Source of the DNA: a virus
IMG/VR virus record: IMGVR_UViG_3300043570_002242
Location: 1 to 54,317 of that record
Direction: 5' to 3' (one strand)
Length of the DNA: 54,317 nt
Below the pieces are notes generated by a model. The model was not told the origin of the DNA, did no database searches, and saw only the letters and a list, made by a program, of their open reading frames with translations. A program made the position numbers and the translations under genes. Below, in pieces: positions 1 to 54,317 of the stretch (position 1 is its first letter; each line of letters begins with the position of its first letter).

Positions 1-157
1 AATCGCAGCAGGCGCATACGCCGATGCGGGCACACTCACAGCAGCCAACACTGACTTCGTGGCCGGTGACCTCATCAGCCTCGACGTTTCAGCTGTTGGT
101 TCTGGTACCGCAGGTTCAAACATGACTGTTGCTTTTACTGTTCAAGAAGGCCGTTAA
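1..157 (+). CDS. C-terminal end of a phage structural-type protein (partial)
   Basis: An open frame runs from the window edge (first full codon at base 2) to TAA at 155-157 and gives about 51 residues. They are rich in Ala, Gly, Thr, Val and Asp, with alternating hydrophobic residues (GDLISLDVSAVG, then MTVAFTVQEGR at the end). This composition suggests a beta-strand-rich C-terminus such as is found on phage decoration, fibre or tail proteins. The start and most of the gene lie outside the window, so the family cannot be named. A strong terminator follows 24 bases after the stop, so this is the last gene of its transcript. Confidence 0.6.
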   Translation, partial: IAAGAYADAGTLTAANTDFVAGDLISLDVSAVGSGTAGSNMTVAFTVQEGR

Positions 158-181
158 TTAAAAATTAACCAAAATCTGATT

Positions 182-208
182 AAAGCGCTTCTTCGGGGGC
201 GCTTTTTT
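182..208 (+). terminator. Rho-independent terminator with UUCG tetraloop
   Basis: AAAGCGC at 182-188 pairs with GCGCTTT at 199-205. The inner bases TTC (189-191) pair with GGG (196-198) through G-U and C-G pairs and close a C(UUCG)G tetraloop at 192-195. The 10-bp stem runs directly into a T tract. It ends the transcript of the partial upstream gene and isolates it from the gene starting at 263. Confidence 0.9.
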
Positions 209-262
209 CATGCCAAAAACATGTCATAATATTAGCGTTCCCTAACGCCCGCAGGAGAAAAA

Positions 263-952
263 ATGTCTGGAATCATCGCACCATCAATCGTCAACTACGA
301 CTGGACCGTCAAGGTCAGTGACCCTTCTTACCTGAATGTGTCTTTCCCATTCCGTGTCAAGATTGAGTCAATCTGGTTCACCACTCAGCAGGTTTATGGT
401 GCAACGGCAGGTCTTTGGCAAGGCGTTGAAACAACTCTTGATGTTGATACAACCGAACGACTTCTCCGCCTTGCAGCAATCAAGACCAAGAACTCCAAGA
501 CACAACACAGCCAGTACGACAACCCATCAGATTGGATGTTTGGCTTTGAGGATGTTGAATATGACGGCTCTGTGACTGATGAACTGAAGCCAACAATGTG
601 GCTTGGAAACCCAGATGAAGGAATTGGCAAATTTAGTGCATTTGGCACACAGCCATACTTTGGCAATGGCGTACTTGACCTTCGCAGTACAGCCGCAACG
701 CCTATCGATAAAGCACATGCAATTAACTACAGTTGGAACGAAGAAGAGTACAACGCAAACACCTACCTTACAGATGTTGCCGTTATGAACACCGACGAAA
801 TCCTCCAACTGTTTGTTTATTCAGATGGCGGCGATTGGGAAGGCTACGAGAATGACGCAAAGGTCACAATCTCGGTTGCCTACACTGGTATTCACGACAC
901 AGAAAAAGCATCTGCTTCAGCCAAGCCTTGGACAGCATGGTGGAACGACTAG
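263..952 (+). CDS. Unknown 229-residue protein, probable structural accessory
   Basis: I do not recognise the family. The start ATG is preceded by AGGAG at 253-257, a good ribosome binding site. The product is acidic and rich in aromatic residues (many Trp and Tyr), with alternating polar and hydrophobic stretches that suggest mostly beta structure, for example VAVMNTDEILQLFVYSD near residues 170-186. It has no signal peptide, membrane segment, cysteine cluster or nuclease motif. It lies between the terminator of a structural-type gene and another unknown gene on the same strand, so a role in the virion (head fibre or tail accessory) is a guess from position only. A small inverted repeat (GCGTT at 235-239, AACGC at 244-248) sits in its leader. 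Confidence 0.75.
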   Translation: MSGIIAPSIVNYDWTVKVSDPSYLNVSFPFRVKIESIWFTTQQVYGATAGLWQGVETTLDVDTTERLLRLAAIKTKNSKTQHSQYDNPSDWMFGFEDVEYDGSVTDELKPTMWLGNPDEGIGKFSAFGTQPYFGNGVLDLRSTAATPIDKAHAINYSWNEEEYNANTYLTDVAVMNTDEILQLFVYSDGGDWEGYENDAKVTISVAYTGIHDTEKASASAKPWTAWWND

Positions 953-955
953 TAT
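928..955 (+). promoter_or_regulatory. Candidate promoter for a leaderless gene
   Basis: TTGGAC at 928-933 and TAGTAT at 950-955 are separated by 16 bases, and the ATG of the next gene follows only 6 bases after the -10-like hexamer. There is no Shine-Dalgarno before that ATG. Transcription would begin at or next to the start codon. The hexamers are imperfect, so this rests on spacing and on the similar arrangement before 48215 and 50061. Confidence 0.35.
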
Positions 956-961
956 TGCCGT

Positions 962-1612
962 ATGGCAAAACTACCATCAACATTTGCGCTTGATACTGGA
1001 AACAAATTAAGCGATAATTTCTTTGATATTCGTTGGCTTTCTGCTGGCATGCGTCCGCCCCCTAAAAGGTGGTATACAAATAGTGAAGAACTTCCCACCG
1101 AAGACATGACTGAGTGGGGCTGGGGTGAAGTTGACGCAGAAGGCCGTTTGGTAGTTAAGTATTACCGCGAAGAAGTTTTCGGAACAGAAGACGAAGTAAC
1201 TAAACTTTGGTTTGTTCTTCTTGATGGTCGACATATTCAACCTCCTCATTTAATACTTCTTGGATTTGCGGATGGTAGATATCCTTGGGGGACCGTATTG
1301 GAGGGCGCAGAAGCCTCTCGTGTTCTTGAAAAGGAATATATGTCCACATGGGCAGCCATGATTAATTGGCGTGCTGGTGACCCAATGATTCAACAAATAA
1401 CCACAGCCGAAAAATGGCGTCGCAGGCGACTTTCTGTCATGATGTTTGGCGTCTGCGATGTCGTTAACGCCTGTTACGGATTCAGCCCTGGACTAGTTCT
1501 TCATGGTGGTGCAGTCACTACAGCAGACGGTGAAAAATTACGAGAAATATATCCTACCAATAACGACCGAATACAACCACGTATTGGCTCTGTCGGTCCT
1601 CAAGAATCGTAA
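962..1612 (+). CDS. Unknown 216-residue protein
   Basis: I do not recognise a family. The product has a Trp-rich N-terminal half, a central basic stretch (KWRRRRLSVMMFG, about residues 156-168) and a hydrophobic segment around VVNACYGFSPGLVLHGG that is too short and mixed for a confident membrane helix. It starts 9 bases after the previous stop without a Shine-Dalgarno and with promoter-like hexamers just upstream. Its 3' end overlaps that of the convergent HNH gene by 13 bases, so it closes the rightward block. The function is unknown. Confidence 0.7.
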   Translation: MAKLPSTFALDTGNKLSDNFFDIRWLSAGMRPPPKRWYTNSEELPTEDMTEWGWGEVDAEGRLVVKYYREEVFGTEDEVTKLWFVLLDGRHIQPPHLILLGFADGRYPWGTVLEGAEASRVLEKEYMSTWAAMINWRAGDPMIQQITTAEKWRRRRLSVMMFGVCDVVNACYGFSPGLVLHGGAVTTADGEKLREIYPTNNDRIQPRIGSVGPQES

Positions 1613-1974
1613 GAGTGCTTAGATAGACCAAGGTCAAATGCAAGCTGAGGATAGTTTCCTATGCGAGTGTGGCAAGGACGACAGACACACATAAGGTTTG
1701 ATTCATCAAGAATAGAGCCACCCTGGGAGCGTCTCACTAGTTCGTGAACATCCGATGATGGCCTTTGCTGATAGACAGCAAGTTCGTCATGTTGAGCAAA
1801 GACAGGACAGGCTTCACACCATGGGCGTTCTCCTAAAAGTTTTTCTACCAATGGTCTGCGAAGTTTGTACTTCTCTTCAGTTTTCTTAGAGCGATGATTT
1901 ATCTTCTTTGAAGAGTTCTTTAAAGGTGTTCTTTTTAGCGGTTTATCTGACCGCTTTATTGGCTTACGGTTCAC
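1600..1974 (-). CDS. HNH-type endonuclease-like protein
   Basis: This 124-residue protein has a very basic N-terminus (Lys/Arg-rich first 40 residues, likely DNA contact). It is followed by a treble-clef arrangement: a CEAC pair near residue 54, an HEL motif near residue 77 standing for the first His of HNH, then an Asn (SNLMC) and CxxCH (CRPCH) near the end. This matches HNH nucleases, which nick or cut DNA with one metal ion; many tailed phages carry one near the terminase, where it assists packaging. The start is GTG, overlapping the stop of the upstream gene as GTGA. It is the last gene of the leftward terminase-recombination operon. Confidence 0.75.
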   Translation of the reverse strand: MNRKPIKRSDKPLKRTPLKNSSKKINHRSKKTEEKYKLRRPLVEKLLGERPWCEACPVFAQHDELAVYQQRPSSDVHELVRRSQGGSILDESNLMCVCRPCHTRIGNYPQLAFDLGLSKHSYDS

Positions 1975-2489
1975 TCTGCTGGAAAAAGGCTTGATTCATC
2001 GATTAGGTCGAATAGCCACTCGTTGTTAAGAACCGCCCACAAGGCCCTGTCTATAGATGTCTCTTCAAGTTCAAACTCACGCAAAAGAGCACGATGTTTG
2101 ATAATTGCTTTCTTAAGGGTTTCCATCTCCTGCCAGCCATTTGATTCAGGAGCCTCCCCCGTATCAATCATTGCTGATACTTCATCTAGGCGTTTGTTTA
2201 CGTGAAATCTAAAACGAAGAATTTTCTTCTTTCTAGCTTCGTAAGCCTTGGATGCTTCTTGAGCAAGAATTTTTCCATCGCGACCCATTGACTCAAACCG
2301 TTCGATGTCCGACTGGTTGTCATACTCAATGTCACCTATTTGGTCGTCAAGATTGTCAACAAGAGCCTGCAGGTGGTCCTTCCATCTACTCCAGTTTTCA
2401 GGGTCGGTCAGCATGTCTCTTTGAGTAGGGGATAGCTTGTTTTTAACTTCTTCAGCGACCATCTGAGCAAAAGTAACTTCATCAATCAT
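1971..2489 (-). CDS. Unknown helical protein in the recombination operon
   Basis: The 172-residue product is highly charged and predicted almost all-helical by eye, with heptad-like stretches around residues 60-125 suggesting a coiled coil. It contains no cysteine cluster or catalytic motif that I can recognise. It overlaps the Cas4-like nuclease gene by 4 bases (ATGA) and the HNH gene by 4 bases (GTGA), so it is translationally coupled to both. This suggests a structural or accessory partner for DNA recombination or packaging, but that is inference from context only. Confidence 0.7.
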   Translation of the reverse strand: MIDEVTFAQMVAEEVKNKLSPTQRDMLTDPENWSRWKDHLQALVDNLDDQIGDIEYDNQSDIERFESMGRDGKILAQEASKAYEARKKKILRFRFHVNKRLDEVSAMIDTGEAPESNGWQEMETLKKAIIKHRALLREFELEETSIDRALWAVLNNEWLFDLIDESSLFPAE

Positions 2490-3304
2490 TTCTTACCACC
2501 AAACATTGGGCAAATTTCCTGATAACTGCACCAGTTGCAGAGTATCGATTTTCTTGCTTCAAACTCTCCAGTGCGACAGCATTCGTCCACTTGTTTTTTT
2601 GTATCAATAACGTGTTCAATCATGTTTTTTGATTCACGACTTGTCACATGTTTTTTAAGTCTTACTCCGTCTTTTAGGTACAGAAGCTCTAGTTCTTTGG
2701 CTGTGCCTTTGCCCATCTTTTCCAGCATGTACGCATATATGTAAAGCTGAAAGAATTTATCCGCTTGGTACTGAGGGCGTGGAGTTTTTCCAGTTTTGTA
2801 GTCGCTCACGATAAGGGACTCGCCGTCACCGAGGGTTGAGTATCTATCAATAAAGCCCTTAATCACAACGCCTTCAATGTCTCCAGCAACTTCAAACTCA
2901 AGACCACCAGGTTCTAATTCCTGTGGGTTTTCAAGAATCCAAAGATTCTCAATACAGAACCACGAACGCCACCTAAATAGACGAATTTCTTTTTCGCTAT
3001 TTACAGACGCAGTTGCTCTATCTACCCATACTTCATCCCACACCTGCTTGGCAAGGAACTTAGCGTTGTCAAGAGTTCTTTGTTCTGCGGGTAGTTTGTA
3101 AAGTTCTTCAAGAACATCGTGAACAAAATTGCCCATGACGGCTGCTTCGCCTGAAACATCCGGAATTTGGTCAATTTTGTTATACCTGAACTTGAGTGGG
3201 CATTGGTGAAACGTTCCAATAGAAGAAGCAGAAAGGTGAGGAGGAGGTACCAACTCACTCTGAGACAAGGGTGCCACCAAACTGAATACGAACGATTTCA
3301 GCAA
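2486..3304 (-). CDS. Cas4/RecB-like PD-(D/E)XK exonuclease with Fe-S cysteines
   Basis: Residues follow the Cas4/AddB pattern: Cys35 in a TFHQCP motif, His62 (motif I), Asp153 (motif II, FIDRY), Asp168-x-Lys170 (motif III, SDYKTGK), the downstream QLYIY motif near 186-190, and a C-terminal CxxC-x5-C at Cys256, Cys259 and Cys265. Four such cysteines bind a 4Fe-4S cluster in this family, which resects DNA ends. It follows directly after a Rad52-like annealase gene, the usual exonuclease-annealase pairing of phage recombination systems. The start is uncertain: the long frame overlaps the annealase gene by 50 bases, and the TTG or GTG codons near its stop could be used instead. Confidence 0.88.
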   Translation of the reverse strand: MLKSFVFSLVAPLSQSELVPPPHLSASSIGTFHQCPLKFRYNKIDQIPDVSGEAAVMGNFVHDVLEELYKLPAEQRTLDNAKFLAKQVWDEVWVDRATASVNSEKEIRLFRWRSWFCIENLWILENPQELEPGGLEFEVAGDIEGVVIKGFIDRYSTLGDGESLIVSDYKTGKTPRPQYQADKFFQLYIYAYMLEKMGKGTAKELELLYLKDGVRLKKHVTSRESKNMIEHVIDTKKQVDECCRTGEFEARKSILCNWCSYQEICPMFGGKK

Positions 3305-3911
3305 TCAAGTCATCTAAGTCTTGGTCTGTTGCGTTCGATTTTGTTGGCTTAGGGCGACCACCTGCATGTTGTTCCCAAAACTCATTCAGTTCTGTTTTTT
3401 GGTCGGCGTTAAGGGCCTTTGCAAGTCCTGCAAATTGGTCCCACTTATCAAGTCGGCCTTGCTCTGCTGGGGAGATGCTCATTGCTTCTTCAATATCCAT
3501 TGCCTCTTCACTGCGGGCAAGGTAAAGACCTACGCCAAGAGTTTGAGCGGCTTTCTTGAGTGCGTCAGAAACGGCACCCTTCATCTCGTCACCAAGGTCA
3601 ACGATATCGCCAGTCTTGGTGCGCTTGATTTTTTGTCCACCAAATCCGTCACGAACAACAGTGCTTTCAGGACGAGTTGCGTCAGTGTGCCATATTAAAC
3701 GAACATGGGCAACAATGTATTCAGGGTCAAGAGAGTCTCTGTCGCAAGAGAGGATATTGAACGACCATGAGTCAATTCCTAGGACTTTATTGAGGCGAGT
3801 AATCACTTCACTTACGGGGATGTAAGTGAGAGACGCCCCACCTTTCTTGAGAATCTTTTCCATTTCACGTGGAAATGGTTCTGCTAATAGTTGGGTTATG
3901 TTGGTGTTCAT
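3255..3911 (-). CDS. Rad52-like single-strand annealing protein
   Basis: This 218-residue protein has the signature of the Rad52/Rad22 annealase family: the N-terminal segment YIPVSEVITRLNKVLG-SWSF (about residues 30-54), the beta-hairpin region with GFGGQ near residue 90, and the conserved block DEMKGAVSDALKKAAQTLG (about residues 107-125). These proteins form rings that anneal complementary single strands during phage recombination and replication. The start ATG overlaps the upstream stop as ATGA. The downstream gene is the Cas4-like nuclease that would supply single-stranded ends. The C-terminal third is a Gly/Lys-rich linker and a short acidic tail, which in this family often contacts SSB or partners. 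Confidence 0.88.
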   Translation of the reverse strand: MNTNITQLLAEPFPREMEKILKKGGASLTYIPVSEVITRLNKVLGIDSWSFNILSCDRDSLDPEYIVAHVRLIWHTDATRPESTVVRDGFGGQKIKRTKTGDIVDLGDEMKGAVSDALKKAAQTLGVGLYLARSEEAMDIEEAMSISPAEQGRLDKWDQFAGLAKALNADQKTELNEFWEQHAGGRPKPTKSNATDQDLDDLIAEIVRIQFGGTLVSE

Positions 3912-4405
3912 TCTGTGTCGCCCTTTCTGACGATGATGCTTGTTTTTAGTACGCCTGTTTCGCAGTACATGTCCGGGTTGATGCCGATGTTGTTGAGCTC
4001 TTTAATTCTCCAGTAAGAAGGAGCGCAATAGGTCATTAGTTCCATTGCGATTTCCTCTGGTGACTTTATAACCTCACCAGTATCCATGTCAACTGACATT
4101 TGGCGCAATCTATTAATGACTGCCTTAGCGATGTCCTTGTGTTGCCACGCCTTACGCTCATAAGAAGACTTCTTCTCAATGACGGCATTGCCAGGGAGTG
4201 GAACCGCTGATTCCATATCCATCATTTCTCCAAAACGATGGGCAACTGCGTCGTACACAATACCCATATCGCGTTTAGTTAGATTTAGCTGAAGGAGCAT
4301 GTTTCCCGCTTCTTCAAGAGTTGCACCATCATCAATGGTTTTCATGACCTCTGCTTCTAAATCAATAATCAGAAGTCGGAGTTTTGCAATTTTGTCTAAA
4401 GACAC
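3908..4405 (-). CDS. Unknown protein between terminase and Rad52-like genes
   Basis: I do not recognise a family. The start is GTG, with AGGACG about 10 bases upstream. The 165-residue product is mostly helical, starting with a hydrophobic-charged helix (residues 5-25), and includes a stretch with YCAPSYWRIKELNN that could be a small DNA-binding or protein-contact surface. It lies 38 bases after the terminase stop and overlaps the annealase start by 4 bases, so it is read from the same message. Its conserved place between packaging and recombination functions suggests a DNA-handling role, but no catalytic motif supports one. Confidence 0.7.
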   Translation of the reverse strand: MSLDKIAKLRLLIIDLEAEVMKTIDDGATLEEAGNMLLQLNLTKRDMGIVYDAVAHRFGEMMDMESAVPLPGNAVIEKKSSYERKAWQHKDIAKAVINRLRQMSVDMDTGEVIKSPEEIAMELMTYCAPSYWRIKELNNIGINPDMYCETGVLKTSIIVRKGDTE

Positions 4406-4443
4406 TTTTAATACCGTCCTATCTAGTAACTGGTCTCCCAGTA

Positions 4444-5760
4444 CTAAATGACGATAGCAATTCTTCTTCTCTGTTGCAACCCCAAACCTGCCAAATGTGT
4501 AAAAGCTCCTACAGCAGAGTCGACTTGGTCGTCATGGTCGCAAGCTTCGGGGAATGACGAGAACTCATCAAGCCAATGAGTAAGCCACGGCCCCCTGACC
4601 ACGCGGACGTTGCCGTTAGCCATAGCGGCAGCAAATGGACGAGCCCTGGTTACCTTGTCTCCAGTAGCCCTAATCCCAGTGAAGTTGTAGCCAGGAAGTA
4701 CATATCTGGCATATTGGTCCACAAGGGCCTTTCCGGAAGAGCCAGGCTCCATTTCCATCAAGATTGGGGTATCTAGGCCGTCTTCGTAGGCTGTTTGTGC
4801 AATCAGTTGCTCTACCTTTTCGCCCTTAACCCGCACCCGTTTTACGTCCATGACATAAGCAATTCCCTGGTCAAACATCATTAGCGTGCCTACCGTATAG
4901 TCAGGGTCGGGGTTGTTTGCGCTTGGCTCGGTGGCTGCAAGGTCCCAAAAACGGACGACTTTTGCCGTATTTGAGATTGTTGGGACCTCTGATTGGTCAA
5001 TAATTATGACGGATTCTCGCTCAAATAAGCTTCCGAGAGTGGTGCTCCACCAGTCGCCTTCTTCAAGCCGCCTACGCTCAATAGGGTCAAGAGCCTGCAG
5101 GGCTTGACGGTATGAGTCTGCGTCAATTCCGGGGTTGTCGGTCAGTTTTGAGGGGACAAAGATTCTTCCTTCAGAAATCCCTTCCACGATAAACCTTTGC
5201 CTAACCCAGTTCGGGGCAGGGTTGGATGCACACCTCATTCGGAGTGGGACCTCGGAAAGGGGTCCAGAGTTGGGTCGGCGTAGACGGGAGAACATGTATC
5301 GGTAGTCGGATTCACGGATTTCGGTGACTTCGTCCATCCCAATAAACTGGAATTCAGAACCCTTATAGCGAAGGTAGTCGGACTGGTTGTTTAGGTACCC
5401 AAAGGAAATTCTTGCCCCAGATGGGAAAGTTGCCACAAAACTGTTGTTATTCCAATGAACATCGTCATAGTTGGACATCCATGACTTAAAGCGGTCCATC
5501 AAGGCTCCAGGAAGAGACAAGTCAGCAAATGTACGACGGAAAAGAATTGCTGAATAGCTAGGGATATCAACAAACTGCATGGCTGACATAAGCAGTGCGG
5601 AAGACTTTCCACCACCTGCTGCCCCACCGAACAGGGCTTCCAGCCCGTTGGTTCTCAGGAATACCTTCTGAGGCAGAGACGGCTCTTCTGGGCAGTAGTC
5701 AGACATCTTCGGTTGAAGATATTCAAGAACACTTTCCCAGTTAGTTTGTGGTTCTGACAT
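4444..5760 (-). CDS. terL: Terminase large subunit (packaging ATPase and nuclease)
   Basis: The 438-residue protein contains the full terminase pattern. Walker A is GGAAGGGKS at 45-53 (Lys52), Walker B ends in Asp143-Glu144 (FIGMDEVTE), and the RNase H-like nuclease has Asp273 (RFWDLAAT), a Glu near 336-338 (LMEMEPG) and Asp410/411 with Asp414 (DHDDQVDSA). It drives DNA into the prohead and cuts the concatemer. The start ATG has CGGAG upstream on the minus strand. Unusually it heads a leftward operon with recombination genes and is divergent from the portal gene, so packaging motor and portal are not co-transcribed. No small subunit is adjacent; a candidate lies at 47171. Confidence 0.95.
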   Translation of the reverse strand: MSEPQTNWESVLEYLQPKMSDYCPEEPSLPQKVFLRTNGLEALFGGAAGGGKSSALLMSAMQFVDIPSYSAILFRRTFADLSLPGALMDRFKSWMSNYDDVHWNNNSFVATFPSGARISFGYLNNQSDYLRYKGSEFQFIGMDEVTEIRESDYRYMFSRLRRPNSGPLSEVPLRMRCASNPAPNWVRQRFIVEGISEGRIFVPSKLTDNPGIDADSYRQALQALDPIERRRLEEGDWWSTTLGSLFERESVIIIDQSEVPTISNTAKVVRFWDLAATEPSANNPDPDYTVGTLMMFDQGIAYVMDVKRVRVKGEKVEQLIAQTAYEDGLDTPILMEMEPGSSGKALVDQYARYVLPGYNFTGIRATGDKVTRARPFAAAMANGNVRVVRGPWLTHWLDEFSSFPEACDHDDQVDSAVGAFTHLAGLGLQQRRRIAIVI

Positions 5761-5818
5761 TTATAATCTCCGGCTTTGTTAGACCTGATGGTACTCTAAT
5801 GCGCTAGTCTGGCAGCAT

Positions 5819-5998
5819 ATGAAAATTTTGTGGTCACGATTCAAAAGTAGGCTAAACAGGTCATTGTTCGCTTATTTTTTCATGGTTTCATTTATAATAC
5901 TATCTAGTATTGGTGCAGCACTTATATACCCCCCAGCCGGTTTACTGGTCGGAGGGGCTACATGTGGCTTGTTTGGTTTTCTATTAGGTCGTGAGTAA
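5819..5998 (+). CDS. Small membrane protein upstream of portal
   Basis: A 59-codon frame (ATG 5819, TAA 5996-5998) begins with a basic stretch (KILWSRFKSRLNR) followed by two hydrophobic segments, about residues 16-37 and 41-57, separated by the turn YPPAG. This is the topology of a two-helix inner-membrane protein, like small holins or other phage membrane proteins, though nothing proves lysis function. The stop lies 8 bases before the portal ATG and the portal has only a weak ribosome site, so translational coupling is likely. It fills what would otherwise be a gap between the divergent terminase and portal genes. Confidence 0.65.
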   Translation: MKILWSRFKSRLNRSLFAYFFMVSFIILSSIGAALIYPPAGLLVGGATCGLFGFLLGRE

Positions 5999-6006
5999 AA
6001 AAAAAT

Positions 6007-8079
6007 ATGGCGTGGAATCCTTCTACAAACAAGTCGCTAAATAACCAAGCGCAAAAAGACATTGGCCCAGGTGCTCCAGTAGCACAAAACCCTGGATATG
6101 CAGGCAAACCGTACAGGGACTCATGGGATATTGAGCGCGCCTACAGAGAGGGTATGCAGAAGGTCACATGGGTATCTAGGTGTATTGATGCCATTGCCGG
6201 AAACCAAGCCAGGCTTCCTATTATTCTCAGAAAAGACAACTCCCCACACGGAGAAATACTTTCCATAAAAGAAGCCAAAAAAGTACCATTGCTTAACATT
6301 TTGAACAGCAAGTCAAACATTGGTGAGAACTCTTACATCTTTAGGTACAGACTTTCTGCTCAGCTTCTTCTTGGCACAAGAGGTGCTTTTATCGAAAAAG
6401 TGAGAGGTAGAGACGGGGGCATTATTGGCCTCAACCTTCTCCCGCCTCAATCAACTTCGCCAATCCCTGACCCAAAAAAGTTTGTTTCTGGATATGAAGT
6501 TCAGATGCCAACTGGAAACAAAATCTTTCTAAAACCGGAAGATGTTTGCTGGGTAAGAAGACCGCACCCAATTGACCCGTATCTATCGTTGACACCACTT
6601 GAAGCATGTGGAGTAGCCATTGAAATAGAAAACTTGGCAAAGCTTTACAACAGAAACTATTTGCTCAATGACGGAAGACCTGGTGGTCTTCTTGTTCTCA
6701 AGGGAGAAATAGATGACGATGACAAGGAAGAACTAAGAAGCAGATTCCGTGGAAACTTGTCTCGTGTTGGATACACCTCGGTAATCTCTTCCGATGAAGG
6801 TGTTGATTACATTGACACTTCGGCCAACCCACGAGATGCCGCCTATATCCAAATGCGTCAGCTCACAAAAGAAGAAATCCTTGCTTCTTTTGGTGTTCCT
6901 GAATCCGTAATCGGAAACGCTGCAGGAAGAACTTTCAGCAATGCTTCTGAAGAGATTCGAGTCTTTTGGATGGAAACAATGCTTCCTCACTTGGAAATTT
7001 TGTCTCGTGCCTTAGACGAACTTGACGTAGATAACTACGTTGACTTTAACGTGGACCAAGTGCCCATTTTGATGCTGTACGAGCAGGAGCGTCATCGCTA
7101 CTTGATGGATGAGTTCAATGCAGGACTAATCAGCAACAATGAATACCGAATTGGTTCAGGTCGTAAAGAAACCGAAAGCGATTTGGCTGACTCGTTGCTT
7201 GCCAATCCAAACCTCATCCCAATCTCTAACACCAAGAAGAAGATGGAAGAACCGTCCCAGGTTCAAGTTCCTGGAGCCCCAGGACAGCCAGGAATGCCTG
7301 GCATGCCACCTGGTGCCCCAGCGATGCCAGGGATGCCTCCAGTGCCCGGACAACCACCTGTGGACCCAAACACAATGGCCGGAGCACTTGCAGAAGTTGG
7401 CTCAACCGTTCCTCCTGGCGGGGAACTGGCTCAGTCCCCAATTCCAGGCATGCCTCCCGGCATGATGACGGGCGCAGAACCTATGCCTATGGGTGCAACA
7501 AGTGCTGAGTCTTCCGAACTTGAAACAAAGTCCCTCGATACGGAATTTGATTCTCAAAAACTAGAGATGGAAAGATGGGAAGAGATTCTTGTCAGAAGCA
7601 TGGAAAGAGTTTTGGAAAGACAGCAAAGAGTTGTTCTTGAAAAATCAAGTGGAGCAAAAGCTAAGAAAGCTTTGTTTGCCGGAACCCTAGACATCCCATC
7701 TGTTCTCCCAACGGATACATGGGATAGACAGTTTGATGAAGACATCAAGCCGGTCGTGACAGCCATCGTCAAAGAGTCGTTTAAAGCTTCTTCCCCTATG
7801 GGAAAGAAGTCTGCAAAAAACTCCACCATGGAATCTGACATTATTGCTCAGGTTGATTCTCAAATGGCAAGAATAAAAAGTCTTAACCAAGATTTGACCG
7901 ATGAAATAACTTCGTTAATGCTTTCTTCCATGAATGTCGCTGACGAAGACCAGAGAGCTGGAGCCTTCAGGTCAAACATTGTTTCTTTGTACACAAACGT
8001 GCTCGCAAAGAGAATTCCTGAAATTGCCGAAGAAGAAGCTCGCAGGGCGTGGATGTACGGGAAGTACATCACAGGATAG
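6007..8079 (+). CDS. Portal protein, HK97 family, with extended C-terminus
   Basis: Residues 40-380 show the HK97-type portal pattern: WVSRCIDAIAGN near 55-66, an LLGTRGAF-like clip region near 120, the wing and crown segments, and the C-terminal conserved block LTKEEILASFGVPESVIG followed by EEIRVFWMETMLPHLE. The dodecameric portal is the vertex through which terminase packs DNA. At 690 residues it is longer than usual. A Met-Pro-Gly-rich linker at about 415-500 joins a helical C-terminal domain of about 180 residues, and a similar Met-Pro linker occurs in the next gene. Residues 545-549 read EKSSG, a possible weak relative of the R-L-S-S-G motif in the giant proteins. Confidence 0.93.
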   Translation: MAWNPSTNKSLNNQAQKDIGPGAPVAQNPGYAGKPYRDSWDIERAYREGMQKVTWVSRCIDAIAGNQARLPIILRKDNSPHGEILSIKEAKKVPLLNILNSKSNIGENSYIFRYRLSAQLLLGTRGAFIEKVRGRDGGIIGLNLLPPQSTSPIPDPKKFVSGYEVQMPTGNKIFLKPEDVCWVRRPHPIDPYLSLTPLEACGVAIEIENLAKLYNRNYLLNDGRPGGLLVLKGEIDDDDKEELRSRFRGNLSRVGYTSVISSDEGVDYIDTSANPRDAAYIQMRQLTKEEILASFGVPESVIGNAAGRTFSNASEEIRVFWMETMLPHLEILSRALDELDVDNYVDFNVDQVPILMLYEQERHRYLMDEFNAGLISNNEYRIGSGRKETESDLADSLLANPNLIPISNTKKKMEEPSQVQVPGAPGQPGMPGMPPGAPAMPGMPPVPGQPPVDPNTMAGALAEVGSTVPPGGELAQSPIPGMPPGMMTGAEPMPMGATSAESSELETKSLDTEFDSQKLEMERWEEILVRSMERVLERQQRVVLEKSSGAKAKKALFAGTLDIPSVLPTDTWDRQFDEDIKPVVTAIVKESFKASSPMGKKSAKNSTMESDIIAQVDSQMARIKSLNQDLTDEITSLMLSSMNVADEDQRAGAFRSNIVSLYTNVLAKRIPEIAEEEARRAWMYGKYITG

Positions 8080-8178
8080 TTTTAGTATTTGGTTTTAGTA
8101 AACAATGCGAAAAACCTGAATACTTACCGTTTAGTGCAGTCTTTGTCGTTTATTATCGAAGAATACACAAGGAGCCAC

Positions 8179-9861
8179 ATGCCCTCTTCTAAGAAAAATT
8201 CCGACATTCAGTACAAGGCTGCACCGCAAGGAATGGTGAATCTTGACGAAGCCGAAGGCATCGTTGAATGTTTTGTCGCAGGTATTGGTAACAAGGACTC
8301 AGTCGGCGATGTTTGCGCCCCTGGAGCTTTTGGCAAGAGCCTAATTAGGCGTAAGCCTCGCGTTGTTTGGGGTCATAACTGGAACGACCCAATCGGTAAA
8401 GTCCTTGATATGTATGAGGTTCAGCCAAGTGACCCTCGTCTTCCTAACAAAATGAAGGCTGCCGGAATTGGTGGCTTGTATGCCCGCGTTCAGTTCAACT
8501 TGAAGTCAGAAAAGGGCCGCGAGGCTTTTGCAAATGTGGCATTTTTTGGCGAAGAACAAGAATGGTCAATCGGCTACAAGACGATTAATGCCAAGTTTGA
8601 CCCACAGATGCAAGCAAACATTCTGTATGAAGTTGAGCTTTACGAAGTTTCTCCAGTTCTTCATGGTGCCAACCAGCTGACAGGAACAATTTCAATAAAG
8701 TCCGAAGACCAGTCATCAACAGTTTTAGTAAACGAACAACCATCTATCGACGGCCTCAACATAAATGAGCTTTCTTCAGTTTTAGATGCGTTGAAGACGA
8801 TTGCGTCCACCACAGATGAAAAGTGTGGACCCGGAATGCCAATGGGCATGCCTGCGCAAATGCCAATGGTGATGCCATCTGGTGGACCAGGAATGCCTTC
8901 TGTATCAAAACCAACACAACCAACCGCCCCAAGAGAGTCCGTGAAGCCAGAAGTTCCATCAATGCCGGAAAACCCAATGCTTGTAGCAATTAGAAGAGAA
9001 TTGGTCGACAGGACTGGTTCAAATATTATTGTTCGTTCCGTAATAGAAAACATAGTTGTATTCGACAGAATTACTACTGATGGAATTTCTAGTACTTATA
9101 AACTTCCTTTCAACTATGCAAACAATGAATTCATGTTTGGTAAGCCAGAGAAGATAAACACACAGCCAACTCCAGAGTCAAGTATCCCAACAATGCCAGG
9201 AATGCCTCAACAGTTCGGCGGGTTCGATACTGGAAAATCTTTGATTTCGTTTGATGACTTTTCCTGGGTAGGTTTTAACCAGCAGATACCAGCTCAACAA
9301 GTTGATATATCTACGCTCAACAATGTCATCAGTAATCTTGAAAAGATTATCGAAGAGAAGTCGACATACATAATCCCCGTTGACATAAACAACGCATTTG
9401 AAGTTAAGCAAGCAATTGACCCAATTCTTGATTACTACAGAGTTGATGCAACTGTTACTGAAGACGGCATCGTTGTTAAGTCTCTTGATAACGAGTTCCT
9501 TGACGCAATGGACATTGCCACAAAGGGTGTGTTGCGCAGTATCGGCAACATGGTTGGCCGTGCGGTAGATAGACCAAACATTGGCAAAAATAGGCGTGAT
9601 AGAAATCCTAACCTCGCATCAAGAGGTCGAGGAATTGGTTCCCGTGGAGCTGTAGTAAGACTCGCCGACGGAACGATGTGGGACCCAAAAACCGCACCGG
9701 ACAGGAACAATAACGGCATTGTAGGTGAAGGCCTTACAGACGGTCGCGGCATGTCTCTGTCCCAGCCGGACCCAACACCAAGTGGACCCAACTCAATCGA
9801 TGCTCCAAAGACACCTAAAGCCCCTAAAGCTCCAAAGAAGGCTACAAGACTTTCTTCTGGC
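8179..9861 (+). other. Polyprotein 1 segment 1: prohead protease plus linker (residues 1-561)
   Basis: Residues 18-180 match HK97-type prohead proteases (S78/U35 family): DEAEGIVECFVAG, His66 in the VVWGHNW motif, Ser130 in EEQEWSIGYKT, and the late block ELYEVSPVLHGAN. His and Ser are the expected catalytic pair. The protease normally cuts the scaffold or delta domain and itself during capsid maturation. Residues 210-390 hold Met-Pro-rich linkers and a region I cannot assign. Residues 480-530 contain an Asn/Asp loop (DRNNNGIVGEG) typical of calcium-binding-like turns in phage polyvalent proteins. The first R-L-S-S-G ends this segment. Confidence 0.85.
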
Positions 9862-12800
9862 GGAGATGATTCTTCACGTGCTCGCGACCTTGCTAAGCAA
9901 CGGGAAATGGATAAGGCAAGAGGTGCTAGTGCTACAAACCCAGTAGGAAAAGAAGCCGTCGAGCAAGCCAAAAAACTTGAAAGAGAAAGAGCAGCAGCAC
10001 GTCAATCTGAAACTCGTCTTTCTTCTGGGCGCGTCATAATGTCGGACGGTCAAATGGAAATATCATTTGATGAAGAAGACGGAGATGGCATCTATGACGC
10101 AACAAGAGACGGTTTCCGAATAATTAGAAATGAACGTGGCAGCGGCGGTGGCAGAAGATTCCCAGAATCCACAGCAACGTACGGCGGGTCAGGTTTAAGT
10201 GAAGCCGAGAAAAAAGAAATTCTTGACGTCGTCAAGGATAGTTCCAACCCATTGGTTCAAAAAATATTGAAGGGTTCATTTCCTAGTAGCTTGTCCGATA
10301 AACAGTGGGCTGTTCTTAAAAGGGAATTTGAGAAGAACAAGAAGAAAACTCCTTCTGGCTATATAAGCAATGTCCGAAGCGGTGGAACAGTTGCTCCTGG
10401 AGCAAAACTTGATGGCGGAATTGCTTATCTTGAACCAGACCACGCCAACGACAAAGACTACGAAAACCTACGTGACGCAATACAGACAGCAATGCGCTCC
10501 AATCAGATGCTTCGTTTTGACTACAGTGGAAAAAACAGAGAAGTAATTCCAGTAAAAATTGAGAAGAACAATAAAACTGGTAAGTGGAACTTGACTGCCC
10601 AAGACGACACTGGGGCAAGAAAGCTTTTTAGTCTCGACAAGATAACTCCGTCTTCGGCAGAGCGCCTTTCCTCTGGTGAGTGGACAAAAACTGATGACGG
10701 CATTGAGATGGACGCGCCGGATATTGATGGTGGTTACCTAATACAAGGCAACTCCAAAGATGGATTTGTAGTAACTAGATTTGCGGACGCTAGACGTAAC
10801 GGTGGACAAAATGCTAACGAATACGAACATGACAAAGTTTTCACGTCAAGTAGCGCGGCTAAGAAGTGGGCAGAAAGAAACTACAAACTAATCAGCGAAG
10901 AAATAGGCAAAGAGGACGTAGAAATAAGAAAAGCTGACGCAGAAAGAAGCGCAGACTTTGCAGACATGACTCCAGAAGATGCCGCAGATTATGCCGCTTG
11001 GATGGACGAAGAAACCTGGAGAGACAGGGACCCAAGATTCTCCTCCGGTGAAGGATATTGGGTAGATGCTGCAGAAAAAGAAGCAGGAAATGACCCTAAA
11101 AAACTTGCTGATTTCTTGATTGAACAAGGAATACTTGAAGAAGACCACCCAAGAGTCAAGAAGCTCAGAAACCGTTTAACCGCCGACGACGAGTTTGAAA
11201 AAACATTTTCAATGCTTGCCGAGATGGATGCTGAAGCTGAAGCAGAAAGCAGAGCAGAAAGGCGTTCAACCCAGTTTACGGCTGTAGAAAACCCATTCGG
11301 ACGTCTTTCCTCTGGTCAGAGAACATGGATAGATGCCGCAGAGGATGAAGCAGGAGACGACCCTAGGGAGCTCGCTGATTTCTTACTTGCAAGAGGTGTT
11401 ATCGACGAGGAAGACCACCCAATAATCAAGGGGCTCAGAGATGGTCGTACAGCTGACGATGAACTCGAAAAAGCATACGAAATGCTTGCTGAGATGGATG
11501 CCGAAGACCAAGCAGAACACGCTGCACAGTTTAAGAACGCAGCCTCAGAAGTAAGCAGTCTGACCAAGCCAACAATGCCGGACCTTGATGGAATGGACGA
11601 AGACGAAGCAGGAGATGCGTTACAACAGGCAAATGATGAGATATTAAGTTTTGCTGATGGAACAGAAAACATTGCGAGAGAATACCTTGGAGACGCAGAA
11701 TACAACAAGAGGTTTGGTGGCGCAGTTCCATTAATCGAAGAGATGTCAAAAAACCATGACGGCGGCAATTACGAGCGTGAGATAGCTCTTGAAAACGCAC
11801 TTGAGCGTGCTAATGGATTCAACCTGTCAGTCGCCGGAGAGATGGAATTAGAAAGCAACAGATTCTCTTCTGGTATAGATTTTGACAAGAAAGGTGCATC
11901 AGGCCTCAGGGAGATGCGCCATGTTGAGCGCAATCCACTCAGGATGGATTCATCTGCTGAAAAAGCAGAACGTGATGCATATGAAAAAGATGTTGCTGCC
12001 TTCATAAAGAACAATGGCTGGTTTGTTGAAGTACCGATGTACAACGGTGACCCAAAGTGGCAAAGTGAAGATTGGTATCGCGCAAGAGAGTTTGCTACAA
12101 ACGTTGCAAAATTGCGTTTCGAGGACAACTACCAAAACGAAACTAATCAATTCATGCAGTTCTTTGATAAGCCAGGAAAGCCTTCAAAGAAAGACTTCTT
12201 CGCCAAGAAGGGGACCGTTGATTACAAGTCTTGGTACATGGCTCATACCCCTCTATTGACAAGCGAAATAGACAGCGTTCTTAATTCTGACCTGTACTCT
12301 GACAATTACAAAGAGTCATACATGAATGCTATTCGTTCATTCTTGTATGTAAACAGGCCTGAATTTGGTCCATACGGTGGAGATGACCCCGCTTACCAAG
12401 CATGGCTACAACAGTCGGGTCTTGGTTACGGTGGAAGATACAGCACGTCAGGTCCAAAATTTGACGAAATGGGCAGATTCTCTTCTGGTGCTAAGCGTGG
12501 AAGTAGAAAAGATAACTACATAAATTCTTACGAAAACCCAGAAGACTTGAAAGAAGCAATCTTTTCTGAGCTTATTTTTGCAGGAGACTATGAAGGAATG
12601 ACTGCGGAAGACTTGGCCTACGCGCTAAATGTCAGGGCAGAAAGTGTTGAACCAATTCTTGAGCAAGTCAAAAAAGATGTAGGCGACGCACGGGAAGACT
12701 ACGACCGCTACTTAGAGTCACAACCAGAAATGACTGACGAAGACCTGCAGGCAATGGCGGATGACTATGCTCGCGCACAGACTGTAACCGACAAGTTTAA

Positions 12801-15800
12801 CAACATGACTCCAGAAGAAGCAGCCGATTACGCCGCTTGGATGGACGAAGAAACCTGGAGAGACAGGGACCCAAGATTCTCCTCTGGTAGGGAACTTACC
12901 GACGAAGAAAAGCAAGAACTGGGGGCTCAATTTGCCAGAGCCCAAGACAGGCGAAAAGCTGAACTGGAAGAACGGGGGGCTCAATTTGCCAGAGCCCAAG
13001 ATAGGCGGAAAGCAAAAGAAGACCGCATCACTAAGTTCTACAGGGAGATGGCAGAGCAAAATGCAATGCTTTCAGAAATGACCCCAAGCGAACTCGCGGA
13101 TTACGCCGAGCAATGGAACGAAAGCCATGCAGAAGATTCTCGTCTTTCCTCAGGTGGTATAAACTATTACGACTGGATGGTAGAAAATGGTGTTCCGCGT
13201 TCAGCACTAGACGGTGAAAGGTTCCGTGGAAGAGACGCTTACGGACACTCTTTCCATGACTACTATGCGGAAGATGCTTTTGCAAATATCGACGAAGCAG
13301 TCGTTGAAGCGCTTCTTTCTGACAGAACACAACGAACATCTATTCAGGATTTAGCAAAAGAAGCAAGAGAACATGGGCTTCAACTGGCCACCAACCGCAG
13401 CATGCAGGAAGAGTTCTCCTGGGCTGAGGCAGTAAATCCAAAACCTGAGAGCTTGCGCGCGGAAGATTTGGTTCGTAGACCTGATGACTTAGGCTCAAAC
13501 GCAAGACGCGTAGCTGAAGCAGTTGCTAACAACAGTAATGGCGCAAGAAGTGCTGCGTCTAGAGAAGACATTCTTCATTTTACCTACGATGGTAAACAGC
13601 GCTCTGTGTATCCAGAATCATTTGGGACAAGCAAAAAAGGCATTGCCTTCTTTAGAGCCTGGGACGAAACCGCAGACGATGGCAATGGTGCCTACAGAAG
13701 CTTTAATATCGACAAGATTGAGGGACTGGTTTCACACGCAATACCTCCATATGTTGAAATAGGAACAATGACCCCAGAGCCCAAGTGGAGCATTGCTGAC
13801 TTCAGCATAGAAGACTGGGCAAAAATTAATGACCGGTTCTATTTTAGAAGTAGCGAAGTTGGTCGGGCGGCGTTTGATATTGAGACCGCTATTCAATGGG
13901 AGCTTGAAGGCACTGGAACAAGGGCTCCAGGTTCGATAATCGACACAGCCGAAAGAGAACTAAAGCGCCTCAAGCAAATTGCTTTCGACAAACACATCAC
14001 CGAGATGGTGGAAAAGGGTGCTACAAGTTCAAAATTCTCTCTTGACATTGAAAATGCAAAAAGATACGGTGTAAAGCCACTCAACAGAGGAAATAGACTG
14101 TCTTCTGGCGGTTCGGGCAGGTTCAATATTGCGGAAGCTCGTTCATTTGATGACATGTCAGACAGGGAACAGCTTGCAGTCTTCAACGGAATCAAGGACA
14201 GACTTTCAGAAAATAACCCAAGCATGGTTAGCGTCCTGGAAGACGGCGGACTCAACATCGATGGATATCTTGCAGATTTCCCTCAACTTCACCCAGACTT
14301 CTCTTCAGAAGAAAGCGGCGGAGAAAGGTTCTCTTCTGGTGGTTTTGCACCACCAAAGCCAAAAAGAGCAGCAAGAAAAGATGAAGAAGGCTTAATCGAT
14401 GGCGCAAGAGTCATGCGAGGAAATACTTTCATCGAAAGCGTTGTTGGTCAGTATGAGAGAAATCGTGGAAAACTAAGTGATGCGCAGTGGGCCAAATTGG
14501 CCGAGATTGTTGGAAGAGGTTCTAAACCAACATCAGCCGGTGCTCCAACCCCAAAAAGGCCAAGCAAGGGTCCAAGACTGGAAAAGTACTCTGGTAAGCC
14601 TCGCAAGATAATAGGCATAGACGAAGTTGTACCATACGATTACCCTGAAGCCGAGTTTAAGCCAAACCCAGAACAGGCTGATGCGATTGACGCCATGATG
14701 ACAGGCTCTGACGTAAAAGTTGGAGCTTTAGCAGCAACAGGTAAAACAACAACAGTAATAAGTTTTGCCAATCGTTTGGCCGCTCAAGACCCAAGCGCAA
14801 GAGTGCTTTATTTAGTTTTCAACAGAGACGCCAAGAGCGATGCTGAAGCTCGCGGAATGGGTGACAATGTTTCCGTTATGACGATGGACGGTATTGCGTT
14901 TAAAGCCATGATAGGGGCTGGTGGTTCTCCAGGTCTTAGGCCTGGTCTAAAAACCAAACTGTATGAAGCCGGAAAAGCGTCCATGGATGACTCGGTTAGG
15001 TCGTACGTAGGCAAGGCAGCATATCTTGGAATCAAGGGAGCTTTTATACCGCGAGATGGTGATGCACCACTTGAATTAACTCCCACAGATATTTACAAAA
15101 TTGTTGCTAAAGGCGTAAACGCTTACTCAATAAGTTCAGACGAAAAAATAGGACCACAGCATTTTACTGGGAAATTTAATGGACCTTTAGCAATTCCTGA
15201 AGACAGCCCAATAATGCCTAACGTATTAAAATATGCCAACAAGATGTGGGAAGACCTGCAACAGGATAGGGACAACTTAAAAAAGCAAGGAATGCTTGGT
15301 CTTGAGTCTAACCATCTAACAAAGATGTGGGCACTGACTAAACCAGATGTTGCAAGTTTTGGTGGCACTGATGGCGTAAACGTAATCATGGTTGACGAAG
15401 CTCAGGATATTAACCCTGTGTTTGCAAAAATGATGAAAGATTCTAAGTCTGCACAAAAAATATACATTGGTGACACCAATCAGGCAATCAATGCTTGGCG
15501 TGGAGCTGATGGCTCAACCTTGGATGCAGTAGAAGCTGAATACGATATGCCGATAACCGAATCGTACAGATTCGGAGCGAAGATAGCAGGCATAGGCAAC
15601 AGGTTCTTGACTTTGCTTGGGGTAAAAGAACGCATGACCGGAAAAAAGACAAGAGCAGGCAAAAACGGCTCTCGTGTTGATGTTCCAGGTGAAGTTGTTA
15701 CCGAAATGAGCGTTTTAGACGCAACAATGATTCTTTGTCGCAGCAATGGTGGAGCCATAGCCGCAACCATGGAAGTAATTGAAGAGGGTGGCGGACAAAA

Positions 15801-18800
15801 GAAAGTTTACGGAAGCGCAAATTTCAAAAAAGATTTACAAAACTTTATTGACAATATTGAGTGGATGCAGAATGCCGAAAAAGGCGAACCCTATTGGACA
15901 AATTCTCGCGGAGAGAGAATGACAAGTAGGCCAGAATTCAGCGCGGACCTTGAAGGAATAACAACGTACGAAGAATTTAAAAAAGAAGTTGCTTCTGCGG
16001 ACAATAACAGACTAAACATGCTCGATGGTTTATTGGAAAAGAATTCAATACCAGGACTACGTAATGCTTTAGACAATATTCTCACAAGAAAAGAAGACAT
16101 AGAAAAGCTAGACCCTAACGATTATGTAAAGATACAAACAGCACATACATCAAAAGGCCTTGAATCTGGAAAAGTGAAAATTTGGTCAGACTTCAGAAAG
16201 CCAAAATTTGACGAAGAACTCGAAGAATGGGTTATGCCAAACGAGCAGGAACTTAGGTTGTCTTATGTTGCTGTAACTAGAGCAGAAGAAGAAATTGACC
16301 TCGGTTCACTCGATTGGGTTTTTAACCACACAACAGATGCAGACGAGAAGCCAAACGCTCGTTCCGCCAGGTTGTCTTCTGGAAGAAGCATTGCAAGAAG
16401 ACAGGGCAAGGGCAAGAACAGTCGTGCTCGTGGACAGCGTCCATGGAGCGATGAAGACCGTCAAAACTTTGCTGATGGCAATAGGCTCCGTGCTCAAACA
16501 ATTCCAGGCAAGCGCCGTGAGGGACCTGCAGCAGCAGAATTCTCTTCTGGTGAAAGACTTTCTGCTGGTGGTTCTGGATTCTATCTCGACAACCCACCAG
16601 ACGACGACTCCGATAAGTGGATAGACATGGCAAGCGACGATTACAGGTCTATATCTGATTCATGGAGGGATTTCCCAGAAGAAACAGATGAATTCCTTTC
16701 CGACTTTTGGAGCTCTCATGAAACATGGGGCCAAAACCCTCCATCGCCATGGGAATTTACTGCAGAAAATCTTTCAGAAATAACAGACATTTTTGAAAAC
16801 ACGCAAAGACCTTCAGCATACGAGCCATACTATAAGCAATTACGCGACTTAGAAGGCCTTCCAAAAGAAGACATAATTAAAGCGTTAAAACAAATACGCG
16901 AAGACGATGATGACACGCAAATGTTTGTGGAATTCTTTAACAAAGATGTTTTTGAAGTTGCCGAAGAAAAAGAAGCACCACTTGGTAAGTATGTCCTTGA
17001 GGCATTGCAAGAATGGAACAACCTCCCCAAATGGCTAGAGAATAGCCAAACGGACGACGGTTACACTCGCCCGTACAGGTTCTATTCTGGAGCCCGTTTT
17101 GCGCCAGATGGCGAGTCGGGTTCACGAATCCAAAGAAGACTTTCTTCTGGAGAATACTTTGGACCACCTCCAACCGGCAGCGGCAAGTACAACAGCAGAG
17201 AACAGGTCCGCGCATCGTTGGATGCGTTCCACAGTGACCCGGGTACCGCAGTAATCCCGTCCGACATGCTGGGCATACTTGGTTCTGTTCCAAAGGGTAA
17301 GGAATCTCATATTCTTAATGCAGAAGTTGCAAAAAAGATTATTGCTAATCCAGATATGGAATATTCGTCAAACAACGGCTGGCCCGTTGACGCAGGCAGG
17401 CTTCTTGACTTTATTGAAGTAAACGAAGAAGATGCCATCAGAACTCTTCGCGAAATTGGAGACGCTCAACGTATTTCTTCAATTCTTGGCATACCAGAAA
17501 AAGATGCGCAAGACATGCTTGACGGCAAGCCCGTATACATCATGGCGGGAACGGCTGCAGACATGCTTGACGACCTCAAGGAAGGAAAACATTACCTAGA
17601 GGCTGGCCAGCTTGGTAATGAGGACGTAACAAGAATCTGGGGATTTGATGGTGCTCCAAAGTGGGTTCGCCATAGCGATATCGCTACCCCGGAATATGAC
17701 CTTGACGAACAAGGCAGGGTTAACTGGTCTAAAGAAAAATGGGACAGTCTTTCAAGAGAACAATTTGATGCTGAACTAGCAAGAGGCAAAAACCCACCAG
17801 AGCCTGTTTACGAATCTCCAGTAGAGCGTTTTAACTCGGAAGCAATTTTTGACAACCCTAAGTGGAATGCTCGTAGTGGCTCGTTCAGGAACCCAGTAGT
17901 GGATTCAGAATTTGCAGTAGCACCACGAGCCGCAAGAAGGTCAGAACAGCTAGAGCCAACGAGAGCACCATCTCAGGCAAGAGTTGGCGAAAAAACCGTA
18001 ATGGCTGACAAGGAATTTGCAGCAAAGTGGATTAAGCGTGGACATAGCGTTACTGCTTCAAACATGATGGACATTCTTGGGGTTGAAAGAGATTCTAAAA
18101 ATCCAGAACCTTCAACTGAAGAGCTGAACAGGCTTATTGAAGCAATGAATGAAGTTAGTGCAAAAGTAGGACTGACTCCTTTGTCGGTCACAAGGGCACC
18201 AACAAAAAGTGACCTTAAAAAATTGGGAATTTCCGACGAGTTTATGCATGCTCTTGTTGCTTCTGGAAAGTTTAAGAACATGAAAGAAGCAATGGCAAGT
18301 CTTGGTGATTCAAGATTTGATTCATTGGCTGCCGAATATGACTCAAGAATGCTTTCCGATGCCGCTTTGTTGAGAATAAAAGACAAAATGAACAAAGAAG
18401 GCGTTCCCAATTCAGTAGCTGTTCTGATTGAGGCAATTACTGCTTCTTTTGGCCGCAAGCAAGCATGGGAAAAGCGAATCAAAGAAGGTCGCGTATCCAT
18501 CAAGGGTGACATGAAGGAAGACGGAATGATTAGCGATGCTAAACTTTCTGAACTGCTTGGGCGAGTGAACGATGCTCTCGCAAGGTCTGGATACCCAGAA
18601 ATAAGTCAAGACGAACTTTTCCCCAAGGACGAAACTGGCGGATATGTTGACAACCTTAGCTCTGCTGTTCCCGGTGCGCCAAGAATGTCTTCAGGTCAAA
18701 GGTTTGTAGCAAGAACATCTTCAAGCAGAAGAGCTGACGCTATGAACGATGCTGCTGCTCGTAGAGAAGGCAATACTTCTCGACTTTCAAGCGGAGAAAG

Positions 18801-20697
18801 CCTTCCATTCAAAGACGAAAACGGGAAGCTTGTTCCAAGCAATATTAGTCAAGCCGCAAAAGATGCAACACCCGCTAATCCTGGATTCGACAGGGAGCCG
18901 CTGATTCAAAGAAAGACTCCACATAGAAATTTAGAAGATGTTGAAAAAGCGCTCAAGACAAGACAAGCAATTTCCGAACTTTTCACAATGAATCGCAAAA
19001 ACACTCAAGGATTTAGCGTGTACGACTACCAAGACGAACTAGTAAAAGCTGGATTCCCACTGGAAGAAATTGAAGAAATGATTGATTCGTTTGTTCGACT
19101 AGATTCCTACATTGATGATGTAGAAAGACATTTCGAAATAGCAAGAGAAAAACTGGATGAAACACTTGAAGAGATAGAAGACAATCTTTCCAAGATTGAA
19201 AGACTCAAGGGAGAAAGAGCAGACGCAATCAAGAAGTGGGGGAACACCGAGGACAACTACTGGGTGCAAGCAATAGATGACAAAATTGCTGCTGCAATGA
19301 TTAAAATCGATAAGGCATACCAAGGCGGAATCGGTGGAGAAGACGGCCGACTCGGAACACTTCATCCACAGCTTGAAGAAATGATGAGCGCGATGCCGGG
19401 CTGGACCGAAGGTCCATACGGAATGGGTGACGACATAAATCGACGACTTCTTAAAGTTGAAGCTTCTATCAGCAAGGCTGGCGGAAAAAAGAAGGCTGTT
19501 CCAGTAACTGGAATTGACTTTGGAGTACCAGAAGGCACAAGACTTTCTTCAGGAAAAGCAGAAGAGTACTACCAAAACCTCACAAGCCATCTCATCAACA
19601 TGATTGAAAAGTCACAAAAAGATGGTGGCAAGTGGGAAGCACCGTGGCACAAGGCCGGCAATATGCCGAGAAACGCTTCTACAAAGAATATGTACTCAGG
19701 CGGAAACCTCTTTGCTCTCATGCTTGCAGCAGAAGAAAAGGGCTACGCAACTCCTCATTGGGGCGGATTCCAGCAATGGAAGAAGCTCGGCGGAAGCGTA
19801 AAGAAGGGTGAAAAAGCCACTGCGATTCTTATGCCTAAAACGATGTTTGGAGATGAAATTGACCCAGATACAGGCAAGAAGGTTCGCAAGTCTAAGGGTA
19901 TCTATTTCACAACCGCACACGTGTTCAACCTCGACCAGGTTGAGGGTATTGACCGCGAAGAATTCTTGAAGCTTCCAACCGATGCTCTTACTCCAGAGCA
20001 AAGAGTCGGAAAACTTGAGGACGCAATCAAGGAAATTGGTGCAACAATCAACACGGGAGACGGAAGCAGGGCTTACTACTCTCCTCGTGAAGACCATGTT
20101 GTTATGCCTCCATTTGAACTCTTCAAGACACCAGAGGGCTATTATGGAACTCTTGCTCACGAGCTTGTCCACTGGACCGGCCATTCGTCAAGGCTTGACA
20201 GAAAAAACATGAACCAGTTTGGCTCACCAGAGTATGCAAGAGAAGAACTCATTGCAGAATTTGGTTCAGCATTCTTGCTTGCAATGTTCGGGCTTTCTGC
20301 GGAACCAAGAGAAGACCACGCCCACTACTTGGCCAACTGGCTTCAGGTTCTTCGTGATGAGCCAAACGCCTTGCAAGAGGCTTCTACAAAGGCTCAAGAA
20401 GCATCAAAGATGCTCATCACAAAGATGAAGATAGTCCTGGAAGAAATGGGCGAAATAGCATCGGATGCAGAGTCGGCAGCTGAAGAAGCAGTCGATGTAA
20501 AGAGTTTGCAAGTTTTCAATGACCCACTATACGAATTCAAAGATGCGTCTATCGAGTGGAGTAAAGACCCACTTCATGCACCGTTCTTGATTAAGTCTCT
20601 GGATGATGAAAAGCATTCATCGGGTCTTGTTAATAGAAGTTGGGAAAGAATTGCAGAAACAGCAATTTTCCTTGAACGTCTGAGCAGAAATAAATAA
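8179..20697 (+). CDS. Giant polyprotein 1: prohead protease, SF1 helicase, ArdC and others
   Basis: The start is ATG 8179, chosen because AAGGAG lies at 8169-8174; the frame can be extended upstream to a TTG at 8089 without support. The 4172-residue product begins with an HK97-type prohead protease and continues through many segments separated by R-(L/F/M)-S-S-G. The motif starts at residues 557, 613, 829, 953, 1042, 1228, 1433, 1566, 1655, 1973, 2050, 2731, 2987, 3502, 3535 and 3788, with variants at 2787 (EFSSG), 2793 (RLSAG) and 2967 (RFYSG). Recognisable domains are two WYL-like folds, an SF1 helicase and a C-terminal ArdC with metallopeptidase. It lies between the portal and scaffold-like genes, where the protease normally sits. 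I infer processing by the protease and packaging of the products. No frameshift is visible. Confidence 0.9.
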   Translation: MPSSKKNSDIQYKAAPQGMVNLDEAEGIVECFVAGIGNKDSVGDVCAPGAFGKSLIRRKPRVVWGHNWNDPIGKVLDMYEVQPSDPRLPNKMKAAGIGGLYARVQFNLKSEKGREAFANVAFFGEEQEWSIGYKTINAKFDPQMQANILYEVELYEVSPVLHGANQLTGTISIKSEDQSSTVLVNEQPSIDGLNINELSSVLDALKTIASTTDEKCGPGMPMGMPAQMPMVMPSGGPGMPSVSKPTQPTAPRESVKPEVPSMPENPMLVAIRRELVDRTGSNIIVRSVIENIVVFDRITTDGISSTYKLPFNYANNEFMFGKPEKINTQPTPESSIPTMPGMPQQFGGFDTGKSLISFDDFSWVGFNQQIPAQQVDISTLNNVISNLEKIIEEKSTYIIPVDINNAFEVKQAIDPILDYYRVDATVTEDGIVVKSLDNEFLDAMDIATKGVLRSIGNMVGRAVDRPNIGKNRRDRNPNLASRGRGIGSRGAVVRLADGTMWDPKTAPDRNNNGIVGEGLTDGRGMSLSQPDPTPSGPNSIDAPKTPKAPKAPKKATRLSSGGDDSSRARDLAKQREMDKARGASATNPVGKEAVEQAKKLERERAAARQSETRLSSGRVIMSDGQMEISFDEEDGDGIYDATRDGFRIIRNERGSGGGRRFPESTATYGGSGLSEAEKKEILDVVKDSSNPLVQKILKGSFPSSLSDKQWAVLKREFEKNKKKTPSGYISNVRSGGTVAPGAKLDGGIAYLEPDHANDKDYENLRDAIQTAMRSNQMLRFDYSGKNREVIPVKIEKNNKTGKWNLTAQDDTGARKLFSLDKITPSSAERLSSGEWTKTDDGIEMDAPDIDGGYLIQGNSKDGFVVTRFADARRNGGQNANEYEHDKVFTSSSAAKKWAERNYKLISEEIGKEDVEIRKADAERSADFADMTPEDAADYAAWMDEETWRDRDPRFSSGEGYWVDAAEKEAGNDPKKLADFLIEQGILEEDHPRVKKLRNRLTADDEFEKTFSMLAEMDAEAEAESRAERRSTQFTAVENPFGRLSSGQRTWIDAAEDEAGDDPRELADFLLARGVIDEEDHPIIKGLRDGRTADDELEKAYEMLAEMDAEDQAEHAAQFKNAASEVSSLTKPTMPDLDGMDEDEAGDALQQANDEILSFADGTENIAREYLGDAEYNKRFGGAVPLIEEMSKNHDGGNYEREIALENALERANGFNLSVAGEMELESNRFSSGIDFDKKGASGLREMRHVERNPLRMDSSAEKAERDAYEKDVAAFIKNNGWFVEVPMYNGDPKWQSEDWYRAREFATNVAKLRFEDNYQNETNQFMQFFDKPGKPSKKDFFAKKGTVDYKSWYMAHTPLLTSEIDSVLNSDLYSDNYKESYMNAIRSFLYVNRPEFGPYGGDDPAYQAWLQQSGLGYGGRYSTSGPKFDEMGRFSSGAKRGSRKDNYINSYENPEDLKEAIFSELIFAGDYEGMTAEDLAYALNVRAESVEPILEQVKKDVGDAREDYDRYLESQPEMTDEDLQAMADDYARAQTVTDKFNNMTPEEAADYAAWMDEETWRDRDPRFSSGRELTDEEKQELGAQFARAQDRRKAELEERGAQFARAQDRRKAKEDRITKFYREMAEQNAMLSEMTPSELADYAEQWNESHAEDSRLSSGGINYYDWMVENGVPRSALDGERFRGRDAYGHSFHDYYAEDAFANIDEAVVEALLSDRTQRTSIQDLAKEAREHGLQLATNRSMQEEFSWAEAVNPKPESLRAEDLVRRPDDLGSNARRVAEAVANNSNGARSAASREDILHFTYDGKQRSVYPESFGTSKKGIAFFRAWDETADDGNGAYRSFNIDKIEGLVSHAIPPYVEIGTMTPEPKWSIADFSIEDWAKINDRFYFRSSEVGRAAFDIETAIQWELEGTGTRAPGSIIDTAERELKRLKQIAFDKHITEMVEKGATSSKFSLDIENAKRYGVKPLNRGNRLSSGGSGRFNIAEARSFDDMSDREQLAVFNGIKDRLSENNPSMVSVLEDGGLNIDGYLADFPQLHPDFSSEESGGERFSSGGFAPPKPKRAARKDEEGLIDGARVMRGNTFIESVVGQYERNRGKLSDAQWAKLAEIVGRGSKPTSAGAPTPKRPSKGPRLEKYSGKPRKIIGIDEVVPYDYPEAEFKPNPEQADAIDAMMTGSDVKVGALAATGKTTTVISFANRLAAQDPSARVLYLVFNRDAKSDAEARGMGDNVSVMTMDGIAFKAMIGAGGSPGLRPGLKTKLYEAGKASMDDSVRSYVGKAAYLGIKGAFIPRDGDAPLELTPTDIYKIVAKGVNAYSISSDEKIGPQHFTGKFNGPLAIPEDSPIMPNVLKYANKMWEDLQQDRDNLKKQGMLGLESNHLTKMWALTKPDVASFGGTDGVNVIMVDEAQDINPVFAKMMKDSKSAQKIYIGDTNQAINAWRGADGSTLDAVEAEYDMPITESYRFGAKIAGIGNRFLTLLGVKERMTGKKTRAGKNGSRVDVPGEVVTEMSVLDATMILCRSNGGAIAATMEVIEEGGGQKKVYGSANFKKDLQNFIDNIEWMQNAEKGEPYWTNSRGERMTSRPEFSADLEGITTYEEFKKEVASADNNRLNMLDGLLEKNSIPGLRNALDNILTRKEDIEKLDPNDYVKIQTAHTSKGLESGKVKIWSDFRKPKFDEELEEWVMPNEQELRLSYVAVTRAEEEIDLGSLDWVFNHTTDADEKPNARSARLSSGRSIARRQGKGKNSRARGQRPWSDEDRQNFADGNRLRAQTIPGKRREGPAAAEFSSGERLSAGGSGFYLDNPPDDDSDKWIDMASDDYRSISDSWRDFPEETDEFLSDFWSSHETWGQNPPSPWEFTAENLSEITDIFENTQRPSAYEPYYKQLRDLEGLPKEDIIKALKQIREDDDDTQMFVEFFNKDVFEVAEEKEAPLGKYVLEALQEWNNLPKWLENSQTDDGYTRPYRFYSGARFAPDGESGSRIQRRLSSGEYFGPPPTGSGKYNSREQVRASLDAFHSDPGTAVIPSDMLGILGSVPKGKESHILNAEVAKKIIANPDMEYSSNNGWPVDAGRLLDFIEVNEEDAIRTLREIGDAQRISSILGIPEKDAQDMLDGKPVYIMAGTAADMLDDLKEGKHYLEAGQLGNEDVTRIWGFDGAPKWVRHSDIATPEYDLDEQGRVNWSKEKWDSLSREQFDAELARGKNPPEPVYESPVERFNSEAIFDNPKWNARSGSFRNPVVDSEFAVAPRAARRSEQLEPTRAPSQARVGEKTVMADKEFAAKWIKRGHSVTASNMMDILGVERDSKNPEPSTEELNRLIEAMNEVSAKVGLTPLSVTRAPTKSDLKKLGISDEFMHALVASGKFKNMKEAMASLGDSRFDSLAAEYDSRMLSDAALLRIKDKMNKEGVPNSVAVLIEAITASFGRKQAWEKRIKEGRVSIKGDMKEDGMISDAKLSELLGRVNDALARSGYPEISQDELFPKDETGGYVDNLSSAVPGAPRMSSGQRFVARTSSSRRADAMNDAAARREGNTSRLSSGESLPFKDENGKLVPSNISQAAKDATPANPGFDREPLIQRKTPHRNLEDVEKALKTRQAISELFTMNRKNTQGFSVYDYQDELVKAGFPLEEIEEMIDSFVRLDSYIDDVERHFEIAREKLDETLEEIEDNLSKIERLKGERADAIKKWGNTEDNYWVQAIDDKIAAAMIKIDKAYQGGIGGEDGRLGTLHPQLEEMMSAMPGWTEGPYGMGDDINRRLLKVEASISKAGGKKKAVPVTGIDFGVPEGTRLSSGKAEEYYQNLTSHLINMIEKSQKDGGKWEAPWHKAGNMPRNASTKNMYSGGNLFALMLAAEEKGYATPHWGGFQQWKKLGGSVKKGEKATAILMPKTMFGDEIDPDTGKKVRKSKGIYFTTAHVFNLDQVEGIDREEFLKLPTDALTPEQRVGKLEDAIKEIGATINTGDGSRAYYSPREDHVVMPPFELFKTPEGYYGTLAHELVHWTGHSSRLDRKNMNQFGSPEYAREELIAEFGSAFLLAMFGLSAEPREDHAHYLANWLQVLRDEPNALQEASTKAQEASKMLITKMKIVLEEMGEIASDAESAAEEAVDVKSLQVFNDPLYEFKDASIEWSKDPLHAPFLIKSLDDEKHSSGLVNRSWERIAETAIFLERLSRNK
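9862..10029 (+). other. Polyprotein 1 segment 2: short charged peptide (residues 562-617)
   Basis: This 56-residue segment between two motifs is almost all charged or alanine, with many Arg, Lys and Glu. It probably forms a single amphipathic helix. No family is recognisable. If cleavage occurs it would be a small internal head peptide. Confidence 0.5.
10030..10677 (+). other. Polyprotein 1 segment 3: WYL-like domain (residues 618-833)
   Basis: The segment opens with an Asp-rich loop (DEEDGDGIYDATRDG). A helical element LSDKQWAVLKREFEKN follows, which recurs in similar form before the helicase. The end is a WYL-like barrel at about 760-825: an N-terminal helix, MLRFDYSGKNREVIPVKIE, a KWNLTAQD strand and FSLDKI at the close. 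WYL domains bind nucleic acids or nucleotides and are common in phage-defence regulators. Sequence similarity is by eye, so a WYL or SH3-like barrel is the careful reading. Confidence 0.6.
10678..11049 (+). other. Polyprotein 1 segment 4 (residues 834-957)
   Basis: This 124-residue segment has a small alpha-beta region (GGYLIQGNSKDGFVVTRFAD, then helix SSAAKKWAERNYKLI) and an acidic tail. The last 28 residues before and including the motif, MTPEDAADYAAWMDEETWRD and on to RFSSG, are nearly identical to the end of segment 8. No enzymatic motif is visible. Confidence 0.5.
10966..11049 (+). repeat. 84-bp repeat copy A (end of segment 4)
   Basis: The 84 bases encode a 28-residue tail ending in the RFSSG motif. 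A second copy lies at 12805-12888. The two differ at only a few bases near the 5' end, and the last 50 or so are almost identical. The repeat includes the presumed processing site itself. Confidence 0.9.
11050..11316 (+). other. Polyprotein 1 segment 5, duplicated helical module copy 1 (residues 958-1046)
   Basis: The 89-residue segment begins GYWVDAAEKEAGNDP and is a short all-helical acidic module (LADFLIEQGIL, then a helix with MLAEMDAEAEAE). The next segment starts with a clearly homologous copy, so the module was duplicated together with its flanking motif. The function is unknown. Confidence 0.6.
11317..11874 (+). other. Polyprotein 1 segment 6, duplicated helical module copy 2 (residues 1047-1232)
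   Basis: The segment begins RTWIDAAEDEAGDDP and aligns without gaps of note to segment 5 over about 70 residues, ending in MLAEMDAEDQAEH. A further acidic helical part of about 110 residues follows (LDGMDEDEAGDALQQAND and on). No catalytic motif is seen. Confidence 0.6.
11875..12489 (+). other. Polyprotein 1 segment 7 (residues 1233-1437)
   Basis: This 205-residue segment is aromatic-rich and probably globular, with WFVEVPMYNGDPKWQSEDWY near the middle and NRPEFGPYGGDDPAYQAWLQ near the end. I do not recognise the family. It is bounded by RFSSG motifs on both sides. Confidence 0.5.
12490..12888 (+). other. Polyprotein 1 segment 8 (residues 1438-1570)
   Basis: A 133-residue helical segment. 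The part AIFSELIFAGDYEGMTAEDL with the following ALNVRAESVEPIL reads like a small winged-helix or helix-turn-helix element. It ends with the same 28-residue tail and RFSSG as segment 4. Other functions cannot be assigned. Confidence 0.5.
12805..12888 (+). repeat. 84-bp repeat copy B (end of segment 8)
   Basis: This is the second copy of the sequence at 10966-11049, encoding the same 28-residue tail with two conservative changes near its start. Near-identity at DNA level over the last 50 bases points to a recent duplication or conversion. Confidence 0.9.
12889..13155 (+). other. Polyprotein 1 segment 9 with internal 13-residue repeat (residues 1571-1659)
   Basis: The segment contains GAQFARAQDRRKA twice in tandem, with nearly identical DNA beginning near 12922 and 12976. 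It is otherwise a charged helix ending in EDSRLSSG. A short peptide with a nucleic-acid-contact or scaffold role is possible, but no family fits. Confidence 0.6.
13156..14109 (+). other. Polyprotein 1 segment 10: second WYL-like domain (residues 1660-1977)
   Basis: The middle of the segment, about residues 1790-1850, reads as a WYL-like fold: ILHFTYDGKQRSVYPESFGT, a central strand AFFRAWDET and closing YRSFNIDKIEGL. The N-terminal 130 residues are helical and the C-terminal part has a long helix (DTAERELKRLKQIAFDKHI). It is the second WYL-like segment in this polyprotein. Assignment is by eye. Confidence 0.55.
14110..14340 (+). other. Polyprotein 1 segment 11 (residues 1978-2054)
   Basis: A 77-residue segment with a helix (DDMSDREQLAVFNGIKDRL) and an acidic tail, ending in GGERFSSG. 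It is too small for a known enzyme and unassigned. Confidence 0.45.
14341..16383 (+). other. Polyprotein 1 segment 12: superfamily 1 (UvrD/Rep-like) helicase (residues 2055-2735)
   Basis: All main SF1A motifs are present: Walker A AATGKTT (Lys2189), motif II VDEAQD (Asp2406, Glu2407), motif III GDTNQAINAWRG (Gln2435, Arg2441), motif V QTAHTSKGLES and motif VI YVAVTRAEEE (Arg2701). The length, about 680 residues, fits a complete helicase core with subdomain insertions. The first 120 residues carry a helical element with LSDAQWAKLAEIVGRG, like that in segment 3. The helicase occupies exactly one inter-motif segment, which supports release as a free enzyme that could act on incoming DNA. Confidence 0.85.
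16384..16569 (+). other. Polyprotein 1 segment 13: basic peptide with doublet motif (residues 2736-2797)
   Basis: The segment is strongly basic (RRQGKGKNSRARGQRPW) and ends in a doublet of degenerate motifs, EFSSG at 2787 and RLSAG at 2793, six residues apart. A DNA-binding internal head peptide is plausible. The doublet may be a duplicated processing site of which either copy suffices. Confidence 0.5.
16570..17151 (+). other. Polyprotein 1 segment 14 (residues 2798-2991)
   Basis: A very acidic, Trp-rich segment with DDDSDKWIDMASDDY at its start and DIIKALKQIREDDDDTQMFV in the middle. A variant motif RFYSG at residue 2967 lies 20 residues before the canonical one. An acidic DNA-mimic character is conceivable from composition but is not shown. 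Confidence 0.45.
17152..18696 (+). other. Polyprotein 1 segment 15: large unassigned region (residues 2992-3506)
   Basis: A 515-residue segment that probably contains several folds. Residues 2992-3200 are a globular alpha-beta part (SILGIPEKDAQDMLDGKPVY). A Pro/Arg-rich linker follows near 3250-3280, and then a helical part with VTASNMMDILGVERD and TKSDLKKLGISDEFM. I see no catalytic signature. It ends in the variant RMSSG. Confidence 0.45.
18697..18795 (+). other. Polyprotein 1 segment 16: 33-residue basic peptide (residues 3507-3539)
   Basis: A short Arg/Ser/Ala-rich peptide between RMSSG and RLSSG. Small basic internal head peptides occur in other phages after scaffold processing, but no family is recognisable here. 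Confidence 0.4.
18796..19554 (+). other. Polyprotein 1 segment 17: coiled-coil region (residues 3540-3792)
   Basis: Residues about 3645-3715 form a long heptad-patterned helix (FEIAREKLDETLEEIEDNL and on), likely a coiled coil or helical hairpin, followed by a Gly-rich part. No enzyme signature is visible. Confidence 0.5.
19555..20697 (+). other. Polyprotein 1 segment 18: ArdC-type antirestriction and metallopeptidase (residues 3793-4172)
   Basis: The segment begins with the ArdC N-terminal single-strand-DNA-binding pattern (YYQNLTSHLINMIEKS, WEAPWHKAG, MYSGGNLFALML, WGGFQQWKKLGGSVKKGEKA). It continues into the zincin-like peptidase known from polyvalent proteins, with HELVH at 3994-3998 and EELIAEFGSAF about 30 residues later for the third ligand. 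ArdC proteins protect incoming foreign DNA from restriction. The natural N-terminus of ArdC lies immediately after an R-L-S-S-G. A weak motif relative (KHSSG, 4145) lies near the C-terminus. Confidence 0.85.
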
Positions 20698-20723
20698 CAT
20701 TCAACACACATACACCGCAATAC

Positions 20724-20752
20724 TTACTCAAATGATACGTTTAGAGTATAAT
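20724..20752 (+). promoter_or_regulatory. Candidate promoter upstream of the scaffold-like gene
   Basis: A perfect TATAAT lies at 20747-20752 in an 87-base AT-rich gap between the first giant gene and the next. The -35 region at 17-bp spacing (TTACTC, 20724-20729) is poor. Initiation near 20759 would give a leader of about 25 bases with AGGAG at 20771-20775. An internal promoter would raise synthesis of a scaffold-like protein above that of the polyprotein. Confidence 0.5.
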
Positions 20753-20784
20753 TTACGGTACTTACGAATTAGGAGTCATCTAAT

Positions 20785-22461
20785 ATGAACGACGAAATGA
20801 ACAACAGCCTTAGTGTCAGCACTGAGGGCGAAGTTCTGAAGTGCGCAAAAGGCGTAGATGCTTCAGCATGCGGGTTTACCCCTGGCGCAAAAGTGTGCGG
20901 CAAGTGCGGAGCCTTGCCGGTTCAGATGAAGATGGTCCCCGTGGATGAGGCCGAGGACGAAGAAGAGGAAATGGAAGACGAAGACAGAGCAATGCCTGCG
21001 CCTCGTCCTGCACGCCCTGCTGGCCCAATGGCTATGGAAGATGCCAACATGGAACCGGAACAACTTGAGGTCCCAGAAGAAGACGAAGAAGAAGAATTGA
21101 CCGATGAAGAAAAAGGCCTCCTTCGAATGCTTCTAAAAAAGCGCAAAGGTCGCAAGTTCAAGGGAATGAACATGGAAGATGACTACGAAGAGGAAGAGGA
21201 TATGACCGACGAAGAAGAGATGACTGACGAAGAGAAGGCTTTTCTCTCGCAGGTAAACAAGAAGCGTAAGGCTCGCGGTCTCGCCGCCACCACAAACGGC
21301 TTCAAGGGCATGAACGGCACACACATGACGCCTGACGGAACCGAGATGGAAGACATGCCCGATGAAGAAGAGGACTTGACTGATGAAGAAAAAGAACTCT
21401 TGGCAACCCTAAACAAGAAGCGTAAGGCTCGTGGTCTTGCTTCAACTTCAAACGGGTTCAAAGGCAAAGGCATGGACGAGGACGAAGTGTCTGAAGAAAT
21501 GCCCGACGACGAAGAAGTAGAAAAGCAGATGATGCTTGAAAGAATGCGCAAAAAGCGTATCAAGTCTATGGGTATGAAGTCTGAAGCCTTTGGTGCCAAC
21601 GGCTACCTGTGTGCAATTGAAAGAAAAGCTTATCCAGGCGGTTCGTCTGTTTGTGATGATTGCCCAGGCGGATGTATTGCTGAAAAGGGTCTTCCTGGCT
21701 TGCTTCATGTTGAAGGCATTGCCGAGCAAATGTTTGACGGAAAAGTTCTTGATTCTGGCTACTCAGCAAAAGCTGACATGTACGTCATTGATGTGCAGAC
21801 AAAGAGTGGCTCTGTGAATGAAGTTTTTATTGATGGAACAACTGCTGAAGTGCAAGGCTTCCACAAGCTTGACAACTCAGTGTTTGAACAGAAGTCAGCA
21901 CAGGGTGGACTTGAGATGATTCAGTTCCACGAAGCAGCAGACATTGCGGTCAAGTCAATTGATGGCCATGTAATAGGTGTAGAGCCAGACTCTTTTGAGG
22001 GAATTGATTCATACGCAGTTGAAATTGACGGCTTTGACGGAAAGTCATACGACGTTTTTGTTTCTCTTGACGGAGAAGTCCTTGGTTACGATAAGTACGA
22101 GATGGACGAGGCAGAAGAGATTGAAGCAGAGGCTGCAGAGATTGCACTTAAACGCGCATTTACTGACGACCAACGCAACTCGATGTCTAAAGAAGGAACT
22201 GCAATGTCAGATGGTTCTTTCCCAATTAAGAGCGAATCAGATTTGCGTAACGCAATTCAGGCTCACGGTCGCGCAAAGGATAAAGAAGCCGCAAAGCGTC
22301 ACATCATGAAGCGTGCTAAGGACATGGGCAAAGAAAGTCTTATTCCTTCCAACTGGGTCATGGGTGGCGGAACTGAAAAAAAGAGTGACACCGTAGACGC
22401 AGGTCTTATGGCTTCTTTGATTGAGTTTGAACTTCTTCAAGCCGAAACAGAAACAAACTAG
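20785..22461 (+). CDS. Acidic repeat protein with PepSY-like domain, possible scaffold
   Basis: ATG 20785 has AGGAG 9 bases upstream. The 558-residue product has four cysteines near residues 21-42 (zinc-ribbon-like) and a very acidic N-terminal half. Three imperfect repeats of LTDEEKELLATLNKKRKARG are followed by NGFKG and an acidic spacer. Then comes a Cys cluster (SSVCDDCPGGC), two alternating-strand regions like PepSY domains (KADMYVIDVQTKSGSVNEVF and YAVEIDGFDGKSYDVFVSLD), and a C-terminal element with SDLRNAIQAHGRAKDKEAAK. That last element recurs in phage head proteins, often beside proteases. Position between two giant head genes and alternation of acidic and basic helices suggest a scaffold or internal head protein; this is inference. 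Confidence 0.75.
   Translation: MNDEMNNSLSVSTEGEVLKCAKGVDASACGFTPGAKVCGKCGALPVQMKMVPVDEAEDEEEEMEDEDRAMPAPRPARPAGPMAMEDANMEPEQLEVPEEDEEEELTDEEKGLLRMLLKKRKGRKFKGMNMEDDYEEEEDMTDEEEMTDEEKAFLSQVNKKRKARGLAATTNGFKGMNGTHMTPDGTEMEDMPDEEEDLTDEEKELLATLNKKRKARGLASTSNGFKGKGMDEDEVSEEMPDDEEVEKQMMLERMRKKRIKSMGMKSEAFGANGYLCAIERKAYPGGSSVCDDCPGGCIAEKGLPGLLHVEGIAEQMFDGKVLDSGYSAKADMYVIDVQTKSGSVNEVFIDGTTAEVQGFHKLDNSVFEQKSAQGGLEMIQFHEAADIAVKSIDGHVIGVEPDSFEGIDSYAVEIDGFDGKSYDVFVSLDGEVLGYDKYEMDEAEEIEAEAAEIALKRAFTDDQRNSMSKEGTAMSDGSFPIKSESDLRNAIQAHGRAKDKEAAKRHIMKRAKDMGKESLIPSNWVMGGGTEKKSDTVDAGLMASLIEFELLQAETETN
21097..21580 (+). repeat. Acidic-basic tandem repeats in the scaffold-like gene
   Basis: Units starting at about 21097, 21223 and 21376 encode (L/M)TDEEK followed by a hydrophobic helix and a basic KKRKxRG block, with acidic spacers between. 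The last two share long near-identical stretches (NKKRKARGLA and NGFKG). A degenerate fourth unit follows (MRKKRIKSMG). Repeat length varies through the acidic spacers. Confidence 0.75.
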
Positions 22462-22478
22462 AGCAAGGACGACCCGAC

Positions 22479-25400
22479 ATGACGGGTACGTTTAAGACTA
22501 AAACAAGAGTCTATACATCACCTGAATTTTTTACCCCGATAACGGGCCGAAAGAGTTTTACAGACGCCGCTATCGACTTTAGACGCGGGCTTATAGAGAA
22601 CTCTTCCATGGCCGTTCTTAATGCTGACCTTTCTGTAAAGGCCGCAATGGGGGCGGGTCTTTCTGCTTCTGCTTCATCCATAGGGCAATCGTCTCAAGGA
22701 ACATCTCCAAATACTGACGGTAAAAAGCGTGTCAACAAAGGCGGCGTTCCGGGGATGGTTGAGGACGAGCGTGGATTTAGGTACATGCCCGATGCAACAT
22801 GGGGTCCAGACAAAGTTCTCAAACTGTTTCCTTCTCCAGAAGAAAGACAGTCTTCTAATAAAGTTCCAAACTTTGGTTTTGTAGACAGAGAACCAATTTT
22901 TACTCCTCAACAGTTTGTTGAACAGATGGAGAAAAAACCCAAAATCAGGATGTCTAAGTACAAAATAAATACACGTACTGGCGAACCCATAGAAGACACT
23001 GAAGTTGAGTTTGACCGAATGAGGTTTGGTAAAACTTTTAAAGTAAACCCAGACATCTCTAACGAAATAGAAGAAGACATATCTGACGAAACATCAGGAG
23101 AAATGCAAGAGAAGAGTCTTGGCTCGACCCTGAAGCAAAGAATGCCAGGTGCAACTATTGCTGGTAGAGCAGCCGCTCGCTTTGGTGTGATTATGGATGA
23201 GCTTGGGAAGATGCGTTGTCCTCCTGGGACTCCAGCGGCAAACCAATTCACTGACATGACAGGTTCTAACTGTTTTGGAATAACTCCAGGAAATATGATT
23301 TCTGAGGCAATCAACCTTGCGCAAAGACTAATTCCATCCGATGATTCAAGACGTACTGATGGTTTTACCAGAGGGGTAGCCAACTTCTTCTTCGACATGG
23401 AGAATGGCATATTTGGCAACAACGTCTGGTATCACCCAGACGGAACCAGAATGAAGCATGGTGAATGGCGTAAGTTCCGTGAAGCTAACGGTGTTGCAAG
23501 AAACGAACGCTGGATGGTCAACGGCGTTGAGCGTGTTTATGCAGAGATTGACGCTCAAGAGGCGCGCTTGACCGACCTTTATCAAAAGCTTGACATTGAT
23601 ACAAGAGACAGCAGAAAAGCAACAAACGAACATCTATACGAGGCGTTTGAAAAACTAGAACAATCAGGCGTTATAACGGCAAAGATTGAAGGCAGGCCTA
23701 CTGAGGCTGATGTTGAAGCAATGATGACTTCACGCCTAAAAAATACCGACGCACACTGGAACACTCGCTCGAATGAAGAAAAAGCACTGTTTCTCAAAAT
23801 TGAAATTCAAAGATATAGAGAGCTTGAGCGTGCGCACCTTGAGGCTTTCCTTGATGAGGTAATCAAAAATCCTGAACACATGAAGTCTATCCGGGCAGTA
23901 AGAATGCATCCAACCGGCAAAGACAGAGCTTCGTATGGCATAGACGGCATAGACAGAAGAACCAATATGCCTTACGGTTCAATCAATATAGACATACCTA
24001 AATCAATGGAATTTGAAGACTCTCTTCTTCCAGCTCTCTCCCCTGATGAAAGACTCAGAATATGGGCAGAAGGAGGGATGTCTGAGGCACTCAGGTCTTC
24101 CACTGTAAAAGATTTCCTTGTTAACTCAAACGCCTATGCCGGTCAGATGATAGCAATGGTCGACGGCGGTCGTGGTCTTGGCCGCCATGATATGAAGCAC
24201 GAGATAGCTCACTCGATTCAGGCTGCAGCCATTTTTGAACACATGAAGAGAGAACTTGATGCTAGGGGTTCTCTTGTTATGAACACCAAGAATGGACCCA
24301 AGACCATTACAAGTGTTGCCGAACTCGATAACGACATGCTTGCTGCATTAATGATAAATGAAAACTATATGGGGATTGACCTCGATTCATTAAAAAGCCT
24401 CCGTTCTAGAGGGGACATTGTTGCGTTGTTGGGGGGTAAATATATTGATGACGTTGACAATCAATATGATGGCAAAAGGCGTGCTGCTGAAATAGGTGCA
24501 GAAATATGGGCACTTCGAAGCGCAGGTTTAATATTCGGAGATGACGTAGACGCGGCTCTTGAGTACATGGACGATGTTGCTTCTGGAAAAATAACAGCAG
24601 ACAGAACAGTTGCAGACAGCGTTCTTACTAGAAGAGTTTACGATGACCATTTAGACGGTACCAGGAGAGTTCGTGAAGCTAGAGAAGCCCGCGAAGCTGC
24701 TGAAGAAGCAGCAAGGCTGGCCGAAAGTGCAGATACTCCAGATGAAGAATTTTTTGATGCTGATACCAGGGCTGCAGAAGACAGGATGTCTGATGCCAGG
24801 GAGGCATATGCTCTAGAAAAACGTGCAGAAGTAAAAACCACAAAAGAACAAGCCAAGACAATGACAGAAGAAGAGATGATTGATTTTCTCTCTTATTCAA
24901 CAGAAGGTTCTGACGCTCTTACGGAAATGCTTGATGCAGCCGGAGAGGCCGGTGAAGAGCCGGACTGGATGAGCGTCATGGATAGGGACACTCTTGATGC
25001 GCAGTCAAAATCCGTAATAGATGAGTGGGTAAAGCGCTTTACAGTTAGAAGAAGTCCTGAAGCCTTAGAAAAACTATTAAATATGGTTGACGACAAGCGT
25101 GAATCAAGAGGAACACTTTCTCCTGAAAAAATAGAAGAACGTCGTCATCGTGAATACCTAGAGGGTGCTACGGAACGAGCAAAGGACTTGGACTTAGAGG
25201 ACCTCGTTGAGTTCTCTTCAAACTGGGAAGAACTTGCTTCATCCGAAGGGATTGAGGCTCCAGAGCGCACTCGTAGAAAAGAAGCACGCGACATGTACAG
25301 GGATGAGTACATCAAGAGAAGAACAGAAGGCCCTGATTCTGTTTCTAGAGAAGATGCCCGCAAAGAGTTTAATGCAAAATTAAAAGAACTGCGCAAGCCA

Positions 25401-26459
25401 AAAACTACTGCTGAACGCAAAAAACGAGACAGGGTTAAGCCAAAGAAGTTCAATAGCCACAAAGGCAAGGATGGGGCACACACTTTTGCCACACAAGAAA
25501 GAGCTCGCCTACTGGAAGGCGCAACAACAGCAGAAAAGATTGCTTTTGTTGAAATGGGCAGTGGTGAAACCGATGTAATAAACATGATGGCCGGCCATTC
25601 TGAAGGAATGGCTTCTGCACGAGCAATACAAAGAAGAAATACTCGCCTTAAAAAAAATGGCATCCTGCCTGATGGCCTCAATCAACACGAGGCTTCAGTA
25701 GAGGAACAAGTAGAAAACTTCTATATTCCACTTCTTGAGCTGATGGATAAATCTTCACTATCTCAGATGGTGGAAATGCACCTAGACGGTAATGAGGATT
25801 CTGGACTATATATAGAAGACCTGCTTAGCGGTAATGCCCCAGAATTTACTATGGGTATAGGCACCGGAACCTTAGTAACAAACAAAACAGATTTTTCTGA
25901 CGGCAAGAAGATAGTAATCCGCGTGCCAGCAGGAAGCAGAGCTTTATTACCTGACTGGTCATATCGTTCCGACTCCGACGACGGAGAACAGAAGATAATG
26001 ATTCCTCCTTCAAAGCTTCACCTTGTTGAGATTCGCGATGATGGAACTGTTGTTCTTGAAGTCGGCGAACAGATGGGAACAGAAGCAACGTTAAAAACTG
26101 CAATAGAAGAAATAGGTCCTGGAAACGGTGGAGCAGGAGATGTTGCCTATAGGACAGGTCTTCAGAAAAAACTAAACAAAGTTGTCGACAAAAGAATCAC
26201 AGAGCGCCGCCGACAGGGGATGTTCGACCCCGATAGTAAGTCTCCAATTGAGGAAGAAAGATTCAGCACAACAGCAGACACTGCTGCAACTGGTGCTGGG
26301 TTTATGCCGGATAGGCCTCCTTCTGCTCCAAGTCGTGCCACCACCGATAGGGGCGACATAGGAACTGGCGACTACGATGACGATTTAAGCCCAGCTGAGC
26401 GCAGATTCCAAAGGGAAGAAAGAAACAGAAGAAGAGGAAACCCAAGACTTTCTTCTGGA
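22479..26459 (+). other. Polyprotein 2 segment 1: large N-terminal region (residues 1-1327)
   Basis: Residues 247-265 form a Cys-pair motif (CPPGTPAANQFTDMTGSNC) that recurs in other proteins of this window. HEIAH at 574-578, preceded by RHDMK, reads as a zincin active site, though the third ligand is not obvious. Residues 740-830 and 950-1050 are long charged helices. Residues about 1110-1165 (GIGTGTLVTNK, IVIRVPAGSRALLPDW, GEQKIMIPPSKLHLVEI) resemble the C-terminal half of VIP2/MuF-type ADP-ribosyltransferases, but I see only part of the catalytic set. Assignments are by eye and tentative. Confidence 0.5.
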
Positions 26460-29400
26460 GCTGATACTGAAAAACTTGTTTCAATATCTGGTCCGCAAGA
26501 TGCTCGCAGGGTTATTGATAGCAACCTGCCAGCATCAGTTAGAACTGAAAAAGAAGCATATACCATTTTGACTGAACTTGCAAAAATGGCTAGGGAAGCC
26601 AAGGCAAAAGGGAAAGACGCTCCTAATTACGATTTTTGCAAAGTTTCTATTCCGGGAACAAACCTATTTTGCGGTGACTCTAAGGGAATTCCTAGAAAAA
26701 AAATGCCTCAGTTTAGTGGGAAGCCAACTCCTGGTTCACCAGCAGATTCAAGACCCAAAGATAAAGATGGCGGGGTCGACGGCACGCAAGACTTTATTAA
26801 ACACATGGAAGGACTGGGAGTAAAAGTCGAAGAAAAAGAAGTTCTTGCGTCAACGTTAAGAGCATCCCAGAATGAACTAGTTGGAGAAAAAGTCGCAGGG
26901 ATGATGACCAATGAGAACTTTGACCCTGCAGGTGAACCAATTTTTGTTAGCCGAGATGGTTATGTTATTGACGGTCATCATAGATGGGCCGCCCAAGTTG
27001 GTCGAGACCTTGAAGACGGAAACCTTGGTGACCTTCCATTAAACGTAAAAGTTGTGGACATGGACATCTTGGAAGTTCTTGAAGAAGCAAACAAATTTGC
27101 TCAAGAGTTTGGTATTGCTCCCAAAACAGCAGGAAACGACGCGGCCCAAAACAGGTTATCTTCTGGTGCCAAATGGGGGCAGATGCCTTCAAACAATCAA
27201 CAACTTGCTCGCCTTCTTGAGCCATCAAATAATGATGGCTTCAACGAAATATACGGCCCTCCACAGACACGCCAAGAAAGAATCACCCAGATGGCTGAGA
27301 TGCAGTCAGAAGTGATGACTTCTCTGCGTGAAATGTTTGACAACGTTCCAGGAGCAGGAGATTCTCTTGGACTTGACCTGAACCACATAGACCCATACCT
27401 TGTTGACTTCATTAAGAATTCTTCAGATGAAGAAATTTATGAACTTATTTCTCAATCCGCAAAAAACCTTCATGAGAGTTTTGACGCACGACCACGAGTG
27501 CGCATGAGGCAAGACGAGCTTGATGGGTTTGCCGCTAGCGGCAGGTACGGAAGAGAAAAATCTTTTAATAACGAGCGTTTCTCTTCTGGTCTTGTAAAAA
27601 AGGGTATAAAAGCAAGGGCCAAAGAACGTGCCATAGAAATAATTGCCGACAGAATTGGCATGGATGAAGACTCACGCGAAGTGGCAGAGATGGTGTTCAA
27701 TACGGCCTCTGCACTCAAGTACGGCCCAGAAGCAGCACTTACTCGCTTGGCTATAGACCTCGGAAGAAGAGGAAGCAGAGAACTTGCAGAAAAAACCGTA
27801 GAAGAACTTGTTAAGCGAGGAAAAATAACCGACGAACAAGCAAAATCTATTCTTTCAAAACTGGACAAGGTTGCACCAGAAGGACTTCCAGAACCATTAA
27901 AGCGCGGTGTTGGAAGAGCAGCAAGAGCAACAGCAGATGCTATTGATACTCCAGAGAACAGAGAGCGCTTAGAAAATGCCCGTGAAGCAGTCGGAGAAGC
28001 CGCTGGAAGAGCGAGAGAAGCGGTTGGTGAAGGTGCCCGCAATATTGCTGAGCGTGGCCGTGAGAGGCTTAGGAAGCTCCGTGAAAGAGACGATGCCGGA
28101 AGTCTACCTTCTGCACCGGAAGATGTACCGTTTGGTGATTTTGACCCAGCAGATGCTCCCGTAGGAAGACTTGCTAGCGGAAGAAGATTGGATAGAAGAG
28201 TTTCTGGTTCGGATAATGGTCGCGAACGCATTATGGAAGGCGCAAACGTAACTCGCACCCGCCTAAGTAGTGGTGAGACGCCAAAGATAGACAAGCCGAA
28301 GAAGCCAAGCAGGCCAAGAGACCCCGACAACGGACCAATGACTGGAAAGTTCATTGACATATTCCGTGGCGTTAAGTCATATCAAGAAATGCTTGACAGA
28401 TATAACGAGCAAGAAGTTATTTTCTTTGACTACGAGACAACAGGTTTTAGCCCTACGGACGATAGGCCTGTTCAGATTGGTGCAGTAAAAATGAAGGGCG
28501 GGAAAGTCGTTGAAAGATTCAATGTTTTTGTTAACCCCGAAAAAGAACTTAGCGACTGGTCAAAGGAAAATCTACTTAATGCTGACGGTAAACCTCTAAC
28601 CAACGACTGGTTATCAGGTCAATCTTCAGTCAACGAAGGCCACCAGCAGCTTATTGACTTCTTTGGCCCTGATGCCCTCCTTGGTGGACAGTACACGCCT
28701 TTTGACCTTGGCTTCCTTGAAGAGTCACTAAAGAACGCAGGAATTGAGTGGACCCCTGCTGGAGTCATAGACAGCAAGGCCCTTGCTGATGAACTTCTTC
28801 CAAGATGGACAGCAGATGGCGGAGATGGTCCTTTTGCTCTTAACCCAGATGGCACAAAGTACGCAACAAATAGCCTTGGACCGCTTTCTGATTATCTTGA
28901 AGTCGAACTGACAGCATGGCATACAGCAGACGCAGACTCTGAAGCGTCAGCAATGATTGTCCAAAAGATACTTGAGCGTGCAGCAGAAAGAGAAGACACT
29001 CCAAAACATCTTCTTGATGTTGACAACCTTCCATCTGTTGTTGCTGAACGCAGGGCTAGACACAAGCTCGACATGGACAAGTACTTTGCCGACCTAAAGC
29101 AGTACAAGGTTGACAATGAAGCATACGAAGCTTCTCAAACCGGAGAAAGACTTTCTTCGGGAGCAACCATGGATGACAAACTAGGGAAGACTGTCGGTAT
29201 TGACGAACTTCTTGCCGACCCAACAATGGCTGAAGAATTACGCAAAAGAAGCGCGGACATAAAAGCACTTTCTGACAGGGAAAGAGCACAAAGATTTACC
29301 GACCCTAACGACCCAGACTCTATCTATGTAATTCACTTTGGAGCGAGCCAATTAGAAGGCGGCCAAATAGACCCTGCTCGTTCGCGAGGGCAGGTGGGTT

Positions 29401-31232
29401 CAAACGTCCCTGCGGCAGGAAATACACGTTTGGTAAATGACCAGACAGCCAGATATATGGTTGGATTACGCAATACCGCAAGACGAGACCTGTCTATTCT
29501 GGAAGAAATAAAACGTCAAATGGAGACTGATGGAGTTGTTGACTTTGAGGCGATAGCAAGAACAGACCCGAAAGACTCCATGAGGGCGGGAAGAGCAAAA
29601 ATATTGCTTGGTGTTAAACGTACTGACCGTGACTACGAGCGTTCAACGTTCACGCCTCCTTACTGGAACCCTGAAAATTTTGACGCTCAAATCGCAAGCG
29701 AAAACAGAACCCTATCTAGTCTTGACAAGGTTGCCGACCAGTTAATTGCAGACGACTACCAGTACACGAGTACATACAGGGCTTCTGGATTACGAGATTT
29801 ACGGAGCTCTTACGGAGGGAGGTACGCAGAAGGCGGCTCTACAGAATGGGGCGACAACTCGCCGCGCTCGTCAACTACCGGTATTCACATATTAAAAGTA
29901 AAAGTAGGCGACAACGCGATTGAGCAAAATAGCGTTGGAGAAACTCACCTTGTTGGTAAACACACCCCAGTTGCTTCACTTGTCGTGAGGGCAGATGATT
30001 ATGATGATAATCCTGCTAATGACACATGGACCGGATGGATGGATATGGCGATTGAGGCCGACATCAAGAAAGGGTCAGGTGAGAGGCTTTCTTCCGGTGC
30101 AACAGGACGTTCCCCAGGACTAAAAACAAACCGCGACAGACCCATGAGTGAATACGGAATGGACTGGAAGCCTGAGTATTCAGATAAAGAGTGGGTCAAG
30201 CCAGCAAAAAATTGGGAAGGATGGGATGATGTCCCTGTTACTGAAGTTGACTTGTCTTCAGAAATCCGCCCAACAGAGTCACATCTTAAAGGTTCCTCTA
30301 TAGACAAAGTCGTATCTGGAGAAGAAGCTTTCAGAGATGGCTACCATCCAAACGTAATCATAGATACCGATGGCAAGATGTACGTATCTGACGGACATAA
30401 CAGAGTTGCAATGCACCGCGCTCTTGGCAATGAAAAGATGACAGCAAGAGTTATCGACCTCCGTACACAAGATGCTCCATGGGGAGACAAGACTCCGAAT
30501 ACAGCCGAAACAAGACTTTCTAGCGGAGAAGGCCCACGGTCAGGAAAGCCAAAACGAGCAAAAATGTACAAGGGCTACACATTAAACGAACCAGCCAACC
30601 CAACTCCAAAACCAGGCGAATACCCAGACGACGTGGTGGAAGCAGCTACCAAGCAAAGGGCAAAAATAGCAGAGGTAGAAGCGGAAATCACCAAGCTTCT
30701 TATTGACCTTGCCGACAAGAACAAAGCACAGATGGAAGGTCTTGACTTTAGGATGAAAGCCCTCAACTCGCTAATGCGCAAGATAGCCGCAGAAAAAGAC
30801 AGCGAGCACGGTGGAGACGCACAAAAAGCAGCAGAAGCGATGTCTGACGTAGTTAGATACACAATGTCCTACGAGCCAGACGACTACGTTGCCGGCGTCA
30901 AGGACGTTATTGCTCAAATGCAAAAACTCGGGTATGACCTGAGGGTAAAAAATTACTGGGAAGCCGACGACCCGTATCAGGGAATCAACGTCGCGGCAAT
31001 TCACCCTAACGGAACAAAATTTGAACTTCAGTTCCACACTCCTCAGTCTGTTGCCGATAAAGAGAAGATTCACGCAATCTACGAAGATTACAGAACCGAA
31101 AAAGACTACCTAAAGCGTCTGGTTATGTACCGAAAAATGGTAAATTTAGCTAACAAGATTGGCGTCCCAATTCCACCAGATGAGCTTATGAAAATCGGCA
31201 TCATCAAAACGCAACCATTTACACCGAGGTAA
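22479..31232 (+). CDS. Giant polyprotein 2: ParB-like, DnaQ, RelA/SpoT-like and peptidase-like domains
   Basis: The ATG lies 17 bases after the previous stop with AAGGA upstream, and gives 2917 residues. Seven exact R-(L/F)-S-S-G motifs start at residues 1323, 1559, 1700, 1928, 2224, 2536 and 2679, plus RLASG at 1897. The first 1322 residues are uninterrupted by the motif. Recognisable parts are an HEIAH metallopeptidase-like motif at 574-578, an ART-like region near 1110-1165, a ParB-like domain near 1498, a DEDDh exonuclease at 1980-2155, a second ParB-like domain near 2638 and a RelA/SpoT-like C-terminus. Unlike polyprotein 1 it has no protease of its own, so processing would be in trans. 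It shares domain types with known polyvalent proteins. Confidence 0.9.
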   Translation: MTGTFKTKTRVYTSPEFFTPITGRKSFTDAAIDFRRGLIENSSMAVLNADLSVKAAMGAGLSASASSIGQSSQGTSPNTDGKKRVNKGGVPGMVEDERGFRYMPDATWGPDKVLKLFPSPEERQSSNKVPNFGFVDREPIFTPQQFVEQMEKKPKIRMSKYKINTRTGEPIEDTEVEFDRMRFGKTFKVNPDISNEIEEDISDETSGEMQEKSLGSTLKQRMPGATIAGRAAARFGVIMDELGKMRCPPGTPAANQFTDMTGSNCFGITPGNMISEAINLAQRLIPSDDSRRTDGFTRGVANFFFDMENGIFGNNVWYHPDGTRMKHGEWRKFREANGVARNERWMVNGVERVYAEIDAQEARLTDLYQKLDIDTRDSRKATNEHLYEAFEKLEQSGVITAKIEGRPTEADVEAMMTSRLKNTDAHWNTRSNEEKALFLKIEIQRYRELERAHLEAFLDEVIKNPEHMKSIRAVRMHPTGKDRASYGIDGIDRRTNMPYGSINIDIPKSMEFEDSLLPALSPDERLRIWAEGGMSEALRSSTVKDFLVNSNAYAGQMIAMVDGGRGLGRHDMKHEIAHSIQAAAIFEHMKRELDARGSLVMNTKNGPKTITSVAELDNDMLAALMINENYMGIDLDSLKSLRSRGDIVALLGGKYIDDVDNQYDGKRRAAEIGAEIWALRSAGLIFGDDVDAALEYMDDVASGKITADRTVADSVLTRRVYDDHLDGTRRVREAREAREAAEEAARLAESADTPDEEFFDADTRAAEDRMSDAREAYALEKRAEVKTTKEQAKTMTEEEMIDFLSYSTEGSDALTEMLDAAGEAGEEPDWMSVMDRDTLDAQSKSVIDEWVKRFTVRRSPEALEKLLNMVDDKRESRGTLSPEKIEERRHREYLEGATERAKDLDLEDLVEFSSNWEELASSEGIEAPERTRRKEARDMYRDEYIKRRTEGPDSVSREDARKEFNAKLKELRKPKTTAERKKRDRVKPKKFNSHKGKDGAHTFATQERARLLEGATTAEKIAFVEMGSGETDVINMMAGHSEGMASARAIQRRNTRLKKNGILPDGLNQHEASVEEQVENFYIPLLELMDKSSLSQMVEMHLDGNEDSGLYIEDLLSGNAPEFTMGIGTGTLVTNKTDFSDGKKIVIRVPAGSRALLPDWSYRSDSDDGEQKIMIPPSKLHLVEIRDDGTVVLEVGEQMGTEATLKTAIEEIGPGNGGAGDVAYRTGLQKKLNKVVDKRITERRRQGMFDPDSKSPIEEERFSTTADTAATGAGFMPDRPPSAPSRATTDRGDIGTGDYDDDLSPAERRFQREERNRRRGNPRLSSGADTEKLVSISGPQDARRVIDSNLPASVRTEKEAYTILTELAKMAREAKAKGKDAPNYDFCKVSIPGTNLFCGDSKGIPRKKMPQFSGKPTPGSPADSRPKDKDGGVDGTQDFIKHMEGLGVKVEEKEVLASTLRASQNELVGEKVAGMMTNENFDPAGEPIFVSRDGYVIDGHHRWAAQVGRDLEDGNLGDLPLNVKVVDMDILEVLEEANKFAQEFGIAPKTAGNDAAQNRLSSGAKWGQMPSNNQQLARLLEPSNNDGFNEIYGPPQTRQERITQMAEMQSEVMTSLREMFDNVPGAGDSLGLDLNHIDPYLVDFIKNSSDEEIYELISQSAKNLHESFDARPRVRMRQDELDGFAASGRYGREKSFNNERFSSGLVKKGIKARAKERAIEIIADRIGMDEDSREVAEMVFNTASALKYGPEAALTRLAIDLGRRGSRELAEKTVEELVKRGKITDEQAKSILSKLDKVAPEGLPEPLKRGVGRAARATADAIDTPENRERLENAREAVGEAAGRAREAVGEGARNIAERGRERLRKLRERDDAGSLPSAPEDVPFGDFDPADAPVGRLASGRRLDRRVSGSDNGRERIMEGANVTRTRLSSGETPKIDKPKKPSRPRDPDNGPMTGKFIDIFRGVKSYQEMLDRYNEQEVIFFDYETTGFSPTDDRPVQIGAVKMKGGKVVERFNVFVNPEKELSDWSKENLLNADGKPLTNDWLSGQSSVNEGHQQLIDFFGPDALLGGQYTPFDLGFLEESLKNAGIEWTPAGVIDSKALADELLPRWTADGGDGPFALNPDGTKYATNSLGPLSDYLEVELTAWHTADADSEASAMIVQKILERAAEREDTPKHLLDVDNLPSVVAERRARHKLDMDKYFADLKQYKVDNEAYEASQTGERLSSGATMDDKLGKTVGIDELLADPTMAEELRKRSADIKALSDRERAQRFTDPNDPDSIYVIHFGASQLEGGQIDPARSRGQVGSNVPAAGNTRLVNDQTARYMVGLRNTARRDLSILEEIKRQMETDGVVDFEAIARTDPKDSMRAGRAKILLGVKRTDRDYERSTFTPPYWNPENFDAQIASENRTLSSLDKVADQLIADDYQYTSTYRASGLRDLRSSYGGRYAEGGSTEWGDNSPRSSTTGIHILKVKVGDNAIEQNSVGETHLVGKHTPVASLVVRADDYDDNPANDTWTGWMDMAIEADIKKGSGERLSSGATGRSPGLKTNRDRPMSEYGMDWKPEYSDKEWVKPAKNWEGWDDVPVTEVDLSSEIRPTESHLKGSSIDKVVSGEEAFRDGYHPNVIIDTDGKMYVSDGHNRVAMHRALGNEKMTARVIDLRTQDAPWGDKTPNTAETRLSSGEGPRSGKPKRAKMYKGYTLNEPANPTPKPGEYPDDVVEAATKQRAKIAEVEAEITKLLIDLADKNKAQMEGLDFRMKALNSLMRKIAAEKDSEHGGDAQKAAEAMSDVVRYTMSYEPDDYVAGVKDVIAQMQKLGYDLRVKNYWEADDPYQGINVAAIHPNGTKFELQFHTPQSVADKEKIHAIYEDYRTEKDYLKRLVMYRKMVNLANKIGVPIPPDELMKIGIIKTQPFTPR
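26460..27167 (+). other. Polyprotein 2 segment 2: ParB-like domain (residues 1328-1563)
   Basis: The segment starts with a helical part and the Cys-pair motif CKVSIPGTNLFCGDSKGIPR (Cys1387 first). The ParB/sulfiredoxin-like fold follows, with GYVIDGHHRWAAQ around Asp1498. The DGHHR motif is the nucleotide-binding or nuclease signature of this fold. ParB-like domains of polyvalent proteins are thought to act as nucleases or NTPases in conflict. Confidence 0.75.
27168..27590 (+). other. Polyprotein 2 segment 3 (residues 1564-1704)
   Basis: A 141-residue helical segment (QTRQERITQMAEMQSEVMTS, then DLNHIDPYLVDFIKN) ending in NERFSSG. No family is recognised. Confidence 0.45.
27591..28181 (+). 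other. Polyprotein 2 segment 4: Ala/Arg/Glu-rich helical segment (residues 1705-1901)
   Basis: Long amphipathic helices rich in Ala, Arg and Glu fill the segment, including two near repeats of REAVGEAAGRA / REAVGEGARNI near residues 1840-1860. It ends in the variant RLASG. A DNA-coating or membrane-active helical peptide is possible from composition; nothing is proved. Confidence 0.45.
28182..28274 (+). other. Polyprotein 2 segment 5: 31-residue basic peptide (residues 1902-1932)
   Basis: A short Arg-rich peptide between RLASG and RLSSG (RRLDRRVSGSDNGRER and on). It resembles the short basic segments 13 and 16 of polyprotein 1, so short basic spacers appear in both giant proteins. Confidence 0.4.
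28275..29162 (+). other. Polyprotein 2 segment 6: DnaQ-like DEDDh exonuclease (residues 1933-2228)
   Basis: Exo I is Asp1984 and Glu1986 (FFDYETTG), with VQIGAV and a long strand following. Exo II is the GGQYTPFDLGFL region, and exo III is His2148 with Asp2153 (WHTADADS). This is the complete DEDDh set of 3'-5' exonucleases. A basic linker with KKPSRPRD precedes it. The domain fills its inter-motif segment, as the helicase does in polyprotein 1. Confidence 0.85.
29163..30098 (+). other. Polyprotein 2 segment 7: unassigned, possible ADP-ribosyltransferase-like fold (residues 2229-2540)
   Basis: A 312-residue globular segment. SIYVIHFGASQLEGGQIDP near residue 2285 and a later strand GIHILKVKVGDNAI resemble the start and middle of ART-like folds, but I cannot find a convincing catalytic Glu motif. 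The alternative is an unrelated alpha-beta fold. Confidence 0.35.
30099..30527 (+). other. Polyprotein 2 segment 8: second ParB-like domain (residues 2541-2683)
   Basis: The segment contains PNVIIDTDGKMYVSDGHNRV followed by AMHRALG. SDGHNR (Asp2638) is the ParB/sulfiredoxin signature, like DGHHR of segment 2. It is compact, about 140 residues, and ends in ETRLSSG. Confidence 0.7.
30528..31232 (+). other. Polyprotein 2 segment 9: RelA/SpoT-like domain (residues 2684-2917)
   Basis: The C-terminal segment has a helical first half with DVVRYTMSYEPDDYVAGVKD. Then come VKNYWEADDPYQGINVAAI and FELQFHTPQS (Glu2849, His2853), which follow the RelA/SpoT nucleotidyltransferase pattern of a substrate loop followed by E-x-Q-x-x-T. 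Such domains make alarmone-like nucleotides or pyrophosphorylate RNA. Whether the active site is intact I cannot say from sequence alone. Confidence 0.6.
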
Positions 31233-31234
31233 TC

Positions 31235-31483
31235 ATGAAAAACAGATTTTTTACAAAAGGCGAAAACGTTAAATTATTTCTACTGTCCATAGACGAGGGA
31301 AAAGAAGAGCTTCGTGAGTGTTTTCTTTCAAATGGCAAATGGGAAGACACATCAGACTTGATGAAAATAATGATTGACGGCTTCAATGGGATAGAGGAAA
31401 TAGACGAAAAAACAGCGTCCGAACTCTACAAGGACAAAGGCTTTGATGAAGCCATGTCTAAATTTGGTGGTTCCGATGGCTGA
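31235..31483 (+). CDS. Unknown 82-residue acidic protein
   Basis: It starts 2 bases after the stop of polyprotein 2, whose end (ACCGAGGTAATC) supplies a GAGG ribosome site. The product is acidic, alpha-beta by eye (NVKLFLLSIDEGKEELRE), and has no known motif. It overlaps the start of the next gene by 8 bases. Tight coupling on both sides suggests a head-module role, but no function can be named. Confidence 0.65.
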   Translation: MKNRFFTKGENVKLFLLSIDEGKEELRECFLSNGKWEDTSDLMKIMIDGFNGIEEIDEKTASELYKDKGFDEAMSKFGGSDG

Positions 31484-32495
31484 CGAAAAACCAAAAGAAG
31501 AAGAAGCACCAAAGAGGGTTGCTGACGCTGCAAGGCGTGCTTATGAAACACGCATAGGCATAGAGCCTGGAGTCGATGATTCTTTTAGACCCGTAAGCGG
31601 ATACCTAGTGAACAGGTCGCAAGACGCCAAAAGAAGGGCGATGCTCAAAAGCAACGTTCCAGAAGGTATGGCTGCGCCGTTTGAGACTTCTGAAGCAGAC
31701 CCAGCGGGAACAGACTTGTTGGTTCAGGGCGAAATAGAAGTGATTCTTAAGCCTGGAGTAGCCAAAAGAACTTCATACACAAGAGGCGATGCCGTGTCTA
31801 CCGGCGGCAGGGCTGTGTCGATGAACTCGGACCAACAAGAAGACATACTTAACGCCATCATTCATGACGATGGTCCTAATGCTAAAAAGACCATGGCAAG
31901 AACAATGCTTGGTCTTCTTAAAGCATCCCTGGATGATGATTACTCGGGGGTTAATGCCCTTCCGGATTCTAAAGGGAGACTAACCCCTGTTGATAAAGAT
32001 GACCCATCTGCAAACGAAAGACGCAACGAGTCCTACGAGGCGATGATTCTTGGTGGGTTTGACGCAGAAGACGTAGAAGGAATTCACTTTCCTTATTCAA
32101 AAATACAGAAATTAGCCGAAGACGAAAATGTTACTGATTTTATAAATAACAACTTCATTTCTTCACGCCTTAAAAAACTGAACAACAGCGCGGAGTCGGC
32201 CAGGATATTCTCAAGCCTACCCTCGGCATCAGAGATGAAAACTGAATCTATAACAGCCTTGAAGGAATTTAGGGCGGCCAAGAAGATGAAAAAGATGTAC
32301 GAAGGAATTGGTGTCGATTACATAAAAATATCGCACCCCAAAGGCATCAACATTGAAGACCCACGGACATACGACAGAAACGCTTCTCCACTTGCTGACG
32401 TAGAGTCAATACTTAAGGCAAAAATAACAAAAGAGATAGACGAAGAAATACAAAAGTTGTTTAATAAAAAATCCGGCATGAAGGAAGAAAAGTAA
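31476..32495 (+). CDS. Unknown 339-residue head-module protein
   Basis: ATG 31476 (MADEKPKEEE) was chosen over an upstream in-frame ATG at 31443 because it overlaps the previous stop in the usual coupled way and follows GGTGG. The N-terminal 40 residues are charged and disordered. The rest mixes helices and includes SRLKKLNNSAESARIFSSLP and a Lys-rich helix near KEFRAAKKMKKMYEG. It has no R-L-S-S-G motif and no recognisable enzymatic signature. The stop overlaps the next ATG as TAATG. Confidence 0.65.
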   Translation: MADEKPKEEEAPKRVADAARRAYETRIGIEPGVDDSFRPVSGYLVNRSQDAKRRAMLKSNVPEGMAAPFETSEADPAGTDLLVQGEIEVILKPGVAKRTSYTRGDAVSTGGRAVSMNSDQQEDILNAIIHDDGPNAKKTMARTMLGLLKASLDDDYSGVNALPDSKGRLTPVDKDDPSANERRNESYEAMILGGFDAEDVEGIHFPYSKIQKLAEDENVTDFINNNFISSRLKKLNNSAESARIFSSLPSASEMKTESITALKEFRAAKKMKKMYEGIGVDYIKISHPKGINIEDPRTYDRNASPLADVESILKAKITKEIDEEIQKLFNKKSGMKEEK

Positions 32496-32935
32496 TGGGG
32501 GCAGTACTCGTAGGGACGGCTGGCGACAAGAAGCTATATTACGTTGTCGACTCAAAGGATTCACTCAAAGACGGGATAATTGAAGACCCTGATGGCTCAA
32601 CCCACGAGGTTTCCTTTTTTTCTTACATAGGAAAGACAACGAACATAAGACCTTTGAGAGCCTCGGAGTTTCACAAATTTTTATGGGATGAGCCTGAAGA
32701 AAAAGATAAAAGAAAATGGATGGAAATTTTTATCCAAAAACTTGACGACCCCGACAAGAACCTAATGGAAGGTGTCGCTGTTCAGGATTCAACAGGTAAA
32801 GCCAGAAAAAAGAAAACAAAGGTTGACACTAAGGTTAATGCTTTTATTAACAATAATCGCGTTAGCAATTCTTCTGGTCTTCAGTTTTCGACTAAAATGG
32901 TAGTATCTGATAGCAAACGCGCGCAAAAGAATTAA
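32495..32935 (+). CDS. Unknown 146-residue basic protein
   Basis: Translationally coupled to the preceding gene through TAATG. The N-terminus reads as two short strands (GAVLVGTAGDKKLYYVVD). The C-terminal half is Lys-rich (KARKKKTKVDTKVNAFINNN), suggesting nucleic-acid or capsid contact. A fragment NSSGLQFS recalls the polyprotein motif but lacks Arg and the hydrophobic residue, so I do not count it. The family is unknown. Confidence 0.6.
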   Translation: MGAVLVGTAGDKKLYYVVDSKDSLKDGIIEDPDGSTHEVSFFSYIGKTTNIRPLRASEFHKFLWDEPEEKDKRKWMEIFIQKLDDPDKNLMEGVAVQDSTGKARKKKTKVDTKVNAFINNNRVSNSSGLQFSTKMVVSDSKRAQKN

Positions 32936-32948
32936 GCAGGACTAGAAA

Positions 32949-33608
32949 ATGTCAAGAGAATACTCTGAAAAAGCTGCCGGGGAAGGACTACTCCCTGACT
33001 TTTTGCCACAAGAGAACGTAACCGGAGACATACTCAAGGGCCGTGGTCCACGCCGTGGCAACCTTGAGCGCCTGCTGCGCTACTGGAGACCTATCATGAA
33101 AAAACCGGGCGGTTTTACCCGTTGCCGAGTCATTTTGGCAAACCATCCAGAGATGTACCCACTTGAGCGTATTTGCGCATGGTTGCATCACGAGACTACC
33201 GGTCTGTGGCCAAACGAAGGCTGTCATCATCCAGGCATGAAAAACTGCAAGGGCAAGCTGAAGAAGTTAATGACAACCGATAAGGCTTTTCGTAAAAAAC
33301 TTAACAATCTTGACAACGTCCGTATCCCTGGAGGAAAGGGAAAGAAGTCTGCGATGGTTGATGACGACATGGACGAGTTCTACAGCATGCACGACCACAC
33401 AAAGATAGGCGAAGACAATCCGGTTGTTACTGAAGAAGACATGCTTCATGCAATGAAGGTTCTTTCTGACTTTGTTGAAATGGAAAAAGGCTTCGCTGAA
33501 TATCTGCGCGACGAGAAAAACTGGGAAATCGAAGGAGAAGACTTGAACGGCTACACAAAGACGCTTCCATTTTCTTCTGTCGAAAGAAAGAGCGATTGCT
33601 GCGGATAA
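32949..33608 (+). CDS. Unknown 219-residue His/Cys-containing protein
   Basis: It starts 13 bases after the previous stop with GCAGGA upstream. Residues about 45-100 form a compact conserved-looking region, PGGFTRCRVILANHPEMYPL, ICAWLHHETTGLWPNEGCHH and a following CKGKLKK, with several Cys and His that could bind a metal. The C-terminus ends in DCCG. No family is recognised. It is in the head module, between the giant proteins and the kinase-like protein. Confidence 0.65.
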   Translation: MSREYSEKAAGEGLLPDFLPQENVTGDILKGRGPRRGNLERLLRYWRPIMKKPGGFTRCRVILANHPEMYPLERICAWLHHETTGLWPNEGCHHPGMKNCKGKLKKLMTTDKAFRKKLNNLDNVRIPGGKGKKSAMVDDDMDEFYSMHDHTKIGEDNPVVTEEDMLHAMKVLSDFVEMEKGFAEYLRDEKNWEIEGEDLNGYTKTLPFSSVERKSDCCG

Positions 33609-33611
33609 GTA

Positions 33612-35612
33612 ATGACGATTGATTCATGCTGTGACGATAGACCCACATACGTAACTAGGGTCATACTGGGGGCTTCTGTAGAGAGAAGCAGGCCCACCAT
33701 TGTCAAAACTGCAATGGCACGGACAAGTTTGGTGATTGATTACAAAGCCGCCTCCAACAGAAGTGGCACTACGAGGAATTTTTCCAGCAGCAGAAACGCG
33801 ATAACCGGTTCGTACAGGGTAAAAGCTGCCGCTCTAAGCACTCTGGCCTCCTTGGCTATTCCGGGCGACATGGACCCAATACGTTCTCCAATACGTTCAG
33901 CTGTCTACAGAACACTCACCCCAGGAAAACCCGGGATACCCGGAAGCGTTCCAATGAAGCCAAACAGGGGTTACAGGTGCCCAGAGGGTTATCAATACGG
34001 AGGAAGATTTACTGACTCTAGACTCTCTACTTGTGGGTTGAAGCTTTTTGACATTCCTAGTCCTCTAGGTTTAGCTCTTTCTGCAATAAAGAAAGGCTTT
34101 CGCTCCCTCAAGCCCGAGAGAGTGACTGGCGGAGTGCTTGGTGGTCTTCAAAGCGAAGACCCAACAATACGAAGAGACCCTAATATCGTAATCCCAAAGG
34201 TGTCCACGTTTAACAGGGCTGCCTTCCTTGAACAAATCAAACAAATGATTAACGGCCTAAGTACCGCTCAATCTTCAACAGCAAGAATGGTAAGAAGAGA
34301 CGGTTTCGTTCTTCAACCAGTCGTACCTGCTCGTGTCTTGCGTTCAATCCCGGACAACAGGGACATGGAAGGTGCTGCTTATCTTCTTTCGGTTTTGAAT
34401 GCTAGAGGTTTTGGAAAAGACGAAATAGGGATGCTTTCAAACACTGGAGTAAATTCAGTAACATTTGTTCTTCCGGGCGGTTCAACCATATCCCTTACAA
34501 AAGCAAGGGCTCTCACTGTTGGTGAGAGAAGAAAACTTGGCAAAACCATACGTGTAGCGGAGTCAATGGCAACGCCAAACAATCCTACGGGCAACATGAA
34601 GTACATAGCCGACGAAATGGGTGACGGAATTGTTTATTCAGAATCTTTTGTAAACATAAAAAATCCTAACGAGATAGTAAACGGCAAGCCTAAATGGGTC
34701 AACTACGCTTTCTCAAAAGCCAACATGCCTAAAAAACCAGAACCAGAAACAGCGAGAGAAACAGTCAGCAACGCTGCCCTTGGTAAAAAGATAAAGTCGA
34801 TAGACGAAGCATTGGAACATCTTGCTAACGGTGGAAGTCTTTCTGAAATTTCTCCAGAAATACTGGCCAAAGTCCTGACCAAAAAACAACTTGTTCAGAT
34901 TCAGAAAATAAATAACAATCAGTCAATAGTGGTTATTAATGGCCAAAAATATATTATGTACTCTCCAAAATCTGAATACGCCCATCTTGCAGAAAGATTT
35001 GCTTCAGATGTCCAACAACATTTAAGGCTTGAGTCTCCAGATGTCTACCTAGTGGGTGGACAGGGGGATAAAAGAAAATATCTAATGCAGAATGTTGAGT
35101 CAGCTTTGCCTGGTTCAGTTTTTAACCCAAATGCAAAAATGAATGATTTTAGACCAGAAGATGTTGCAAAGATGCTGGTTGCAGATTTTCTTACAGACCA
35201 AAGAACAAGAGGTCTTGACTCCGTAAACGCTTTAACTACACCTGACGGCGAAGTTCCAATGTTTGGCCAGAACCCAACATCAGGACTAATCGATTTAAGC
35301 AAAATAGAAATAACAAAACGCATGAAAATGTCTATAGCTGATTTCTATAATTCAGGAACACAAATAAACTACTCAGAGTATTATCAGACCCTCAAAATAG
35401 AGCAACAGCTTGCTTTTAGGAGAGCTATAGAACAGGCGATTTCTAGGGCAAAGTCATTCAGGGTTGCAGAACTAAAGAGAAGACTTGGGGCAGATGGGCT
35501 TTCAGTAGGTGAAATTAACCACTTTAAAATTCTTGAGAAAATATATAACTCCCGTCTTGCTGTTCTGTCTTCTAGCAAAAAGATGCTTCTTAACTACTTA
35601 AAGGGTATCTAA
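33612..35612 (+). CDS. 666-residue protein with kinase-like C-terminal region
   Basis: The start is 3 bases after the previous stop. Residues 123-141 carry the CPEGYQYGGRFTDSRLSTC Cys-pair motif, related to that of polyprotein 2. Residues about 440-570 resemble HipA or actin-fragmin/phosphoinositide kinase-like folds: KYIMYSPKSEYAHLAERFAS (nucleotide-binding Lys and helix C Glu), then VAKMLVADFLTDQRTRG, DSVN, and later a GLIDLSK strand where the metal-binding Asp would lie. The usual DRH is replaced by QRT, so activity is doubtful. Its function in the head is unknown; the kinase reading is inference. Confidence 0.55.
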   Translation: MTIDSCCDDRPTYVTRVILGASVERSRPTIVKTAMARTSLVIDYKAASNRSGTTRNFSSSRNAITGSYRVKAAALSTLASLAIPGDMDPIRSPIRSAVYRTLTPGKPGIPGSVPMKPNRGYRCPEGYQYGGRFTDSRLSTCGLKLFDIPSPLGLALSAIKKGFRSLKPERVTGGVLGGLQSEDPTIRRDPNIVIPKVSTFNRAAFLEQIKQMINGLSTAQSSTARMVRRDGFVLQPVVPARVLRSIPDNRDMEGAAYLLSVLNARGFGKDEIGMLSNTGVNSVTFVLPGGSTISLTKARALTVGERRKLGKTIRVAESMATPNNPTGNMKYIADEMGDGIVYSESFVNIKNPNEIVNGKPKWVNYAFSKANMPKKPEPETARETVSNAALGKKIKSIDEALEHLANGGSLSEISPEILAKVLTKKQLVQIQKINNNQSIVVINGQKYIMYSPKSEYAHLAERFASDVQQHLRLESPDVYLVGGQGDKRKYLMQNVESALPGSVFNPNAKMNDFRPEDVAKMLVADFLTDQRTRGLDSVNALTTPDGEVPMFGQNPTSGLIDLSKIEITKRMKMSIADFYNSGTQINYSEYYQTLKIEQQLAFRRAIEQAISRAKSFRVAELKRRLGADGLSVGEINHFKILEKIYNSRLAVLSSSKKMLLNYLKGI

Positions 35613-36322
35613 TGGACCTTTTTTCAGTTCTTTATGACCCATCAACATCGTCTCCGTTTGGTGTAGAGATTGAACACTCGAATGGAACAAAATCCCTTTA
35701 TGGACTCAGCACGGCCGGCAGGGGTTGGGCAAATACTGGCTCTACCCCAGAAACAATAATAAGAACAGGATTTGCACCTTACACAAAGTCTGTGCAGGAA
35801 GCTATAGAGCCAGCCATCGATGGAAGCATTGTGCTTTCACTTGCAGAAATAAGGGAACACACAAGCCCAGAACTTGTTTATGTTGGCAGGACTGTAAAAA
35901 ACAGAAATCCAGAATCCCCACGCAATGGTTTTGTCATGTCCATGTCTACAGGAAAAACAAAATCAAGAATAATTGATTACCTCGCTTCTAAATTCTCGAT
36001 GTCCCTAACGCGGTCTTCCGCCGTTAATGAAGTCAAGTCGGCAAACGTGGGATTTAGCAGTAAGTTGAACATCTTAAAAACAACAAGCGATGACCCGTCA
36101 AAGATGTGGCTTGTTGACCGTGTTGGCTCAATACTCGGTAGGGGTCAAATGCGCAGGATTGGCACAAAGGTAAACCCGGATAAGTCCAGTATTTATTCAG
36201 AAAACAGCAGAATAAATAGAAGAGTTAAATCGCTTATAGGTAATGAAGAAATTGATTTAAGTGATTATCCAGTTGATGAAAGAATAAGTATCTCAAGTCT
36301 TGAAAGATTCAAGAGGACATAA
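35612..36322 (+). CDS. Unknown 236-residue protein
   Basis: ATG overlaps the preceding TAA by one base (TAATG). The N-terminal part is strand-rich with SPFGVEIEHSNGTKSLYGLS, and the middle has LVYVGRTVKNRNPESPRNGF. The C-terminus is basic (SRINRRVKSLIGN). It lacks cysteines and known motifs. It may form a head or connector component with its neighbours, but only position suggests this. Confidence 0.6.
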   Translation: MDLFSVLYDPSTSSPFGVEIEHSNGTKSLYGLSTAGRGWANTGSTPETIIRTGFAPYTKSVQEAIEPAIDGSIVLSLAEIREHTSPELVYVGRTVKNRNPESPRNGFVMSMSTGKTKSRIIDYLASKFSMSLTRSSAVNEVKSANVGFSSKLNILKTTSDDPSKMWLVDRVGSILGRGQMRRIGTKVNPDKSSIYSENSRINRRVKSLIGNEEIDLSDYPVDERISISSLERFKRT

Positions 36323-36324
36323 AC

Positions 36325-37044
36325 ATGGCTGACAAGACAAGATACAAAGCTCCTAAGTTTCAAAAAGCTGACGCAGAAAAACTGGCAGCCGCAATAGGTT
36401 GTTCTGGGGTCCACCAAGACGCAAACGGTAAATGGCTTCCATGTGCGACAGAAGAAGAGATGCAAAAGCTCTCGATGGACGCCGAACCAGACAAGAAGCC
36501 TGTTGGTTTTTATGACAAAAAAGAAGGCAAACCCAAAAGAAAAAAGCGTGGCAAGAGAAAACGTTACGTAAATGACGAATGGGAAAACTTAAGACAGCGC
36601 TCCACTCTCGGCTTTGATACTCTTCCAGGTGGAAGTCTTGTTTCCGGAAACAACCCACCAATACCTGCAGTAGGTGAAACGGTTACGGCTTTTGATGGGG
36701 GCGTTATCCCGGCGATAACAAACTCTGGAAGCAAGTCAGAATATGGCGACGACATAAGCACCAAGGCAAGGCAGATGACTGGCCCGGAGTACGTTAGAGA
36801 CAACGACCCGGATGTTTTCATAGACCCAGAGTCAGCAAGATTCAGGTCTAGACAACTTGGCTGCATTGGAATTAGTAGAAGAATCTCAAAAACCGGACGA
36901 GCCGTGTGGATGCCATGCACCAACATGAGTGATTACTCAAGAGTCTCTGGCTCGACTTCTTTAGGCCGAAGAGGGCAAAGAAGAGACATGGAAAACACTG
37001 TTAGAACAATAGTGTCAAGAGAACTGAAGAAAAACAAAAAATAG
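36325..37044 (+). CDS. Basic protein with two C-x-G...W-x-P-C motifs
   Basis: Two related motifs bracket the protein: CSGVHQDANGKWLPC at residues 26-40 and CIGISRRISKTGRAVWMPC at 180-198. Between them lie a Lys/Arg-rich stretch (KRKKRGKRKRYV) and a Pro/Gly-rich linker. The Cys pairs, with conserved Trp-x-Pro before the second Cys, look like a small structural fold repeated twice, and the class appears elsewhere in the window. It is the last gene before the long capsid leader. The basic linker could bind DNA inside the head. The family is unnamed to me. Confidence 0.65.
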   Translation: MADKTRYKAPKFQKADAEKLAAAIGCSGVHQDANGKWLPCATEEEMQKLSMDAEPDKKPVGFYDKKEGKPKRKKRGKRKRYVNDEWENLRQRSTLGFDTLPGGSLVSGNNPPIPAVGETVTAFDGGVIPAITNSGSKSEYGDDISTKARQMTGPEYVRDNDPDVFIDPESARFRSRQLGCIGISRRISKTGRAVWMPCTNMSDYSRVSGSTSLGRRGQRRDMENTVRTIVSRELKKNKK

Positions 37045-37208
37045 AAATTACATTGTTCGTAAAAGTATTTACGCACAATAGTTACTAAATATTGTTAGTT
37101 CCACTATTGATGGGGAAATTCTGTTATTTTTGATAGTTAAGGACTGGGTGCTCACCTAAGTCGTAGTTCAATATCCACAAACAATCTCACAAGAGGTAGG
37201 AAAAAAAT

Positions 37209-38579
37209 ATGTCGGAAGACACTTCAAGAATCAAGGAACTGCAGACCGCACTCCGTGTAAAAATGGCAGACAACAAGGCTATCGCCGATTCATTCAGAAT
37301 CGAAGATGGAGCTGTAGTCGTCTCTGCAGACCAAAAGACAGCGTTCGACAAGAACATGCAAGATATCAAGGAAATCAAGGGACTCATCGAGGGTCTTGAG
37401 ACCATGGGCGGAGTATCCAGCTGGGCATCAGAGCCTCAGGATACAGTTGCTGGCGCATTTGCTGCAGCAGCAAACGATGTAAAGCATCTTTCCAGCCGTG
37501 AAATCAAGAGCATCGGCGAGATGTTCCTCGATTCCGCAGAATTCAAGTCACTCAACGGTGGCCGTAACGGTGCAAACATGGCTGCTGCATGGCAGGCTGG
37601 CGTTTCGCTCACAGGCTTCAACGTTAAAGATGTTTACTCAGCACTTCCAAGCGGCACAATGGGCCGTGGCGCAGACGCAGTATTCGGTTCAATTCAGCGC
37701 GATGCGCTGGTAACACCACCACAACGCACAAAGCGCGTTCGTGACCTGTTCCCAGTTCGCACCACAACTGCTGCAGTTATCGAATACTTCCGTCAGATTG
37801 GCTTTACCAGCCTTTCAGCTCCTGGCGTAACCAACTCGTCTTACTCAACCAATAACGCAGCTGCTCCAGTAGCAGAGCGTGACGGTGCAGCATTTGGAAT
37901 CAAGCCACAGTCAGCTTTCCAATTCGTTGGTGAGCAGGCTCCAGTACGCACACTTGCACACTGGGAAGCAGCACACCGCAACGTTCTTGCTGACGAACCA
38001 CAACTTCGTTCAATCATCGACAATGAGCTCATGTACGGTCTTCGTCTTCTCGAAGATTCACAAATCCTCAACGGTGACGGCACTGGCGAAAACTTGCTCG
38101 GTGTTTTGAACACCCCTGGTATCCAGGAGTACGCATGGTCAGACGGTGCAGTATTGCCAGTAGCAGACACAAAGGCTGACGCACTTCGCCGTGCGGCAAC
38201 CTTGTCGTTCCTTGCTTACTACGAGCCAACCGGCATCGTTCTTCACCCGAACGACTGGGAAGACATCGAGTTGACCAAGGACGCAAACGGTCAGTACCTC
38301 ATCGCAGTTTCGGTTGCAATGGGTGGCGAGCCAAAGGTATGGCGCATGCCAATCGTTGATACCCCTGCAATTGCAGAAGGTACAGCCTTGGTTGGTGCGT
38401 TCGGTACCGGAGCTCAACTCTATGACCGCGAGCAGGCAAGCATTCGCATTAGCGAGCAGCACTCTGACTTCTTCGTAAGAAACGCAATTGTCATCTTGGC
38501 TGAGCAGCGTCTCGCCCTTGCTGTCAAGCGTCCAGAAGCATTCGTAGTTGTTGACTTCGACGGAGCTCCAGAAGCCTAA
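37209..38579 (+). CDS. Major capsid protein, HK97 fold
   Basis: The 456-residue protein follows the HK97 gp5 plan: a helical N-terminal delta-like region (1-105), then PQRTKRVRDLFPVRTTTAAV, a long spine helix (WEAAHRNVLADEPQLRSIID), LLEDSQILNGDGTGENLLGVL, and the P-domain strands ending in ERLALAVKRPEAFVVVDF-type sequence. It assembles the icosahedral shell. A long leader of 164 bases precedes it with GAGGTAGGA as ribosome site, and a strong terminator follows. Codon use is more GC-rich in third positions than in neighbours, as expected for a very highly expressed gene. Residues 93-97 read HLSSR, close to the polyprotein motif and near the usual delta-domain boundary. Confidence 0.95.
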   Translation: MSEDTSRIKELQTALRVKMADNKAIADSFRIEDGAVVVSADQKTAFDKNMQDIKEIKGLIEGLETMGGVSSWASEPQDTVAGAFAAAANDVKHLSSREIKSIGEMFLDSAEFKSLNGGRNGANMAAAWQAGVSLTGFNVKDVYSALPSGTMGRGADAVFGSIQRDALVTPPQRTKRVRDLFPVRTTTAAVIEYFRQIGFTSLSAPGVTNSSYSTNNAAAPVAERDGAAFGIKPQSAFQFVGEQAPVRTLAHWEAAHRNVLADEPQLRSIIDNELMYGLRLLEDSQILNGDGTGENLLGVLNTPGIQEYAWSDGAVLPVADTKADALRRAATLSFLAYYEPTGIVLHPNDWEDIELTKDANGQYLIAVSVAMGGEPKVWRMPIVDTPAIAEGTALVGAFGTGAQLYDREQASIRISEQHSDFFVRNAIVILAEQRLALAVKRPEAFVVVDFDGAPEA

Positions 38580-38593
38580 TAAGCATTAAGCGG

Positions 38594-38633
38594 AACCCCG
38601 TCTGTACCTTCGAACGGTACGGGCGGGGTTTTT
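38594..38633 (+). terminator. Strong Rho-independent terminator after the capsid gene
   Basis: Fifteen bases at 38594-38608 pair completely (allowing G-U) with 38616-38630 around the 7-base loop TTCGAAC, followed by TTT. It ends the head-module transcript immediately after the capsid gene. Confidence 0.92.
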
Positions 38634-38655
38634 GCTATATATGAGAAGATTAGAC

Positions 38656-39189
38656 ATGAAAGAAAACGATTCATTTCTGTTTGTAGGAAATATGCCATTA
38701 TTTGGTGAACTCCTAGATGAAGTGTTGTCTCTAACACAAAAAGACTGGCTTAGCTACAAAGAACGAAAAGCGGCAGGTGGAGCAGCAGCGGAAAACACCG
38801 ACACAATACCTTTAATTTATGACTTAAAGCATAGGATTGATTCGGGAATACTACACAAGGACCATGAACGTTTTAGTAGATACATAGACGATGCAGTTGA
38901 GGTCGTAATAAAAAAACTAGGTGAAGTCAAAGTTCAGCAAGCAATGCTTACAAACTTGAAAGCCGGCACCGTTATACCTAGACACAGAGACAGGGGTCCA
39001 GTGACAGCCAAGACCCACAGGATACACGTGCCAGTTATAACCAATACAGAATGTATTTTTAGTGTTGGTGATGAATCAAGAAATCTAGATGCAGGACAAA
39101 TTTGGATTATAGATAACGTCAATAGATATCACAGTGTTGAAAATAAAGGCAATAACGACCGAGTCCACTTAATCATAGATGCAATTTGA
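38656..39189 (+). CDS. Aspartyl/asparaginyl beta-hydroxylase-like protein (2OG-Fe oxygenase)
   Basis: The start ATG 38656 is preferred over ATG 38641 because GAGAAG lies 7 bases upstream. The 177-residue protein has the double-stranded beta-helix signature: His110-x-Asp112 (PRHRDRG), Arg122 (KTHRIHVPV), the strands CIFSVGDESRNLDAGQIWII, His159 (NRYHSVEN) and Arg169 for 2-oxoglutarate. This matches the Asp/Asn hydroxylase family. Enzymes of this fold hydroxylate side chains or small molecules. It sits alone between two strong terminators, directly behind the capsid gene. The substrate is unknown; a virion protein is a possibility from position only. Confidence 0.8.
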   Translation: MKENDSFLFVGNMPLFGELLDEVLSLTQKDWLSYKERKAAGGAAAENTDTIPLIYDLKHRIDSGILHKDHERFSRYIDDAVEVVIKKLGEVKVQQAMLTNLKAGTVIPRHRDRGPVTAKTHRIHVPVITNTECIFSVGDESRNLDAGQIWIIDNVNRYHSVENKGNNDRVHLIIDAI

Positions 39190-39224
39190 TGTGGGATAAT
39201 TAAAACATGCCTACCTTAGGGCGG

Positions 39225-39263
39225 GAGAAGGTCCCTGCATTTATGCATGGGGCCTTCTCTTTT
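39225..39263 (+). terminator. Rho-independent terminator after the hydroxylase-like gene
   Basis: GAGAAGGTCCC at 39225-39235 pairs with GGGGCCTTCTC (39249-39259), and TGCAT pairs with ATGCA inside, with one bulged T. A run of T follows. It separates the hydroxylase-like gene from the next block. Confidence 0.88.
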
Positions 39264-39308
39264 GTGCAATGATGTAATATATAAGAACTTATAAGTAAAG
39301 AGGATTCC

Positions 39309-40373
39309 ATGGCAGAAGAAGGCAAATGCCCACCAGCAACGCAAGACATAGCCGTAAACATAAAAAATAGGCAAAGCGCAATCGAGTCTGCTGCCTATGG
39401 TCCACTTAACCCAAAAGAGCCGAATGACGCCTATTGGCAAAAGAAGGCCGACAGATGGGATGTTTCTGTACCTGAAGCAAAGAAGCAAACATGCGGCAAC
39501 TGCGTAATGTTCGTCAAGACCCCCACGATGCTTGATTGCATTGAAGGCGGTCTCGGTAACGAAGAAGGCAATGTCGCCTGGGACATCATCAAGGCTGGGG
39601 AGCTTGGATACTGCGAAGCTTTTGACTTTAAGTGCGCATCAGCAAGAACTTGTGATGCCTGGGTTGTGGGTGGACCCATAACGGATGAAAAGAAACTAAA
39701 AGAGAAGTCACTTGAAATGGATTTCATCAAGCTTCAGAATACAAGACTTGTAAGCATCGACGTAAAAGATGACATCGAAAATGCTGAATTACCTGAGTGG
39801 GGTGAAGACTACTCTGATGAAACTCTTCTTGGCGAAAGCTCTATATCAACAAAATCCGCAAAGCTTAAAGACCCGAAGGGTGGACTTACACCTGCTGGGA
39901 GAAAGTTCTTCAATAGAACTCAGGGTTCAAATTTAAAGCCAGGGGTAAAAGGCGCAGCTGACACCCCAGAAAAGATGAAGCGCAAGGGTTCGTTCCTTAC
40001 TCGCTTCTTTACCAATCCATCAGGCCCTATGGTTGACGAAAAAGGTAGAGCTACTCGTCTGGCATTATCTGCTGCCGCGTGGGGTGAAAGAGTCCCAAAG
40101 AACGCAGAAGACGCAGCAGCGCTTGCGGCTAAAGGCCGCAGACTTCTTGAAAGGTATGAAAATACAAAAAAGAACAAGAAGAGTGAATCTTTTGAAGACG
40201 TTGAGACAAAGGCAAAGAAGAAGCCATTCTGGGAACAGGATTCACCTTCCAAGGGAGATTCGCCCAAGCTCACAGATTCTCAAAAGAGAAAAGCTAAAGC
40301 TCGCGCTAAGGCTGCAGGAAGAAAATACCCAAACCTCGTAGACAACGCATGGGCTGCTAAGCAGAAGCCATGA
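39309..40373 (+). CDS. Cys-rich (HiPIP-like) protein with a phage C-terminal domain
   Basis: The N-terminal 120 residues have six cysteines, 62, 65, 77, 102, 109 and 115, in a CGNC, MLDC, GYCEAFDFKC and TCDAW arrangement. This is typical of small phage proteins likened to high-potential iron-sulfur proteins. The middle block GGLTPAGRKFFNRTQGSNLK with PGV, then SFLTRFF and GRATRLALSAAAWGERVP (about residues 195-280), is a recurrent phage domain of unknown function (DUF6321-like, from memory). The C-terminus is Lys/Ala-rich and likely disordered. It starts a coupled block with the nuclease at 40370. Whether the cysteines bind iron is not shown by sequence. Confidence 0.75.
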   Translation: MAEEGKCPPATQDIAVNIKNRQSAIESAAYGPLNPKEPNDAYWQKKADRWDVSVPEAKKQTCGNCVMFVKTPTMLDCIEGGLGNEEGNVAWDIIKAGELGYCEAFDFKCASARTCDAWVVGGPITDEKKLKEKSLEMDFIKLQNTRLVSIDVKDDIENAELPEWGEDYSDETLLGESSISTKSAKLKDPKGGLTPAGRKFFNRTQGSNLKPGVKGAADTPEKMKRKGSFLTRFFTNPSGPMVDEKGRATRLALSAAAWGERVPKNAEDAAALAAKGRRLLERYENTKKNKKSESFEDVETKAKKKPFWEQDSPSKGDSPKLTDSQKRKAKARAKAAGRKYPNLVDNAWAAKQKP

Positions 40374-40780
40374 GCGAAAGATTTTGGTACGGAGCAACGG
40401 TTCTTGGTGTTGTAGACGGAGACACGATAGACCTGATGATTGACCTCGGTTTTAACATTCATCACAAAATTAGAGTAAGACTCTATGGTGTAAACACGCC
40501 CGAGTCAAGAACTAAAGATTTGAAAGAAAAAGAGCTAGGCCTGAAAGCCAAAGAATTTACAAAAGACTGGCTGTCTAAACATAAGTGGGTTTATGTAAAT
40601 ACCATCCCTGACAAGAACGATAAGTACGGCCGTGTTCTTGCAAAGATTTATACCGATGAAGCGATTGCCAGACCAGAGGTCGCTTGCCTAAACGAGGACA
40701 TAATACAGTCTGGTTACGCACGTGAGTATTTTGGGGTTGGCGACAAAACGTGGACAGAGTTCAAGAAAGAGACTAAGTAA
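40370..40780 (+). CDS. Staphylococcal-nuclease-like (SNase) endonuclease
   Basis: The 136-residue protein matches the SNase fold: VVDGDTIDLMID with Asp16, Asp18 and Asp21, RVRLYGVNTPE with Arg37 and Glu45, and DKYGRVLAKIY with Arg88. The Arg-Glu-Arg catalytic set and calcium-binding Asp residues are all present, so it should be an active calcium-dependent nuclease. There is no signal peptide, so it acts in the cytoplasm, for instance on host nucleic acid or phage recombination intermediates. It overlaps the preceding gene by 4 bases (ATGA) and the next by 1 base. Confidence 0.88.
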   Translation: MSERFWYGATVLGVVDGDTIDLMIDLGFNIHHKIRVRLYGVNTPESRTKDLKEKELGLKAKEFTKDWLSKHKWVYVNTIPDKNDKYGRVLAKIYTDEAIARPEVACLNEDIIQSGYAREYFGVGDKTWTEFKKETK

Positions 40781-41145
40781 TGTCTGAAGAAAAATCAATT
40801 ATCGAGATGCTCATGTCTGGAGCTCCAGTGCGAATTGTTAACCGCGTTGAGCCACGGCACCATTCACTTTCTCCAGAAGAGCAGGAACTTGCAGATGCCC
40901 TCGTGAGCATTGCTCAAAGGTATGGCAAGTTTAATGAAGACAAAAAAGGCATTTGGGCTGGCTACGACGAAGCGTCAAGCAATACTGTTGCAAGAATTGG
41001 CGTTAAGTGCGAAAACTGTGTTCTATACATGGGGGGCGGGCAATGCCGCATAATCCTTCAGACTGTTGAGCCTGAAGGAAAATGCAGATTTGCCGTCATA
41101 CCAGACGGTGTAGTACAGATGGCAATGGGCGGCCCGATTATTTAA
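40780..41145 (+). CDS. Small Cys-rich (HiPIP-like) protein
   Basis: The 121-residue product has CENC at 77-80, Cys89 and Cys102 in a pattern like that of the protein at 39309. It is shorter and lacks the last two cysteines. Helical N-terminal residues (SPEEQELADALVSIAQRYG) precede the cysteine cluster. ATG overlaps the previous stop (TAATG), so it is made with the nuclease. Metal or Fe-S binding is likely, but the role is unknown. Its 3' end overlaps the convergent reductase gene by 8 bases. Confidence 0.7.
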   Translation: MSEEKSIIEMLMSGAPVRIVNRVEPRHHSLSPEEQELADALVSIAQRYGKFNEDKKGIWAGYDEASSNTVARIGVKCENCVLYMGGGQCRIILQTVEPEGKCRFAVIPDGVVQMAMGGPII

Positions 41146-43063
41146 TCGGACACGCACCAGTTGCACAGTCGTCCATATCCAACTCTCCGAAACCCTTAGG
41201 GGTATAGAGAGGGACAGTGAAGTCAACCTTGCCTAGAAGTTTTTCGTATGCTTCTTTTGTTATTTCTTCGTATGGAGCAAGAGCAAAGTTGTGGTCTGCA
41301 TGAAGCAGGAAAGAAACAGACTTTACTGAATTGTCGTAGTTGTTCTCTAGCCACTCTTTAATAAGAGAGAGCTCTTCCTTGCGGTAGTAGACAGTTACCG
41401 ATACAGCATTGTCTGCCCATTCGGTCTGCATCTTCTTAACCCATTCAAGTTGCTCAACTGCCGTCATGTCTTTTGCAAGAACTGCATCCTCTGGAGATTC
41501 GCATGGGAACTCAACAACATAACGAGTATGGTCTTCGCGTCCATCAAGGCCCATGTCCCACTGAACCTTGTATCCACGCTTACGGCATGCCTCAACAAGA
41601 GGGTCTGCCGCACCAAAGCGCACACGACGAATGTAATGACGGGCGTAAGCGGGGTGAATACCTGGAGTGATTCCAGGAAGAAGAGAGAGTGTTCCTGAAG
41701 GCTGAACCGTAGTAAGTCTTACTGATTTAGGAAAAGACTTTTCTTTTGAATAGGCCTCGTCAAAATCACGCAGGTTCTTGTACGCCTCATCAAGCCATGA
41801 AACCTGCTCTGCTGAAGCCTGAAGAACGCCGGTAATAGATTGCCCAAGGCGAGCATTCTTGCTAACGATTTCTGTCGTCTTCTTGTATGGGTAGTTCATG
41901 CGAGTGATTTGCTTTTGCACCTTATAAAGAAGCGTGCTGATTTCCTTGAACTGCTCAAGCGACTCAATGTTTGGCAAGAAGATTGTTGCCAAGTTGCACG
42001 ACTCTCCATCACCAAGCGCAATTTCTGCACATGGGTTAAAACCCTCAATTGAGTTATCTGGATTCTTCTCTCCAAGACGACCTATCGTGCGGGCAAGACG
42101 ACGGTTAAGCAAACCATATGGCTCACCAGAGCCGTCATAGCCCTTCCATAGCTCAGACATGATTTCGTCAAAGTGGTCTGCGTAGATGCTGTTGTTTGAG
42201 TTTGCCCTCCAAGCAGGAACGTTTCCAGATGCCCAGTTCTTTGCACGAAGGAAAAGAACGTCATCAGGGTCACCCATTGCTATTTGCGCCGACCTACGTG
42301 ACGAGCCGGAAACAACAATGCGACCAATAATGTTGCAAATATCCAATACATCAATAGACCTCAGTTTCTTTCCTTCACGATTCTTCATCACCTTGCAGAT
42401 GTCTTCTATGCCGTCAACGAGCGCGCCAGGTCCGCTTGCTGTTCCACCAAAGGTCTTCAATGGTGCCCCAAATTCACGAATCAAAATTGTGGAGTAAGAG
42501 AAAGATTTGCCAGTATCAAAATAAGAACGCAAAACACTATGAAGAAGACGACGCCATCCTTGACGTGAGTCAGGAACAATAATGTCAGCATCGTTGGTGC
42601 GCTCGTGAGTAACAGAAACATTCATCTTTACTTTTGGTAAGTCATGAATCTTTGAACGCTCAACAGAGAAACCAACGCCTCCACCAAGCATGAGATAGTC
42701 AAACAGAAGTTCGAAGTCTTCTACCTTCTCAATGTTTGTGAAGTAACAGTTGTTAAGAGAAGTAGCGTTGTATTTTTCTACTAACGGTGTTCCGAGTTGC
42801 CATAAAGACCTACCCGAAAAAGAACAACGCAAGTTAAAGCAGTGGTCGAATAAAGTCTCTGCTTCATCTTTTGTAAGCGGTACCCCAATGTCAAGTGCGC
42901 CATTAATAACGCGCTGTAAAGTTTCTGCCCAAGTTTCGTTGTCACCGTTTTCCTTCTGTCTGCTATATGTGCGAAGAAATACAATTTCTCCTAGTCCGTT
43001 AAATCCCCAAGGGGCTTTCTTTGTTGCGTAAGAGTCGACGAATAGTTGTTCTAAATGGCTCAT
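41138..43063 (-). CDS. nrdJ: Adenosylcobalamin-dependent (class II) ribonucleotide reductase, monomeric
   Basis: The ATG at 43063 has CAGGA upstream; a longer frame to a TTG at 43078 lacks support. The 641-residue product matches the monomeric class II family (Lactobacillus RTPR type): Cys106 in NNCYFTN, the active-site run NPCAEIALGDGESCNLA with Cys345, Glu347 and Cys356, LQPSGT-like TVQPSGTLSLLPG, and the C-terminal redox pair Cys633 and Cys638 (DDCATGACPIK). It reduces ribonucleoside triphosphates to supply DNA precursors, using coenzyme B12 and no oxygen. It lies leftward and convergent with the SNase block. A dyad and a -10-like hexamer lie upstream. Confidence 0.95.
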   Translation of the reverse strand: MSHLEQLFVDSYATKKAPWGFNGLGEIVFLRTYSRQKENGDNETWAETLQRVINGALDIGVPLTKDEAETLFDHCFNLRCSFSGRSLWQLGTPLVEKYNATSLNNCYFTNIEKVEDFELLFDYLMLGGGVGFSVERSKIHDLPKVKMNVSVTHERTNDADIIVPDSRQGWRRLLHSVLRSYFDTGKSFSYSTILIREFGAPLKTFGGTASGPGALVDGIEDICKVMKNREGKKLRSIDVLDICNIIGRIVVSGSSRRSAQIAMGDPDDVLFLRAKNWASGNVPAWRANSNNSIYADHFDEIMSELWKGYDGSGEPYGLLNRRLARTIGRLGEKNPDNSIEGFNPCAEIALGDGESCNLATIFLPNIESLEQFKEISTLLYKVQKQITRMNYPYKKTTEIVSKNARLGQSITGVLQASAEQVSWLDEAYKNLRDFDEAYSKEKSFPKSVRLTTVQPSGTLSLLPGITPGIHPAYARHYIRRVRFGAADPLVEACRKRGYKVQWDMGLDGREDHTRYVVEFPCESPEDAVLAKDMTAVEQLEWVKKMQTEWADNAVSVTVYYRKEELSLIKEWLENNYDNSVKSVSFLLHADHNFALAPYEEITKEAYEKLLGKVDFTVPLYTPKGFGELDMDDCATGACPIK

Positions 43064-43088
43064 TTTTTTCCTGTTCAATATGCCTTGG

Positions 43089-43116
43089 GTAGGTGGGAGT
43101 TACTATTGTAACCTAC
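43089..43116 (-). promoter_or_regulatory. Dyad and candidate promoter upstream of the reductase
   Basis: GTAGG at 43089-43093 pairs with CCTAC at 43112-43116, and GTTAC at 43099-43103 with GTAAC at 43108-43112 around TATT. Read on the minus strand, TACAAT (43105-43110) is a good -10 that lies within the dyad, giving a leader of about 35 bases before the start at 43063. The -35 is weak. The dyad may be an operator or simply a leader hairpin. Confidence 0.35.
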
Positions 43117-43142
43117 AGGCAAATACTAAAAGAGTCCAGTGT

Positions 43143-43481
43143 CTAAGGAAGTTTTGGTCTTTCGACTAAACCGAGGCGTTCTGCTTCTCTGTAAGGAATG
43201 TATTTGCCTTTTTTGTATAAAAGAACTTTTGCACGAGTGAACGGAGTTATTTGTCGTTCTTCAAAAATGTCTTGCTCAACAAGAATTGTTTGGGTATCAA
43301 TGATTGTTTCACTAGAGCCCTGACCATAGATAACTATCGGAGGACCAGAGTCGCCAGTGCAGTCTCCAGTAATGTGTCCACACACAATGCATGGCTGTCT
43401 ATCTGCTCCAACCAAAGTTGTGTCACTAAACAGCCTTCGGGGGCCATCTCCGGGTGAAGAGTTTTCATAGAAATATCCCAT
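43143..43481 (-). CDS. Small Cys-containing phage protein of unknown function
   Basis: The 112-residue product has a probable metal site, PCIVCGHITGDC (Cys31, Cys34, His36, Cys41), within a Gly-rich segment, followed by strands (TQTILVEQDIFEER) and a basic alpha-beta end (FTRAKVLLYKKGKYIPYREA). Proteins of this look occur in actinobacteriophages near replication or nucleotide genes. The start lies 11 bases after the stop of the upstream gene on the same strand. The function is unknown. Confidence 0.65.
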   Translation of the reverse strand: MGYFYENSSPGDGPRRLFSDTTLVGADRQPCIVCGHITGDCTGDSGPPIVIYGQGSSETIIDTQTILVEQDIFEERQITPFTRAKVLLYKKGKYIPYREAERLGLVERPKLP

Positions 43482-43492
43482 GATTTATTTTA

Positions 43493-44176
43493 TCACTCAG
43501 GAAGTTCTTGTATATAAAATCCGTTATTATGAATAGCTTCTTTTAATTCAAAATAAGCATCGTCCGGAAGGTCCTCTATGGATACCGGTTCTGATAGTGA
43601 TTTTCTAAGCATTTTAGGAAAACTAGAGTTTCTCAATACCTTGTCAGCATTTCCTGGGTAGGTGAGAATTTCTCCCCACTCAATTTCATTGTCGGCTAAG
43701 TACTTGTACGGCAGGGCTACCAGGTCGCTCAACATCTTGTCGTTGGTTATAGAGGCGTGAGACACCGTTATGCACTCCATAACGTCACTATCCCGCTCTG
43801 CATAGACTTTTGCCAAATCAAGACCTTTTGTCCTGCTGGAGTCCCTTGAGCAGAAGCCCTCAGCAATCATGGTTAGGTCCGTAACGCCCCAATATCGACG
43901 GAGGGCGGTACACAGCTGTCCTGACCTCGTAAGCCTCTCAGCGTGCTCTAGGTCCATTATGGGCTTTTTCATCTGGCATATTATTTCCAGCTTGTCATCT
44001 ATCCAGCCCATGAAATTAAAGGTCAAATCTTCGCCAACACCAAACTCTTTGACGGACATCTTTTTAGCCAATTGGGCAGACGTTATTGCCAGCGCAATTT
44101 TACTAAAATTATTGTCGTAACTTGATTCCACAAAGCAATAATAATCACACTTTAGGTATTTCCAGGGGACTTCCAC
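43493..44176 (-). CDS. Unknown 227-residue protein
   Basis: No family is recognised. It starts at a GTG with no clear Shine-Dalgarno. The product is mixed alpha-beta, with YYCFVESSYDNNFSKIALAI near the N-terminus and SGQLCTALRRYWGVTDLTMI in the middle, and is rich in acidic residues. In that reading AEGFCSRDSSRTKGLDLAKV is a helix-loop element. It is divergent from the histone-like gene with only about 15 bases between starts, so each promoter must lie inside the other gene. Confidence 0.6.
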   Translation of the reverse strand: MEVPWKYLKCDYYCFVESSYDNNFSKIALAITSAQLAKKMSVKEFGVGEDLTFNFMGWIDDKLEIICQMKKPIMDLEHAERLTRSGQLCTALRRYWGVTDLTMIAEGFCSRDSSRTKGLDLAKVYAERDSDVMECITVSHASITNDKMLSDLVALPYKYLADNEIEWGEILTYPGNADKVLRNSSFPKMLRKSLSEPVSIEDLPDDAYFELKEAIHNNGFYIQELPE

Positions 44177-44191
44177 TACGGAGTGATTCTT

Positions 44192-44608
44192 GTGGCTATT
44201 ATGTCGGTTATGGCAACACAGAAGAAAAAGTCAACCCCCAAGAAGTCAGCCCCCGTAAAGAAGGCTACTGCTAAGAAAACCACCACCAAGAAGGCTGCTC
44301 CAAAGAAGTCTCCTTCCGGTAAGGCCCCTGCGAAGAAGGCAGCCACAAAGAAGGCTGCTCCAAAAAGCACTGCCGAAAAAGTGGTAAAAGCAGTTTCTCC
44401 GGTTGTCAATGTTACAAGTACGTCAACAACATCATCAACTCCTGATATTAGGGTCAACTTCAACACTGCACCTATCCATACAGCTGTGGACAAGACTGTG
44501 GATAACATCTCAGTTGCAATCAACGACATCGTAGATGAGCTTGAGACAGCATTTGAAAGCATCCAAAAAGTTTCCTTCTTCAAGAGGATTTTTCGACGCA
44601 AGAAGTAG
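44192..44608 (+). CDS. Lys/Ala-rich histone-H1-like protein
   Basis: The first 60 residues are Lys, Ala, Pro and Thr repeats (TKKAAPKKSPSGKAPAKKAA), like the C-terminal tails of histone H1 or mycobacterial HU. A Ser/Thr/Val linker and a helical C-terminus (VDKTVDNISVAINDIVDELE, ending in RIFRRKK) follow. It likely binds and condenses DNA. The start is uncertain: GTG 44192 has GGAG 8 bases upstream, but ATG 44201 or 44210 could be used. Low-complexity repeats of AAGAAGGC make the gene prone to copy-number change. Neighbours are replication and regulation genes. Confidence 0.75.
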   Translation: MAIMSVMATQKKKSTPKKSAPVKKATAKKTTTKKAAPKKSPSGKAPAKKAATKKAAPKSTAEKVVKAVSPVVNVTSTSTTSSTPDIRVNFNTAPIHTAVDKTVDNISVAINDIVDELETAFESIQKVSFFKRIFRRKK

Positions 44609-44614
44609 GCGTTA

Positions 44615-45016
44615 GTGACTACGGAACACCGTAAATCACCACGCAAAAAGGTCATCTCGGTAAAAAAGGTTGGCGCATGGGGAAATGTCTCTTATGAGCA
44701 TTTATTGTCATGCGGTCACGTCGAGGCTAGGCCAAGAAAAGCATCAACAAAAGCACTGGCCTGCGCTTGGTGTTTTAAGTCCGTCAATATGGGCAAGCAA
44801 ATGATGCAACTTGGTTCTTCTGTTTCTTATATGGAAGAAGATTCGTCGTCTGAAGAATCCAACATAAATAGCATCAGGGCTTCAATAGCTGCAAAGTTTA
44901 ATGTCTCTCTTGAATCGGTAGATGTTATTTCTACTTTTGAAAACCAAGAACTAAAAATTCAGTACGCAACGGTATTTCTTTCTTCCCTTGACGTCGGTAG
45001 GATAACCAAATCGTAA
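44615..45016 (+). CDS. Unknown basic protein with possible zinc site
   Basis: The start is GTG 44615, 6 bases after the previous stop. The N-terminus is basic (EHRKSPRKKVISVKKV). A potential Zn site is formed by LSCGHVEARP and ACAWC (Cys33, His35, then Cys50, Cys53). The C-terminal half is acidic with one helix and two strands. The mix suggests a nucleic-acid-binding accessory, but no family can be named. It precedes the WhiB gene by 18 bases. Confidence 0.6.
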   Translation: MTTEHRKSPRKKVISVKKVGAWGNVSYEHLLSCGHVEARPRKASTKALACAWCFKSVNMGKQMMQLGSSVSYMEEDSSSEESNINSIRASIAAKFNVSLESVDVISTFENQELKIQYATVFLSSLDVGRITKS

Positions 45017-45034
45017 CCTACAACGGAGGACCCA

Positions 45035-45394
45035 ATGGCCGACAAATTTGACGAAGCTCCACGAGACGGCAAATGCAAAGGCCATGATACCAATATGTGG
45101 TTTCCGGTTTTTGGAGCGTCCCCAACGAGGGAAGAACGCAAAACAAATGAGCGAAACACTGCTCAGGCTTTAATAATTTGCAAAGACTGCGAAAAAACTG
45201 AACACTGTCTTGAGTATTCGCTTCGTCACGAACCCTACGGAATATGGGGAGGCAGAACTGAACTACAGAGAGCCAAGATGAGAGCAGCAAGAAGTATCAG
45301 GCTCTCACGAGATGCTCGTATATTCTTTCCAGGAATCGGTACTAGAAATGCAAACGGCGACTTTAACGGTTGGCGTGAAACGGATGCGCAATGA
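45035..45394 (+). CDS. WhiB-family Fe-S transcription regulator
   Basis: The four WhiB cysteines are in order: Cys14, then Cys49-x2-Cys52-x5-Cys58. They are followed by the turn GIWGG (69-73) and a basic C-terminal stretch (TELQRAKMRAARSIRLSRD) that contacts DNA in this family. WhiB proteins bind a 4Fe-4S cluster and the primary sigma factor to change promoter choice. ATG 45035 follows GGAGG. It overlaps the primase-helicase start by 4 bases. WhiB is confined to Actinobacteria and their phages, so this gene is the best evidence for the host. The tail after residue 100 is longer than in short host WhiB proteins. Confidence 0.93.
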   Translation: MADKFDEAPRDGKCKGHDTNMWFPVFGASPTREERKTNERNTAQALIICKDCEKTEHCLEYSLRHEPYGIWGGRTELQRAKMRAARSIRLSRDARIFFPGIGTRNANGDFNGWRETDAQ

Positions 45395-47157
45395 CACAAC
45401 CCAACTTTAAACATACGGAAGAGTTTCTTTCTCGCCTTGTGGGCGTTAAGTCTTCTTCCTCTGGTTGGGAAGCCAGGTGTCCATGTAGAGACGACGATAA
45501 AAACCCATCCCTATCAGTTGCTGAAGATGCAAACGGAACAGTGCTGGTTCACTGCCATAGAGGCAATGGGTGCGGAGTAGAGAAGATTTGTTCGTCTGTG
45601 GGGCTAAAGCCGTCAGACCTATACCCTGTGAAGATAGAGAAAAAAGAACGCCCACAGGAAAAAGAAAAACTTACTCTTGTCAAAGAGTACGACTACCTTG
45701 ATGAGCATGGAACGCTTTTGTTCCAAAAGCTTAGATACGTTAACCAGTGGGGCGCAAAAACATTTAGACAGCGCAAGCCATCGGAAAACGGAGACTGGGT
45801 TTATTCCCTCGGTGACACGCCCAAGATTCTCTACAACCTTCCATACATCATTCAGGCCAAAGAAGCAGATGTCCCAATTTGGCTTGTAGAGGGCGAAAAA
45901 GACGCAGACACATTAATGGACATGGGCATTGTTGCCACAACGGCACCAGGAGGTGCAGGCAAGTGGCTTGACATAAATACACAGTCTCTTGCTGGGGCAA
46001 CGGTCGAGATTGTTGCTGACAACGATTCTGTCGGAAAAGCGCATGCCATACATGTTTGTGAACAGCTTCGCAAGGCAGGGTGTAATGCAACAATATTTAT
46101 TAGTCCGTATGCAAAAGACGTTACCGACCACATACAGGCTGGACACTCGCTAGATGAACTTGAGTACTTTGAACCTTCTGAATTTGTTGAAGAGATTCAA
46201 GAAGTAGAGCAAGAGATAGAACAAGAAAAAGACAAGGGACAAGAAATCCTTGACAGGCTTTCTAAAATCTTGGACAACGGAGAACTCAACACTCTTCAGA
46301 AAATAGTAAAAGCATCCACAATAATTAGTTCTTTTTCTACGGATAAAGCCCCAGACCCGGGGAGGCTCGTTGAGTGGCAGGAGTTTCTTGCCGAAACGGA
46401 TGACGACACTTACGAATGGATTATTCCAGGCCTCCTAGAGAAGAGCGAACGAGTAATTGTTGTTGCTGCTGAAGGTGTTGGAAAGACAATGCTTGCACGA
46501 CAGGTCGCCATTTGTTCAATGTGGGGTATCCACCCATTCACGTATCAACCAATGGACCAAGTGCGAACGCTTACTATCGACCTTGAAAACCCTGAGAGAA
46601 TTATTCGCAGAACATCAAGAGCCATCGGAGCAGCAGCAGCCAATAGGGCAAAGATGCACCGAAGGGTTACTGCCCCAACAGGAAGTCTCGTCGTCAAACC
46701 TGACGGTCTTGATTTGTTAAAAGCTTCGGACAGGCTGATAATTGAAGAACACATTGAAAAGACAAAACCTCAACTTGTTGTTATCGGACCTCTGTATAAA
46801 GCGTTTGTTGACCCAGGCGGTAGAACCTCTGAATCGGTAGCGGTTGAGGTTGCAAAATACCTTGACTACTTGAGAACCACTTACGGATGTGCGCTCTGGA
46901 TGGAGCACCACGCCCCACTCGGTAGCAGTATGTCAACTAGGGACTTGCGACCATTTGGCTCCGCAGTGTGGTCTCGTTGGCCAGAATTTGGTATTTCTCT
47001 CACTCCGGACTTTACTGCTTCTATGCCGTATGTGTATGACGTGAAGCACTTTAGAGGTGCTCGTGACGAGCGACATTGGCCAACCAAAATCACTCGTGGC
47101 AAGGAATTCCCGTTTCAGGTCATTGAATTTGCTAAGGTTTCAGGAGAGCAAAAGTGA
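45391..47157 (+). CDS. Bifunctional DNA primase-helicase
   Basis: The 588-residue protein has an N-terminal zinc region (Cys30, Cys32, His54, Cys55 and Cys61) followed by a Toprim domain with EGEKD at 167-171 and VADND near 210. An acidic coiled linker lies at 265-330. A RepA/DnaB-like RecA domain follows with Walker A EGVGKT at 361-366 (Lys365), Walker B VVIGPLYK and a later MEHHAPLG. This is the layout of T7 gp4-type primase-helicases, which unwind the fork and prime the lagging strand. It starts within the WhiB stop (ATGA). The RecA part is closer to RepA-like ATPases than to DnaB by eye. Confidence 0.88.
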   Translation: MTQPNFKHTEEFLSRLVGVKSSSSGWEARCPCRDDDKNPSLSVAEDANGTVLVHCHRGNGCGVEKICSSVGLKPSDLYPVKIEKKERPQEKEKLTLVKEYDYLDEHGTLLFQKLRYVNQWGAKTFRQRKPSENGDWVYSLGDTPKILYNLPYIIQAKEADVPIWLVEGEKDADTLMDMGIVATTAPGGAGKWLDINTQSLAGATVEIVADNDSVGKAHAIHVCEQLRKAGCNATIFISPYAKDVTDHIQAGHSLDELEYFEPSEFVEEIQEVEQEIEQEKDKGQEILDRLSKILDNGELNTLQKIVKASTIISSFSTDKAPDPGRLVEWQEFLAETDDDTYEWIIPGLLEKSERVIVVAAEGVGKTMLARQVAICSMWGIHPFTYQPMDQVRTLTIDLENPERIIRRTSRAIGAAAANRAKMHRRVTAPTGSLVVKPDGLDLLKASDRLIIEEHIEKTKPQLVVIGPLYKAFVDPGGRTSESVAVEVAKYLDYLRTTYGCALWMEHHAPLGSSMSTRDLRPFGSAVWSRWPEFGISLTPDFTASMPYVYDVKHFRGARDERHWPTKITRGKEFPFQVIEFAKVSGEQK

Positions 47158-47170
47158 ATAGGCGCACGAA

Positions 47171-47827
47171 ATGGCAGAAGATAGAGGCAACAAGCCTGTA
47201 ACAAGAGAGTTTCTCTCGGAGAGGGATGCCCGCATATTCAAAATGCGACAGGCTGGAACCTCTATACAGGAAATAGCACGACGCTTTGGCGTTAGCTCTG
47301 GTGTTGTATCTAACGCCGTTAAAAGACAGCTAGAAAAACTCAATAAAGAGGCAATGCTTGCCTACCCTGAGGTTTTAAGGATGGAGCTTGAAAGGCTCGA
47401 CAACCTCCAGCAGGCAATATGGCCACTAACGCAACATCGTAAAGTACGAATGGATGACGGCTCGGAAGTGTCGGTAGAACCAGACATGAAGGCAATCCAG
47501 CAGGTTTTGTCCATTATGGATAGAAGAACAAAGCTTCTCGGAATGGACCATGTAAACCTCAATGTGCAAATGGACGCAAACATGTCAAGTTCTGACCCAG
47601 TTAAGGTAACGCTCGCAGGGGCTACGGCCAAGGGGGAGACCGAGAAATTTGACCCAGAGTCCGAAGCAAGAAAGCTGCTTGAACTTATGGGGGCTTCAGG
47701 AATACTTCCACCAGAGATGATTAGACAACTTCTCAGTGGTGGGGATATTATCGACGCAGATGTAGTAGAAATAGAAGATGAAGAAGATGAAGAAGAAATC
47801 CTCTCTATCGAGAATCGCGAGCAGTAA
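47171..47827 (+). CDS. Helix-turn-helix protein, candidate terminase small subunit
   Basis: Residues 20-52 form a classic helix-turn-helix (RIFKMRQAGTSIQEIARRFG, then VSSGVVSNAVKR). Next is a helical region MELERLDNLQQAIWPLTQHR with IQQVLSIMDRRTKLLGMD, a pattern often seen in phage small terminases and their relatives. The C-terminus is acidic. It may therefore recognise packaging sites, but it is about 42 kb from TerL and lies in the replication block. A transcription regulator is the alternative. It starts 13 bases after the primase-helicase stop and overlaps the next gene by 1 base (TAATG). Confidence 0.65.
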   Translation: MAEDRGNKPVTREFLSERDARIFKMRQAGTSIQEIARRFGVSSGVVSNAVKRQLEKLNKEAMLAYPEVLRMELERLDNLQQAIWPLTQHRKVRMDDGSEVSVEPDMKAIQQVLSIMDRRTKLLGMDHVNLNVQMDANMSSSDPVKVTLAGATAKGETEKFDPESEARKLLELMGASGILPPEMIRQLLSGGDIIDADVVEIEDEEDEEEILSIENREQ

Positions 47828-48174
47828 TGGCAAAAGAAAAAGATATTAGGGAAGCCATTGACAAGGTCATGGAAGAAAACAAGGACATGTCTGTTGCTAA
47901 CCCAGCCACAACCAATGGTGAGACAGTTGACAAACAAGTACTCATTAGGGCTTCCGAGCATGACCGTGATAGGTGGAAAGACGCTGCCGAAAAGTCCGGG
48001 ACAACGCTGTCCGCATGGATTCGTGACTCACTAAACAAAACCGCATCAGAGTCCCTGGACTGCCCTCACCCGTTAAACTCCAGAAGATTTTACCCTTGGG
48101 CAGAAATATGTCTTGCTTGCAGCACTCGCTTAAAAGAACATAAGCCGAAAACCAAAAAACAACGCAACAACTAG
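47827..48174 (+). CDS. Ribbon-helix-helix DNA-binding protein with zinc-like tail
   Basis: Residues about 36-70 follow the ribbon-helix-helix pattern of MobC and CopG-like proteins: a strand KQVLIRAS, helix EHDRDRWKDAAEKSG, turn TTLS and helix AWIRDSLNKTA. The C-terminal part (LDCPHPLNSRRFYPWAEICL, then AC) has three cysteines and a histidine that may bind zinc. Such proteins act as repressors or relaxosome accessories. It is coupled to the upstream gene by TAATG. The target is unknown. Confidence 0.7.
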   Translation: MAKEKDIREAIDKVMEENKDMSVANPATTNGETVDKQVLIRASEHDRDRWKDAAEKSGTTLSAWIRDSLNKTASESLDCPHPLNSRRFYPWAEICLACSTRLKEHKPKTKKQRNN

Positions 48175-48201
48175 TTGCACTGGCCTTGCTCGGGCTAAAA
48201 G

Positions 48202-48207
48202 TAGAAT
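48202..48207 (+). promoter_or_regulatory. -10-like hexamer for a leaderless gene
   Basis: TAGAAT ends 7 bases before the ATG at 48215, which has no Shine-Dalgarno (the preceding bases are ATCTCTC). A -35 at normal spacing is not evident. Transcription starting at or beside the ATG would give a leaderless message, the same geometry as at 50061. Confidence 0.35.
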
Positions 48208-48214
48208 ATCTCTC

Positions 48215-49336
48215 ATGGAAAATACATCCGAAGACGGTGCGGCAAGACGCAAGCCATGGCCTAGCCAAAAGGGTATTAGAGAAGTTGCTGGTTCTAAACC
48301 ATCAAAAAGAAGATATCTATCCGACAGGGTTTCCGGGTTAAATAAGCTCGAAAAGCCACAAAGGACAGAAATTAAAGCTCTATCTGAAAAGATGGAAGAC
48401 GCATACGTCAGGAACATAGAAGAAGAAATTCCTGATGAGCCTTTTAAACCATCACAAGCAAACATTCAAAGCATTGTTGATATGGCCACCCCAGAGTCAG
48501 AAGAGCAATATTTTGAAATCTGGAAAAAAACAAACAGGCTTGACTCAATCAGTGAAAAGTCTGAAAAAAAGTTTAAGACCGAGTTTGACAAATGGATTGC
48601 TCTTCCCGAAAACAGTATTGACTTTTCTGAAAAAACTGTCTCCAGAATAAAAGACATAGTTAAATCAGCAATTGAAGAGTCTCCTAAATTTGAATGGGCC
48701 GTCAAGACGTTTGGTTTACCAATCATCGTTGCAAAGACTGATAGTGCCGAAAGAGCAATCATGTCAAAGATGAACGTTGAAGAGGGTGACCAGCCAGAGA
48801 GTATTGGAGTTGTTTCTGATGCGTTCTTGACCAGTATGTCGTTTATGCCGTCTGTAATTAATTCAATATATGCAAACGGTGATACTCCTGACGCTACAGC
48901 AATGAAGAGCCGTAGCGCCCTTCCGAAGATGGGTGACCCAGTAATGGATGCTTCCATCAATGGTCAAATACGACATGAATGGTCTCACCATTTTATTGTT
49001 GATGCTCTTAATGATTCCGAAAGAGTTAAGAGAAAGAATAACTTAAAGGACAAGAAAAACGCTGCGCTGTTTAAAGTTGCAGAAAAATACATGTCCGATT
49101 CAACAATGATGGCAAATCTCGATAAAGAATTTTCCGAAACCCCAAACACCCCAAGAACAATTACAAGATATGCACATTCAAGCATGTTTGAGATGTTTGC
49201 AGAGGGTATGTCTGCTTATCTTCACCCAGATACGGCATTTGAAAGATTTGTAATGAATGCCGAACTTCGCAAAGACATAGAAACCGCACTAGGCGGTTCC
49301 CCGGGTAATAAGCCATGGGAAGAAAAGGCTGAGTGA
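48215..49336 (+). CDS. Zincin-like metallopeptidase
   Basis: The 373-residue protein has HEWSH at 254-258 followed by another His259, and about 70 residues later SMFEMFAEGMSAYLHPD, which can supply the third zinc ligand and closing helix. The fold is like toxin- and MuF-associated peptidases of phages. The N-terminal 240 residues are helical and charged and may bind a substrate or inhibit the enzyme until activation. No signal peptide is visible, so it works in the cytoplasm or virion. Although a peptidase of the same class is embedded in each giant protein, this one stands alone. The target is unknown. Confidence 0.75.
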   Translation: MENTSEDGAARRKPWPSQKGIREVAGSKPSKRRYLSDRVSGLNKLEKPQRTEIKALSEKMEDAYVRNIEEEIPDEPFKPSQANIQSIVDMATPESEEQYFEIWKKTNRLDSISEKSEKKFKTEFDKWIALPENSIDFSEKTVSRIKDIVKSAIEESPKFEWAVKTFGLPIIVAKTDSAERAIMSKMNVEEGDQPESIGVVSDAFLTSMSFMPSVINSIYANGDTPDATAMKSRSALPKMGDPVMDASINGQIRHEWSHHFIVDALNDSERVKRKNNLKDKKNAALFKVAEKYMSDSTMMANLDKEFSETPNTPRTITRYAHSSMFEMFAEGMSAYLHPDTAFERFVMNAELRKDIETALGGSPGNKPWEEKAE

Positions 49337-49345
49337 GTGTCAATC

Positions 49346-49516
49346 ATGGCTGGTTATGAAGACGAAGAAGACGAGCTCTTTGAAAAATACCAAAGATACG
49401 TAATATCTAATCCTGGCATACCGGAAGACTATGACACATGGGCTCAGAACCAGTCAGCAGGACAAAGAAGAAAAAAGAAACAGCGCCCTAAGAAGTTTAC
49501 GGACTATGGTGATTAA
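49346..49516 (+). CDS. Small 56-residue charged protein
   Basis: An ATG at 49346 opens a 56-codon frame ending in TAA at 49514-49516. The product is acidic at the N-terminus (YEDEEDELFEKYQRYV) and basic at the C-terminus (RRKKKQRPKKFTDYG). It lies tightly between the metallopeptidase and the next gene, which overlaps its end. The alternating charge and position support a real small gene; the function is unknown. Confidence 0.6.
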   Translation: MAGYEDEEDELFEKYQRYVISNPGIPEDYDTWAQNQSAGQRRKKKQRPKKFTDYGD

Positions 49517-49751
49517 TGTGACTCTTCCATTCGACAACAAAAACCCAGACAAGGCCCTAGCTTCAATGAAGATTGGGACACACGGCTTTTTTTCTCAAAA
49601 CAACGACCTAATGGATATGGTGGTTGTTGCAGAAAACAACGACAAGACCACCAAAGACCATCAGTCTATTGCAGAAGAGTCGTTAAAAATAAACCCCGAT
49701 GATTACGCAGAAGATGAGTCGCCTGACTCTACTTCTTCAGAACAGCCTTAA
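49506..49751 (+). CDS. Unknown 81-residue acidic protein
   Basis: The frame is open from 49431, but the earlier part reads through the small upstream gene. The likely starts are ATG 49506 or GTG 49518, of which the first overlaps the previous stop by 11 bases. The product starts with VTLPFDNKNPDKALASMKIG and ends in a Ser/Glu/Asp-rich tail. It has no recognisable domain. Its 3' end overlaps that of the convergent small gene by 23 bases. Confidence 0.5.
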   Translation: MVINVTLPFDNKNPDKALASMKIGTHGFFSQNNDLMDMVVVAENNDKTTKDHQSIAEESLKINPDDYAEDESPDSTSSEQP

Positions 49752-49932
49752 GCTCTTCTTCAAAAATCTTTGCGTATTCGTCAGCATGGCGATGCTGTAG
49801 AACAAAGGAAGCTCTGCGTCTTGCCTCTTGGCGTTTGCCGGTTAGTTCTTTTCTGCTTTGCTTTTCTTCTTCAGAAAGTCGTGGTCTTCCACGAACAAGT
49901 CCTCGTTTTTTTAGAGTGTCGTACTCTGACAT
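49729..49932 (-). CDS. Small basic protein with AT-hook-like motif
   Basis: The 67-residue product contains RGRPRLS (residues 14-20), an AT-hook-like core, followed by a long basic helix (EEEKQSRKELTGKRQEARRR) and an acidic end. The ATG at 49932 has GAGAGG upstream on the minus strand, which supports it against the overlapping frames. It may bind AT-rich DNA. It is alone on the minus strand here, convergent with the gene at 49506 and divergent from that at 50061. Confidence 0.65.
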   Translation of the reverse strand: MSEYDTLKKRGLVRGRPRLSEEEKQSRKELTGKRQEARRRASFVLQHRHADEYAKIFEEELKAVLKK

Positions 49933-50025
49933 TTAAAACCTCTCTTTTTTAGGTTGACGTAAAGATATACGCCATCTATTGACAACACAACCCCAAACTC
50001 AAATATCTGCATCTTTATCTGGGGC

Positions 50026-50053
50026 TTGCAATAACTGGTTTTATTGATAAGAT
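50026..50053 (+). promoter_or_regulatory. Candidate promoter for a leaderless gene
   Basis: TTGCAA at 50026-50031 and TAAGAT at 50048-50053 are spaced by 16 bases. The ATG at 50061 follows 7 bases after the -10 hexamer and has no Shine-Dalgarno. The intergenic region also holds a TTGACA at 49979-49984 with a poor -10 partner. A leaderless transcript is the simplest reading. Confidence 0.45.
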
Positions 50054-50060
50054 ACCAGCC

Positions 50061-50276
50061 ATGGAAGAACTAGACCGTTTCTTATCGGAACTATCAGAAC
50101 TCTACTCTTATGACAATTTCTTTAGGGTTTCAGCAGAGAGCGTCATAGACCGCCTCCTTGAAGTCAGAAACTCGCTAGAGCAAACAAAGCCTAGGGAGAT
50201 AGTCATTGACGGGGATGAATTGTCTAAATATTTTCGCGGAAGCAAGCGTTCTGAGGAACTTGGCCTAGATGACTAG
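50061..50276 (+). CDS. Unknown 71-residue protein
   Basis: A small acidic helical protein (MEELDRFLSELSELYS, then VIDRLLEVRNSLEQ) with no known motif. It begins without a ribosome site, just after promoter-like hexamers, and overlaps the next gene by 8 bases. It may be a partner or regulator of the nuclease encoded behind it; this is inference from coupling. Confidence 0.6.
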   Translation: MEELDRFLSELSELYSYDNFFRVSAESVIDRLLEVRNSLEQTKPREIVIDGDELSKYFRGSKRSEELGLDD

Positions 50277-50733
50277 GAAAGAATACGACCTCCCTCAAAG
50301 AACATTTGATTTCAAAAAAGATTTGTCATTTGGACACCAAGGCGAAGACCTTATAACTGGGTTTCTTGACTCGCTATCGGCGGGCAGCTTTGAGGTAAAG
50401 ACCGATAGGTACAGAAACGGCCGAATGGTTGTGGAAACCAACCAAAACCCTAAAGCGATAAAAGACGACAATGGTGAACCAATTTGGGTTCCAAGCGGGA
50501 TAAACGTAACCACAGCAAAGTGGTGGGTTTACGTGTTTGCTCTAGACGGTTCTTTTGTAATGGTTGATACAGGCCGACTCAAAAGGTATCTTCGTATCAA
50601 CAAGCACAAGTTCAATGAGTCAACTAAAAAAGCACTTGGCGGGGCAGATAACCCGGCTAGGGGGTTTTTACTGATGGCCAACGATGTGCAAGACTTATTA
50701 ATCAATACCGAATATGATGTGGAAACAGAATAA
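50269..50733 (+). CDS. PD-(D/E)XK nuclease-like protein
   Basis: The 154-residue protein has FGHQGEDLITGFLDSL (Glu26), then the core SFEVKTDRYRNGRMVVET with Glu42-x-Lys44 and Asp46. Further on are KWWVYVFALDGSFVMVDTGR strands and a helical end. This fits small restriction-endonuclease-like or Holliday-junction resolvase-like nucleases of phages. It would cut branched or specific DNA in the cytoplasm. It overlaps the gene before it, and its TAATG couples it to the next. The residues are seen; the exact substrate is not known. Confidence 0.7.
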   Translation: MTRKEYDLPQRTFDFKKDLSFGHQGEDLITGFLDSLSAGSFEVKTDRYRNGRMVVETNQNPKAIKDDNGEPIWVPSGINVTTAKWWVYVFALDGSFVMVDTGRLKRYLRINKHKFNESTKKALGGADNPARGFLLMANDVQDLLINTEYDVETE

Positions 50734-51071
50734 TGGAAATGCCAGACCTTCCTCCTGAACAAAAAAGACAAGAAGAACGCAGGGCTCTAAAGTTTTGGAT
50801 TGAGCAATGTCACACCCTCGAAGACAAGCTTTCATCTTCCAAATCAGAAGTCATGCAGTTGAAAAGTATTCTCAAGATTTGGATGCCAGAAGTTATGTCG
50901 GCTAGGTCGGAAGACTATTTTGCGGCCGGGTGGCTTGCGGAACTAGATGTAAAGCTTCCAGAGATGGATGCAGACATACGCAAAGCCGCAGAACTCCTGG
51001 GAGAGATACCTACCTACTGGGATGGCAATAGCGACCCGGAAACAAACGCAACATGGCGAATATACCCATAA
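50733..51071 (+). CDS. Unknown 112-residue helical protein
   Basis: The product has an N-terminal coiled-coil-like helix (QEERRALKFWIEQCHTLEDK and on to LSSSKSEVMQLKSIL) and a Trp-rich second half (FAAGWLAELDVKLPEMDADI). There is no catalytic motif. It starts inside the previous stop and ends 8 bases before the first tRNA gene. The function is unknown. Confidence 0.6.
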   Translation: MEMPDLPPEQKRQEERRALKFWIEQCHTLEDKLSSSKSEVMQLKSILKIWMPEVMSARSEDYFAAGWLAELDVKLPEMDADIRKAAELLGEIPTYWDGNSDPETNATWRIYP

Positions 51072-51079
51072 TCATTCGA

Positions 51080-51152
51080 GCCCTCGTAGCTCAGTGGTTA
51101 GAGCAGCACTCTTATAAAGTGTTGGTGGTGGGTTCAATTCCCATCGGGGGCA
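51080..51152 (+). tRNA. tRNA-Ile (anticodon UAU)
   Basis: The 73-base cloverleaf is complete: acceptor GCCCTCG with CGGGGGC (two G-U or equivalent pairs allowed), D stem GCTC/GAGC, anticodon stem GCACT/AGTGT around loop CTTATAA, and T stem GTGGG/CCCAT around TTCAATT, with discriminator A. The anticodon is TAT, reading the rare codon AUA. No CCA is encoded. A second tRNA that may also read AUA lies at 52273. Confidence 0.92.
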
Positions 51153-51170
51153 CTGTGAAAGGAAATAGCA

Positions 51171-51395
51171 ATGGGTAAAACACCAGCACAAAAACGAGTA
51201 CAAGCATCACGCGGAGTGAAGCCCAAAAAAAGACGTAAGAAACCAGCAGACCCTCGCACTTCAGAAATTGTTCCTAGAGCCGGTCAGGTAAAAATTACAA
51301 GAGCTGACGGAACGGTCGAGTTTCAGGCTTCAAAAAAACCCACAAAACTAAACAAAACACCATATGCTCCAGTGCGTCCTAAAAAAGCGTTCTGA
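51171..51395 (+). CDS. Small very basic protein
   Basis: The 74-residue product is Lys/Arg/Pro-rich (ASRGVKPKKRRKKPADPRTS) with one short strand-like region (GQVKITRADGTVEFQ) resembling a small beta-hairpin. The ATG is preceded by AAAGGA. It lies between a tRNA and the endonuclease VII-like gene. It probably binds nucleic acid, but no family fits. Confidence 0.6.
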   Translation: MGKTPAQKRVQASRGVKPKKRRKKPADPRTSEIVPRAGQVKITRADGTVEFQASKKPTKLNKTPYAPVRPKKAF

Positions 51396-51424
51396 GACTC
51401 GCACCAAATAGACAAGAGAAAACA

Positions 51425-52267
51425 ATGGCAATAAGAACAGTAAACCACATCCCTTTTCATAAGCGTCCAAAGCCTGCATATCTTGTATGGATAAGAGACG
51501 ACAGCCGTACTGGTGAAGAAGTAAAGACGCTAGAGAACTACGACGGATACAGGCATCTACATACATGGCAGAACGGCATGTGTGCAATGTGTGGAAGAGA
51601 CGGTGACAGACTGGTTCTAGACCATTGCCATGAGACGGGTCTTGCTCGTGGCTTTCTTTGCTCCCCATGCAACATTAAAGAGTCAAAAAGCTTTGATGTG
51701 ATTGAGTGGGATATTTATAGGAAGTTTCCCCCGGCAGTAGTACTAGGGCTAAAGTTCTATTACAACGACTTTGGTCAAGCGCCCTACCCCGTTCAGCATA
51801 CGTTCTCCAAAGAACAGGTTGATGCCGGCATTGAAGAGTGGGAGAACTCCACTTGCTACGAACTTGTGAAACTATTCTGCAACTACAGGGCGAATTTGGA
51901 TTGGGTAAATCTATCCGACATGCGTTTGCTAGTTCGTAAATCTTTGGCCCATGTACGGGATGTCTCTGGAGTAGAAGTTCTGTCAGAGAATGAAAAAGCA
52001 CATGGAGACGCAGTGTTGACAATGGAAAAAATCCTCAACCCAAAGAAAGTTGAAGAGATAGAAGAAGTTGTGGATAAATCTATTTCAACCGAAGAGAGTT
52101 CAGCAAGAAATGATAGGTACTTCTCAATCGACGAAGAAGATAGAGACATGGTCGATACTCTTGCGCTAGCCATATCCAATGCTGTTGGTAAACCAATCAA
52201 CTCACAAGATGTACTAGAAGCTTTGGCCCAGTCAGGAATATCTATCTATCCAGTATCGGATAAATAG
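51425..52267 (+). CDS. Endonuclease VII-like (HNH) protein with C-terminal extension
   Basis: Residues 50-90 carry the endonuclease VII core: MCAMCGRDGD (Cys53, Cys56), LVLDHCHETG (Asp66, His67, His69) and RGFLCSPCN (Cys79, Cys82, Asn83). The four cysteines bind zinc and the His/Asn residues the catalytic metal. T4 endonuclease VII resolves Holliday junctions and branched DNA before packaging. Here the core is followed by about 190 extra residues, mostly helical and acidic, without a known fold. The gene lies exactly between two tRNA genes; HNH genes are often mobile, which may explain that. Confidence 0.85.
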   Translation: MAIRTVNHIPFHKRPKPAYLVWIRDDSRTGEEVKTLENYDGYRHLHTWQNGMCAMCGRDGDRLVLDHCHETGLARGFLCSPCNIKESKSFDVIEWDIYRKFPPAVVLGLKFYYNDFGQAPYPVQHTFSKEQVDAGIEEWENSTCYELVKLFCNYRANLDWVNLSDMRLLVRKSLAHVRDVSGVEVLSENEKAHGDAVLTMEKILNPKKVEEIEEVVDKSISTEESSARNDRYFSIDEEDRDMVDTLALAISNAVGKPINSQDVLEALAQSGISIYPVSDK

Positions 52268-52272
52268 CAATC

Positions 52273-52346
52273 GGGCCCTTAGCTCAGTTGGTTAGAGCGC
52301 CGGACTCATAATCCGTTGGTCGTGGGTTCAAGTCCCACAGGGCCCA
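52273..52346 (+). tRNA. tRNA with CAU anticodon, probably Ile (lysidine) rather than Met
   Basis: The 74-base cloverleaf has acceptor GGGCCCT/AGGGCCC, D stem GCTC/GAGC, anticodon loop CTCATAA and T stem GTGGG/CCCAC. Position 27-43 is C-U unpaired. The start GGGCCCTTAGCTCAG, the terminal T-A acceptor pair and the TTGGTCG variable region closely resemble bacterial tRNA-Ile(CAU), whose C34 is changed to lysidine by TilS and then reads AUA. An elongator tRNA-Met is the alternative. No CCA is encoded. Confidence 0.85.
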
Positions 52347-52374
52347 CAGATAAATTTAAATAAGAAAGAAGACA

Positions 52375-52653
52375 ATGTCTAATCAGTCGTCAATGACTCA
52401 AGGTGCAAATAGGTTATCTATTGACACCGTTCTCAAGATGTTTGCCGAGAAAGAACTAGCCGCAGGCGATATCGGAGAGGTTTGTGGGTTTTCCCGCAAG
52501 ACCTACTATCGATTCAAGCAAAACGGGGTCTCTTTGGAGTGGGCTGAGAAAATCGCCCACTGCCTCGGACTGCACCCCACGGAGATTTGGGGAACAGCGT
52601 ACCTAATGTCCTGTGCTGCCGAAGAAGCCGAAAATGGGCACTCATTCGTTTAA
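52375..52653 (+). CDS. Cro/CI-type helix-turn-helix protein
   Basis: The 92-residue product has one helix-turn-helix at about residues 30-60 (GEVCGFSRKTYYRFKQNG, then VSLEWAEKIAHCLGLHPTEI). This is the XRE/Cro-like pattern including the LGLHPTEIWG-type close. It likely represses or activates phage promoters. It starts 28 bases after the tRNA with AAGAAG as ribosome site. A GATAAATTTA sequence lies in its leader and related sites recur downstream, possible operators. Confidence 0.75.
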   Translation: MSNQSSMTQGANRLSIDTVLKMFAEKELAAGDIGEVCGFSRKTYYRFKQNGVSLEWAEKIAHCLGLHPTEIWGTAYLMSCAAEEAENGHSFV

Positions 52654-52847
52654 ACATTTAGAGGCCGTCTACGGCCCGCACAACGCCGCTGAGGGCACCC
52701 CGCACCCGCCCGGCCGCAACTATCCGGCATCGTTAAGTTGTATTAAACAATCCAGCGCGCAGCGCTCCGCGAAATTTTTTAAAAACAGCACAATATGCCC
52801 ACAAGTCCGATAAATTTATCCGAAAGAGACGACAGGAGCTAATTTTT
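52654..52847 (+). promoter_or_regulatory. Intergenic region with hairpin, GC-rich block and palindrome
   Basis: This 194-base gap includes a dyad GGCCGT-CT-ACGGCC (52663-52676), a markedly GC-rich block to about 52780 unlike the rest of the window, an AT-rich run, and the perfect 12-base palindrome GATAAATTTATC (52809-52820). It then has GACAGGAG as ribosome site for the LexA-like gene. No gene is supported in it. It may contain the terminator of the Cro-like gene and the promoter-operator of the next. Confidence 0.5.
52809..52820. promoter_or_regulatory. Palindromic candidate operator GATAAATTTATC
   Basis: The 12-base sequence is its own reverse complement and lies 27 bases before the start of the LexA-like gene. 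Related sequences are GGATAAATCTATCC at 53159-53172 (arms GGATA/TATCC) and GGATAAATCTAG at 53483-53494. Their clustering around two DNA-binding regulator genes suggests an operator family. Confidence 0.5.
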
Positions 52848-53144
52848 ATGGCTAACCCCAATCCATACCAAGCATCAAACGACGGAGTCACCATGCGCCA
52901 CCGCGAAATGGGAGTACGACTACTCAGATTCGTCTATGAATACCGTGAAGAGAACGGATTCCCCCCATCAGTACGAGAAATATGTGCCAAATTGGGCTAC
53001 AACTCGTCAAGCTCCGGCAAAACGCTTCTAGAAATAACAGAAAAGCGTGGCTGGCTGCAGGTCAACACGAAAATCCCACGAGGAATCAAGATTCTGGAAG
53101 AAGGAATGACCGTGTTGCAGGAAGAAATTCCAGAAAGTAAATAA
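52848..53144 (+). CDS. LexA-like winged-helix DNA-binding protein (N-terminal domain only)
   Basis: The 98-residue product matches the LexA N-terminal winged helix: LLRFVYEYREENGFPPSVRE, ICAKLGYNSSSSGKTLLEIT, KRGWL and a wing ending PRGIKIL. The C-terminal peptidase (self-cleavage) domain of LexA is absent, so it is a DNA-binding module that cannot respond to RecA in the usual way. It may regulate phage genes or interfere with host SOS sites. GACAGGAG precedes the ATG. Candidate operators flank it on both sides. Confidence 0.82.
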   Translation: MANPNPYQASNDGVTMRHREMGVRLLRFVYEYREENGFPPSVREICAKLGYNSSSSGKTLLEITEKRGWLQVNTKIPRGIKILEEGMTVLQEEIPESK

Positions 53145-53158
53145 AAAACGCCCCCTTT

Positions 53159-53172
53159 GGATAAATCTATCC
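53159..53172. promoter_or_regulatory. Candidate operator GGATAAATCTATCC
   Basis: The arms GGATA and TATCC are exact inverted repeats around AATC. The site lies between the LexA-like gene and the gene at 53232, 60 bases before that start. It shares the GATAAAT core with the sites at 52809 and 53483. Confidence 0.45.
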
Positions 53173-53231
53173 GGAAGAGCTGAGTACTTCAGTTGTATTT
53201 CTAGGGGGGTACTGACACTAAGGTAAATATC

Positions 53232-53438
53232 ATGACCCTACGAGACCAAAAAGAGTACATGCTTCAAACCGTAGAACGCTTTAGAGGCTATGACCACCCT
53301 AAAGCACGTGCCTATGTCGAGTACTACGACCAAAACGGCCACTTCCCGTCCGGCATCTGGGATGATGTGCAAACACTGGACGTGCAGTTCGCCTTGCAGA
53401 TTGCAACAGGTAAACGACCTGAGGATTTAGAAGCATAA
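53232..53438 (+). CDS. Unknown 68-residue protein
   Basis: The ATG follows AAGGTA with 7 bases of spacing. The product has one or two helices (DQKEYMLQTVERFRGYDHPK, then DVQTLDVQFALQIATG), with a central YYDQNGHFPSGIWDD. It is acidic and has no known fold. It is the last supportable gene before the noncoding end of the window and may be under the GATAAAT operators. Confidence 0.6.
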   Translation: MTLRDQKEYMLQTVERFRGYDHPKARAYVEYYDQNGHFPSGIWDDVQTLDVQFALQIATGKRPEDLEA

Positions 53439-53607
53439 CCCCCTCGCATTTAGAAGAACAATCTCTTCTCTCTGGGGAGTTTGGATAAATCTAGTGGAGA
53501 TTTGGTGAGCTTCAAAAATTTCAAATTGAATCCCCCCCCGAATTGGGGTCGGCGTCGTGAAGGAATCGGGGCTACATACCCCCCATTCTGAGGGGCACGA
53601 CACACCA
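53439..53607. other. Noncoding segment with G/C-run dyads
   Basis: No gene is supported. The segment has a GATAAAT half-site (53483-53494) and, at about 53532-53594, three alternating C- and G-runs (C8, G4, G4, C6, G4) that could form nested CCCC/GGGG hairpins. This structure precedes the CA-rich repeat tract and may mark a boundary such as an origin, terminator or packaging signal. Confidence 0.5.
53483..53494. promoter_or_regulatory. Candidate operator half-site GGATAAATCTAG
   Basis: It shares ten bases, GGATAAATCT, with the site at 53159 but lacks the second arm. It lies downstream of the last gene, in noncoding DNA. Confidence 0.35.
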
Positions 53608-54317
53608 TTGTGTACGACAAGCACAACACATTGTGTATGAACAACACAACACAGCACACACTATCACACGCACACATCACGCACGCAATCGCAATGACAT
53701 CACACATACATCACACGCAATGTCACACGCAATCACATACACGCAACAACATCACACATCACGCACACGCATCACATCACACACGCAATCGTTATCGCAT
53801 TGACACACACATCACATACGCAATGTCGTATCGCACATCACATCACACATACGCAATCGCAATGTCAATCGTTATCGCACACGCAATCGTTATCGCACAC
53901 GCAATCGTTATCGCACACGCAATCGTTATCGCAATCGCAATCGTCATCACGCACAATGTCAATCGTTAGCGCATACACATCATCACATTCATTAGTACAC
54001 ATCACATCATTCATTGACATCACATCATCACATACGCAATCGCATACACATCACATCATCATCACACATACATAGATGACATCACATCATTGACATCATC
54101 ACATAGATGACACATCACATCACATCATCATTGACTCATCACGCACGCACACGCACACACGCACACCACGCACGCACCACACACGCATAGGTACATCACA
54201 CGCACACCACATCACGCATTGACATAAGCACATAGGTAATCGCTTAGTGCTACGGGTGCTATGGGTAACTCGCACATACACGCCTACATACACACATAGG
54301 TACATAGGTACACGCAC
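53608..54317. repeat. CA-rich low-complexity tract with 18-bp tandem repeats
   Basis: From about 53608 to the end of the window the plus strand is made almost only of CAC, ATC, ACG and CAAT units, with few G except in CG. Three exact tandem copies of an 18-base unit CAATCGTTATCGCACACG run 53866-53919, with a partial fourth to 53933. The same core CAATCGTTATCGCA occurs at 53786-53799, with variants elsewhere. Open frames here (for example to 53969) encode only His/Thr/Ile-type low-complexity peptide and are not genes. The role is unknown: origin, terminus, packaging, or a slippage-expanded spacer. Confidence 0.8.

Follow-up and report, generated by a model that had tools for sequence, protein, structure and literature searches.

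In SPN3US, phiKZ and T4, the substrates of the prohead proteases (gp245, gp175 and gp21, respectively) are head proteins, which are cut at motifs of three residues. Gp245 also removes the propeptide at its own C-terminus; C-terminal self-cleavage has been reported for both SPN3US and phiKZ, and the SPN3US protease favours Ser at P1' (PMC10052503, PMC5694885). In these phages it is mostly N-terminal propeptides that are removed from separate proteins, by a cut after Glu. For the polyvalent proteins that phages and conjugative elements encode, processing has been proposed as well, either by their own zincins or by C-terminal assemblin-like peptidases (Iyer et al., 2017, PMC5512222). In phage P1, the prohead protease Pro cuts DarA at its N-terminus (PMC12810830), and DdrB is described as processed (PMC5512222). 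These Dar proteins are anti-restriction head proteins that are ejected with the DNA. RNA-virus polyproteins carry a virus-coded protease inside the chain and a repeated cut motif at domain borders.

Our study concerns a window of 54,317 nucleotides (the whole stretch of DNA analysed, IMG/VR virus record IMGVR_UViG_3300043570_002242), in which two giant proteins, A and B, recall each of these systems. As in SPN3US, phiKZ and T4, a head protease, a short motif with three key positions and many head substrates are predicted, here from sequence; the differences are that up to ~50 motif copies lie between the modules of two to five giant chains, that the key residue is Ser and that the protease is usually fused to a chain. 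The L/S/A-X-E signature, cut C-terminal to Glu, does not describe the repeated motif, which has Ser/Gly and no Glu but may work in a similar way. Unlike RNA-virus polyproteins, the chains belong to a dsDNA tailed phage, their proposed cutter is a capsid-maturation protease, and they carry accessory or effector domains, not a whole proteome. Like P1 DarA and DdrB, their products are proposed to be processed head proteins, but the P1 proteins come from separate genes with single cuts and form no multi-site polyprotein. The combination of ArdC-N, MPTase-PolyVal, helicase, ParB-like, RelA/SpoT-like and other domains in a single chain is typical of polyvalent proteins, whereas in the present system the prohead protease sits at the N-terminus and the MPTase is dispensable; a repeated recognition motif is not mentioned in the portion of the polyvalent-protein survey considered here (PMC5512222).

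The closest annotated phages are Gordonia phages GMA6, DalanDe and FlyingTortilla and Brevibacterium phage Cantare (portal ~40-44%, capsid protein 50-52%, S78 protease 38-41%), in which the motif was not detected, accessory proteins are mostly separate genes and the backbone of protein B is absent. No phage of the motif-bearing clade was found among cultured records. Gp48 of Streptomyces phage Gilgamesh (4624 aa, portal-adjacent) was considered as a cultured example and rejected, as it has no repeated motif. We found no description of phage polyprotein processing in the literature searched, subscription papers being mostly outside its scope. The parts (prohead protease, polyvalent proteins, motif-directed head maturation) are known, and it is their combination into multi-site chains with a lineage-specific code that appears to be new.

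Results

Two giant proteins between the portal and capsid genes

The genes for A and B sit between those for the portal and the major capsid protein (Table 1). Protein A may alternatively start at a TTG at 8089, giving 4202 aa; in this numbering its Peptidase_S78 match (37 bits for a cut-off of 21) covers residues 58-201. An initial reading of the sequence alone had placed an HK97-type prohead protease with His66 and Ser130 at the start of protein A, rightly so: the match lies there, and an alignment of relatives with 38 rows shows both residues (ATG numbering) to be invariant. Protein C is a probable scaffold, judging from its acidic composition and a C-terminal segment resembling the tail of the GMA6 protease-scaffold ORF.

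Proteins A and B carry several conflict-type domains per polypeptide (Pfam, PHROG), as polyvalent proteins of phages do. The putative motif 12 cut point comes 6 residues after the end of the helicase domain, and that of motif 16 comes 1 residue before the start of the ArdC module. In AF2 models, two motifs tested in A (1 and 2) and the two in B that flank the exonuclease (20 and 21) fall in segments of pLDDT <50, the models being weak elsewhere; that of B residues 1720-2917, made from a thin alignment, is good for the exonuclease and partly so for the RelA-like part.

Table 1. Positions of the motif copies and other features in the window.
Feature	Position	Strand	Remark
Portal gene	6007-8079		
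Protein A (putative polyprotein)	8179..20697	+	4172 aa from ATG; S78 protease unit, then cassettes split by 16 R[LFM]SSG
Peptidase_S78 prohead protease domain	8260..8691	+	PF04586 E 4.7e-9; phrog_3244 head maturation protease
Motif 1 RLSSG	9847..9861	+	protease-unit end; pLDDT below 50
Motif 2 RLSSG	10015..10029	+	pLDDT below 50
WYL-like domain	10474..10647	+	weak, under curated cut-off; ends 9 residues before putative motif 3 cut point
Motif 3 RLSSG	10663..10677	+	
Motif 4 RFSSG	11035..11049	+	
Motif 5 RLSSG	11302..11316	+	
Motif 6 RFSSG	11860..11874	+	
Motif 7 RFSSG	12475..12489	+	
Motif 8 RFSSG	12874..12888	+	
Motif 9 RLSSG	13141..13155	+	
Motif 10 RLSSG	14095..14109	+	
Motif 11 RFSSG	14326..14340	+	
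UvrD-type helicase	14644..16362	+	phrog_1967 E 6e-64, Pfam UvrD; wholly within motif 11-12 interval
Motif 12 RLSSG	16369..16383	+	
Motif 13 RLSSG	17137..17151	+	
Motif 14 RMSSG	18682..18696	+	
Motif 15 RLSSG	18781..18795	+	
Motif 16 RLSSG	19540..19554	+	directly 5' of ArdC module
ArdC N-terminal domain + MPTase-PolyVal zincin	19555..20430	+	Pfam E 6e-26 and 7e-43; phrog_7245 E 1e-79
Protein C	20785..22461	+	probable scaffold; acidic; without motif
Protein B (putative polyprotein)	22479..31232	+	2917 aa; backbone 1-1323 without motif, then seven cassettes split by 7 motifs
HEIAH zincin motif, B backbone	24198..24212	+	HExxH at equivalent position in all motif genomes inspected
Motif 17 RLSSG	26445..26459	+	opens cassette common to window and L065
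ParB-like segment	26625..27107	+	phrog_2859 E 1e-18, weak ParB families
Motif 18 RLSSG	27153..27167	+	
Motif 19 RFSSG	27576..27590	+	
Motif 20 RLSSG	28260..28274	+	precedes exonuclease module; pLDDT below 50
RNase_T (DnaQ-type) exonuclease	28419..28958	+	Pfam E 1e-13
Motif 21 RLSSG	29148..29162	+	follows exonuclease module; pLDDT below 50
Motif 22 RLSSG	30084..30098	+	
Motif 23 RLSSG	30513..30527	+	
RelA/SpoT-like domain (weak)	30750..31064	+	Pfam E 0.0025, under cut-off; phrog_7625 E 7e-26
Major capsid protein, HK97 fold	37209..38579	+	phrog_10, PDB matches; no SSG motif
L-S-S at capsid-protein delta-domain/N-arm junction	37488..37496	+	kept as L[ST]S across LSSG clade
tRNA-Ile (anticodon tat) gene	51080-51153		
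tRNA-Met gene	52273-52347		

One pentapeptide repeated in the linkers

Exact R[LFM]SSG occurs 16 times in A and 7 times in B (16 RLSSG, 6 RFSSG and 1 RMSSG), compared to a mean of 0.018 and a maximum of 1 in 500 shuffles of the two proteins, which bears out the 23 exact and at least four near copies counted in the initial reading. RLSSG and RFSSG are the top two 5-mers of the pair, and the other 5-mers shown, barring those that overlap the motif, occur at most twice each. The near copies are RYSTS (1450), EFSSG (2817), RLSAG (2823) and NLSSA (3522) in protein A and RVSGS (1907) in protein B. All other listed ORFs of the window, including those for the portal, protein C and the capsid protein, are free of R[LFM]SSG. 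The recognised domains hold no copy either (P = 0.003 for random placement), in support of the earlier statement that the copies always lie in linkers.

The copies had also been said to use different codons, and 21 of the 23 15-mers are indeed distinct; yet at the DNA level the copies resemble each other more than expected from codon usage (similarity 0.70 vs 0.60 in the window, z = 5). The same excess is seen in the relatives L012, L065, L113 (z 10), L121 and L139, is weak in L134 and L159 (z 1.8) and is absent from L152 (z -0.4). Part of this likeness probably stems from the copying of cassettes or from recombination at the linkers, with the peptide itself probably maintained by selection at the protein level.

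Motif dialects in related phages

When IMG/VR was scanned with the portal, about 135 loci were retrieved, and a scan with the capsid protein added 80, some on the same contigs. The comparison covers ~160 related contigs, and portal-to-capsid segments were read in 23 genomes. In well-sampled genomes, a single motif dominates and is common to the giant head-region proteins of that genome; the counts of competing dialects per genome are mostly near chance, and the classes are near-exclusive by genome. The window group uses [LFMI]SSG, L113 and L121 G[ML]RS (about 50 copies), L134 LRSSG, L108 GS[KR]S[TS]T (GSKSTT), L152 RGMAS, L156 G[FM][SA]S and L138 GFAS. Copy number is low in L071, L059, L138 and L156, and a clear motif was not seen in L151. 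A scan for close relatives with the L079 polyprotein returned only its self-match. As in the window, the lineage motif is absent from the portal, scaffold and capsid protein in the portal-to-capsid segments of relatives.

On alignment, the dialects have a common core, hydrophobic - S/R/A/K - Ser, in which the serine is kept in every dialect. In L055/L065 glycine takes the place of the basic residue, in L108 the hydrophobic residue and S give way to S and K, and serine stands in place of the core hydrophobic residue in both L108 and the L110/L112/L115 group. Compared in this way, RLSSG is one dialect within a wider code. Motif class tracks the S78 clades, a pattern that general phage ancestry would also give. 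One motif-bearing polyprotein (L068:12148-17118) contains pentapeptide-like repeats (A-N-L-x-G/A).

Sites change together and modules are exchanged between them

When homologous stretches of polyproteins of different dialects were compared, 90 of 185 motif sites aligned within 12 residues of the partner's own motif, with a mean of 13.4 and a maximum of 30 when the partner's sites were shifted circularly 300 times; the motif regexes are loose for some classes, and a few of the 90 are due to chance. At one such homologous pair, GKPGRRPLE-GLRSR in L113 faces GKPGKRPLA-GFSSE in L156. The linker ahead of a C-terminal module reads GFSSS, GFAST, TLRSSG, GMRSE or SMRSQ depending on the lineage, and the homologous exonuclease module is followed by ASQTGE-RLSSG in the window (motif 21) and by ASQSGA-SKSTT in L108. 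This replacement of dozens of sites in concert implies a trans-acting reader whose specificity has drifted, most simply a protease.

Among relatives of the same dialect (>=60% identity), 41% of homology breakpoints lie no more than 10 residues from a motif, compared to 9% expected, and 57% no more than 20 residues away, compared to 18%. In protein B, swaps run from motif to motif: residues 1324-1555 are exchanged with L065, 1559-2240 with L012 and 2238-2547 with L055, and further exchanges with L065 involve 2528-2683 and 2685-2914. Splits of the chains into separate genes also fall at or near motif sites. The standalone protease ORF of L144 ends at the position of the first ALRSL in the fused L159, L162 and L143, the L065 ORF1 stops shortly past GLSSG, and RLSSG opens the frame of ORF2 in L068. 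Thus, as in polyproteins, a single repeated motif marks the module borders, and the comparison of sequences implies that it is read in trans.

Candidate readers of the motif

S78 is present as a single locus in each of 28/28 records, motif-free cultured relatives included. On the co-occurrence of motif and protease, which the initial reading had put forward as a check, no motif-bearing relative without the protease was found. S78 is also kept in motif-free phages, namely the cultured relatives and two MAG contigs (L300 and L301), so that its presence or absence does not single it out. The L300 and L301 contigs, from Gammaproteobacteria MAGs, have a standalone S78 (66-72%) without motif, possibly an ancestral-type layout. 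A comparison of S78 residues with motif class gave A83 and A86 as the top covarying columns, with just one supported independent pair. A PDB fold search with the AF2 model of the protease, of moderate quality, listed herpesvirus proteases among its matches, the best at a non-significant E of 0.62. The first motif marks the C-terminal border of the protease unit, where the standalone protease of L144 stops.

The MPTase-PolyVal domain (PF18818) was rejected as a general processor, since it was found in just 12/28 records and not in 11 motif-bearing ones, some of which are fragments. The zincin of the B backbone, recognised from its HExxH pattern alone with no family match, accompanies the motif more closely: the backbone gave no tblastn match in cultured phages, nor was it seen in L300 and L301, two motif-free loci that reach only ~10 kb past the protease.

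The major capsid protein has a possible cut site of its own, the L-S-S at its delta-domain/N-arm junction. In a linker that is otherwise variable, capsid proteins of the LSSG clade have L[ST]S[RSH]EI[KR] just ahead of the [ST][IV]G that begins the N-arm, in keeping with a shared cut site in this one clade. A shifted register, with the cut before the invariant Ser (between X and S[IV]G), was considered too; the residue before S/T is too variable in capsid proteins to favour either register. Outside the LSSG clade, which represents a single origin, capsid junctions lack the motif of their own lineage, and since the junction motif is confined to this clade, capsid covariation was not used as support.

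Discussion

We consider it fairly probable that A and B are viral polyproteins of a tailed phage that are cut at the linker motifs, most likely by S78, to give head-borne products. The wider proposal, to which we give slightly better than even chances, is that of a clade of tailed dsDNA phages in which two to five giant chains are cut at up to ~50 sites by the prohead protease, the cleavage code changes across the sites in concert when lineages split, and cassettes are swapped between one cut site and the next. A and B would be folded cassettes strung on disordered linkers, with one short recognition peptide per linker and, in protein A, the S78 protease and a conserved tail placed ahead of the cassettes. 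A phage protease, most likely S78, would recognise a peptide ending around the invariant serine (hydrophobic - S/R/A/K - S, here [LFM]-S-S-G), which is where we infer the exact bond to lie. S78 would first free itself at motif 1, both chains would be cut at every linker in the prohead, during head assembly, and the ~25 products of A and B would remain packaged in the capsid and then enter the host with the DNA. We prefer S78 as the cutter since the cleavage of head proteins at short motifs is an established activity of prohead proteases, with SPN3US gp245 removing its own C-terminus, and since the protease unit is followed by the first motif at the place where standalone versions end. Against S78 stand the Glu cut residue of T4, phiKZ and SPN3US, compared to Ser/Gly here, the equal constancy of the B zincin among motif genomes, and the lack of the lineage motif in the capsid protein outside the LSSG clade; the case is built from sequence throughout.

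The sequence-only reading took the motif to be the cleavage site of the prohead protease. Its first half stands well, in that the motif, by its place at module borders, its avoidance of domains, its positional homology and its concerted change, behaves like a site of processing by a phage factor that acts in trans; its second half is weaker, as the pattern of presence and absence fits the B zincin at least as well as S78. Processing at the motif by the HExxH zincin of the N-terminal backbone of B, in the head or after injection, is accordingly the alternative to be taken most seriously, although we judge it unlikely. HExxH is found at the equivalent place of the backbone in all motif genomes inspected, the backbone was unseen in cultured and L300/L301 loci and so tracks the motif better than S78 does, and zincins were proposed to process polyvalent proteins (Iyer et al., 2017, PMC5512222). 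However, B is itself one of the putative polyproteins, so that co-occurrence is partly built in, the L300/L301 loci are short, the identification lies in the HExxH pattern, and cutting in trans at a motif by such a zincin is without precedent. S78 is also favoured by its place at the head of the chain and by the standalone form, which ends at the motif.

The concerted change could also be explained by a trans-acting reader that does not cut, for example a scaffold or capsid for which the motif would serve as a docking or cargo-loading tag on uncut chains, as capsid-targeting sequences do for T4 internal proteins. The location of the genes in the head operon, in the portal-capsid interval, agrees with this, but an uncut chain would need a single tag, and a tag at each cassette border, with none in the interiors and gene fissions at the borders, is better suited to cutting; we therefore regard docking as improbable. 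For a loading tag, other conserved segments near the N-termini of these proteins (CPPGTPAANQFTD..C; DGDNDG..ERP) appear to have the more suitable position. The first, C-P-x-G-x(4-5)-[QR]FTD-x-C, is found in residues 247-265 of B (nt 23217-23273) and in ORF 33612-35612 of the window and recurs in most relatives, near the N-termini of both B-type backbones and a conserved ~670 aa protein; this cysteine-framed segment is a possible shared loading tag. The second, D-x-D-x-DG...E-x-x-ERP, is found close to the start both of several polyproteins and of capsid-adjacent proteins (L055, L108, L113, L143, L144, L152, L159 and others) and is present in the motif-free L300 too.

Less credible still is the idea that the motif is a device or by-product of recombination, with linker DNA homology driving cassette swaps and the peptide having no function. 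Module swaps do happen at motifs, and motif DNA exceeds the codon-usage expectation in the window and most strongly in L113, but the peptide is kept with no excess in L152 and a weak one in L134 and L159, the DNA differs in 21/23 window copies, and at homologous sites the peptide is replaced residue by residue with the serine always retained. A linker signal for some other reader, such as a kinase or a protease of the host (R-L-S is similar to basophilic kinase sites, and any reader of shifting specificity would produce concerted change), is highly improbable, since the basic residue is lost in L055/L065, the hydrophobic residue and S become S and K in L108, and motif class tracks the clades of the phage protease, albeit confounded with general phage ancestry.

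If cutting of the chains by S78 is borne out, polyprotein processing would have evolved in tailed phages as it did in RNA viruses, with the capsid protease as cutter and effectors as cargo, and sequence alone would show where many unknown effector domains of phages begin and end. The lineages would also offer a natural series of proteases with differing cut codes (LSSG, MRS, LRSS, SKST, MAS and FSS) for the study of specificity, together with dozens of substrates that change with them. The specificity of prohead proteases, known here for few phages, would become directly testable across lineages.

Segments of two standalone ORFs of the window, 39309-40373 and 40780-41145, resemble, when compared by eye, insertions in the protease ORFs of L144 and L054, respectively, which suggests an exchange of modules between the chain and standalone genes. 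Outside the head region, the translation of window ORF 48215-49336 contains an HExxH-like motif, HEWSHH.
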